Shown here piece after piece: positions 1 to 33,646 of a stretch of DNA of 33,646 nt; within the stretch, counting starts at the first letter, position 1, and the number at the start of each line of letters is the position of its first letter. The DNA comes from Alphaproteobacteria bacterium. Its GTDB lineage: Bacteria > Pseudomonadota > Alphaproteobacteria > Rs-D84. The translations under genes and the position numbers were made by a program. The notes under the pieces are model-generated. The model worked only from the letters and a program-made list of their open reading frames with translations. It was not told where the DNA came from and did no database searches. The DNA is taken from positions 102,256 to 135,901 of the forward strand of contig JAGBXO010000009.1 of NCBI GenBank assembly GCA_017629245.1. Reading direction: 5' to 3'.

Positions 1-1
1 G

Positions 2-1597
2 GCAAAAAATGGCCAAGAATATCAATTGAATTTAATGGATACGCCGGGACATGTGGACTTTTCATACGAAGTGTCGCGGTCGCTGGCAGCGTGCGAGGGG
101 GCATTGGTGCTGGTGGATGCAACCCAGGGGGTGCAGGCACAGACGTTGGCAAATGCGTATTTGGCGTTGGATAATGATTTGGAAATGTTGCCGGTGCTGA
201 ACAAGATTGATTTGCCGTCCAGTGATGTTCAGGGTACGCGTGAACAAATTGCAGATGTTATTGGGCTGGATGCGAACGATGCATTGGCGGTGTCGGGTAA
301 GACCGGTGATGGTGTGCCAGAATTGCTGGAAGAAATTGTAAACAAGTTGCCGGCACCACATGGTGATGAAAATGCACCAACGCGCGCGTTGTTGGTTGAT
401 TCTTGGTATGATTCGTATTTGGGGGTTGTTATTCTGGTGCGGGTTGTTGATGGGACTTTAAATCGTGGTCAGAAAATTAAATTTATGGCAACAGGTGCCG
501 AATATGTGGTTGATAAAATCGGATATTTTACGCCAAAGATGGTTAATGTGGATGCACTGCATACAGGGGAAATTGGTTTTATCATTACGGGGATGAAAAC
601 AATTCATGACTGTAAGGTGGGGGATACAATTATTGATGCGCGCAGTGATAATGCCCAGATGTTGCCAGGGTTTAAACCGTCTGTGCCTGTGGTGTTTTCT
701 TCTTTCTTTCCAGTCGAGGCAGATGACTACCCGACATTTCGTGAAAGTGCAGAAAAGTTGGCGTTAAATGATGCCTCATTTATGTTCACAGTGGAAAAGT
801 CTTCGGCGTTGGGATTTGGATTACGGTGCGGGTTCTTGGGCCTGTTGCATATGGAGATTATTAGTGAGCGATTGGCACGTGAATTTAATTTGAATCTGAT
901 TAATACTGTGCCAAGTGTGCTGTATAAAATTCATTTGCGTGACGGATCGGTAATTGATTTAGAAAATCCAGCTGATATGCCAGAGCCTACTAAAATTGAA
1001 TCAATTGAAGAGCCCTGGGTGCGTGCGACAATTATGATGCCGGATAAATATATGGGCGGGATTATGTCGCTGTGTTCAGAACGGCGCGGGGTTCAGGAAA
1101 ATATTTCTTATGTTGGTAATCGGGCGGTGTTGGTCTATCAATTGCCGTTGGCAGAAATTGTCTTTGATTTCTATGACAGGGTTAAATCGATTTCGTCGGG
1201 GTACGCATCGTTTGACTATGTGGTTTATGGATATCAGGCATCTGATTTGGTAAAGGTTAATATTTTGGTTAATGAAGAAAATGTAGAGCCGTTATCATTT
1301 ATGTGCCATCGCTCGTTTGCAGAAAAACGTGGACGGCAGATCGTGGAAAAGTTGAAAGATTTAATCCCGCGACATCAATTTAAAATCCCGTTGCAGGCGG
1401 CAATTGGGGGAAAAATTATTGCCAGAGAGACTATTGCAGCATATCGCAAGGATGTGACAGCAAAGTGCTATGGGGGGGATATTACAAGAAAACGTAAGTT
1501 GTTGGAAAAACAGAAGGAAGGTAAAAAGCGTATGCGTTCGTTCGGTAATGTAGAAATTCCACAGTCTGCGTTTATTAATGCTTTAAAAGTATCGTAA
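2..1597 (+). CDS. lepA: Elongation factor 4 (LepA), 5' end outside window
   Basis: LepA is a ribosome-associated translational GTPase linked to back-translocation and initiation or assembly quality control. The reading frame is open from base 2, so the N-terminus with the P-loop lies upstream of the window. What is seen: the G3 motif DTPGHVDF close to the start, the G4 motif NKIDLP, the domain II beta-barrel, and the LepA-specific C-terminal domain ending in [17 protein letters not shown] followed by a short tail. A TTG at 26 could be read as a start, but it falls inside the conserved G domain ([11 protein letters not shown]) and is not one. About 530 of the usual 600 residues are present. 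A small orphan gene starts 20 bases after the stop on the same strand. Confidence 0.97.
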
Positions 1598-1617
1598 CAA
1601 AATAAGGGTAAATAGAT

Positions 1618-1986
1618 ATGAGTTTATATAGTTATATTGTTGAAACATCGTTCAACCAGATGATTGCAGATTGGAATGAATATTGGGAATTGCGTAAAAG
1701 GTCTAAGTTGTTGCGCGGAGAACGTGATTTTCGTCAGAAACAGATTTCTGAAAAGTATGGTAATGTGGATAAGAAATGTATCGATAAAGAAAAAACAAGC
1801 GAACAAAGAATGTTTCGTCCAGTTTATAGTGCACGCTATTGTGAAGAGTTTTTTGGTGGTGTTTGTGATGGATTTTGTCCACGTGGATTTCAGCATGATA
1901 GATACTGGCGCGTGCATAATGAATTGAAAGCAGTGCAAAATGCGCTGGATGAATTTTGGGAAAAGAAATTCCAAAATGTAAAATAA
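1618..1986 (+). CDS. Hypothetical protein, 122 aa, Cys-containing
   Basis: I do not recognise this gene. It encodes a charged, mostly helical-looking soluble protein with no signal peptide or membrane segment. A central cluster of three cysteines (CEEFFGGVCDGFC) precedes a PRGFQH stretch, and an earlier Cys lies in KKCID. This could bind metal, but only the spacing suggests it. The start is supported by AAGGG about ten bases upstream. It follows lepA by 20 bases and precedes the recombinase-like gene by 21 bases, so the three probably share a transcript. The codon choice looks like that of its neighbours. Confidence 0.7.
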   Translation: MSLYSYIVETSFNQMIADWNEYWELRKRSKLLRGERDFRQKQISEKYGNVDKKCIDKEKTSEQRMFRPVYSARYCEEFFGGVCDGFCPRGFQHDRYWRVHNELKAVQNALDEFWEKKFQNVK

Positions 1987-2007
1987 AAATAAAAAAAGGG
2001 GGCCGAG

Positions 2008-3018
2008 ATGGCGCACCAATTCTATTTTAATCCGTATATTTTGGATAACTTGCCAGCACCAGCTAAGGGATTTGATGTTGTTCAGGATATTTCAGAGCCG
2101 CGTTTGCGCATGTATGTGACTAGTCGTGGAATAAAAACTTTTTTTGTGCGTAAACGTGTGCATGGCAAAGATAAGCGGATTTTGATTGGAAATTATCCAC
2201 AGGTGGATATAGAAGATGCGCGTAATGCAGTGCCGGATATATTGGATACGGCAATGAAAAAGCCTCCTATTCGTCGCAAGAAAATAACATTTAAACAATT
2301 CTTGGATTTATACTTGCAGAACAAGGTTCGTCGTGGTGAGGATTCGCATGCAAAATTGGTGAGGGCGGTTAATAGGCACTTGGAACCCTTGTTTGAGAAA
2401 AAGATTGCAGATATTAAATCAGAAGATATAAAGGAAGTAATTGCAAAGATTTCAGGACGAGCAATTGCAGGGCGTATGCAGGAATTTGTGCAAAGTGTTT
2501 TTAGCTATGCGCTGGAAATGGGGTATGTAAAAAACAATCCTGTTATTGGTTTGGAAAAAATTCAGCAAAACCGACGTGTGCGGCCATTAAATCGTGCTGG
2601 TTTCTATCGTTTGGTTGCAGCAATTGATAAGGTGCCAGATTTAATTTTGCGTTCGGCGTTTTATATGTTGATTTATGGTTTTGCGCCGCGTTCAAAAATA
2701 TTTTCTATGGCATGGGAAGATTTAGATTTTAATCATGATATGTGGGGTGGGTTGCCTTTGTCGGACAGGGCGATTGTTTTGTTGCAAGATATGCCGCAGG
2801 ATGGACACTGGGTGTTCCCGGGGCGGGGTGGGGTTCATTTAATTGATCCGCGAACTGCTTGGCGACGTGTCGCGTGTGATGCAGGGATTCCAAATTTAAC
2901 AATGGATGATGTTTATAAATTTTTGATGCGTCAGGTTGTTTGGGCGTCTGATAGAGAAGAATTTCGTAATAATTTGAATCAGTTATTAGATAGTGTGTTT
3001 GCAGAAAATGACTGTTGA
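2008..3018 (+). CDS. Tyrosine-recombinase-like protein with degenerate catalytic site
   Basis: The 336-residue protein is built like a P4-type integrase. An Arm-type DNA-binding domain (DUF4102-like) occupies about residues 15-80 (LRMYVTSRGIKTFFVRKRV, then GNYPQVDIEDARNAV). A core-binding SAM-like domain covers about 92-185, and a catalytic-domain remnant about 195-330. The active site is not intact. The first Arg box reads YGFAPRSK (223-230), where families have TGxR or GARRSE. The HxxR box reads DDVYKFL (300-306). No GH or nucleophilic Tyr is found at the short C-terminus. The frame is complete and preceded by a good AGGGGG site, so it looks retained as a DNA-binding protein rather than decaying. 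No att sites or phage genes are nearby. The fold assignment is solid; the present function is unknown. Confidence 0.8.
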   Translation: MAHQFYFNPYILDNLPAPAKGFDVVQDISEPRLRMYVTSRGIKTFFVRKRVHGKDKRILIGNYPQVDIEDARNAVPDILDTAMKKPPIRRKKITFKQFLDLYLQNKVRRGEDSHAKLVRAVNRHLEPLFEKKIADIKSEDIKEVIAKISGRAIAGRMQEFVQSVFSYALEMGYVKNNPVIGLEKIQQNRRVRPLNRAGFYRLVAAIDKVPDLILRSAFYMLIYGFAPRSKIFSMAWEDLDFNHDMWGGLPLSDRAIVLLQDMPQDGHWVFPGRGGVHLIDPRTAWRRVACDAGIPNLTMDDVYKFLMRQVVWASDREEFRNNLNQLLDSVFAENDC

Positions 3019-3055
3019 AATTTTGTCAAGTTTTGTTATCGTTTGTTATAAATTC

Positions 3056-3084
3056 TTGACACGCATGCTATAAAATGATAGCGT
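3056..3084 (+). promoter_or_regulatory. Candidate acpP promoter with internal dyad
   Basis: TTGACA at 3056-3061 is followed 17 bases later by TGA-TAGCGT (-10 at 3079-3084), which keeps the T1, A2 and T6 positions and an extended TGN. The spacer holds the dyad GCTAT-aaaatg-ATAGC, which overlaps the -10 and could be an operator. An alternative -10 (TATAAA at 3070) has poor spacing. Confidence 0.5.
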
Positions 3085-3144
3085 ACAGTACAATGATGGT
3101 CGTGGTAAGGGCCAAACAATTTAACAAAAACAAAGGAAAAAAAT

Positions 3145-3381
3145 ATGACAACTTTTGAAAAAGTAAAAAAAATCGTAGCTGAAAAACTGGGTGTGCCAGA
3201 AGAAAAAGTTACAGAAGAAGCTGCATTCGTTAATGATTTGGGTGCGGATTCTTTGGATGTTGTTGAATTCGTTATGGAAGTTGAAAAAGAATTTGATATC
3301 ACTATCCCAGATGATGCAGCTGCTAAATTGGAAAAAGTTGGTGATGCAGTTAAATATATCGAAGAAAACAAGAAAAACTAA
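3145..3381 (+). CDS. acpP: Acyl carrier protein
   Basis: This is the 78-residue cytosolic carrier of growing acyl chains in type II fatty-acid synthesis. It has the typical acidic four-helix sequence with the phosphopantetheine attachment motif GADSLD, placing the modified serine at residue 36. Holo-ACP synthase modifies this serine and FabF, encoded next, uses the acyl-ACP product. AAAGGA lies nine bases before the ATG. The gene is flanked by its own candidate promoter and a strong terminator, so it can be expressed separately from fabF, consistent with the high abundance expected for ACP. A divergent ACP-like gene lies about 4 kb downstream on the other strand. Confidence 0.98.
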
Positions 3382-3408
3382 TTTTTTGTTTTATTTTTGA
3401 TGTTTTTG

Positions 3409-3440
3409 TCCGCCAGGCATGTGTCTGGCGGATTTTTTTT
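3409..3440 (+). terminator. Intrinsic terminator after acpP
   Basis: An 8-bp perfect stem TCCGCCAG / CTGGCGGA (3409-3416 with 3425-3432) is followed by eight T residues. Confidence 0.9.
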
Positions 3441-3520
3441 TGCTGTATTTTTCGCTAATTTTGTTTATTATTATCTACGTATGTTAGTTTATGATTAATA
3501 TTTATAAAGGAATATAAATT

Positions 3521-4771
3521 ATGAGAAGAGTTGTTATTACCGGTATGGGTATCGTATCGCCTGTTGGAACAGGTGTGGAAAATGCGTGGAAGAATATTTT
3601 GGCCGGTAAGTCTGGTGTGCATAAAATTGATTCTTTTGAGGTGTCAGATTTGGCATCGCAGATTGCTGGGATTCCAAAGGTTGGAACAGAGGATGATCAA
3701 TGTAATTTTGATGCAGTTGTTGAACCGCGTGAACAACGTAAATTAGATAAATGTATTTTATATGGATTGGTCGCAGCGGATGAAGCGATCAAGGATGCGG
3801 GATTGGATAATTACGCAGGTGACAAGACGCGTATCGGTGTGTCTGTTGGTAGTGGTATTGGTGGGTTGAATACGATTTATGATAATTGTATTGAATTGCA
3901 TGAAGGTGGGCCGCGTCGCGTTAGTCCTTTCTTTATCCCAAAAGGTATTATTAATATGGCTGCAGGCAATATTTCAATCAAATATGGTTTGCAGGGGCCA
4001 AATATTTCTGTGGTCACAGCATGTGCGACCGGTGCGCATTCAATTGGTGAAGCGGCACGCATGATTAAATATGGTGATGCAGATATTATGGTTTGTGGTG
4101 GTACCGAAGGTGCGGTTGGTCGTATCGGATTGGCGGGATTTTCGGCAATGCGTGCGTTAAGTACGCGTAATGATGAACCAGAACGCGCATCGCGCCCGTG
4201 GGATAAAAATCGTGATGGCTTTATTATGGCCGAAGGTGCTGGTATTTTAGTTCTGGAAGAATATGAACATGCGGTTGCACGTGGTGCAAAAATCTATGCC
4301 GAAGTTGCTGGATACGGCATGTCTGGTGACGCGTATCATATTACAGCGCCTGCACCAAATGGCGAAGGTGGTATGCGTGCAATGGAATCGGCGTTAAAGG
4401 ATGCAGGACTGAATCCATCAGATGTTGATTATATCAATGCGCATGGAACATCAACTGGTTTGGGCGATGTGGGTGAATTGGCGGCGGTGCAGAATTTATT
4501 TGCGGGTGTTCCGGTGTCTATGTCGTCTACAAAATCAATGACGGGGCATTTGTTGGGGGCCGCGGGTGCCGTGGAAACAATTTTCTGTGCGCTGGCGATT
4601 CGTGATGGCGTTGTGCCACCGACAATTAATTTAGATGACCCAGAAGATGCGGTTGGTAATTTTGATTTGGTGCCACATGTGGCCAAAGAACGCCAGGTTG
4701 ATGTTGCGTTAAGTAATTCGTTTGGCTTTGGTGGAACAAATGCATCGGTTGTTCTGAAGAAAATTAAATAA
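3521..4771 (+). CDS. fabF: 3-oxoacyl-ACP synthase II (KAS II)
   Basis: This 416-residue condensing enzyme elongates acyl-ACP with malonyl-ACP in fatty-acid synthesis. The thiolase-fold catalytic triad is visible: Cys168 in VVTACATGAHS, His308 in NAHGTSTGLGD and His343 in KSMTGHLLGAAG, with Lys338 next to the last. The C-terminal NSFGFGGTNASVVL glycine motif is intact and the length is normal. AAAGGA precedes the ATG by about eight bases. The gene follows acpP as in most proteobacteria, but a terminator sits between them. mltG, the usual next gene in alphaproteobacteria, is displaced by about 2.8 kb of accessory sequence. Confidence 0.98.
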   Translation: MRRVVITGMGIVSPVGTGVENAWKNILAGKSGVHKIDSFEVSDLASQIAGIPKVGTEDDQCNFDAVVEPREQRKLDKCILYGLVAADEAIKDAGLDNYAGDKTRIGVSVGSGIGGLNTIYDNCIELHEGGPRRVSPFFIPKGIINMAAGNISIKYGLQGPNISVVTACATGAHSIGEAARMIKYGDADIMVCGGTEGAVGRIGLAGFSAMRALSTRNDEPERASRPWDKNRDGFIMAEGAGILVLEEYEHAVARGAKIYAEVAGYGMSGDAYHITAPAPNGEGGMRAMESALKDAGLNPSDVDYINAHGTSTGLGDVGELAAVQNLFAGVPVSMSSTKSMTGHLLGAAGAVETIFCALAIRDGVVPPTINLDDPEDAVGNFDLVPHVAKERQVDVALSNSFGFGGTNASVVLKKIK

Positions 4772-4796
4772 AATAATTTATCTATGGTGAAAAATG

Positions 4797-4836
4797 CCGG
4801 CGTATGTATGTTTTTGTATATTACGCCGGTATTTTT
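4797..4836 (+). terminator. Intrinsic terminator after fabF
   Basis: An 8-bp stem CCGGCGTA / TACGCCGG (4797-4804 with 4822-4829) has an AT-rich loop and is followed by TATTTTTG and more T runs. Confidence 0.75.
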
Positions 4837-4893
4837 GTTGTTTTTTTTCTTGTGCTAGGGATTTGTTTTTGTATGGAATGCTTTTATTTGTTA

Positions 4894-4902
4894 TGATATA
4901 AT
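4894..4902 (+). promoter_or_regulatory. Extended -10 promoter for structured RNA 1
   Basis: TGATATAAT is a perfect extended -10 (TGN plus TATAAT at 4897-4902). The -35 region 17 bases upstream (TGGAAT) is weak, as is common with extended -10 promoters. The predicted start is near 4907-4909, at the 5' edge of the RNA element. Confidence 0.65.
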
Positions 4903-4906
4903 TTAT

Positions 4907-5082
4907 GGTGCGTGGGGGTTCCGCGCTGGGCTTAAACACCTATGTAAGTCGCGTCGGGAATGACGTAAAACTCCAATTGCTGGTAGCAGTGGTTGGAGTG
5001 TGTGGAATATATTGAATAACACACGCTAGATCGATTTACCTAGTGTTTAAACTCCAACCACCATATTTTTGGTGGTATTTAA
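4907..5082 (+). ncRNA. Structured RNA element, copy 1 (candidate terminator/antiterminator switch)
   Basis: Visible helices: a 5' hairpin GCGTGG/CCGCGC (4910-4926); a long-range closing stem TTAAACAC/GTGTTTAA (4932-4939 with 5043-5050); a small hairpin CGTC/GACG (4952-4965); hairpin A:B ACTCCAA/TTGGAGT (4970-4976 with 4993-4999); and a terminator-like C:D hairpin ACCACCA/TGGTGGT (5057-5063 with 5070-5076). Strand B (4989-4999) is also perfectly complementary over 11 bases to strand C (5051-5061), so B:C excludes both A:B and C:D. A second copy at 33189-33402 shares the unpaired sequence blocks and has different, compensating helix sequences. It ends 27 bases before the lipoprotein gene with no other promoter visible between, so it is probably a cis-acting leader. 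An independent small RNA remains possible. Confidence 0.75.
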
Positions 5083-5109
5083 TTAAAAAAGAGAGAGGGG
5101 GATAAAGTC

Positions 5110-6444
5110 ATGAAAAAATTAGCGAGTTTATTAATGTTGCCATTGCTGTTGGCTGGGTGTGATTCAAAACCAGTGGTCGAGACGTATGTTTCTGCATGTT
5201 GTAGCATGGAAGAAAAGTATGGGCTTATGAAGTTGTCTGTCTGGGAAGACAAGATGGTTTTAAATGTTAAGGGCGAAGATGTTTTATTAAAGGACGGGAA
5301 TTTTGATGGAAAGCGCCAGCCTTCTGATATGTATTGGCTTGATATGACGGGGGTGATTCCAAGTACCCAGGAAAAGATTTCTGTTTCTATGCATTATGAT
5401 GTACAGAAAGGGCTTTTGGAGGTGAATAGTATTTCTGAGGGGGGTGTTGGTTACAGTATGAATACCTTTTATCCGATTAAATTAAAGGGGTATGTGGCAC
5501 CAAATGAAACGGAAAGTTGTGTGCAACAGATTCAAAATATTGTGATATTAGAAGGAGATAGCGATCTTTATGTTCAGCAAGAATGTCGTGTGTGGGCATC
5601 ACGTGAATCAAAAGCGTTGGGTGTGTCTGAACAGCCGTGTTATCCTTCTTATACCAAGATCCCGGTGCAGGATGCGATTTTAATTACGGAAAATTGGAAT
5701 CCAGAAATTTTTAAGAAATATTCGCTTTCAGATAATGATGCGGTATTGGACGAACATGAAAAAGATGCATGTGATGTGTTAAAGCGTTTAAAGGCATATA
5801 TTGCAGATAAAGGTTATGACAAGCCAAAGGAAAAATTTGCAGATGAAATTGGATGTGATACACCTGTTAAGGTAGTAGAGTTGGGCACAGATCAATTGTC
5901 TGATAATAATTATGAATATTTTGTTTTGAATATTTGTGAAAATGGTCGTCATACTGTGGCTAGGATAAACTGGGTTTATTCCTTTGACAGGGTAATGGAA
6001 AAAGAAGAGCTGTTGCCTGTTCGAGAGGTTGTACGTAATGGGCATACAGAGTATTCAACATATGATGTGGCACCGTACGATTGGTTTGCCGTCACACATT
6101 TTTCAGATACGGATGAATATGTTGTTCGTTTGAATGATGCGGAAAAGGTTGTACCATTAGAAAAATTGAATGGTTTTCAAAAACATAATTACTGTGCGCA
6201 TCAGATATATATGAAATCTCGTATCGCTGCGGATGGTGCAGTTGAGGTTAAGGATGGTAAAGAATATGTCACTTTGACGCAACAGCAGGCATTGGATATT
6301 TCCAAAAATTGGGATTATAATAATATGCGCTTGTATCATACGGGCGATCAACAGCACGAGAAAGATGCGTGCGATGTTCTGGAGCGTTTGGATTATTTTG
6401 TTAGAAATTTAGGCAAAGAAAGCCAGAAGGCAAAGAACGAATAA
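5110..6444 (+). CDS. Two-module lipoprotein, function unknown
   Basis: The 444-residue protein begins with a lipoprotein signal peptide and lipobox LLAGC, making Cys17 the lipidated residue. The next residue is Asp, which in enterobacteria favours inner-membrane retention. The mature part contains an internal duplication. HEKDACDVL occurs at 216-224 and again at 416-424, each preceded by an ITENW or ISKNW segment and by a Cys-containing stretch. Roughly residues 150-230 and 355-430 are therefore related modules. At least eight further cysteines fit a periplasmic or surface location with disulfides. The ATG follows a GAGAGGGGG purine tract. It lies directly downstream of structured RNA 1, which probably governs its transcription. 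I do not recognise the family. Confidence 0.85.
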   Translation: MKKLASLLMLPLLLAGCDSKPVVETYVSACCSMEEKYGLMKLSVWEDKMVLNVKGEDVLLKDGNFDGKRQPSDMYWLDMTGVIPSTQEKISVSMHYDVQKGLLEVNSISEGGVGYSMNTFYPIKLKGYVAPNETESCVQQIQNIVILEGDSDLYVQQECRVWASRESKALGVSEQPCYPSYTKIPVQDAILITENWNPEIFKKYSLSDNDAVLDEHEKDACDVLKRLKAYIADKGYDKPKEKFADEIGCDTPVKVVELGTDQLSDNNYEYFVLNICENGRHTVARINWVYSFDRVMEKEELLPVREVVRNGHTEYSTYDVAPYDWFAVTHFSDTDEYVVRLNDAEKVVPLEKLNGFQKHNYCAHQIYMKSRIAADGAVEVKDGKEYVTLTQQQALDISKNWDYNNMRLYHTGDQQHEKDACDVLERLDYFVRNLGKESQKAKNE

Positions 6445-6452
6445 AAAATAAT

Positions 6453-6477
6453 CCCGCCGATTGGCGGGTGTTTTTTT
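6453..6477. terminator. Bidirectional terminator between convergent genes
   Basis: The stem CCCGCC/GGCGGG (6453-6458 with 6463-6468) has T runs on the plus side (6471-6477) and an A-rich tract on the other side, serving the lipoprotein gene and the convergent minus-strand gene. The surrounding 31 bases (6445-6475) recur with one mismatch at 7096-7126. Confidence 0.85.
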
Positions 6478-7012
6478 ATTTCTGATTTTCTTTCAGACGA
6501 TAAATCATATTAAACAATTGTGCAGAATTATCTGTTGTTTTCAGTTTGCCAGAAATACGCATTTCAGCCATTTCTACGATGTTAAAGAATTTTTTTGACC
6601 GCCAACGCGTAATAAAACGATTCATGTCGCTTTGGCGTTTGTCCAGTGCACTGCCAACTTCACTTTTTGTTTGATAGGTTAATAGATTTGTTTCGAATTC
6701 TGTTGGTTTACAGTTTATGCTGTAAGTTGTCTTGGTGGATAACTTGATTTGGCCATAATGTTTTTTTGTGAATATTTTGTCTTCTCTGTAAATGCGACCG
6801 TCTGACATTGGGGATGCACTGGCACTTTGAAGTTTTTCTGGTGCTTTTTTTATAGCGTGAATTGTCAAGCTGTATGGTTGTTTACCTAATACGTTTGTTG
6901 TAAATATGTATGTTATTTCTGAATCCGTGTTTTTTGCGGTGACGGTTGTGTTTTGGTCTGTGATAAACGCGGTTGCAATATCATAGATGTTGTTAATTTC
7001 ATAATTTGCCAT
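6476..7012 (-). CDS. Hypothetical protein, 178 aa
   Basis: I do not recognise this protein. It is basic, Thr- and Lys-rich, with no signal peptide, and looks like a beta-strand-rich N-terminal half (ITYIFTTNVLGKQPYSLTIH) followed by a helical C-terminal half with RFITRWRSKKFFNIVEMAEM. AAAGGA lies about 12 bases before the ATG and a good promoter lies upstream. It is flanked by two nearly identical 31-base terminator segments, so it may have arrived as a small cassette. It is convergent with the lipoprotein gene and co-oriented with the ACP-like gene, but a terminator separates it from the latter. Confidence 0.7.
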   Translation of the reverse strand: MANYEINNIYDIATAFITDQNTTVTAKNTDSEITYIFTTNVLGKQPYSLTIHAIKKAPEKLQSASASPMSDGRIYREDKIFTKKHYGQIKLSTKTTYSINCKPTEFETNLLTYQTKSEVGSALDKRQSDMNRFITRWRSKKFFNIVEMAEMRISGKLKTTDNSAQLFNMIYRLKENQK

Positions 7013-7055
7013 TTCTTTTTGTCCTTTGGTTTTGTTTTTAATTACTTATACTTTA

Positions 7056-7083
7056 TATATAGTACGCAAATAAAATTTGTCAA
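7056..7083 (-). promoter_or_regulatory. Promoter for the 178-aa gene
   Basis: On the minus strand TTGACA (7083-7078) is followed after 16 bases by TATATA (7061-7056), about 45 bases before the ATG. Confidence 0.7.
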
Positions 7084-7095
7084 GCAGGCTGCGTG

Positions 7096-7126
7096 AAAAT
7101 AATCCCGCCGGTTGGCGGGTGTTTTT
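7096..7126 (-). terminator. Terminator and near-identical 31-base repeat
   Basis: The stem CCCGCC/GGCGGG (7104-7109 with 7114-7119) lies just beyond the end of the ACP-like gene. The 31 bases match 6445-6475 with one difference, so the 178-aa gene is bracketed by direct copies. Confidence 0.75.
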
Positions 7127-7138
7127 ATTTATTTTTTT

Positions 7139-7456
7139 TTAGCGGGTGCGGAATTTTGCCTGTTGGTTACGGGCGGGTACCAGTGTACGCAATTGCTGGT
7201 ATGATAATTTTAAATCCTGATTCAGATTTGCGCGTGATTGTGCCTGATATGCGCGCACCAGATCGCGAACTGTTTTTACATTGTCAAAATATTTTTCTTG
7301 GATTGGTGTATTTAGCATTTCTTGCAATTCTGATACGATATCCAGAATTGCCATTGGGCCCATATGTTCAAACAGGTTTGTGTTTTGTTTAATTTGTGAT
7401 GCAGGCATATAGCCTTTTTTTACGATTATGTTTTTTACAATTTCATATGTTGTCAT
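7139..7456 (-). CDS. ACP-like protein lacking the phosphopantetheine serine
   Basis: The 105-residue product aligns with acyl carrier proteins over its first 73 residues: MTTYEIVKNIIVKKG resembles the [16 protein letters not shown] start of the AcpP in this window, and the end of the domain (KTVRDLVRAYQAQ) matches helix IV. The attachment motif is replaced by HMGPMAILD (31-39), so no serine is available for 4'-phosphopantetheine. A basic, Gln-rich tail of about 30 residues extends past the ACP domain. A longer reading frame exists upstream, but the ATG at 7456 is preferred because ACAGGAAA precedes it and similarity begins there. It probably acts by binding partners rather than by carrying acyl groups; this is an inference. 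It lies about 4 kb from acpP. Confidence 0.72.
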   Translation of the reverse strand: MTTYEIVKNIIVKKGYMPASQIKQNTNLFEHMGPMAILDIVSELQEMLNTPIQEKYFDNVKTVRDLVRAYQAQSRANLNQDLKLSYQQLRTLVPARNQQAKFRTR

Positions 7457-7484
7457 ATTTTTTCCTGTGGTTTGTTGTATATAA

Positions 7485-7513
7485 AATATGCTGTATAAAA
7501 TTTTGTTTGTCAA
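7485..7513 (-). promoter_or_regulatory. Promoter for the ACP-like gene
   Basis: The minus strand has TTGACA (7513-7508), a 17-base spacer and CATATT (7490-7485), about 29 bases from the ATG. It is back-to-back with the mltG promoter. Confidence 0.6.
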
Positions 7514-7527
7514 TAGGGCTGTTTTTG

Positions 7528-7556
7528 TTGTTTGCAAATTATTTTTTATTTGTAAT
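7528..7556 (+). promoter_or_regulatory. Candidate mltG promoter, possibly leaderless
   Basis: TTGTTT (7528-7533), 17 bases, then TGTAAT (7551-7556). The expected start falls at about 7563, the A of the proposed mltG ATG, and no ribosome binding site is visible. Confidence 0.45.
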
Positions 7557-7562
7557 AATTTT

Positions 7563-8582
7563 ATGGTTATGCCCAGGATAAGAAAATTTTTTCCAACGCG
7601 TGTTTTAATTCAAATGATTGTGGCGCCGGTATTAATTATTGTGTGCGCAATCGTTTATATGTTTATGTTGCATTCAACGGTGCGTGCGCCGGTTGTATTT
7701 AATATTAATCGTGGGGATACTGTATCGGGGGTTGCGAATCGCTTGGTGCGGCAAAAGTTAATCGATTCGGACCAGGTGTTTAAAACATCTGTACGGCTGA
7801 TGGGTGGAAAAATCCAAAGTGGGCAATATGATATTCCAAATGGTGCCAGTGCATGGCGTATTGCAGATATGTTTGCAAATGGTCGGGTTGCATCAACAAC
7901 AATTGTTATTCCCGAAGGGTTGACTGTTCAGCAAATAAAAAAACTGTTGTTGCAATCTGCGACCTTAACGGGTGCGGTTGAATGCGCTGCGGGAAAATTG
8001 GATCCAGTGTGCAATTTAAAAGATGGTCAGGTTTTTCCAGATACATATACTGTGGCCCGTGGTACGCCCAGGTTAGCAGTTTTGGAATTGGCGCGAAAAA
8101 AAATGAAGGGGATTGAGGAGGCTTGGAATCGTACCAGTCGCAGATTGCCAAAACCTTTGAAATCGTGGAATGAGGTTATAACCCTGGCATCGATTGTTCA
8201 AAAAGAAACGCCGTTGGCGCGTGAAATGCCAATTGTGGCCAGTGTTTATCTGAACCGTTTGAACAAGGGGATGCGTTTGCAGGCCGATCCAACAGTGGTT
8301 TATGCACTGACAAATGGTTTGGGGGATATGCAGGGGGCGCCATTGTTGCGTGGACATTTGAAGATGGAAAGCCCATATAACACATATCGGAACAAGGGAC
8401 TGCCGCCGGCACCGATTGCCAATGTGGGGCAGGGGGCGATTCGTGCGGTTCTTAACCCGGCGGAAACAAATTTTTTGTTCTTTGTTGCGGATGGGCGTGG
8501 TGGACACAGGTTTTCGCGTGATTATGAAGAGCACAAGAAGAATCATGCGGATTGGCGAAAAATAAAAAACAAGACTCGTTAG
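7563..8582 (+). CDS. mltG: Endolytic peptidoglycan transglycosylase MltG (YceG family)
   Basis: MltG is an inner-membrane lytic transglycosylase that cuts nascent glycan strands and is thought to set their length. The protein has a short basic N-terminus, one membrane segment (about 13-36), a LysM-like region (FNINRGDTVSGVANRLV) and the catalytic YceG domain with ASIVQKET, VYLNRL, MRLQADPTVVYAL, YNTYRNKGLPP and the C-terminal FVADGRGGHRFSRDYEEH. In the first motif the more common ASIVEKET has Gln for the first Glu while the second Glu is kept. Starts further upstream would overlap the divergent ACP-like promoter; ATG 7563 or 7569 fits the promoter position. In alphaproteobacteria mltG normally follows fabF, and here accessory genes intervene. 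Confidence 0.95.
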   Translation: MVMPRIRKFFPTRVLIQMIVAPVLIIVCAIVYMFMLHSTVRAPVVFNINRGDTVSGVANRLVRQKLIDSDQVFKTSVRLMGGKIQSGQYDIPNGASAWRIADMFANGRVASTTIVIPEGLTVQQIKKLLLQSATLTGAVECAAGKLDPVCNLKDGQVFPDTYTVARGTPRLAVLELARKKMKGIEEAWNRTSRRLPKPLKSWNEVITLASIVQKETPLAREMPIVASVYLNRLNKGMRLQADPTVVYALTNGLGDMQGAPLLRGHLKMESPYNTYRNKGLPPAPIANVGQGAIRAVLNPAETNFLFFVADGRGGHRFSRDYEEHKKNHADWRKIKNKTR

Positions 8583-8676
8583 TGTCTTGATTGCTAGGTT
8601 ATGGGTTGGATTACGTTCCTGTTTATCTGTTTTTTTATATCGTTTAAAATTACCTTGCGAAAGAAAGGGGTTTGAT

Positions 8677-9429
8677 ATGAAAAAAATATCATGTTTTTTT
8701 ATTGGTGTGCTGGGGGTGACAATTGGTGGTGCGGATGCGGCGAATGTGATAAATGGTAATCCGTTGTATAATCCGGCTGCTGGGCGGTTTTATAATATTT
8801 TGCAACCTGTTGAATTTGATACTAAGTTCGAGCGTTTTGTTATGGCGGATGAATTGGGGTATGGTATTTCTGATGCGTTCGCAATTCATGTTGCGACCAG
8901 CGGTTCGTATGATTCATCAGATCACCCGGAATTTGGTAAATGGTCATGGAATGATTTAGAATTTGGCTTTGATTGGGATTTGTGGAACAAAGGTCAGCGT
9001 CATGCCGAGGTCTATGGTGATGTAAAGCAGGTGTATAACACCAAGGATAATTTGCAGACAGTCGCATATAATTGGACAGCGGGGGCGCGTGTTGGGCGCA
9101 TGACAGACAATTGGACGGTTGTTGGGATTGTTCAGGTTGACTATTTAAATGATGATTTGCCACAGGATACCTTTGATGCGTGGGCGATGACGGTTGGTAT
9201 GCAGGGGCAGTATATATTGAATCAAAATTGGAATGTTGTGGGGGAAATGCTGTTCGATTTTGATTTGTTTGATAAATACTATGATGGTGAACGGTTGCGG
9301 CTTGGTGTTGGGGTAAATTATAATATTGATGCGACCAAGTATATAGGCGTATATACATCTAAGGATGTTGTACATGGTTTTAACAAAGCCCCGATGAAGT
9401 TTGGGGTGGTTTTTGCGGCAGACTTTTGA
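8677..9429 (+). CDS. Outer-membrane beta-barrel-like protein
   Basis: The 250-residue protein starts with a Sec signal peptide ending around GGADA/ANVING. The mature part is rich in alternating aromatic and polar strands (FEFGFDWDLW-type segments, NWTAGARVG, NWNVVGEMLFDFDLF) and ends in a terminal phenylalanine (FAADF), the usual outer-membrane barrel signal. It may be a small porin or a structural barrel; no substrate can be inferred. ATG 8677 is chosen because GAAAGGGG lies seven bases upstream and the signal peptide begins there, although the frame is open back to 8587. It follows mltG by 94 bases and is closed by its own terminator. Confidence 0.82.
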   Translation: MKKISCFFIGVLGVTIGGADAANVINGNPLYNPAAGRFYNILQPVEFDTKFERFVMADELGYGISDAFAIHVATSGSYDSSDHPEFGKWSWNDLEFGFDWDLWNKGQRHAEVYGDVKQVYNTKDNLQTVAYNWTAGARVGRMTDNWTVVGIVQVDYLNDDLPQDTFDAWAMTVGMQGQYILNQNWNVVGEMLFDFDLFDKYYDGERLRLGVGVNYNIDATKYIGVYTSKDVVHGFNKAPMKFGVVFAADF

Positions 9430-9437
9430 ATAATATG

Positions 9438-9458
9438 CCCGCCAAATGGCGGGTTTTT
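9438..9458 (+). terminator. Intrinsic terminator
   Basis: CCCGCC-aaat-GGCGGG (9438-9453) followed by TTTTT. Confidence 0.88.
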
Positions 9459-9565
9459 AGGTTGGTTTGTACACGGTTTGATTTTGTCAATTTTGCAATT
9501 TCTCTAAAATCCTAAAAATACGCGTATTTCAAGCGTTTTTGTTGAGATTGTTTCCTAGATTTTTC

Positions 9566-9594
9566 TTGACAATTTGGGGGCGGGTGATTATAGT
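9566..9594 (+). promoter_or_regulatory. Main promoter of the ribosomal supercluster
   Basis: TTGACA (9566-9571), a 17-base spacer and TATAGT (9589-9594) make a near-consensus promoter. It is the only strong promoter seen ahead of rpsL and probably drives rpsL-rpsG-fusA-tuf and much of what follows. The 107 bases before it (9459-9565) hold no gene that I can see. Confidence 0.85.
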
Positions 9595-9600
9595 ATGTTC

Positions 9601-9746
9601 GCTTTCCGTGTAATTAAGGAGAGTAAGATACACAGGAAACCGCCTAAGAATTCAGGGTTATAATCCGGCACAAGTCGTTGAAATAAGTCTGATAAGGTGG
9701 CTTTTGTGCAGAGTAAAACAGGTAGAAAGAAACAAAGAGATTTTGA
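9601..9746 (+). promoter_or_regulatory. Structured rpsL leader
   Basis: The untranslated leader of about 145 bases has two crossing pairings: CCGCCT (9640-9645) with AGGTGG (9695-9700), and GCACAA (9668-9673) with TTGTGC (9704-9709). This would be a pseudoknot, or two alternative states. Leaders of str operons are common sites of ribosomal-protein feedback, but the regulator is not visible here. Confidence 0.45.
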
Positions 9747-10118
9747 ATGCCAACAGTAAACCAACTGATTCGGAAACCTCGTAAAAAAGTCGCGGTAAAA
9801 AGTACTGCGCCTGACATGATGGAAAACCCACAGAAACGTGGTGTTTGCACACGTGTTTATACGACAACACCGAAAAAACCTAATTCGGCGCAGCGTAAGG
9901 TTGCCCGTGTGAAACTGGCGAACGGCCGCGAAGTAACTGCTTATATTCCAGGTGAAGGTCATAACCTGCAGGAACATAGTGTTGTTATGATTCGTGGTGG
10001 TCGTGTAAAGGACTTGCCTGGTGTGAAGTATCATATTATCCGTGGTGTATTAGATACCAAGGGTGTTGATGCAAGAAAGCAGGGGCGTTCTTTGTATGGT
10101 GCCAAAACAAAGAAATAA
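9747..10118 (+). CDS. rpsL: 30S ribosomal protein S12
   Basis: S12 is a decoding-centre protein of the small subunit. The 123 residues are standard, including [11 protein letters not shown] with Lys43 and GRVKDLPGV with Lys88. Streptomycin-resistant mutants change these two lysines, and both are the sensitive form here. It is the first gene of the str block, transcribed from the 9566 promoter through a structured leader. The ribosome binding site is weak (AAAGAG), which may matter for control. Confidence 0.98.
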
Positions 10119-10195
10119 TTAAGTTAACCGCACGCATATAATGTGCGTGAGTAATCTGTTTAATAACAGGTGAAGTGACAAAAGGAAAAAATAAA

Positions 10196-10672
10196 ATGTC
10201 AAGACGTAAGGCTGCAACAAAACGTGAAATCTTGCCAGATTCCAAGTATAATAATCTGGTTGTTGCAAAATTTATTAATAATGTTATGTGGGATGGTAAA
10301 AAAGAAGTTGCCGAAAATATCGTATATGGCGCAATGGATAAGTTGAAAGCATTGGCCAAAGACGGTAAAAATGAATTGGATTTGTTTTTAGAGGCGATTG
10401 ATGCGTTGAAGCCATCTGTAGAAGTAAAAGGTCGCCGTGTTGGTGGTGCGACATATCAGGTTCCATGTGATGTTCGCGCTTCGCGTCAGCAGACATTGGC
10501 AATTCGTTGGGCGATTATGTTCGCGCGTAAACGTGGTGAACGTAATATGACGGATCGCGTATTTGCAGAATTGCGTGATGCCTTGAATGGTCAGGGTGGC
10601 GCGTTCAAAAAGAAATTGGATACACACAGAATGGCAGAAGCAAACAAGGCGTTTGCTCACTTCCGTTGGTAA
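10196..10672 (+). CDS. rpsG: 30S ribosomal protein S7
   Basis: S7 nucleates assembly of the 16S rRNA 3' domain and in enterobacteria also represses the str operon. The start [20 protein letters not shown] is the conserved S7 N-terminus, so ATG 10196 after AAAGGA is chosen over an in-frame ATG at 10175. The length of 158 residues is normal. The 77-base spacer after rpsL carries a hairpin CACGCA/TGCGTG (10131-10149). fusA follows after 27 bases. Confidence 0.97.
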
Positions 10673-10699
10673 TAAACACAAAGGCAAAGGAAAGATACA

Positions 10700-12781
10700 A
10701 TGTCAGTCGGAAAAACCGCACCTTTACATATGTACCGCAATATCGGCATTATGGCCCATATTGACGCGGGTAAAACAACAACTTCTGAACGTATCTTGTT
10801 CTATACGGGTAAAACATACAAAATTGGTGAAGTGCACGATGGTGGCGCAACCATGGACTGGATGGCCCAGGAACAGGAACGTGGTATTACAATTACGTCC
10901 GCGGCAACGACATGCTTCTGGCGTGATCATCGTATTAACTTGATTGATACACCGGGGCACGTGGACTTTACAATGGAAGTAGAACGTTCTTTGCGCGTGT
11001 TGGACGGTGCTGTTGCGGTTTTTGAATCTGTATCTGGTGTTCAGCCTCAAACAGAAACAGTGTGGCGTCAGGCAGACCGTTATGCGGTTCCACGTATTTG
11101 CTTTATTAATAAGATGGACCGTATTGGGGGGAATTTCTTCCGTTGTGTCGATATGATCCGTGAACGTTTGGGGGCAAATCCGCTGGTTGTGAATTTCCCA
11201 ATTGGCGCAGAATCAGATTTTCGTGGTGTGGTCGATGTTATCGAAATGCGTGCAATCGTTTGGGAAGATGATATGGGTAAAGAGCCTAAAATCACAGAAA
11301 TCCCAGAAGATTTGAAAGCAAAGGCTCAAGAATTGCACGAAAAGCTGATTGAAGAAGTTGTAACCTTGGATGATGAAATTATGGAAGCGTACATGGAAGG
11401 TAATGCACCAGATGTTGCGACCATCAAAAAATTAATCCGCAAGGGTACAATTGGTCAGAACTTTAACCCAGTATTGTGTGGTACAGCATTTAAGAACAAG
11501 GGTGTTCAGCCATTGTTGGATGCTATTGTTGACTATTTGCCAAGTCCATTGGATGTTCCTGCGATTGCTGGTACAAAAATGGATGGTGAAACAGCTGATG
11601 AACGTAAACCAGATGTTAAAGAACCGTTCAGTGCATTGGCGTTTAAGGTTGCAAATGATCCGTTCGTGGGTAATTTGATGTTTATCCGTATTTATTCGGG
11701 TAAATTGGTATCTGGGTCTTATATTTATAATGCTAATCGTGATAAACGTGAACGCGTTGGTCGTATGTTGTTGATGCATTCTAATAATCGTGAAGAAATC
11801 AAGGAAGCGTCAGCAGGTGACATTATTACATTAGTTGGTATGAAAGAAACAATTACTGGCGACACTTTGTGTGATGAATCGAATCCAATCTTGTTGGAAT
11901 CTATTCATGTTCCAGAACCTGTTATGAGCATTGCAGTTGAACCAAAAACCAAGGCTGATATTGAAAAGATGTCTTTGGGGCTGCAGGCGTTGGCAAAAGA
12001 AGATCCTTCTTTCCGCGTATCTGTTGACGAAGAATCAGGTCAAACAATTCTGTCAGGTGTTGGTGAATTGCATTTGGAAATTTTGGTTGACCGCTTGTTG
12101 CGTGAATTCAAGGTTGATGTTAATGTTGGTGAACCACGTATTGCATATCGTGAAACATTCCGTAAACCAATTACAGAAGAATACACACACAAGAAACAGT
12201 CAGGTGGTTCGGGTCAATATGCCCAGGTTAAGATTGAATTCGAACCGTTAGAACCAGGTAAGGGGTATGAATTTGAAAATAAAATCGTCGGTGGTGCGAT
12301 TCCAAAAGAATATATCCCAGGTGTAGAAAAAGGTTTGAAGATAGCACAGCAGACAGGTGTTCTGATTGGCTATCCAACAGTAGATTTCAAGGCAACATTG
12401 GTAGATGGTAAGTATCATGAAGTTGACTCTAATGTATTGTGCTTTGAAATTGCGGCGCGTGCATGCTTCCGCGAAGCGATGAAGAAAGCTGCGCCAAAAT
12501 TGCTGGAACCGATTATGAAGCTTTCGGTTAATACACCGGAAGAATACGTCGGTGACATCATTGGGGACTTGAACAGTCGTCGTGGACAAATCAATGGTAT
12601 CGAAACACAGTTTGGTAACCAGTTGATTTCAGCATTCGTTCCATTGGCAAATCTGTTTGGGTACGTAAAGACATTGCGTTCTTTGTCGCAGGGGCGTGCA
12701 AATCCATATATGGAATTGTCACACTATGACGAAGTCCCGACAAACGTTGCTGACGAAGTAATCAAGAAGCTGACGAAATAA
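10700..12781 (+). CDS. fusA: Elongation factor G
   Basis: EF-G is the GTPase that drives ribosomal translocation and, with RRF, recycling. G1 AHIDAGKT is at 19-26, switch II DTPGH at 83-87 and NKMD at 137-140. Domains II to V follow with the domain IV loop and the C-terminal [18 protein letters not shown]. Its 693 residues are the usual length. It sits in the str order rpsL-rpsG-fusA-tuf, with an AAAGGAAAGA binding site before the ATG. No truncation or duplication is seen. Confidence 0.99.
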
Positions 12782-12831
12782 TTAATAAGAAGTTTACAAA
12801 AAACTAACAAGCAAGCCTAAGGAGAAAACTA

Positions 12832-14019
12832 ATGGCAAAAGAAAAGTATGTAAGAAGCAAACCGCATGTCAATATCGGTACAATTGGTCACGTTGACCAT
12901 GGTAAAACAACATTGACTGCTGCTATCGTTCACCACTATGGTGTTGGTGCCGATGCAAACAAGGGTGTTGACCAGATTGACAATGCACCAGAAGAAAAAC
13001 AGCGTGGTATTACAATTAACACTGCACACGTTGAATACGAAACAGCAGAACGTCACTATGCGCACGTTGACTGCCCAGGGCACGCGGACTATGTTAAAAA
13101 CATGATTACTGGTGCTGCTCAGATGGACGGTGCTATCTTGGTGGTTGCTGCGACAGACGGCCCAATGCCACAGACACGTGAACACATCTTGTTGGCACGT
13201 CAGGTTGGTATTCCACGTATCGTCGTGTTCTTGAACAAATGTGACTTGGCAAACGATGCTGAATTGTTGGAATTGGTTGAAATGGAAATCCGTGAATTGT
13301 TGTCTGCAAATGACTTTGACGGTGACAATGCTCCAATCATCCGTGGTTCAGCTGTATCTGCAGTAGAAGATAAAAATGACGGTTTGGGTAAAGAAGCAAT
13401 TGATGCTTTGTTGAAAGCATGCGACGAATACATCCCAATGCCAGAACGTCCAGTTGATAAACCATTCTTGATGCCAATTGAAGACGTGTTCTCGATCACA
13501 GGTCGTGGTACAGTGGTTACAGGTCGTGTAGAATCAGGTGTTATCAAAGTTGGTGACGAATGTGAAATCGTTGGTCTGCGTCCAACACAGAAAACAACAG
13601 TAACTGGCGTTGAAATGTTCCGCAAATTGTTGGATCAGGGCGAAGCCGGTGATAACGTAGGTCTGTTGTTGCGTGGTACAAAGAAAGAAGATGTAGAACG
13701 CGGTCAGATTATCTGCAAACCAGGTTCTATTACACCACACACAGAATTTGAAGCTGAAGTTTATATTTTGACAAAAGAAGAAGGTGGCCGTCATACAGCG
13801 TTCTTTAGCAACTATCGTCCACAGTTCTACTTCAGCACAACAGACGTAACAGGTACAATCACATTGCCTGCAGACAAAGAAATGGTTCTGCCAGGTGACA
13901 ACGTTCGTATCTCAGTGCAGTTGATTGCACCAATTGCTATGGACGAAGGGCGTCGTTTTGCTATCCGTGAAGGCGGACGCACAGTTGGCGCAGGTGTTGT
14001 ATCCAAAATCATTAAATAA
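12832..14019 (+). CDS. tuf: Elongation factor Tu
   Basis: EF-Tu delivers aminoacyl-tRNA to the ribosomal A site. The 395-residue protein has G1 GHVDHGKT (19-26), the switch I RGITIN (58-63), DCPGH (80-84) and NKCD (135-138), followed by intact beta-barrel domains II and III ending in VVSKIIK. TAAGGAG precedes the ATG. Codon choice is strongly biased, as expected for a very highly expressed gene. Only one tuf copy is present in the window. It is followed by a hairpin and then rpsJ, the first gene of the S10 block. Confidence 0.99.
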
Positions 14020-14030
14020 TTAAACAATCT

Positions 14031-14074
14031 TGGGCGGTGTAACTGAACAAATAAGCGTCAGTGATTACCGCCCA
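14031..14074 (+). other. Intergenic stem-loop, tuf-rpsJ
   Basis: TGGGCGGT (14031-14038) pairs perfectly with ACCGCCCA (14067-14074). An inner stem ACTGA/TCAGT (14042-14046 with 14058-14062) continues the helix. No T run follows, so it is not a standard terminator. It ends 22 bases before the rpsJ start and could be a protein-binding, processing or pausing site. Confidence 0.75.
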
Positions 14075-14096
14075 GATAAATATAAGGAAAACGGTA

Positions 14097-14408
14097 ATGG
14101 TACCAACATCAAAAATTCGTATCAAGTTGACAGCGTTTGACCATCGTATCTTGATGGAATCGGTTGAAGAAATCGTAAAAACAGCAAAACGTACAGGCGC
14201 AGAAGTTGTCGGCCCAGTTCGTTTGCCAACTTTGATTCAGAAATTTACAGTCAACCGTTCACCACACGTTGATAAAAAATCACGTGAACAGTTCGAAATC
14301 CGCAATCATAAAGCGGTGGTCGATATTGTTAATCCAACCCCTCAGACAGTAGATGCCTTGATGAAGTTGGATTTGGCATCAGGTGTTGATGTAAAAATTA
14401 AATTGTAA
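14097..14408 (+). CDS. rpsJ: 30S ribosomal protein S10
   Basis: S10 is a head protein of the 30S subunit; as NusE it also joins transcription antitermination complexes. The 103 residues contain [18 protein letters not shown] and the long loop [32 protein letters not shown] 14097 is chosen because TAAGGAAA lies eight bases upstream and the N-terminus then matches the family; an earlier in-frame start lies inside the preceding hairpin. It opens the S10 block. Confidence 0.97.
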
Positions 14409-14425
14409 ACAAAATTAAATAAACG

Positions 14426-14466
14426 GCTAGTGTTGGGAAAAGATGTCTTGAAACCAACCAACTAGC
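14426..14466 (+). other. Intergenic stem-loop, rpsJ-rplC
   Basis: GCTAGTGTTGG (14426-14436) pairs with CCAACCAACTAGC (14454-14466) across a short internal loop. It ends 20 bases before rplC and is not followed by a T run. Confidence 0.65.
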
Positions 14467-14486
14467 ATAAAAAAAGGCATAAAAAA

Positions 14487-15218
14487 ATGAAACGTAGCGG
14501 ATTAATTACAACAAAAATTGGAATGACGCGTCTGTATGATGATGGCGGGGTTGCACATCCAGTAACTGTTTTGGCGGTTGGTGATTGCACTGTCATTGGA
14601 AATCGCACGCAGGAAAAGAACGGTTATGTTGCAAACATTTTGGGTTTGCGCGAAGCCAAGGCAAAACACGTTGCAAAACCACAATTGGTCGCAGCAGAAA
14701 AAGCGGGCGTAAAACCGTATCGCAAGGTTGTAGAATTCCGTGTGTCAGATGATTGTGTTATCCCAGTTGGGACACAGTTGGTGGCATCTCATTTTGTTGC
14801 CGGTCAATTCGTTGACGTCCAAGCAACAAGCAAGGGTAAAGGATTCCAGGGTGCAATGAAACGTCATAACTTTGGCGGTAAAGAAGCAACCCACGGTGTT
14901 TTGAAAGCACATCGTTCCATCGGTGGTACTGGTATGCGTGAATGGCCAGGCCGCGTTTTGAAAGGTAAGAAGATGGCTGGACAGATGGGTAATGAAATTG
15001 TCACTGTTCAGAATTTGAAAGTGTTCGGCACAGACGAAGCAGATAATTTGATCTTCGTAGAAGGCGCTGTCCCAGGTGCAAATGGTACATTTGTTCTGGT
15101 TACAGATGCAATCAAAAAAGAACACAAGGATTTACCAGTTCCAACAGTTGCAGCGAAAGCAGAAGTAGCGGCAGTTGAAGCTGAAACAGCAACCGAAACA
15201 GAAGCTGTGGCGGAATAA
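14487..15218 (+). CDS. rplC: 50S ribosomal protein L3
   Basis: L3 is an early-assembly 50S protein whose central extension reaches near the peptidyl transferase centre. The 243 residues include SKGKGFQGAMKRHNFGGKEATHG, with GGTGMREWPGRVLKGKKMAGQMG further on. There is an extra Ala/Glu-rich tail of about 35 residues (from AAKAEVAAVEAE) beyond the conserved body, as in many alphaproteobacteria. It is preceded by a hairpin and followed by rplD after 30 bases. Confidence 0.98.
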   Translation: MKRSGLITTKIGMTRLYDDGGVAHPVTVLAVGDCTVIGNRTQEKNGYVANILGLREAKAKHVAKPQLVAAEKAGVKPYRKVVEFRVSDDCVIPVGTQLVASHFVAGQFVDVQATSKGKGFQGAMKRHNFGGKEATHGVLKAHRSIGGTGMREWPGRVLKGKKMAGQMGNEIVTVQNLKVFGTDEADNLIFVEGAVPGANGTFVLVTDAIKKEHKDLPVPTVAAKAEVAAVEAETATETEAVAE

Positions 15219-15248
15219 TAAGTTAACAGCAAGAGTGAGGTAATTAAA

Positions 15249-15869
15249 ATGCAATTAGATATTATTAATTTTGATGGAAAGAAAGTTGGTTCAGTTGAAC
15301 TGGAGAGCAGTATCTTTGGTTTGGAACCACGTGCAGATATTTTGCACCGCGTTGTTACTTGGCAACGTGCAAAACAGCGCGCAGGCACACATGCAGTAAA
15401 ATCTGTATCAGAAGTTGCCGGCAGTGGTAAGAAAGCATTTAAACAGAAAAAGACAGGTAATGCACGTCAGGGTGAAAGATATAATGTTCACATGCGTGGC
15501 GGTGGCGTTGTTCATGGGCCAGTTGTTCGTGATCACAGCATCGATTTGCCAAAGAAAATCCGTAGCCTGGGTTTGAAAATGGCATTGTCTTCAAAGGCAA
15601 AAGATGGCAGCTTGATTATTATTGATTCTGAAAAATTAGAAGCAGCAAAAACAAACGCGTTTGCGAAACAGTTGAAAAAATTGGATATTGCATCTGCTTT
15701 GTTCGTAGGTGCGGCTGATTTGGATGAAAACTTTAAGAAATCTGCAGCTAATATCGCGAATATTGATGTTTTGCCAACAATCGGTTTGAATGTTTTGGAT
15801 ATCTTGAAACATGAAAAATTGGTTTTGACAGCAGACGCAGTCAAAGCGGTTGAAGCAAGATTGGCGTAA
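15249..15869 (+). CDS. rplD: 50S ribosomal protein L4
   Basis: L4 lines the polypeptide exit tunnel and in E. coli also represses the S10 operon. The 206-residue protein has the normal globular parts. The tunnel loop (about residues 65-90) is divergent: where most bacteria have QKGTGRAR-type sequence it reads KQKKTGNARQGERYNVHM, then RGGG. The loop length is unchanged. The binding site GTGAGG precedes the ATG. rplW follows after 26 bases. Confidence 0.97.
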   Translation: MQLDIINFDGKKVGSVELESSIFGLEPRADILHRVVTWQRAKQRAGTHAVKSVSEVAGSGKKAFKQKKTGNARQGERYNVHMRGGGVVHGPVVRDHSIDLPKKIRSLGLKMALSSKAKDGSLIIIDSEKLEAAKTNAFAKQLKKLDIASALFVGAADLDENFKKSAANIANIDVLPTIGLNVLDILKHEKLVLTADAVKAVEARLA

Positions 15870-15895
15870 TTTTATAAGAATTGAAGGTAGACAAA

Positions 15896-16228
15896 ATGGC
15901 AGAAAAAAAAGTTACAGCAGAGAAAAAAGTCGTTGCGACAGCCGGTATTTATGATATACTGCGTCGTCCGATTATCTCGGAAAAGGCAGCAAAACTGTCT
16001 GAAAGTAATGGTGTAGCATTTGAAGTTGCTGTGCAGGCAACCAAAGAAGATGTGGCACGTGCAGTTGAGGCTATCTATGGTGTAAAACCATCTAAGGTGA
16101 ACATCGTAGTCACAAAAGGTAAAGTGAAAACTTTCCGTGGTCGCAGCACAGGTACACAGCGCACTGTAAAAAAAGCATATGTATCTTTGCCGGCAGATGC
16201 GAAACTAGATTTGTCAGCAAATATATAG
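15896..16228 (+). CDS. rplW: 50S ribosomal protein L23
   Basis: L23 forms part of the exit-tunnel rim and docks SRP, trigger factor and the translocon. The 110 residues include YDILRRPIISEKAAKL and the loop KGKVKTFRGRSTG. A lysine-rich N-terminal extension of about 18 residues (MAEKKVTAEKKVVATAG) precedes the core. ATG 15896 is chosen after the binding site GAAGG; an upstream in-frame ATG at 15881 has no such site. It is followed by a stem-loop before rplB. Confidence 0.95.
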   Translation: MAEKKVTAEKKVVATAGIYDILRRPIISEKAAKLSESNGVAFEVAVQATKEDVARAVEAIYGVKPSKVNIVVTKGKVKTFRGRSTGTQRTVKKAYVSLPADAKLDLSANI

Positions 16229-16240
16229 TATAATAAACGG

Positions 16241-16281
16241 CCCTGGCAGAGAACCCAAATATAAGGATGCTAGTGTCAGGG
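16241..16281 (+). other. Intergenic stem-loop, rplW-rplB
   Basis: CCCTGGCA (16241-16248) pairs over 8 positions, with one G-U, to TGTCAGGG (16274-16281) around a 25-base loop. It ends 20 bases before rplB. Confidence 0.6.
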
Positions 16282-16301
16282 TTTAGAAAAAGGATAAAAA
16301 A

Positions 16302-17135
16302 ATGGCATTGAAGCATTATAAGCCAACAACACCAGGTACACGCGGATTGACCCAGGTTGATCGCAGTGAATTACACCGTGGTGCGCCAGAAAAGGCATTG
16401 ACAGTTGGCCTGAAGTCCAAAGGTGGACGCAATAATTTTGGTCATGTGACTGTTCCACACCAGGGTGGGGGACACAAACGTAAATATCGTTTGATTGACT
16501 TTAAACGTAAAAAGATGGATGTTCCTGCGACAGTTGTTCGTTTGGAATATGACCCAAACCGTACCGCATTTATTGCATTGATTGAATATACAGACGGTAT
16601 GCGTTCTTATATTTTGGCACCACGTGATTTGAAAGCGGGTGATGTTGTTATCGCGGCGGCACATGCCGATATTAAGCCGGGTAACGCAATGCCATTAAAG
16701 AATATGCCAATCGGTACAATCGTTCATAACGTTGAATTGAAACCAGGTGCAGGTGGTCAATTGGCACGCAGTGCAGGTTGCTATGCACAGTTAATGGGTA
16801 AAGATGGCGTTTATGCACAGATTAAAATGAACAGCGGTGAGTTGCGTAAAGTTCATTCCGAATGTTTGGCAACAGTTGGCAGCGTATCTAATCCAGATCA
16901 GCGCAATGTCAACTTGGGTAAAGCAGGTCGCGCACGTTGGTTGGGTATTCGCCCATCAGTTCGCGGTATGGCGATGAACCCAGTAGATCACCCAATGGGT
17001 GGTGGTAATGGTCATTCTAAGGGCCACGAACCGGTATCACGTACAGGTATTCCAGCCAAGGGATATCGTACCCGTAGCAATAAACGTACTGCTAAGATGA
17101 TTATTCGCAGCAGACATTTGGCGAAAAAGAAATAA
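16302..17135 (+). CDS. rplB: 50S ribosomal protein L2
   Basis: L2 is a core 50S protein needed for subunit joining and near the peptidyl transferase centre. The 277 residues match the family, but the nearly invariant C-terminal motif DHPHGGG reads DHPMGGG (Met232), followed by [14 protein letters not shown] where EGR-type and VTPWG-type residues are usual. The length and frame are intact, so these are substitutions and not errors of frame. AAAGGA lies eight bases before the ATG. rpsS follows after 22 bases. Confidence 0.97.
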
Positions 17136-17157
17136 TAAGAAATAAACGGAGTAAATG

Positions 17158-17442
17158 ATGTCTCGTTCAGTATGGAAAGGTCCTTATGTTCATCCTTCTG
17201 TTTTGAAAAAAACAGCAAAGGCGATTGAAAATGATGACCGTAAACCAATTAAAACATGGTCTCGTGGTAGTACAATTATACCACAGATGGTTGGGTTGAC
17301 ATTTGAAGTACACAATGGTAATAAATTTATCCCTGTTTCAATCGTAGAAGATATGATTGGACACAAATTGGGTGAATTTGCACCAACACGTACATTTAAG
17401 GGTCATGCCGCTAATAAAAAAGCCGCAGCAGGCAAAAAATAA
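17158..17442 (+). CDS. rpsS: 30S ribosomal protein S19
   Basis: S19 forms a complex with S13 at the head of the 30S subunit. The 94 residues have the conserved start [10 protein letters not shown] and the core [23 protein letters not shown], then [15 protein letters not shown]. Two ATG codons lie side by side; the second (17158) is chosen because GGAG is then six bases upstream and the N-terminus matches the family. The C-terminus is short and Ala/Lys-rich. rplV starts 16 bases on. Confidence 0.96.
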
Positions 17443-17458
17443 TATAAGGTAAGTAGTT

Positions 17459-17863
17459 ATGACAACGACAAGATATGGAATTAAAGAAAATCAGGTTCGC
17501 GCATTCAATAAAATGATTCGCGTTAGCCATCAGAAGCTGAATCTGGTATGCGATTTGGTTCGTGGTTTACCAGTAGAACGCGCTGTTGATGTCTTGAAAT
17601 TTTCAAAGAAACGCGTTGCTGGCGAAGTGCTGAAAACTTTGTTGTCTGCGGTTGCAAATGCAGAACACAACAAAAAGTTACCAGTTGATACTTTGTTCGT
17701 CAAAGAAATTTGGTGTGGCAAAGCGTTGACAATGAAGCGCATTATGGCCGGCCCACGTGGCAGTGCGCGTCCAATTCTGAAACCTTTCTCAAATTTGACA
17801 ATCGTTTTGGAATCAGGCGTGGCGCCTTCTAAGAAAAAAGTAAAAAAAGAAACAGCAAAATAA
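17459..17863 (+). CDS. rplV: 50S ribosomal protein L22
   Basis: L22 reaches into the exit tunnel, where its beta-hairpin faces L4 at the constriction. The 134 residues include the family core (MIRVSHQKLNLVCDLVRG, later AVANAEHN). The hairpin tip departs from the norm: after MKRIM it reads AGPRGSARPILKPFSNL (97-113) where most bacteria have PRAKGRA followed by KRTSHI, with the same length but fewer basic residues. A Lys-rich C-terminal tail follows. A three-way-junction RNA lies between this gene and rpsC. Confidence 0.95.
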   Translation: MTTTRYGIKENQVRAFNKMIRVSHQKLNLVCDLVRGLPVERAVDVLKFSKKRVAGEVLKTLLSAVANAEHNKKLPVDTLFVKEIWCGKALTMKRIMAGPRGSARPILKPFSNLTIVLESGVAPSKKKVKKETAK

Positions 17864-17875
17864 GGTAGTAAGTGT

Positions 17876-17931
17876 GGGGCGGTATGGAATGAATATTCCT
17901 GAATAAAGCCATAAGGCTTCAAGAACGCCCC
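17876..17931 (+). other. Three-way-junction RNA between rplV and rpsC
   Basis: An outer stem GGGGCG/CGCCCC (17876-17881 with 17926-17931) encloses two perfect hairpins: GGAAT/ATTCC (17886-17890 with 17895-17899) and AAGCC/GGCTT (17906-17910 with 17915-17919), each with a 4-base loop. The element sits 23 bases upstream of rpsC with no T run, so a binding or processing role is more likely than termination. Confidence 0.7.
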
Positions 17932-17954
17932 TGCTAAATTTAAGGAAAAAAGAA

Positions 17955-18656
17955 ATGGGACAGAAAGTATCACCAATTTCATTGCGCGAATTTATTAATA
18001 AGATTACAGATTCACGCTGGATTGCAGGTAAAAAAGATTATGCAGCCCTGTTGGCAGAAGATGTTAAAATTCGCAAATTTATTGAAAAGAAGTTAAAGAA
18101 AGCCGGATTGGCCAAGGTTGTTATTGAACGCTTTGCCAAAAAGGTGGTTGTGACGATTCATACCAGCAGACCTGGTATGATTATTGGTAAGAACGGTGCT
18201 GATATCGAAACATTGCGTAATGATATCAAAAAATTGGTTAAGAATGACCAAGTTGTCGTAAATATTTACGAAGTTCGCCGTCCAGACCTGAATGCGCAAT
18301 TGGTTGCGCAGAATATTGCCCAGCAAATCGAAGGTCGTGTTTCATTTAAACGCGCGATGAAGAAGGCTGTGCAGAATGCTCAAAAAGCAGGTGCCCAGGG
18401 TATCAAAGTTATGTGCAGTGGGCGTTTGAATGGTGCTGAAATCGCACGTAGCGAACAAATCCGCGAAGGTCGTATCCCATTGCATACATTGCGTGCAGAT
18501 ATTGACTATGCGTCAATTCAGGCAAAAACAACATATGGTGTTATCGGCGTTAAAGTTTGGATCTACACAGGTGATGTTGTTAATAAAGATAAATTAGCAT
18601 CTGAAATGGCGCGTCCGACAGAATATGCCGGTTCAAGCGAAAGAAAGCACAAATAA
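17955..18656 (+). CDS. rpsC: 30S ribosomal protein S3
   Basis: S3 lies at the mRNA entry channel and has helicase-related function. The 233 residues contain the KH domain with [19 protein letters not shown] (GxxG type) and the C-terminal domain [20 protein letters not shown], then [13 protein letters not shown]. The start [11 protein letters not shown] is a slightly altered MGQKVNP. TAAGGAAAA precedes the ATG. The stop overlaps the first bases of a small stem before rplP. Confidence 0.98.
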
Positions 18657-18673
18657 TAATTGAACGATTATTA
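18654..18673 (+). other. Stem-loop over the rpsC stop codon
   Basis: TAATAAT (18654-18660, including the stop) pairs perfectly with ATTATTA (18667-18673) around TGAACG. It is AT-only and weak on its own. Confidence 0.35.
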
Positions 18674-18691
18674 AATTGAAGGATTTGTATT

Positions 18692-19105
18692 ATGTTAATG
18701 CCAAAGAAAACAAAATTTCGCAAACAGCACAAAGGCCGTATTCACGGTGTTGCGAAAGGTGGCAGTGAATTGGCATTCGGTTCTTTTGGACTGAAGGCAA
18801 TGTCACCAGAACGTGTCACAGCGCGTCAAATTGAAGCAGCGCGTCGTGCAATCACACGTCATATGCGTCGTATGGGTAAACTGTGGATTCGTATTTTCCC
18901 AGATGTTCCTGTGACCAAGAAACCAGCCGAAGTTCGTATGGGTAAAGGTAAGGGTGCAGTTGAATACTGGATCTGTCGTGTTAAACCAGGTCGTATTATG
19001 TTCGAATTAGATGGTGTTAAACCAGAAGTTGCATACGAAGCGTTTGCATTGGCGGCGGCAAAACTGCCAGTGAAAACAAAAGTTGTTGAACGTAAAGTTA
19101 ACTAA
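18692..19105 (+). CDS. rplP: 50S ribosomal protein L16
   Basis: L16 organises the A-site region of the 50S subunit. The 137 residues contain [12 protein letters not shown] at the start, then [27 protein letters not shown] and the loop [21 protein letters not shown] precedes the ATG by eight bases. It is followed by a GC-rich tetraloop hairpin and rpmC. Confidence 0.98.
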
Positions 19106-19118
19106 GATAAATTGCAAT

Positions 19119-19136
19119 CCCGGGGCCTGCCCCGGG
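19119..19136 (+). other. GC-rich stem-loop, rplP-rpmC
   Basis: CCCGGGG-CCTG-CCCCGGG is a perfect 7-bp stem, the strongest hairpin inside the S10 block. It is followed by GCAAGGC and not T residues, so it should not terminate efficiently. It ends 24 bases before rpmC. Confidence 0.8.
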
Positions 19137-19160
19137 GCAAGGCAAAAAAGGTAGCTAAAA

Positions 19161-19352
19161 ATGGCAGAAAAGAAAGTTGAAACAGAATTGACGATGGAAG
19201 CATTGGAAAGCAAGTTGACTGATCTGAAAAAAGAACAGATGAATCAGCGTTTCCAGCATGCTGCAGGTCAGATGCCAAAAACACATGTTATGCGTCAGAC
19301 CCGTCGTGAAATTGCACGTGTGAAAACAAAGTTGAACGCGGCAAAAAAATAA
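19161..19352 (+). CDS. rpmC: 50S ribosomal protein L29
   Basis: L29 is a small two-helix protein at the exit-tunnel rim next to L23. The 63 residues show the family pattern, including LTMEALESKLTDLKKEQMNQRFQ and the C-terminal REIARVKTKLN. It lies between rplP and rpsQ in the standard order. The binding site AAAGGTAG is adequate. The next gene starts unusually far away (157 bases). Confidence 0.95.
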   Translation: MAEKKVETELTMEALESKLTDLKKEQMNQRFQHAAGQMPKTHVMRQTRREIARVKTKLNAAKK

Positions 19353-19365
19353 AAATTGCTGATTT

Positions 19366-19394
19366 TTGTTGATATTTCTAAAAATTTAGATAAT
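19366..19394 (+). promoter_or_regulatory. Possible internal promoter before rpsQ
   Basis: TTGTTG (19366-19371), a 17-base spacer and GATAAT (19389-19394) lie in the long rpmC-rpsQ spacer. The -10 is good and the -35 weak. Confidence 0.35.
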
Positions 19395-19436
19395 ATAGGC
19401 AGGGTCAGAAAAGTAAAAACAAGGATTTAATCCGTG

Positions 19437-19475
19437 GATTTTATGCGTAAAAATTGATGTTTTTGTCGTAAAATC
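19437..19475 (+). other. AT-rich stem-loop, rpmC-rpsQ
   Basis: GATTTTA (19437-19443) pairs with TAAAATC (19469-19475), and inside it AAAAAT/GTTTTT (19449-19454 with 19459-19464) closes a TGAT loop. It lies 34 bases before rpsQ. Confidence 0.55.
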
Positions 19476-19509
19476 TGTGGGTTAGACAAACAGTATAAGG
19501 ACAGAAGTT

Positions 19510-19779
19510 ATGCCAAGACGTATACTGCAAGGAACAGTTGTTAGTACAGCAAACGACAAAACAGTTGTCGTAGAAGTGGAACGTCGTTTCCGCCATCCGC
19601 TGTATGGTAAGTTCGTTAAGCAGAACAAAAAGTACAAAGCGCACGATGAAAACAATGAATATAAAATTGGTGAAATCGTTGCGATTGAAGAACATCGTCC
19701 AATCTCTAAGACTAAGTCTTGGGTTGTTAAGGGGCGCGTTGGTGTTTCCAAAGACGATGCAGTAGAAGTAGTTGACTAA
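19510..19779 (+). CDS. rpsQ: 30S ribosomal protein S17
   Basis: S17 is an OB-fold primary binder of the 16S rRNA 5' domain. The 89 residues have [21 protein letters not shown], then [23 protein letters not shown] and the conserved [12 protein letters not shown]. It is of normal length, with TAAGGACAG before the ATG. It may be reachable from an internal promoter in the long upstream spacer. A structured spacer separates it from rplN. Confidence 0.97.
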
Positions 19780-19787
19780 TAATCAAC

Positions 19788-19869
19788 AGGTTCTTTGAGG
19801 TCGGTTCGGGAAAAGTATTAGGCGACAGTCGGAACCTATAACAAAGCGGTTGGGGATTGCCCAGCCTGC
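19788..19869 (+). other. Two stem-loops, rpsQ-rplN
   Basis: AGGTTCT (19788-19794) pairs with GGAACCT (19831-19837), one G-U. A second hairpin GGTTGGG/CCCAGCC (19848-19854 with 19860-19866) is flanked by a further GC/GC pair. The second ends about 20 bases before rplN. No T run follows. Confidence 0.6.
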
Positions 19870-19887
19870 AGGAAAAGGATTAAAGTT

Positions 19888-20262
19888 ATGATTCAAAATG
19901 AAACAGTTATGACAGTTGCAGATAACAGTGGTGCGCGTAAAGCAATGTGCATCAAGGTTTTGGGCGGTTCACATCGTCGCTATGCAACCGTTGGCGACAA
20001 AATCGTTGTTGCTATTAAAGAAGCCATTCCACGTGGTAAAGTTCAAAAAGGTACAGTACAACGCGCAATTATCGTTCGTACAAAGTTCCCTGTGAAACGT
20101 CCAGACGGTTCAATCATCCGTTTTGATGATAATGCAGTTGTTTTGATTAATAAAAACAACTTTGAACCAATTGGAACACGTATCTTTGGGCCGATTGCCC
20201 GTGAAGTTCGTCGTAAATACGATGTTCAGAAAATCGTGTCTTTGGCACCGGAAGTAATCTAA
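19888..20262 (+). CDS. rplN: 50S ribosomal protein L14
   Basis: L14 lies at the subunit interface, contacts EF binding sites and is bound by RsfS. The 124 residues start [27 protein letters not shown] and contain the conserved [21 protein letters not shown] and [13 protein letters not shown]. Gene order (rplN-rplX-rplE) is standard. GGAAAAGGA lies upstream of the ATG. Confidence 0.98.
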
Positions 20263-20284
20263 ATAACAGATGGAAGGTCATAAA

Positions 20285-20587
20285 ATGAAAATTAAAACAG
20301 GCGACGAAGTCGTAGTTATTTCGGGAAAATACAAAGGCGTCAAAGGTAAAGTACTGGAAGCACGCCCAGCAGAAGAACGTGTTGTTGTTGAAGGTGTTAA
20401 TCGTCGTAAATGGCACATCAAACCAACACAGGAACAGCCAGGTCATATCATTGATCGCGAAGCGCCGATTCATGTATCCAATGTTGCGATTGTTGATCCA
20501 AAAACAAAGAAAGCAACACGCGTTGGCTACAAAGTAGAAGCGGGTAAGAAAGTTCGCGTTGCAAAAAAATCTGGTGCGGAAATATAA
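20285..20587 (+). CDS. rplX: 50S ribosomal protein L24
   Basis: L24 starts 50S assembly by binding the 23S 5' end. The 100 residues begin [21 protein letters not shown], the KOW motif, followed by [20 protein letters not shown] 20285 is chosen because GGAAGG precedes it at good spacing and the KOW start matches the family; an in-frame ATG at 20270 would lie within the binding site. It follows rplN by 22 bases. Confidence 0.96.
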
Positions 20588-20600
20588 TAATTAGGAAAAT

Positions 20601-20629
20601 TGTTGCCCGCTGTTACGGGAAACTCAACA
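20601..20629 (+). other. Stem-loop before rplE (15-nt core shared with rplR spacer)
   Basis: TGTTG/CAACA (20601-20605 with 20625-20629) encloses CCCG-ctgtta-CGGG (20606-20619). The segment CCGCTGTTACGGGAA (20607-20621) recurs exactly at 22757-22771, before rplR. Confidence 0.65.
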
Positions 20630-20644
20630 TTAAGGATAAAAGAA

Positions 20645-21190
20645 ATGCAAAGCAGATTGCGTGAAATTTATGAAAAAGAAATTGTGCCAGAATTAATTAA
20701 AGAATTCGGCTACAAGAATGCGTTGGCAGTTCCAAAACTGACCAAGATTGTTTTGAATATGGGTGTTGGCGAAGCTGTGTCTGATAAAAAGAAATTGGAT
20801 GCTGCTGTTGCAGATTTGACAGCCATTGCAGCCCAAAAGGCGATTAAAACACGTGCAAAGAAGTCTATTGCTACATATCGTTTGCGCGAAGGTCAGGAAA
20901 TTGGTACAAAGGTGACTTTGCGTGGTAAACGCATGTATGATTTCTTGGATAAATTGATTACAGTTGCACTGCCACGTGTAAAAGACTTCCGTGGGTTGTC
21001 AAAGTCAAAGTTTGACGGTCGTGGAAACTATGCGTTTGGTGTTAAAGAACATTTAATCTTCCCAGAAATTTCTGTTGATAAGATTGATGCCATTCGTGGT
21101 ATGGATATTGTTATTGCTACTACGGCAAAAACAGATGATGAAGCACGTGCATTGCTGACTAAAATCGGCTTGCCATTGGTTTTGAAATAA
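20645..21190 (+). CDS. rplE: 50S ribosomal protein L5
   Basis: L5 binds 5S rRNA and contacts P-site tRNA. The 181 residues show [15 protein letters not shown], the loop [16 protein letters not shown] and RDFRGL-type [23 protein letters not shown] 20645 is chosen: it follows AAGGATAAAAGA, and the conserved N-terminus [12 protein letters not shown] begins there. A longer reading frame upstream includes the stem-loop and is rejected. rpsN follows after 20 bases. Confidence 0.97.
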
Positions 21191-21210
21191 TTAACAAAGG
21201 TTGAAAGAAA

Positions 21211-21513
21211 ATGGCTAAATTAGCGTTAATCAATAAACAACATAAACGTGAAAAGCTGGTTGCGCAGTATGCAAAAAAGCGTGAAACTATCAAGGCTAAA
21301 ATGTCTGTAAATGCGACACCAGAAGAAAGAATTGATGCAATGAAAAAGTTGGCAAAATTGCCACGCAATGCAAACCCAACACGTTTGCGTAATCGTTGCA
21401 GTGTGACAGGTCGTTCACGTGGATTCTCACGACTGTTCGGTCTGTGCCGTCAGCAGGTTCGTACAATGGCAAGCGAAGGTAAACTGCCAGGCGTACGCAA
21501 ATCAAGCTGGTAA
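21211..21513 (+). CDS. rpsN: 30S ribosomal protein S14 (zinc-free form)
   Basis: S14 is a head protein of the 30S subunit. At 100 residues it is the long, zinc-independent type without CxxC pairs. Conserved features are [23 protein letters not shown] and the C-terminal LPGVRKSSW. The Arg-Leu-Phe-Gly-Leu-Cys stretch differs slightly from the common RKFGLSR. GGTTGAAAG precedes the ATG. A double-hairpin spacer separates it from rpsH. Confidence 0.96.
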
Positions 21514-21526
21514 AATAACAAAAGCC

Positions 21527-21575
21527 CAACTGTGGACAATGCAGTTGTAGAAAACAGTGTGGGGCATTTGCCCCA
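21527..21575 (+). other. Two stem-loops, rpsN-rpsH
   Basis: CAACTG/CAGTTG (21527-21532 with 21542-21547) is followed by TGGGGC-attt-GCCCCA (21560-21575). The second hairpin is strong, lacks a T run, and ends 21 bases before rpsH. Confidence 0.7.
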
Positions 21576-21596
21576 TGACGTTAAGGAGTAAAAAAG

Positions 21597-21995
21597 ATGT
21601 CACTATCACACCCAATCGGCGATATGGTTACCCGCATCCGTAATGGTCAAAATGCAGGTAAAGAAACAATCGTCGTTCCAAACAGCAAATTGCGTGCAGC
21701 AGTTTTGTCTGTATTAAAAGAAGAAGGTTTTATTGCAGATTTTCGTATCGATGCAATTGACGAACATCGTTCAAATTTGGTCGTTGAATTGAAGTATGTT
21801 GGCGGAAATGGTGCAATTCAGGAAATTTCCGTTGTATCTAAGCCGGGACGCCGTGTCTATTCAGGCAGCGCAAAAATGCCAAAGGTTTTAAATGGCTTGG
21901 GTATTGCGATTGTATCTACACCAAATGGCGTAATGACAGACCACAAAGCACGTTTGATGAACGTTGGTGGTGAAGTATTGTGCAAGGTTATCTAA
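21597..21995 (+). CDS. rpsH: 30S ribosomal protein S8
   Basis: S8 binds the 16S central domain and in E. coli represses the spc operon by binding a mimic helix near rplE. The 132 residues have SHPIGDMVTRIRNGQNAGKE at the start and SKPGRRVYSGSAKMPKVLNGLGIAIVSTPNGVMTD at the C-terminal half. TTAAGGAG precedes the ATG. It directly follows a double hairpin and precedes rplF by 18 bases. Confidence 0.98.
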   Translation: MSLSHPIGDMVTRIRNGQNAGKETIVVPNSKLRAAVLSVLKEEGFIADFRIDAIDEHRSNLVVELKYVGGNGAIQEISVVSKPGRRVYSGSAKMPKVLNGLGIAIVSTPNGVMTDHKARLMNVGGEVLCKVI

Positions 21996-22013
21996 ACAAG
22001 CGAGGATTAAGTT

Positions 22014-22565
22014 ATGTCACGTGCAGGAAAATATCCAGTTAAACTGAGTGATGGCGTCACTGTCGCAATTGCAGACAACGCCGTAGTGGTTAAAGGCCCA
22101 AAGGGTGAACTGAAATTACCATTGGACACAAAAAATGCTGGCTTGGTAGATATTATTATTGAAGAAGGTCAGGTTGTTATCAATCCAAAGGATGCAGAAG
22201 AAAAGCAGTCTCGTACAATGTGGGGCACAATGGCACGCAATGTTCGTAATGCTGTTGAAGGTGTATCTAAGGGATTTGAAAAGCCAATGTATATGAAAGG
22301 TGTTGGTTATAAAGCATCTGTTAAAGGTTCACAGTTGGTTTTGGTTGCAGGTTATTCACATGATGTTATCATGGACATTCCAGCGGGTTTGACCGTTGAA
22401 ATGGGGGCAACACCAACAGAATTTACTGTTAAAGGTATGGATAAATGCTTGGTCGGTCAGTTTGCAGACAAGATTCACAAGGTTCGCAAGGCAGATCCAT
22501 ACAAGGGTAAAGGCATCTTCTATAAGGGCGAAAGAATCCGCCGCAAAGAAGGTAAGAAGAAATAA
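22014..22565 (+). CDS. rplF: 50S ribosomal protein L6
   Basis: L6 lies near the factor-binding site of the 50S subunit. The 183 residues contain the two repeated domains, with WGTMARNVRNAVEGVSKGFEK, the YMKGVGYKA segment and the C-terminal KADPYKGKGIFYKGERIRRKEGKKK. The length is slightly over the usual 177. AGGATTAAG precedes the ATG. The next gene is not rplR, as expected, but a 53-codon gene starting 27 bases after the stop. Confidence 0.98.
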   Translation: MSRAGKYPVKLSDGVTVAIADNAVVVKGPKGELKLPLDTKNAGLVDIIIEEGQVVINPKDAEEKQSRTMWGTMARNVRNAVEGVSKGFEKPMYMKGVGYKASVKGSQLVLVAGYSHDVIMDIPAGLTVEMGATPTEFTVKGMDKCLVGQFADKIHKVRKADPYKGKGIFYKGERIRRKEGKKK

Positions 22566-22591
22566 TAGTTAAAACTTAGGGAAGTGTATGT

Positions 22592-22753
22592 ATGTCGGCA
22601 CAGAAAAATGATTTTGCGTTGAAAACGCATGAAGCGTGGAAAAAGTTGGTATTAAAATTTTATTGGATACTGGCGTATGCAGGTGATTGTTTGTCTGGGG
22701 CGAAACATAGTGCAGTTGCCAAGTTTGGACGTAATAACCAAAAGCAAAAATGA
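22592..22753 (+). CDS. Small basic protein (53 aa) inserted in the spc cluster
   Basis: An open frame of 53 codons lies between rplF and rplR, where the two genes are normally adjacent. It has a good ribosome binding site (AGGGAAG, seven bases before ATG 22592) and the codon style of its neighbours. The product is basic (nine Lys, one Arg, against three acidic residues). It has a charged helix HEAWKKLVLKF, an aromatic/hydrophobic stretch YWILAYAG, a single Cys33 and a Lys/Asn/Gln-rich tail. I do not recognise it. It could be a lineage-specific ribosome-associated peptide or a small membrane-associated protein. It is followed directly by the hairpin core shared with the rplE leader. That it is translated is inferred from the binding site and position. 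Confidence 0.7.
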   Translation: MSAQKNDFALKTHEAWKKLVLKFYWILAYAGDCLSGAKHSAVAKFGRNNQKQK

Positions 22754-22772
22754 TTTCCGCTGTTACGGGAAT
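22753..22772 (+). other. Stem-loop before rplR (copy of rplE hairpin core)
   Basis: ATTTCCG/CGGGAAT around a CTGTTA loop, one G-U pair. The 15 bases 22757-22771 are identical to 20607-20621. It ends 20 bases before rplR. Confidence 0.65.
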
Positions 22773-22792
22773 TGGAAAAAAGGAAAAATAAA

Positions 22793-23149
22793 ATGTTAAG
22801 ACATTTGAATTCAGAAGAAAGACGTACTTTGGCGAATCGCGGTGCGTTGAAAAGAAAAAATCCTGGCAAGATTCGTTTGTCAGTTTTCCGTTCTGGACGC
22901 CATATTGAAGTTCAGGCAATTGATGACACAAAAGGTCACACCATTTGCGCAGCTTCTTCAAAAGAAAAAGCATTTGCAGGCAAAGGTTGGAATATTGCAG
23001 GGGCAGAATTGGTTGGTAAAGCATTTGCAGAACGCGTAGTGGCTGCAAAAATTGCTGACAATTGTTATTTTGATCGTGGTGGTTATCGCTATCATGGTCG
23101 TGTAAAGGCACTGTGCGAAGCAATCCGCGCGGGTGGCGTTAGAATATAA
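22793..23149 (+). CDS. rplR: 50S ribosomal protein L18
   Basis: L18 binds 5S rRNA and brings it to the 50S subunit. The 118 residues include KIRLSVFRSGRHIEVQAIDD and the C-terminal YFDRGGYRYHGRVKALCEAIRAGG, a slightly modified FDRGGYLYHGRVKALAD. ATG 22793 follows AAAGGAAAA; an in-frame ATG at 22772 lies in the hairpin. It follows the 53-codon gene and precedes rpsE by 23 bases. Confidence 0.96.
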   Translation: MLRHLNSEERRTLANRGALKRKNPGKIRLSVFRSGRHIEVQAIDDTKGHTICAASSKEKAFAGKGWNIAGAELVGKAFAERVVAAKIADNCYFDRGGYRYHGRVKALCEAIRAGGVRI

Positions 23150-23172
23150 TTTGAATAAGACGGAGTATTATA

Positions 23173-23730
23173 ATGGCACGTTTTGATGATAAAAAATTGC
23201 AGACGGATAATTTGGTAGATAAATTAGTTTCTATCAACCGCGTATCAAAGACTGTTAAGGGCGGTCGCAATATGTCTTTCTCGGCCTTGGTTGTGGTCGG
23301 TGACAAAGCAGGTCGCGTAGGTTTTGGTAAGGGTAAGGCCTTGGAAGTACAGGCTGCAGTGCAGAAAGCAACAAAAGCTGCAAAGGCAAAAATGTTGCGT
23401 GTTCCACTGAAAGAAGGTCGTACTTTGCATCATGATAGCGCAGCGAAATATGGCGCAAGTAAATTGGTGGTGCGCAGTGCTGTTCCAGGTACTGGTATCA
23501 TTGCAGGTGGTGCATTGCGTGCGGTATTTGAATGCTTGGGTGTACAGGACGTTGTTGTTAAGTCACAGGGTTCAAATAATCCAAATAATATGATTCGCGC
23601 TGCTTTCTTGGCATTTAGCAAGATGAATTCTCCAAAAACTGTTGCGGCACGTCGTGGCAAGACAGTTGCAGAAATCATCGCAGGTCGTGATGGCAAGAAA
23701 TTAGAAACAGCAGATGCGGAAGCAAAATAA
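23173..23730 (+). CDS. rpsE: 30S ribosomal protein S5
   Basis: S5 supports decoding fidelity and mRNA unwinding. The 185 residues contain [34 protein letters not shown], and [24 protein letters not shown] with the [10 protein letters not shown] segment. Length and motifs are normal. GACGGAG precedes the ATG. rpmD follows after 34 bases. Confidence 0.98.
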
Positions 23731-23764
23731 TCTGGGCACAGATATAAAAAACGGAGTTTGAATT

Positions 23765-23941
23765 ATGGCAAAAATAATTGTAAAACAAGTTAGAAGTACT
23801 ATCGGTCGTCCAGAAGCACAGGTTAAAATCGTAAAGGCTTTGGGCCTGGGGCGTATCGGTAAAACCAAAGAAGTAGAAGACAGCGCATCTGTACGCGGTA
23901 TGGTTGCAAAAGTTTCTCACTTGGTGGAAATCGCAGAATAA
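23765..23941 (+). CDS. rpmD: 50S ribosomal protein L30
   Basis: L30 is a small 50S protein; many lineages have lost it, and this organism keeps it. The 58 residues read [19 protein letters not shown], then the conserved [18 protein letters not shown] and a C-terminal [14 protein letters not shown]. It is in its standard place between rpsE and rplO, with CGGAG eight to ten bases before the ATG. The next gene starts 88 bases later, after two hairpins. Confidence 0.95.
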
Positions 23942-23955
23942 TTATTAAACCGAGT

Positions 23956-24007
23956 ATATAGACAAGTACTTGTTTATATGCGACAAAGAACTATGTAAAA
24001 TATAGTT
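23956..24007 (+). other. Two stem-loops, rpmD-rplO
   Basis: ATATAGACA/TGTTTATAT (23956-23964 with 23971-23979, one G-U) has a six-base loop AGTACT. A second stem AACTAT/ATAGTT (23989-23994 with 24002-24007) ends 21 bases before rplO. Confidence 0.6.
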
Positions 24008-24028
24008 ATAGGACAAAAGGAAAAAGAA

Positions 24029-24487
24029 ATGAAATTAAATGCATTGATGGATAATTTTGGTGCACGTCAAAGTGCAACACGCGTTGGTCGTGGTATTGGA
24101 TCTGGTTCTGGTAAAACAGCCGGCCGTGGTCACAAAGGGCAAAAGGCACGCAGTGGATCACGCAAGCAGGCGACATTCCAGGGTGGACAGATGCCGATTT
24201 TGCGTCGTTTCCCAAAATTTGGTTTCAACAATCCATTTGCTAAGGCTTATGTGACAATCAATCTGGGCGATATCGAAAAGTTCATCGCAGCAGGTAAGAT
24301 TGATGCAAGCAAAGATATTACAATTGATTCTTTGTTGGCTGCAAAAATTATCAATCGCACAATGTGTGGTTTGAAGGTTTTGGCCAAGGGCGAAATCAAG
24401 ACAGCAGTTAATGTTGTTGCAGATAAATGGTCCAAGGCAGCAGAAGCCGCGATTGTTAAAGCCGGTGGCACAATCAAAAATAATTAA
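24029..24487 (+). CDS. rplO: 50S ribosomal protein L15
   Basis: L15 is a late-assembly 50S protein. The 152 residues have the glycine-rich N-terminus GRGIGSGSGKTAGRGHKGQKARSG, then FQGGQMPILRRFPKFGF. The C-terminal globular domain ends in VKAGGTI. It lies in the usual place before secY. AAAGGAAAA precedes the ATG. Confidence 0.98.
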   Translation: MKLNALMDNFGARQSATRVGRGIGSGSGKTAGRGHKGQKARSGSRKQATFQGGQMPILRRFPKFGFNNPFAKAYVTINLGDIEKFIAAGKIDASKDITIDSLLAAKIINRTMCGLKVLAKGEIKTAVNVVADKWSKAAEAAIVKAGGTIKNN

Positions 24488-24500
24488 TCTGTAAAATCAC

Positions 24501-24532
24501 ATAGGGCATTCGGGGAATACTCGGATGCCTAT
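24501..24532 (+). other. Stem-loop, rplO-secY
   Basis: ATAGG-g-CATTCG (24501-24512) pairs with CGGATGCCTAT (24522-24532) around GGGAATACT, with one bulged G and one T-G pair. It ends 22 bases before secY. Confidence 0.6.
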
Positions 24533-24554
24533 AAACGGTTAAAATTCACGTACA

Positions 24555-25871
24555 ATGAAATTCTTAAAAGGCTTTTTCGGTAATCTTGGCGATTTGCAGA
24601 AGCGTATTCTGTTTACGTTGGGGGCGCTGATTGTTTATCGTATTGGGTCGTTCATTCCACTGCCGGGGGTTAATGCATCGGCGGTTTTGCACCTGTTCCA
24701 GGGTGATAATGGAATGATGGGTATGTTTGATATGTTCAGTGGTGGTTCGCTGTCGCGTATGTCGGTATTGGCATTGAACATTTTCCCATATATTTCTGCG
24801 TCTATCGTTTTGCAGTTGTTAAGCGCAACCAGCAAGAGTTTAGGCGAATTGCGCAAGGAAGGTGAATCTGGACGTATTAAAATCAACCAATACACGCGTT
24901 ATTTGGCGGTTGTGTTGGCCGTTGTTCAGGGGTGGGCCGTTGTGCGCGGATTAGAATCTATGGCACCAGTTAACGGTGTTGCGGCGGTGGTTAATCCGGG
25001 TTTTGCATTTGAAATGTCTGCCATTATTGCGTTGGTTGGTGGTACGGTCTTTGTTATGTGGTTGGCCGAACAGATTACTGCGCGTGGTTTAGGGCAGGGG
25101 GCATCGCTGTTGATTTTGGCTGGTATTATTGCAGAATTGCCGGGGGGTGTTGCACAATTGATTTCTTTGGGATCGGTTGGACAGATTTCGCCAGCAATGA
25201 TTGCGTTGATTGTTGCGTTCGTTGTGGGTATTGTTGCACTGATCGCGTTCTTTGAACAAGCACAACGTCGTATTCAGATTTTATATCCACGTCAGGTTAT
25301 GGCGAATGGTGTTGTGAACACGAATGCATCTTATTTGCCAATCAAAATTAATTTGTCGGGCGTTATGGGGCCGGTGTTTGCATCGTCTATTATGATGTTG
25401 CCAGCATTTGTTCAACGCTTTGTTCAAAGTGAAAATCTGATTGTGCAAAATATCTTGGGATTCTTTACATATGGAACATGGTCTTATATTATCATGTTTA
25501 CTGTGTTGATTGCGTTCTTTGCATATTTCCAGACGGCGGTTATCTTTAATTCAGAAGAAACCAGTAATAATTTGAAAAATGCGGGCGGTTATATCCCGGG
25601 TGTTCGTCCAGGTGAACAGACAGTAAAGTATTTGGATAATGTCGTTTCACGTACAACAGCAATTGGTGTTGCGTATTTGATTGTTGTTTGTGTGTTGCCA
25701 ATTATTCTGAATACACATGTTGGAATGCCGGTTGCAATTGGCGGAACCAGTGTTTTAATCGTTGCAGGTGTTGTTTTGGATACTATGAATCAGATTCAAT
25801 CTTATCTGGTCGCAAAGCAATACAGCGGTGTTATTAAAAAAGCACAAAAGAAAGGTCGTTTCCGCGGGTAA
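24555..25871 (+). CDS. secY: Protein translocase subunit SecY
   Basis: SecY is the channel of the Sec translocon in the inner membrane. The 438 residues show about ten membrane segments, starting LQKRILFTLGALIVYRIGSFIPLPGV, and the conserved cytoplasmic regions QAQRRIQILYPRQV and NAGGYIPGVRPGEQTVKYLD. The C-terminus is short and basic (KKAQKKGRFRG). The ribosome binding site is poor, which may keep synthesis below that of the ribosomal proteins. In most alphaproteobacteria adk comes next; here it is missing and rpsM follows after 153 bases with its own promoter. Confidence 0.98.
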   Translation: MKFLKGFFGNLGDLQKRILFTLGALIVYRIGSFIPLPGVNASAVLHLFQGDNGMMGMFDMFSGGSLSRMSVLALNIFPYISASIVLQLLSATSKSLGELRKEGESGRIKINQYTRYLAVVLAVVQGWAVVRGLESMAPVNGVAAVVNPGFAFEMSAIIALVGGTVFVMWLAEQITARGLGQGASLLILAGIIAELPGGVAQLISLGSVGQISPAMIALIVAFVVGIVALIAFFEQAQRRIQILYPRQVMANGVVNTNASYLPIKINLSGVMGPVFASSIMMLPAFVQRFVQSENLIVQNILGFFTYGTWSYIIMFTVLIAFFAYFQTAVIFNSEETSNNLKNAGGYIPGVRPGEQTVKYLDNVVSRTTAIGVAYLIVVCVLPIILNTHVGMPVAIGGTSVLIVAGVVLDTMNQIQSYLVAKQYSGVIKKAQKKGRFRG

Positions 25872-25896
25872 TAATCTGGTGGGGATAAAGTAAGAT

Positions 25897-25924
25897 TTGA
25901 CTTTTGTCGGATTTTGTATAAAAT
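25897..25924 (+). promoter_or_regulatory. Promoter before rpsM
   Basis: TTGACT (25897-25902), 16 bases, then TAAAAT (25919-25924). The segment TTTGACTTTTGT is shared exactly with the rpoA promoter. The leader contains hairpins AGCCCA/TGGGTT (25943-25948 with 25955-25960) and GCAGG/CCTGC (25969-25973 with 25991-25995). Confidence 0.7.
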
Positions 25925-26024
25925 TATTCGGCAAAATAGAATAGCCCATGAAAGTGGGTTCCAAGGGTGCAGGGATTAGGTGGACTGAGACCTGCGAAGA
26001 GTAAAATAAAAAGGAAAATGAAAA

Positions 26025-26402
26025 ATGGCACGTATAGCAGGTGTTAACATTCCGAGTGAAAAGCGCATTGAGATTGCGTTGCAGTATATTCACGGTATTG
26101 GGCCAGCAAAGTCGGCACAAATCGTAAAGGCGTTGAAATTGAAAGACGGTCTGCGCGCAAAAGATTTGACAGACGAGGATGTTATTAAAATTTCTAATTA
26201 CATCGAAGAAAACTTTAAAGTAGAAGGTGATGTTCGTCGCGAAGTGACAATGAACATCAAACGTTTGCAGGATTTAAAAGCATATCGTGGTATCCGTCAT
26301 CGTAACCGTTTGCCGGTTCGTGGTCAGCGTACCCAGACAAATGCACGTACACGCAAGGGGAAGCGTGTTGTGGTAGCAGGTTCTGCAACAAAGGGTAAAT
26401 AA
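26025..26402 (+). CDS. rpsM: 30S ribosomal protein S13
   Basis: S13 sits in the 30S head, contacting S19 and the P-site tRNA. The 125 residues start [20 protein letters not shown] with YIHGIG next, and contain the C-terminal tail [33 protein letters not shown] precedes the ATG. It opens the alpha block from its own promoter. A 166-base structured spacer follows before rpsK. Confidence 0.98.
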
Positions 26403-26568
26403 AAATTAATCTAATGCGTGCATCTATGCGCGTTGGGCTTTGGTCATGTAGCGATTTGTACGCTCCCGTCGCCCAACACACATATCTGCAACATTATCTT
26501 AATTTTTCAAATAAGGTAGAGATTAACACCATAGTTAATTGAAGACATCGAAAAAAGGTTAAAATAAA
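26403..26568 (+). other. Structured spacer with four stem-loops, rpsM-rpsK
   Basis: CGTGCA/TGCGCG (26417-26422 with 26427-26432); GTTGGGC/GCCCAAC (26432-26438 with 26471-26477) enclosing AGCG/CGCT (26450-26453 with 26461-26464); TATCTTA/TAAGGTA (26495-26501 with 26512-26518); and ATTAAC/GTTAAT (26522-26527 with 26534-26539). No open frame or T run. rpsM and rpsK are usually only 15-30 bases apart, so this is long. Confidence 0.6.
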
Positions 26569-26952
26569 ATGGCAGTATCAAAAGCTAAGAAAAAAGTTGT
26601 TAAAAAAGTATCGCATGGCATTGCACATGTTGTTGCGACAAATAACAATACACGTATCACAATTACGGACCAGTCAGGTGCTGTGTTGACATGGGCAACC
26701 GCTGGGGCAAATAATTTTAAGGGCGCAAAAAAGTCCACACCATATGCCGCAACAATAGTTGCAGATGCAGTTGGTAAAAAAGTCGCCGAAATGGGTATGA
26801 AAACAGTTGATGTTTTGATGCGTGGTATTGGTCAGGGTCGTGAATCTGCTGTACGTGGATTGGCAAATGCTGGTCTGATTGTGCAGTCCATTACCGATAC
26901 TACACGTATTCCACACAATGGTTGTCGCCCAAAGAAAGTGCGTCGCGTGTAA
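26569..26952 (+). CDS. rpsK: 30S ribosomal protein S11
   Basis: S11 lies on the 30S platform near the mRNA exit. The 127 residues have the S11 core NNTRITITDQSGAVLTWATAG, KSTPYAATIVAD and the conserved C-terminal TRIPHNGCRPKKVRRV. The basic N-terminus is typical. AAAAGG lies about 12 bases before the ATG. A strong terminator follows, so the alpha block ends here transcriptionally and rpoA lies 1.3 kb further on. Confidence 0.98.
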   Translation: MAVSKAKKKVVKKVSHGIAHVVATNNNTRITITDQSGAVLTWATAGANNFKGAKKSTPYAATIVADAVGKKVAEMGMKTVDVLMRGIGQGRESAVRGLANAGLIVQSITDTTRIPHNGCRPKKVRRV

Positions 26953-26980
26953 TATGTGGTATACTAAGCATGAAATCAAG

Positions 26981-27005
26981 CCGGGGGCATGCCCCCGGTT
27001 TTTTT
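26981..27005 (+). terminator. Strong intrinsic terminator after rpsK
   Basis: CCGGGGG-CATG-CCCCCGG followed by seven T residues. It ends the ribosomal transcription unit. Confidence 0.92.
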
Positions 27006-27020
27006 ATTTTATAAAAGTTC

Positions 27021-27048
27021 TTGATATGTGTCGTGTGCTCATTATACA
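27021..27048 (+). promoter_or_regulatory. Promoter for the 208-aa gene
   Basis: TTGATA (27021-27026), 16 bases, TATACA (27043-27048). Confidence 0.6.
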
Positions 27049-27077
27049 CTGCGTGGTGGTAAAGGGGTTTGTTTTTT

Positions 27078-27704
27078 ATGCTAGGTAGTTTTTATCGCAC
27101 GCTGTTGGGGTATTTTGGATTTGGAAATTTGGAACATAAATTTGTCCCGGTAAATAGGCAAGCAAAAATACAAGAAAATAAGCCATATGTTCCGCCCTTA
27201 GTTGTTTTGGGTGAAAAATTGACAGATGAAAAAATGAAACAACTGTTTGGTGTGAATTATAGCGGTATAATGTATTATAACTATGATACTAAATCATGGT
27301 GTGCGGAAAGGTATTTAGGGTATTGTATGCCGTTTCAAGATAAAGTTGAAAAAGATGCATTTGTATTTAAACAGGTGTTAGAGGCCGAGCCTGATTTTAG
27401 GAATTTTGAATTGGTTGCTTTTGCAACAATGTTGATAAAGAATCGTTATTTCCCGGGAGTAGCAAATAAGATTGTTCGTCCTTTCTTTAATCAAAAAGGG
27501 AGTGCGGTTGTTGGGACAATTGTTGTTCGTGACATAAAGGATGGAAAAATTTTACCCTTGTCGTCTGATTGGGTTGGGGTTTATTTCCCAGAAATAGGTC
27601 ATTGTGATGCGATATGGTATGGACCAAAGTGGATGACGCAAAATGGTTTGGAAATGCCAGAGTTTAGACAAAGATTAATTCGAAATTATACAAAACAACG
27701 TTAG
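27078..27704 (+). CDS. Hypothetical protein, 208 aa, between rpsK and rpoA
   Basis: I do not recognise this gene. The N-terminus (MLGSFYRTLLGYFGFGNLEHKF) could form an amphipathic or re-entrant helix but is not a clear signal peptide. The rest is soluble and aromatic-rich, with pairs such as MYYNYDTKSWCAERYLGYC and IGHCDAIWYGPKWMT. ATG 27078 is chosen because AAAGGGG lies ten bases upstream; a TTG at 27069 would overlap that site. It has its own promoter and lies between a strong terminator and an exported small protein. In most alphaproteobacteria no gene separates rpsK and rpoA, so this looks like an insertion. Confidence 0.72.
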   Translation: MLGSFYRTLLGYFGFGNLEHKFVPVNRQAKIQENKPYVPPLVVLGEKLTDEKMKQLFGVNYSGIMYYNYDTKSWCAERYLGYCMPFQDKVEKDAFVFKQVLEAEPDFRNFELVAFATMLIKNRYFPGVANKIVRPFFNQKGSAVVGTIVVRDIKDGKILPLSSDWVGVYFPEIGHCDAIWYGPKWMTQNGLEMPEFRQRLIRNYTKQR

Positions 27705-27713
27705 TTTTTTTTG

Positions 27714-27741
27714 TGGACAAAAATCTGCCTTGTGTTATTAT
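27714..27741 (+). promoter_or_regulatory. Promoter for the 113-aa exported protein
   Basis: TGGACA (27714-27719), 16 bases, TATTAT (27736-27741) with an extended TGT. It lies 52 bases before the ATG. Confidence 0.55.
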
Positions 27742-27793
27742 GCGGTTTCGTAATGGGTGCGAGAGAATAAAAATTTAAATTAAGGGTTATGTT

Positions 27794-28135
27794 ATGAAAA
27801 GATTATTTTTCGCAGGTTTGATGTCTGTTTGCTTCCTTGGTGCAGCGTTGGCAAATTATACAATCACGGAAACGGATGTTCTTACAACATGGGAAAGTGT
27901 TGATGTTATTGTGGAACAGAATGTTCAGCCACGTCGTTTTTATTCAAGTCGTGATGTAGTACGTGCGAATTCGCGTCCATGTGCGCATAGCGCGGGTAAG
28001 CCAGTGCGTGTAAAGACTCATACAGAGCTTATTGATCATTATCAGGTTTATCAGCCTGTGACTGTTTATAAGCCAATGGGAACACAGATTCAACGTCGTG
28101 TTGTACCGGTCGAATCTTGTAATAAGTGTTTTTAA
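27794..28135 (+). CDS. Small exported protein, 113 aa
   Basis: I do not recognise the family. The protein begins with a clear Sec signal peptide (MKRLFFAGLMSVCFLGAALA, cleavage before NYT). The mature part of about 93 residues is polar, with repeated Val/Tyr/Gln strands (HYQVYQPVTVYKPMG) and three cysteines (one central, CNKC near the end), which may form disulfides in the periplasm. TAAGGG lies about seven bases before the ATG. It has its own promoter and precedes the rpoA promoter. Confidence 0.78.
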   Translation: MKRLFFAGLMSVCFLGAALANYTITETDVLTTWESVDVIVEQNVQPRRFYSSRDVVRANSRPCAHSAGKPVRVKTHTELIDHYQVYQPVTVYKPMGTQIQRRVVPVESCNKCF

Positions 28136-28140
28136 TTTTT

Positions 28141-28162
28141 AATCCCGCCAAACGGTGGGATT
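28141..28162 (+). terminator. Hairpin after the 113-aa gene (weak terminator)
   Basis: AATCCCGCC/GGTGGGATT is a 9-bp stem with one G-T pair. It is not followed by a T run, so termination is uncertain. Confidence 0.5.
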
Positions 28163-28168
28163 AAATGT

Positions 28169-28197
28169 TTGACTTTTGTTTTTTTTAAAGATAAAAT
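28169..28197 (+). promoter_or_regulatory. rpoA promoter
   Basis: TTGACT (28169-28174), 17 bases, TAAAAT (28192-28197). It shares TTTGACTTTTGT with the rpsM promoter. A GCACGCGTGC palindrome lies in the leader. Confidence 0.75.
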
Positions 28198-28268
28198 AAC
28201 GCACGCGTGCGGGAATCCGGATGCGGCCGTTTGGCGAAAATGATAAACTAAGCTAAAAGGAAATATAA

Positions 28269-29297
28269 ATGATTGAAAAAAATTGGATGACATTGATTAA
28301 GCCAAAAAAGTTGACAATCAATGTTGATGAACATAATCCTAATATTGCGACATTGGTTGCGGAACCATTGGAAAAAGGTTTCGGTTTGACATTGGGTACG
28401 GCTTTACGTCGTGTTTTGCTGTCTTCTTTGCAGGGATGTGCGCCAATCCATATTAAAATTGATGGTGTGCAGCATGAATTTTCCAGTATTTCGGGCGTGC
28501 GCGAAGATGTGACCGATATTATATTGAATTTAAAAGGTGTTTATTTCAAGGCATTAAGTGAAGGACAGCACAAGGCATATTTAAAAGTTAAAGGTCCAGC
28601 TGTTGTGACTGCGGGTATGATTGAAACATCTGGCAGTGTAGAAGTCATGAATAAAGATGTTGAAATTTGTACCTTGGACAAGGGCGCGAATCTGGATATG
28701 GAAATTACATTGGGTATGGGGCGTGGTTATGTGCCTGCATCTGCGCATGCGGATGGTTTGCCTTTGGGTGTTATTCCGGTTGATTCGATCTTTTCTCCAA
28801 TCTTGAATGTTGCGACTGAGGTTTTGCCAACACGTGTTGGGCAGTCAACAGACTTTGATAAATTGGAATTGACAGTTAAGACAAATGGTTCTGTTTCGCC
28901 AGAAGATGCTATTGCATTTGCTGCGCGTATTTTGACAGACCAGCTGGTTGTCTTTATTAACTTTGAAGATCCAGCTCAGCTGAGTGCGCCAAGTGAAGAA
29001 GAAAAAGTGAAAGATGCTTTGCCATTTGATCCAAAGTTATTAAAGCATGTTGATGAATTGGAATTGTCTGTTCGTGCAAATAATTGTTTGAAGAATGACA
29101 AAATCAACTGGTTGGGTGAATTGGTACAAAAAACAGAAGCAGACATGTTGAAAACACCAAACTTTGGTCGCAAGTCTTTGAACGAAATCAAGGTTCAATT
29201 AGAAGCAATGGGATTAGGTCTGGGTATGGAAGTGCCTGGTTGGCCACCAGAAAATATTGCTGAATTGGCAAAAAAGTATGAGGATCCATACAAATAA
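28269..29297 (+). CDS. rpoA: RNA polymerase subunit alpha
   Basis: The alpha subunit nucleates RNA polymerase assembly and its C-terminal domain binds UP elements and activators. The 342 residues contain the N-terminal dimerisation region ([25 protein letters not shown]) and the C-terminal domain with [24 protein letters not shown] and [14 protein letters not shown], in which RSxN-type contact residues are partly changed (VRANNCLK). AAAGGAAAT precedes the ATG. It has a separate promoter and is followed, after a long structured spacer, by rplQ. Confidence 0.98.
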
Positions 29298-29299
29298 TT

Positions 29300-29409
29300 A
29301 ATTAAATTCTGTGGGCTCTTGTTGTGTTTGTCGGTTTTTATGGTGGTTCGTTACATTTCACACTGTCATGCACTTTCAAGCGTCCAACAGAATTTAATTT
29401 CTTGCTTTT
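29300..29409 (+). other. 110-base long hairpin between rpoA and rplQ
   Basis: AATTAAATTCTGT (29300-29312) is perfectly complementary to ACAGAATTTAATT (29397-29409). Beyond one bulged A the stem goes on for nine more positions (29313-29321 with 29387-29395) with one mismatch and one G-T. This gives a stem of about 22 pairs over a 65-base loop with no open frame. It could be an RNase III site, a small RNA, or a palindromic repeat element. Confidence 0.65.
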
Positions 29410-29411
29410 TG

Positions 29412-29439
29412 CAGAAAATTATATAAAATTAAACGAATT
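29412..29439 (+). promoter_or_regulatory. Possible rplQ promoter
   Basis: TTGCTT (29412-29417), 16 bases, TAAAAT (29434-29439), directly after the long hairpin. Confidence 0.5.
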
Positions 29440-29492
29440 TAATCCCGCGGTGCTGGTTTTTATCAGGTCGTGGTAGTCTCAAAAAAAACAAT

Positions 29493-29513
29493 CCCGCCCA
29501 ATTGTGGGCAGGG
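29493..29513 (+). other. Stem-loop before rplQ
   Basis: CCC-GCCCA-attg-TGGGC-a-GGG: a GCCCA/TGGGC core (29496-29500 with 29505-29509) extended by CCC/GGG. It lies directly before the rplQ ribosome binding site. Confidence 0.6.
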
Positions 29514-29534
29514 CAGAAACCAAAGGAGTAATTG

Positions 29535-29975
29535 ATGAGACATATGAAAGCAGGTCGTACATTCAATCGCGACACAAATGCACGCAAGGCTTTGTTTATT
29601 GGCTTGGCGAAGAATTTGATTGAAAAAGAACAGATTAAAACAACTTTACCAAAGGCAAAAGATTTGCGCAGTGTAGTTGAAAAATTGATTACTCGTGCAA
29701 AGGTTGATACAGTTGCGAATCGTCGTTTGACGGCATCTGAATTGGGTAATTCGTCTGCGGCAACTGTTAAAAAGCTATTTGATGTTTTGGGCAAACGTTA
29801 TGCGAATCGTCCGGGTGGATATACACGCGTTTTAAAGGCTGGGTTCCGTTATGGTGATGCAGCACCAATGGCGATTATCGAATTGGTTGAACGTGATGTT
29901 AACGCAAAGAAGGTTGCACCGGTTACAGCTGTGGCTGAAGAAGTTGCAGAAGAAAAAGTAGCGGACGCAGAATAA
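29535..29975 (+). CDS. rplQ: 50S ribosomal protein L17
   Basis: L17 lies at the exit-tunnel side of the 50S subunit. The 146 residues start [21 protein letters not shown], a small variant of MRHRKSGRKLNR, and contain [29 protein letters not shown]. An Ala/Val/Glu tail of about 25 residues follows the core. ATG 29535 is chosen over an in-frame TTG at 29532 because AGGAG is then five bases upstream. It ends the ribosomal region, with a strong terminator. Confidence 0.97.
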
Positions 29976-29990
29976 ACATCGTAAAAACTA

Positions 29991-30015
29991 AATCCCCCGA
30001 ATGGGGGATTTTTTT
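29991..30015. terminator. Bidirectional terminator after rplQ
   Basis: AATCCCCC/GGGGGATT (29991-29998 with 30003-30010) followed by T residues; the convergent minus-strand gene ends five bases away. Confidence 0.9.
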
Positions 30016-30019
30016 ATAT

Positions 30020-31018
30020 CTATAATTCGTCGGGAGAAGTTATGATAATGATGCCGTTGCTTTTCCATTTTGCAGAATGTATATCAATGTCCATTATGTT
30101 TTGAGCGGCTAGATAAATCACAGGGGTTAGATTGTGTTTCGTTGCAAATTCTGTAATCGTTTTTTGCAGGGCAGGTCGTGTTTGGCCATTGGCAAACCAG
30201 TTTTCATTATCAATTACCCAAAAGTTGTTGTCACTGTGTGTTATGATTGCATGGGTTGATGTTGTGACGATTTCATCATGGATATTATGTTCTATATTTT
30301 TTTTCTTCAGGTATTTTATTAGGTCTGTGTTGTCATAATCGCTGTGTGTTTTTGTGGGGGTAGTATCGGTGTTCTCTTGGTCAAAATTAATATCGGTAAA
30401 TACGGGTACGTTGAATGATGTTGTGTCTTCCATGCCTGGTATGCTGTCTATTTCGATATCAAAATCGCTGGGCAGTGGTAATGTGTCGTTTGTATCTGGA
30501 ATGTTGTCAGTTGTGCCTGATGTGTCTTGTGGGGTATTGATTTGAATGAGACTTATATGATTGCGTGCGCGAATGAATGCCCCGTGAAGTTCGGGTGGTA
30601 ATTCGGGTGGCAATTCGGATGTTGTTTCAGCTTGTGATTCTTGGTCTGGGGTTGTTTTTTCTTCTGTGATCTTGTCTTTGTCCGGGGTGTCGCATTGTGT
30701 GGGTGCGGGTGATGTTGTTTTTGTTGGCCATTTTGGTAATGGTATTTTGGGAACAGGGATTGTGACCAATGGCTTTTTTGTGCGTATGATTAATGTGGTT
30801 GTTGCAATATACAGGGGTAAGGCAGACAGTATTAGTATGCCAAAAACAAATCCTGCAAAACCATGTAATTGCGCATGTGCCAATTTGTGCCACTGGGCGC
30901 CATTGAAAATATTGAACTTGAACATGAAATAAAGCACGGCCCATGTTATTGCCATATAGCAAACTGTCCATATAATGGCGTATTTGTGTTCAGTTAAGAT
31001 TTTAGATATCTTTTTCAT
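30020..31018 (-). CDS. Two-TM membrane protein with acidic linker and cytoplasmic domain
   Basis: The 332-residue protein has two membrane segments (about 13-33 and 54-78) close to the N-terminus. A Pro-rich stretch (TIPVPKIPLPKWP) comes next, then a long Thr/Glu/Asp/Pro linker with the repeat PPELPPEL. A folded C-terminal domain of about 95 residues begins at LIKYLKKKNIEHNIHDEIV. That domain has alternating strands and helices (FWVIDNENW, TPVIYLAAQNIMDID, GIIIITS), faintly like a nuclease-type fold, but I see no catalytic signature and make no assignment. A consensus promoter abuts the ATG, suggesting a leaderless mRNA. The family is not recognised. Confidence 0.75.
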   Translation of the reverse strand: MKKISKILTEHKYAIIWTVCYMAITWAVLYFMFKFNIFNGAQWHKLAHAQLHGFAGFVFGILILSALPLYIATTTLIIRTKKPLVTIPVPKIPLPKWPTKTTSPAPTQCDTPDKDKITEEKTTPDQESQAETTSELPPELPPELHGAFIRARNHISLIQINTPQDTSGTTDNIPDTNDTLPLPSDFDIEIDSIPGMEDTTSFNVPVFTDINFDQENTDTTPTKTHSDYDNTDLIKYLKKKNIEHNIHDEIVTTSTHAIITHSDNNFWVIDNENWFANGQTRPALQKTITEFATKHNLTPVIYLAAQNIMDIDIHSAKWKSNGIIIITSPDEL

Positions 31019-31027
31019 GTTGATTTT

Positions 31028-31055
31028 ATTATAGACAATAATATTGTTTTGTCAA
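31028..31055 (-). promoter_or_regulatory. Consensus promoter, predicted leaderless start
   Basis: On the minus strand TTGACA (31055-31050), a 16-base spacer and TATAAT (31033-31028) match the consensus exactly. The expected transcription start (about 31021) is only about three bases from the A of the ATG at 31018, leaving no room for a ribosome binding site. Confidence 0.75.
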
Positions 31056-31097
31056 ATATATAAAATGTAAAAAACTCTTTTTTTTGTGCGGTTTTTA

Positions 31098-31106
31098 TGG
31101 CATAAT
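31098..31106 (+). promoter_or_regulatory. Candidate promoter for the 660-aa protein
   Basis: TGG-CATAAT is an extended -10 (31098-31106), 26 bases before the ATG, with a T-rich but poor -35 region. Confidence 0.4.
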
Positions 31107-31131
31107 AGCAAAGATAATATAGGGGGGCTTT

Positions 31132-33114
31132 ATGTCTGTTTTTTTTAGGTTTTTTGGAACATCTGTTGCTTCTGTTTTTGCGTGTTTGGTTGCAATGAAT
31201 GCAAATGCTGCGACAGGGCGCGATGGTTATTCAAATGTTCGTTCTGCAAGTATGGGTGGGGCGGGTGTCGCGCGTATGCCAACCATGCCAACATTGCCTG
31301 TTATAACGGTTGGAAACATTTCGCAAAATGTTTCAACAAATGTGACGGTGCCCTCTGTTCCAGATGTGCCTGATGTTCCAGATGTGCCTGATGTTCCAGA
31401 TATTCCGGACGAGCCCGAAGTTCCAGAAGAACCATCAGTTGTTCCAGAATGTCAGGATGGTGGGGTAAAAAATTCACAATATACAATCGAAATGTGTATG
31501 AATGATGTTTTGCAATGTGTGAATTTTGGTGCGTTGCCAAATGGTTTGAACGATATGTTTGATGAAAATACACGCAATGCAATTGTTAATGGTATGGGGT
31601 TATGTACTCCCCAGGTGGATAAGTGTATTGCAACGGTTAGACGTGATTGCAGTAATATATATCGCGTGGCATCTGATGTTTGGATTGATTTTAATTCGCG
31701 TCGTGTTCAACCAGAATATTATAACTTTGTTTTGCGCAAAACGGGACTAACACCAAATCAGGCTGAAGCGGTTTGTGGTATGTTAGATAAAAATGTCTCG
31801 GGTTCATCATTTAATAAGAAAACTGCTTATGGATTTGGGGGCGCGTCGGGGCGTTTTGCACGTTGGGATGCTAAGAATGCAAAATGTCATGTTCGTGTTG
31901 CAGCATATAACAAGGATAAGCATATTACCAATACTTGGCTGTTTGGAGCCGCTGGTGATGATCAACCGGCCGAAGTATGGAAAGAAACAGGTGATACATT
32001 TACATGCAATAAAGACTTGTTTGGTTTTTCTTTGATGAACAATACACATACTGCAGCGGTTGTTGGTATTGGTGGTGGTACTTTGGTTGGCGCGGGTGTT
32101 GGTGCAATTGCAGGGCATGGCGCGCGTGACTTTGATTGTTCCCGCGATGAACATCGTGAAAAATTGGCCCAAGAGTTACGCAAATCTGGTCAGACAAGAA
32201 TTTTGAATCAGTTCTTGGAACCTAAATATCAATTGTCTTTGTCGGCAGATTTGACCATTGCCCAGTGTAATGCGGTTTTGGATTTATACGATAAATACCA
32301 GGAAATTATCGTTGCAATAGATGAATGTAATGGTTATACAATTTCTGAAGATGAAGTTGTAATAGAGGTAGAGGTATCTGATAATACGACACAAACAGTA
32401 GAGATTTCTGTTCGTGATGGAAAGCCTGTGTTGGATGATGCGCAAATTGCAAGAATTCAGCAACAATTGAATTGTGGTGATACGTGTCCGACTGATTTGG
32501 TTGCACAAATTCAGGCAGCGTTAGATTCCCAGGCGGGTGGAAAGTGTCGTTTTAAGCCGATAAACCTGGCCAAGATACATGGTGGCAGTATCTATTGTGA
32601 TGCGCAAACAGGCTGTTTATATCATGACGAGTTGGCGCGTGAAGTTCAGCCATTGGCCGATGTTTTGGATGGACTTGAAATTTTAAAAGGTGAAAAGTCT
32701 AATATGGCGAAAAGCATTGGTATCGGTGCAGCTGTTGGCGCAGGTGCAGGTGGCCTGGCAACAGCCATTACTGCATATGTCGAGAAAAATAATATCAATT
32801 GTCGTGTAGGTGATAATTTGGAGCAAGTGGCATTGGGTAAATCACATGTAATTGGCAGTTTGCGTGATTTCTATGTGAAATGGAATCTGAGTTTGCCAGA
32901 TGTTATCGCGCCAACTGCAACAATAGATAGTTGCGAATCGTGGAAATACAACTGTTCGCGCTATACAGATATGGCGCAGTGTGAAAATGCCCAGTTTAAT
33001 TACAAGCCTGTGGGTGCGCCAACATTTACATTAGTGCGTTCTGTTTGCAAGGCATCGGGTGGTATGTGTATAGAAAACTATCCGGTTGCCAAATCACAAG
33101 GTGCATGTAAATAA
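31132..33114 (+). CDS. Exported Cys-rich protein with VPD repeats and two glycine zippers
   Basis: The 660-residue protein carries a Sec signal peptide of 26 residues (cleavage near ANA/ATG). A Val-Pro-Asp low-complexity segment (74-100) follows, then two large modules. Each module has cysteine-rich parts and a glycine-zipper hydrophobic segment: 308-330 (AAVVGIGGGTLVGAGVGAIAG) and 528-550 (SIGIGAAVGAGAGGLATAI). Such zippers can insert into or associate with membranes. The many cysteines, often regularly spaced, suggest an oxidising compartment. The VPD segment looks like a rigid spacer through the cell wall. ATAGGGGGG precedes the ATG. I do not recognise a family or a function; it may be a surface or envelope protein. 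Confidence 0.82.
   Translation: MSVFFRFFGTSVASVFACLVAMNANAATGRDGYSNVRSASMGGAGVARMPTMPTLPVITVGNISQNVSTNVTVPSVPDVPDVPDVPDVPDIPDEPEVPEEPSVVPECQDGGVKNSQYTIEMCMNDVLQCVNFGALPNGLNDMFDENTRNAIVNGMGLCTPQVDKCIATVRRDCSNIYRVASDVWIDFNSRRVQPEYYNFVLRKTGLTPNQAEAVCGMLDKNVSGSSFNKKTAYGFGGASGRFARWDAKNAKCHVRVAAYNKDKHITNTWLFGAAGDDQPAEVWKETGDTFTCNKDLFGFSLMNNTHTAAVVGIGGGTLVGAGVGAIAGHGARDFDCSRDEHREKLAQELRKSGQTRILNQFLEPKYQLSLSADLTIAQCNAVLDLYDKYQEIIVAIDECNGYTISEDEVVIEVEVSDNTTQTVEISVRDGKPVLDDAQIARIQQQLNCGDTCPTDLVAQIQAALDSQAGGKCRFKPINLAKIHGGSIYCDAQTGCLYHDELAREVQPLADVLDGLEILKGEKSNMAKSIGIGAAVGAGAGGLATAITAYVEKNNINCRVGDNLEQVALGKSHVIGSLRDFYVKWNLSLPDVIAPTATIDSCESWKYNCSRYTDMAQCENAQFNYKPVGAPTFTLVRSVCKASGGMCIENYPVAKSQGACK
31357..31401 (+). 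repeat. 18-bp tandem repeat encoding Val-Pro-Asp
   Basis: GTTCCAGATGTGCCTGAT occurs twice in a row (31357-31374, 31375-31392) and half a unit follows. It encodes VPDVPD units and could change in copy number by slippage. Confidence 0.85.
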
Positions 33115-33116
33115 AA

Positions 33117-33142
33117 AAATCCCCCAATCGGGGGATTTTTTT
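33117..33142 (+). terminator. Intrinsic terminator after the 660-aa gene
   Basis: AAATCCCCC/GGGGGATTT (33117-33125 with 33130-33138) around AATC, ending in T residues. Confidence 0.9.
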
Positions 33143-33152
33143 ATCAAAGCAA

Positions 33153-33182
33153 TTGACATTTGTTTCAAAAATCTGTTAAAAT
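33153..33182 (+). promoter_or_regulatory. Promoter for structured RNA 2
   Basis: TTGACA (33153-33158), 18 bases, TAAAAT (33177-33182). The expected start near 33189 is the 5' edge of the RNA element. Confidence 0.75.
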
Positions 33183-33188
33183 ATTCAT

Positions 33189-33402
33189 GTCGTGATGTGT
33201 TGTCACGATGGGGTGTAGTGACCTCTGCCATAGCGTCGGAATACATACTTGTGGCGCATATTATGCGCTGTTTTTATTATAGGACGACGAAAAACTCCTG
33301 ATCCCGGGTCAGGAGGGTTGCGAATATAATGAATAAGCACACAATTCTATGGATTGTCACTAACCTCCTGACCACTTTGAATTTAATTCTGGTGGTTTTT
33401 TT
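33189..33402 (+). ncRNA. Structured RNA element, copy 2 (candidate terminator/antiterminator switch)
   Basis: Helices: a 5' hairpin TCGTGA/TCACGA (33190-33195 with 33203-33208); a long-range stem TAGTGAC/GTCACTA (33216-33222 with 33356-33362); CGTCG/CGACG (33234-33238 with 33285-33289) enclosing GCGCAT/ATGCGC (33254-33259 with 33263-33268); hairpin A:B CTCCTGA/TCAGGAG (33295-33301 with 33309-33315); ACAATTC/GGATTGT (33341-33357); and a terminator-like ACCAC/GTGGT (33371-33375 with 33392-33396) with seven T residues. Strand B (33307-33316) can instead pair perfectly over 10 bases with strand C (33364-33373). Helix order and the unpaired blocks match copy 1, while helix sequences differ and compensate. 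It precedes an exported-protein gene. Confidence 0.75.
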
Positions 33403-33412
33403 ATTGTGGTGA
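33329..33412 (+). CDS. Possible 27-codon hydrophobic peptide inside RNA 2
   Basis: An ATG in the conserved ATGAATAA block opens a 27-codon frame encoding MNKHTILWIVTNLLTTLN, then LILVVFLLW: a single hydrophobic helix. Strand B of the RNA (AGGAGG at 33311-33316) would be its ribosome binding site, but the 12-base spacing is long. In copy 1 the same place has TTG and a stop after five codons, so the peptide is not conserved. It may be a leader peptide, a small membrane peptide, or chance. Confidence 0.3.
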   Translation: MNKHTILWIVTNLLTTLNLILVVFLLW

Positions 33413-33476
33413 TGCGACCCATTTTGATGACCCATGTGGTTGTTAAAATACACTCTATTCAATTCCGCATCACCAC
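33406..33476 (+). promoter_or_regulatory. 11-bp inverted repeat between RNA 2 and its downstream gene
   Basis: GTGGTGATGCG (33406-33416) is perfectly complementary to CGCATCACCAC (33466-33476). The 49-base interior contains a -10-like TAAAAT (33444-33449). The 3' arm could also pair with the terminator strand GGTGGT of RNA 2. Confidence 0.6.
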
Positions 33477-33506
33477 CAAGATTGAAATGAAAAGGGAGAG
33501 ATTCGT

Positions 33507-33646
33507 ATGCCGTTGGAAGCCAGAAAGTTTATATTTACAGTATCACTGTGTGCCATGTTGGCAGCAAATCCGGTATTGGCAACCGCACCAACAAATGATG
33601 AAGATTTGGGCACAACGCATGATGTATATGTTGAATCAACATTAAA
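33507..33646 (+). CDS. Exported protein, 3' end outside window
   Basis: Only the first 46 codons are present. They encode a Sec signal peptide (MPLEARKFIFTVSLCAMLAA, cleavage near VLA/TAP) and the start of a polar, acidic mature region (PTNDEDLGTTHDVYVEST). AAGGGAGAG lies before the ATG. It is the first gene after structured RNA 2, just as the lipoprotein gene is the first after RNA 1. No family can be named from so short a segment. Confidence 0.7.
   Translation, partial: MPLEARKFIFTVSLCAMLAANPVLATAPTNDEDLGTTHDVYVESTL

Follow-up and report, generated by a model that had tools for sequence, protein, structure and literature searches.

A probable C4-type antisense attenuator in front of exported-protein genes of Candidatus Enterousia

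Two structured leaders in a 33,646-nt stretch of an Alphaproteobacteria bacterium (contig JAGBXO010000009.1; this whole stretch is called the window below) probably represent a C4-type antisense/target module that would govern its downstream gene by premature termination; judged from the sequence, we give this reading a probability of roughly 60%. We take the module to be an antisense attenuator that silences its own locus and carries keys specific to that locus, a variant of the known C4 kind, which phage P1 uses to silence its own genes. An earlier note had described two copies with shared blocks and helices, and they are present where it placed them. Their parts are as follows.

About 4906 to 5080, +, copy 1 as a whole
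4910-4926, +, 5' hairpin P1 (GCGTGG/CCGCGC), matching the 5' hairpin in the c4-a1b1 region of phage P1
4928-4942, +, S1 hairpin (GGG../CCTA) with target a1 in its loop (partly by eye)
4932-4939, +, target a1, TTAAACAC, partner of a' (5043-5050); the closing stem of the earlier note
4944-4951, +, target b1, GTAAGTCG, partner of b' (5032-5039)
4952-4965, +, P4 hairpin, CGTCGGGAATGACG
4970-4999, +, A:B hairpin (A 4970-4978, B 4991-4999)
5000-5024, +, P6 hairpin with the conserved loop GAATATATTGAATAA at 5005-5019
5026-5043, +, S2 hairpin (CTAG/CTAG) with b' (5032-5039) in its loop
5043-5050, +, a', GTGTTTAA
5051-5059, +, strand C, partner of B (C4-type closing stem), followed by ACCA
5057-5080, +, intrinsic terminator, stem 5057-5076, overlapping the end of C
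5110-6444, +, gene behind copy 1, 444-aa exported protein resembling a lipoprotein (by eye)
33153-33182, +, promoter-like site of copy 2, TTGACA-18-TAAAAT, 11/12
About 33188 to 33402, +, copy 2 as a whole
33189-33209, +, 5' hairpin P1
33210-33225, +, S1 hairpin, a1 (TAGTGAC) at 33216-33222
33228-33233, +, b1, CCATAG
33234-33286, +, P4 region, in which 33251-33278 form another terminator-like hairpin with U-run
33295-33315, +, A:B hairpin
33319-33339, +, P6 hairpin, loop GAATATAATGAATAA
33341-33357, +, S2 hairpin, b' (CTATGG) at 33347-33352
33356-33362, +, a', GTCACTA
33364-33373, +, strand C, CCTCCTGACC
33370-33402, +, intrinsic terminator
33507-33646, +, gene behind copy 2, truncated by the contig end; its start encodes an exported protein (by eye)

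Within the closing stem, each copy has an extra helix that had not been named before, GTAAGTCG/CGATTTAC in copy 1 and CCATAG/CTATGG in copy 2. The folding energy of copy 2 lies 4.2 sd below that of shuffled sequence. The 444-aa protein encoded behind copy 1 has no match in Pfam, and the gene starts behind two other loci, L003 and L004, resemble the gene behind copy 2. A prophage in the window was ruled out, as the core genes LepA, EF-Tu, SecY and RpoA are present, and a PHROGs search with ten window proteins returned just elongation factors and small unnamed matches.

The element is widespread in its genus. A covariance model, R1, built from seven copies of the organism's own genome, finds ten places in that genome at E<=0.01, namely eight clear ones, one shortened (56 bits) and one weak (25 bits), and at least one match in 56 of 59 genomes of Candidatus Enterousia (order Rs-D84). 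The highest copy number is 49, in one Enterousia genome of about 1 Mb; per-genome counts are complete for three genomes and are lower bounds elsewhere, where 51, 15 or 10 candidates were scored per genome. Of viral stretches with the loop pattern, 11/18 match R1 at E<=0.1 and five exceed 36 bits (two of them identical), and among stretches with non-Alphaproteobacterial titles 1/11 matches, weakly (L048, E 0.048). For further analysis 168 copies were parsed. The a and b helices, that is, targets a1 and b1 upstream of complementary b' and a', were found in 165 of the 168, five of which were judged misparsed by eye, and in far fewer of the shuffled controls; with the three unparsed copies also removed, 160 were kept, and one more lacks B:C. 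At a parser score of at least 26, all 160 kept copies are recovered against 17/168 shuffled sequences, and at 30 or more the figures are 151/160 and 5/168.

That the helices covary, as the earlier note had proposed, was confirmed in an alignment of 24 copies (A6; 24 of 27 eligible, three without the P4 insert being excluded). All 624 cells (100%) are paired, 15 of 26 pairs vary on both sides, and covariation is 0.588 against 0.160 in shuffled and at most 0.091 in slid alignments. The pairing of the a and b helices is partly by construction, because the selecting parser demanded them, and the figures say nothing on A:B, nearly invariant in this alignment. Helix P1 covaries as well, although the parser did not select for it, and the S2 and P6 hairpins are both present.

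The downstream half of the element has the parts of an attenuator. B:C pairing was found in 159/160 copies and an intrinsic terminator in 148/160, against 16/168 shuffled tails. The terminator and its mutually exclusive alternative helix together make an attenuator at the level of sequence. The claim of a structured element preceding genes, with exclusive A:B and B:C pairings and a terminator, is supported. Strand C was also said to be the 5' arm of the terminator, and this stands in part; 143 of the 148 terminators overlap B:C, but by just 1-6 nt (4-5 nt in 111), and five do not overlap it. Strand C is followed by RCC in 110/151 copies and by RC in 136/151, eight of 159 copies without GG in B having been left out of this count. 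The RCC also belongs to the terminator stem and hence is not independent of the terminator. For each of the seven copies folded, the MFE structure is the locked fold or lies no more than 1 kcal/mol below it, and forcing B:C costs 7-18 kcal/mol under a fold model without pseudoknots. Promoter-like sites scoring at least 9/12 precede 57% of 159 copies against 9% in shuffles. The earlier statement that each window copy has its own promoter agrees with the promoter-like site of copy 2 (11/12) but not with copy 1, where the promoter-scan rule used found none.

The order of these parts is that of the C4 and c4-a1b1 elements of phages P1 and P7 (RF01695 and RF03163, clan CL00128). Shared with phage P1 are, in this order, a 5' hairpin, a1 in a hairpin loop, b1, the P4 hairpin, strand B, P6, the S2 hairpin with b' in its loop, a' directly before C, and RCC after C. 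As in C4, a closing stem surrounds two hairpins, b' lies in the loop of one of them, and a' lies beside the 3' strand. In the terms of phage P1, the closing stem of the earlier note is a1:a' and encloses b1:b'; the closing stem of C4 is B:C. In the phage P1 record, a1, b1 and C4 are annotated and Rfam locates c4-a1b1 and C4 there; a similar parser recovered the annotated a1 exactly and b1 off by one base.

This correspondence bears directly on the switch for an unknown ligand that had been suggested first. Such a riboswitch would bind a metabolite or second messenger in a pocket formed by the conserved unpaired GAAUAUAUUGAAUAA, GCGUCGG and UAAAA, with the helices as scaffold, and the ligand would fix A:B and the terminator. 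Two exclusive pairing states with a terminator, a strongly conserved loop, and up to 49 copies, often before exported-protein genes, are all in keeping with it, and some second-messenger regulons do have many copies before such genes. However, the covarying helices correspond one by one to the antisense target pairs of phage P1, the key helices change fast though paired, relatives on phage contigs precede genes for the antirepressors Rha, AntA and BRO, and one phage relative, L159, has a2/b2-like words at the start codon. No ligand requirement is known for C4. We thus consider a riboswitch unlikely, and a known riboswitch class was ruled out, there being no Rfam match. The small RNA family, cis- or trans-acting, that the same note had offered as an alternative comes closest of its readings.

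Similarity scores alone do not join the window copies to C4. At gathering score, Rfam has no match anywhere in the window; relaxed to E<=10, the search still gives nothing near copy 1 and three matches at chance level near copy 2. The window copies match none of RF01695, RF03163 and RF02221. RF01695 itself was found in 3/289 Alphaproteobacteria, none of the three of the element's own order, and is absent from the organism's own genome. Conversely, R1 misses phage P1 c4 and 19 of 20 sRNA-Xcc1 loci at E<=5, and four RF01695 loci at E<=0.1. The link to C4 is therefore made by the element order together with bridge loci and not by any single score. One bridge, L193, scores 37.8 bits with R1 and 51.7 bits with RF02221 (gathering 53); another, L228, scores 59.5 bits with RF02221 and weakly, 21.6 bits, with R1. 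Other distant family members score 33.8 (L204), 28.7 (L197) and 27.5 bits (L187) against RF02221. The element was called apparently undescribed; as far as Rfam models go, this is right for the present branch, but the kind is already known as C4.

RF02221 is sRNA-Xcc1, whose 87 nt correspond to the B-P6-S2-a'-C part of such a locus. The sRNA-Xcc1 loci carry a1 and b1 upstream in the same architecture (by eye; 17/18 loci parsed), and their P6 internal loop GAAUAYA/GAAUAA resembles the long form of the P6 loop in the window family. This parse covered phage P1 and 18 of 20 loci (L218 and L226 omitted), with L230 unparsed and poor parses such as L215 kept. It suggests a correction to Rfam, in which sRNA-Xcc1 would make up the 3' half of a longer element whose targets lie on either side. 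In literature available in part, sRNA-Xcc1 is tied to integron cassettes with symE. Integron attC sites were ruled out as an identity of the present element, as the paired sequences are not conserved (by eye), and so was a conserved leader peptide starting within the P6 loop, because the frames differ among copies (by eye).

In the C4-type reading, the leader would bear its targets first, a1 in the S1 hairpin loop and then b1, followed by a C4-like domain of strand B, P6, S2 with b' in its loop, a' and strand C. In the putative off state, a' and b' would lie on a1 and b1, A would hold B, and the terminator behind C could form; this is the predicted lowest-energy state and probably the default. 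In the on state, B:C would close the C4 domain like a tRNA acceptor stem and occupy the foot of the terminator, and transcription may continue. As reported for P1 and P7, a' and b' from one transcript may act in trans on transcripts of the same locus, and RNase P might trim the 5' end of B.

The window branch differs from phage P1 C4 in several respects. It has an intrinsic terminator rather than the second targets a2/b2 at the start codon. A downstream search for a2/b2 in 160 copies found a copy's own keys to do no better than those of other copies, whereas a test of the same kind was positive for 17 sRNA-Xcc1 loci and phage P1; sRNA-Xcc1 loci as a group carry a2/b2 at the start codon. The translational block of phage P1 thus cannot apply in the window branch. 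This branch also has the GAAUAUAUUGAAUAA P6 loop and up to 49 copies per genome, and it precedes mostly exported-protein genes, whereas C4 of phage P1 controls icd-ant. The P6 loop is strongly conserved, and by eye the motif reappears in distant copies as a two-strand internal loop. It might be read by an RNA-binding protein that chooses between A:B and B:C, the keys being drifting stems. The conservation and recurrence of the motif agree with such a protein-read attenuator, as does the drift of the hairpin P1 stems, but C4 of phage P1 has no P6 motif and carries a short hairpin in its place, and we regard this possibility as very unlikely.

The keys of the proposed antisense pairs are nearly private to their loci. 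Distinct (a,b) key pairs make up 46/47, 22/22 and 7/7, and the key helices alter quickly yet stay complementary. Among close paralogs no segment is less conserved than the b keys, and in 62/62 pairs the keys show lower identity than the non-key parts; this test picks its pairs by non-key identity, a bias towards its result. Cross-pairing with the own targets of other copies, the targets that were searched, is rare; in this test the self counts are fixed by parser design and the cross counts alone are informative. Key privacy is weaker evidence than hoped. Over all 276 pairs of A6, the identity of b1 (0.54) is near that of the P5 loop (0.58), the P1 stem (0.58) and the P4 interior (0.60). Hairpin P1 stems are diverse too (38/44 distinct in genome G065), and their apical 6 nt cross-pair in 4.6% of cases against 3.7% for b in G065, and in 11.4% against 1.1% in G082. 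Since these stems are also diverse, key privacy alone is no proof of trans specificity.

The genomic setting connects the element with the gene behind it. ORFs with a Shine-Dalgarno sequence lie on the same strand within 200 nt downstream of 108/157 copies, against 22/157 on the opposite strand upstream, and the spacing is typically about 50 nt (40-60 nt in 85/111). The products look mostly exported, and the earlier claim of exported-protein genes downstream is often borne out across the family. This setting and its narrow spacing speak against a trans-acting sRNA family, in which the terminated RNA of about 180 nt, or a processed 3' part, would regulate distant mRNAs and the nearby gene would be transcribed by leak-through. 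The rarity of pairing with other copies' targets is a further point against it, as far as those targets alone go. Such a family would fit the promoter-like sites and terminators of many copies, the 88-nt RNA as which sRNA-Xcc1 was detected according to the available part of the source (PMC2996969), and the multi-copy C4-like RNAs of Acinetobacter baumannii (PMC5320573, available in part); on balance it seems quite unlikely.

A C4-type attenuator has parallels among described RNAs. The available text of PMC4825925 describes the leader of IsrK/STnc1160 in the Salmonella prophage Gifsy-1 as existing in two forms with complementary segments, one short and terminated, the other an mRNA made by read-through, IsrK being reported to activate translation of its long form, and describes premature termination by the phage P4 CI RNA via upstream and downstream targets. 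Both concern other genes than the window family. The isrK model scores the a1b1-P4 part of phage P1 at 35.1 of 50 bits, below threshold. The A. baumannii Group 1 C4-like sRNAs are chromosomal and multi-copy with variable a' loops; the available part of that paper (PMC5320573) describes them as antisense RNAs and mentions no linked terminator-plus-gene arrangement.

By this comparison C4/c4-a1b1, sRNA-Xcc1 and an as yet unlisted branch from Alphaproteobacteria belong to a single kind of antisense-target module. It is conceivable, though doubtful, that Enterousia has turned a phage immunity device into an address system for the whole genome. Dozens of secreted or surface loci would then each be kept silent by an antisense terminator of their own, with a key in two parts private to the locus; genes could thereby be switched on singly, and incoming loci with an existing key would be silenced on entry. 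If the keys act in trans, they would amount to a large, naturally occurring collection of orthogonal RNA regulators, through which uncultured gut bacteria may adjust their surface one gene at a time.

Both RNA copies in the window, copy 1 at about 4906-5080 and copy 2 at about 33188-33402, were found where the earlier note had placed them, with the blocks and helices that it described, but a second covarying helix within its "closing stem" had been overlooked (GTAAGTCG/CGATTTAC in copy 1, CCATAG/CTATGG in copy 2). The order of elements in these RNAs is identical throughout to that of c4 of bacteriophage P1. In the phage annotation, the targets a1 and b1 lie upstream of the C4 RNA, and a second pair, a2 and b2, lies behind it at the start of icd. 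Sequence, fold and Rfam alignment show that the phage locus opens with a 5′ hairpin; a second hairpin displays a1 in its loop, b1 comes next, and a third hairpin has a U-run behind it. Then follow one strand of the closing stem, a short hairpin, another whose loop carries the antisense key b′, the key a′, directly followed by the second closing-stem strand, and ACC. In these terms, the closing stem of the earlier note corresponds to a1:a′ and the inner helix to b1:b′, while B:C, the helix exclusive with A:B, is the C4 closing stem. At thresholds as loose as E≤5, the covariance model R1, built from the two window copies and five further copies of the same genome, matched neither phage P1 c4 nor 19 of the 20 sRNA-Xcc1 loci; the case for kinship with C4 is therefore made by the element order, the complementarity and two bridge loci, L193 and L228. 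The Rfam isrK model scores 35.1 bits, under its gathering score of 50, on the a1b1-P4 region of phage P1 (L233:4231-4312), so that isrK may represent the target portion of a locus of this type.

The RNA had been called apparently undescribed, which holds for this branch at the level of Rfam models: a scan of the whole window gave zero matches, and scans around both copies gave chance-level hits only. Among 17 distant copies scanned, L193 reached 51.7 of the 53 bits set for sRNA-Xcc1 (RF02221), slightly under the threshold; two more matched weakly, as did a third from a later scan. The match region runs from strand B through the end of strand C. RF02221 occurs at E≤1e-4 in 40 of 200 Pseudomonadota genomes and in 0 of 14 controls. 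By eye, the S1 hairpin, the b1 strand and the P4 hairpin known from the window RNA stand upstream of most of the 20 sRNA-Xcc1 loci, and 17 of the 18 tried were parsed. At these pseudomonadotal loci (L213-L232), Rfam sRNA-Xcc1, which belongs to no clan, covers just the 3′ half of a C4-type locus, and a1 and b1 stand upstream of it. As a set, they carry a2/b2 near the start codon, and the genes downstream include the SymE, Rha, KilA-N, P22_AR and Bro-N families. In five distant copies from other Alphaproteobacteria (L186, L187, L190, L197 and L204), the P6 motif appears by eye to be flipped, forming a two-strand internal loop (e.g., AAAATAA-stem-GAATAT) instead of a terminal loop.

sRNA-Xcc1 is described as an 88-nt sRNA (PMC2996969) and, with symE, in integron cassettes (PMC12444791); the one paper found to name both it and C4 antisense gives them as separate annotations (PMC12189769). 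c4 and c4-a1b1 appear in a table of a 2010 survey (PMC2864571), and C4-like RNAs are described in multiple copies in A. baumannii (PMC5320573). Among papers outside closed journals, none was found that combines C4 antisense, Alphaproteobacteria and RNA motif, so that the branch may have been described before.

A covariance-model search of the kind proposed in the earlier note recovered further homologues. At E≤0.01, full counts give 10 places in the genome holding the window (8 of them clear), 24 in G082 and 49 in the 968-kb G065, all three belonging to Candidatus Enterousia. Within this genus, 56 of 59 genomes have a match (E≤0.1); matches also occur in 171 of 190 genomes and 19 of 22 genera of the order (E≤0.01), and in 11 of 289 genomes of the class, 8 of which lie outside the order with 1-4 matches each. 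Enterousia is assigned to the order Rs-D84, with genomes of ~0.75 to 1.02 Mb within the paper's own set (PMC12306168). A loop pattern search of the window's genome gave six exact matches, including both copies in the window, plus three that deviate at a single base; five of these matches (four exact, one mismatched) are additional copies. G065 has tandem arrays of two or three RNAs each (C2:100-888, C2:97086-98123, C1:482148-482555 and C1:544733-545150). A phage-integrase-like gene lies near copy 1 at window 2008-3018, in a region that is otherwise core.

Both key helices were parsed in 165 of 168 copies; five were judged misparsed and excluded. All 160 kept copies exceed a parser score of 26, which 17 of 168 shuffled controls reach; a score of 30 is reached by 151 of the 160 and 5 of the 168, respectively. 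Of 160 copies, 159 have the B:C helix and 148 a terminator, which 16 of 168 shuffled tails also show. Among the 148, the 5′ arm of the terminator shares 4 or 5 nt with B:C in 111 copies and none in 5. No a2/b2 stands behind C: in the 160 copies, own keys matched downstream no better than those of other copies (a′ 0.78 vs. 0.73; b′ 0.56 vs. 0.56), whereas in 17 sRNA-Xcc1 loci and phage P1 own keys matched better (a′ 0.78 vs. 0.44; b′ 0.67 vs. 0.28). In the window branch, an intrinsic terminator therefore seems to have taken the place of the second target. P4 contains an additional terminator-like hairpin in 31 of 159 copies, four of them in the window's genome, with ~1 expected from shuffles; it occurs in 12 of 16 copies with a long P4 region and in 19 of 143 others. 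Copy 2 has one:

window 33251-33278, P4 region of copy 2, second hairpin resembling a terminator, followed by a U-run

In 111 of 168 copies, the next 200 nt hold a Shine-Dalgarno sequence and an ORF with a minimum length of 60 aa, at distances behind C with quartiles of 47, 50 and 52 nt; the other 57 have no such ORF or lie too close to the sequence end. Such ORFs were found on the same strand in 108 of 157 cases versus 22 of 157 on the opposite strand upstream. A crude self-made rule, applied to downstream proteins no shorter than 100 aa, classed 76 of 88 as exported-looking, versus 45 of 117 background ORFs. A Pfam search of 108 distinct downstream proteins (E≤0.01) matched 43 families; the 25 listed include small HTH proteins (HTH_31 in 10), outer-membrane barrels (OMP_b-brl in 4), surface antigens, porins, glycosyltransferases and one Bro-N. 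Five of ten proteins searched singly had no Pfam match, including the one after copy 1. In the window's genome, a repeated exported-protein family has the RNA in front (L003, L004 and L006), and two of its three copies lie at contig ends, at assembly breaks. Viral contigs gave strong R1 matches at L160 (= L165), L163, L158 and L159, and weak ones at L153 (24.7 bits) and L166 (20.8 bits). The protein encoded after L159 is a Rha, and its start region contains, by eye, words resembling a2 and b2; L153 precedes an AntA protein, and L166 a Bro-N protein. In the IMG/VR contigs L160 and L163, the RNA and its gene adjoin phage tail genes and resemble cargo added to a prophage.

The keys differ even between close copies. 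L003 and L004 are almost identical to copy 2 in the RNA and similar at the gene start, and their closing-stem and inner-helix sequences differ. Key identity is below non-key identity in all 62 close paralog pairs; in G065 it is 0.58/0.55 for b1/b′ and 0.71/0.73 for a1/a′, whereas the S2 stem reaches 0.99, C 0.97, the P1 hairpin (the 5′ hairpin of the RNA) 0.79 and the rest 0.86. In three genomes, 46 of 47, 22 of 22 and 7 of 7 key combinations are distinct, and both keys pair with another copy's targets in 0.46%, 0.22% and 0% of ordered pairs. Nine key pairs are common to copies of different genomes, TAGTAAC/TTTACGAG occurring in four. We infer trans specificity of the keys by leaning on the phage P1 precedent, because the close pairs were chosen by non-key identity, which favours the result that keys are the less conserved part; b1 is just slightly more variable without selection (0.54, vs. 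0.58 for the P5 loop, 0.58 for the P1 stem and 0.60 for the P4 interior); and P1 hairpin stems are diverse too, almost like b in G065 and less so in G082 and the window's genome.

RNase P processing is reported for C4 of P1/P7 (PMC5320573). An RCC triplet, which belongs to the terminator as well, stands behind C in 110 of 151 copies and hints at such processing here. Phage P4 CI RNA and Salmonella IsrK show that such loci can work through termination and read-through (PMC4825925). When seven copies were folded without pseudoknots, the structure pairing both keys had the lowest energy or lay no more than 1 kcal/mol above it, and B:C could be imposed at a cost of 7 to 18 kcal/mol. The default would be a locked, terminated state with both keys paired, and B:C pairing would give the read-through state.

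Follow-up and report, generated by a model that had tools for sequence, protein, structure and literature searches.

In Escherichia coli, ribosomal protein uS8 represses the spc operon at the initiation region of rplE, and the downstream genes follow by translational coupling (PMC10931766). Outside the gamma-proteobacteria, control of the operon is unknown (PMC10931766). The products of two of its genes, uL5 (rplE) and uL18 (rplR), are 5S-rRNA-binding proteins, as is bL25 (PMC10931766). A second described group of elements is that of the r-leaders, for which PMC7247131 gives 20 candidates; these are covarying, lineage-restricted structures before r-protein genes and include simple hairpins. 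An RNA hairpin at the locus described here shares features with both systems.

The window, by which we mean the whole 33,646-nucleotide stretch that was analyzed, carries the S10-spc-alpha ribosomal gene cluster of a 0.93-Mb genome that is 98% complete. The genome belongs to the genus of Candidatus Enterousia, a gut lineage with reduced genomes in the alphaproteobacterial order Rs-D84 (PMC12306168), and the named records that share its hairpin and its gene order bear that name. Between rplF and rplR lies a 53-codon frame whose coordinates, Shine-Dalgarno-like AGGGAAG and seven-base spacing had been described correctly in a sequence-only reading of this DNA (Table 1). That reading had also singled out the filled gap as unusual, and the genus agrees. 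Among 120 distinct congeneric rplF-rplR gaps, window included, 104 are empty and only 44-56 nt long, 12 hold a diverged homolog of the window frame (type A, window included, one copy frameshifted), three hold a different transmembrane mini-protein (type B; L112, L113, and L139), and one (L104) holds an unrelated filler without family resemblance.

Table 1. Positions of the small gene, the two hairpin copies and their neighbors in the window.
Feature	Position	Strand	Evidence or remark
rplE (uL5), start follows second hairpin	20645..21190	+	
Second hairpin copy, before rplE: CCCGCTGTTACGGG	20606..20619 (core 20607-20618)	+	exact core match, genome-wide scan
rplF (uL6), upstream neighbor	22014..22565	+	ORF and syntenic protein search
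rplF stop, TAA	22563-22565	+	sequence reading
AGGGAAG, probable Shine-Dalgarno site of small gene	22578-22584	+	read in sequence; 7-nt spacer to ATG
Small gene, 53 aa, type A family of the rplF-rplR slot	22592..22753	+	homologs, motif, leave-one-out HMM (E 2e-9)
Small-gene start (ATG) and stop (TGA)	22592; 22751-22753	+	
RNA hairpin before rplR	22752..22773	+	fold, covariation, 120/120 congeneric gaps
Core of the rplR hairpin: CCGCTGTTACGG	22757-22768	+	
rplR (uL18), downstream neighbor	22793..23149	+	ATG at 22793

All 120 congeneric gaps have, ahead of rplR, a hairpin with the core CCG-CUGUUA-CGG, whose CUGUUA loop is invariant within the genus. In the window, the fold takes the last two letters (GA) of the small gene's stop codon into the 5' arm, at the base of the stem. 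Two core matches within one mismatch occur in the window against 0.07 expected, and across the window genome the core stands before rplE and rplR and nowhere else; the rplE copy ends 26 nt before the rplE ATG. In 24 genomes that we scanned whole, the 12-mer is almost confined to these two places, before rplE and rplR; most genomes have it twice, and a few have it once or three times, which fragmented assemblies or an additional match explain. Over 60 distinct sequences the covariation score is 0.419, compared with 0.199 for shuffled and at most 0.195 for slid controls. Five outer pairs of the eight have changed on both sides and 89% of cells pair; the three core pairs belonged to the search pattern and carry no weight as covariation support. 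The many G-U pairs point to RNA.

Like the uS8 operator of E. coli, the rplE copy is a structured RNA at the rplE initiation region of the same operon. The E. coli operator mimics helix 21 of 16S rRNA, whereas the Enterousia element consists of one simple hairpin whose loop has six bases, and it differs further in that it also stands before rplR. A simple pattern search of the rRNA operon of one congener found no four-pair counterpart to suggest mimicry of helix 21, although a three-dimensional mimic is possible. An origin as a copy of a 16S or 23S rRNA hairpin was rejected, none being found in that operon, as was 5S rRNA mimicry, since the hairpin has no 7-mer in common with the genome's 5S rRNA. 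With the r-leaders, it shares a covarying secondary structure ahead of r-protein genes, but one hairpin is here used twice within one operon. Rfam 15 contains no such hairpin family and no uL5 or uL18 leader, and the main text of PMC7247131 names no leader of either kind.

Elsewhere in the family, the hairpin precedes one or both of rplE and rplR in some genera, in part with a variant loop, and is missing from others. A class-wide model search of the alphaproteobacteria, by which distant-family variants could be missed, returned only members of the genus and three weak matches away from rplE and rplR. A wider scan of genome contigs required the 12-mer to be followed by a site like Shine-Dalgarno and by ATG. 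Outside the family it showed at least seven related uncultured Clostridia MAGs from rabbit gut (L222, L226, L232, L233, L254, L264, and L273) that have the hairpin directly upstream of rplE, with a CGTCCG/CGGGCG stem; among the matches listed, eleven others outside the family lie near none of the genes tested. Chance placement next to rplE in the Clostridia is unlikely, yet this is one event only, for which either common descent or convergence could account. Overall, the comparative data make this hairpin a well-supported, conserved, and undescribed RNA element, and we regard it as a more valuable lead than the small gene.

The small frame itself is very probably a real and previously undescribed protein gene. 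A profile HMM built from 10 homologs of other species, with the window sequence excluded, recovered the frame at E = 2e-9 among the 992 six-frame ORFs of the window, the next-best value being 0.73. Direct reading of the rplF-rplR gap across the genus was decisive in finding homologs, which occupy the same gap in 11 other species; a search with the single sequence gave weak relatives only, and a scan of genome contigs with the single protein gave no match. Type A proteins have the motif Y..DY[LF]SG.K followed by a basic tail, and the window copy consists of an N-terminal tail, an amphipathic helix, the motif in the form Y-A-G-D-C-L-S-G-A-K, and a basic C-terminal tail ending in QKQK. Convincing HMM matches are confined to the rplF-rplR gap, both within the genus and across 201 genomes of the order; those elsewhere are marginal, with stops or E > 1e-4. 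The sequence-only reading had called the product unlike known ribosomal proteins, and searches of Pfam, NCBIfam, and PDB bear this out with no match; PHROG matches are sub-threshold. A mobile element or paralog was rejected, as the genome contains only short chance matches elsewhere and no further copies. A frameshifted rplF end or a false rplR start was likewise rejected, both neighbors being intact and ending and starting as in relatives.

We measured selection on pairs of relatives, the window copy having no close relative and standing outside the pairs. The dN/dS ratio is 0.25 for the type A pair L028/L105 (Fisher p = 0.0008), in which indels are multiples of three, and 0.34 for the type B pair L112/L139 (p = 0.004). 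For the type A pair L064/L162 it is 0.57 (p = 0.10), and neutrality is not rejected by this pair alone. The flanking rplF and rplR mostly lie below 0.15, so the frame is coding but loosely constrained, evolving far faster than its neighbors. Homologs under purifying selection had been proposed beforehand as a check on this gene; the homologs exist, and of the three informative pairs two show the selection. Evidence against the gene was to be a frame broken by frameshifts or stops in relatives, and one of the 12 copies (L142) is frameshifted in these data, possibly through an assembly error, with the other 11 intact. This pattern fits a dispensable gene rather than the absence of a gene.

In nine of the 11 intact type A copies, the stop lies exactly 3 nt before CCGCTG, and in the 104 empty gaps the rplF stop lies 8-20 nt before the hairpin core, so that in either arrangement the hairpin would be covered by a ribosome that is terminating. 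On terminating, the small-gene ribosome would open the hairpin and hand translation on to rplR, a role that the rplF ribosome would play in species without the small gene. The stop position to which we assign this coupling role could follow from stem pairing alone. Of the 104 empty gaps, 79 have a stop triplet in the same register, as against none of 30 rplE hairpins; such triplets could be the remnant of a lost gene, but most of the difference is accounted for by pairing within the stem and by base composition.

The same geometry is what a translated spacer would produce, that is, a frame that matters only because translating it delivers a terminating ribosome to the hairpin before rplR, its peptide being functionless. 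The occupation of the slot by two unrelated peptide types also fits such a spacer, profile comparison giving no support for homology between type A and type B (probability 0.1%). A functionless peptide, however, would hardly keep Y..DY[LF]SG.K across species, duplicate that motif inside the frame as in L137 and L143, or hold dN below dS in two pairs, and we consider this explanation unlikely. With moderate confidence, we instead favor a genuine accessory protein gene, one of a family that is restricted to Ca. Enterousia species and, within them, to the rplF-rplR gap.

For that accessory protein, the predicted properties would fit action at a surface. The window copy has a charge of +7, a maximal 19-residue hydropathy of 1.16, and an amphipathic moment of 0.42, within type A ranges of +2 to +7, at most 1.33, and 0.28-0.54 (moderate), respectively; type B copies reach a 19-residue hydropathy of 1.6-2.5. 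The AlphaFold model, a single long helix, has low confidence (mean pLDDT 66) and adds little. Overall, the sequence suggests a small basic protein with an amphipathic helix, and we infer that it would act at a surface, either the membrane face or RNA and the ribosome, in a useful but dispensable role. It would be translated alongside its r-protein neighbors from its own Shine-Dalgarno site.

The distribution of the gene bears on whether that role could be a constitutive one. It is missing from about 87-90% of congeners, among them those nearest to the window species. The genomes G065 and G152 are 97.8% identical in rplF and 98.0% in rplR at the nucleotide level, yet the gene is present in just one of them, the gap of the other measuring 46 nt. 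The congeners L064/L143 and L130, 98% identical in rplF and rplR, differ in whether they have a 77-aa version in which the motif is duplicated. The 12 type A copies are scattered on the rplF+rplR tree, requiring 12 changes by Fitch (unordered) parsimony or, if the gene is ancestral, 41 losses by Dollo parsimony. Peptide identity does not correlate with species distance (rho = -0.12, p = 0.20), and either loss of an ancestral gene or horizontal exchange among species may dominate. In L064/L162 and L028/L105 the dS of the ORF is similar to that of the flanks, which fits vertical descent. As judged from these comparisons, the small gene is a recent gain or loss and is accessory rather than a constitutive ribosomal component.

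The sequence-only reading had instead proposed a new ribosome- or translocon-associated protein, made constitutively. The product is indeed small and basic and is encoded among r-protein genes upstream of secY, and in other genera of the family the slot is often filled by a mini-protein that has a transmembrane segment and a basic tail. A constitutive component is nevertheless hard to reconcile with absence from about 87% of congeners, the nearest included, with loss or gain at 98% rplF identity, and with fast evolution. Present in 12 of 120 congeners, the gene is not conserved in near relatives as a core r-protein would be, the databases searched gave no match to an r-protein or translocon family, and hydropathy predicts no transmembrane segment in the window copy of the kind expected for a translocon subunit such as SecE, SecG, or YajC. 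We assign that proposal a low probability. The patchy distribution, the frameshifted L142 copy, the L104 filler, and the fast divergence might point to a functionless insertion that is neutral or decaying. This is highly improbable given the leave-one-out homology and conserved motif, the in-frame indels, and the two pairs in which dN/dS is significantly lower than 1.

With an accessory gene preferred, what remains is the part played by the hairpin that it abuts. Standing before rplE and rplR, the hairpin may be a translational operator or a coupling element for the genes of two 5S-rRNA-binding proteins. A broader and quite tentative proposal, which could well prove wrong, is that in Ca. Enterousia and its relatives uS8 control of the spc operon would have been replaced by a two-site RNA operator, one hairpin for each 5S-rRNA-binding protein gene, so that the proteins of the 5S RNP are made in step. 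On the same proposal, unrelated gut Clostridia would have gained this hairpin ahead of rplE or retained it there, and the lineage-specific small genes of the rplF-rplR gap would be adapted to terminate within the second hairpin, which they would modulate.

The type A family resembles other lineage-specific small proteins of operon gaps in being short, basic, fast evolving, and of no known family; it differs from them in being restricted to one gap of the ribosomal operon and in abutting an RNA hairpin. Even in strongly reduced genomes, the most conserved bacterial operon can thus host a fast-turnover orphan gene. Other genera (L180-L185, L192, and L193), like the three type B congeners, have a different protein of ≈50 aa in the rplF-rplR gap, usually with one transmembrane segment and a basic tail; L185 has two such proteins in tandem. 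The rplX-rplE gap of several other genera of the family (L186, L189, L191, L192, and L193) holds lineage-specific small frames as well. In the window, two further frames lie between rpsK and rpoA, at 27069-27704 (211 aa) and 27794-28135 (113 aa); neither reaches the cut-off of any Pfam family, and the N-terminus of the 113-aa product is signal-like. Before rpsM, positions 25921-26057 match the alpha-operon ribosome binding site (RF00140) below threshold, at 33 bits where 38 are required.
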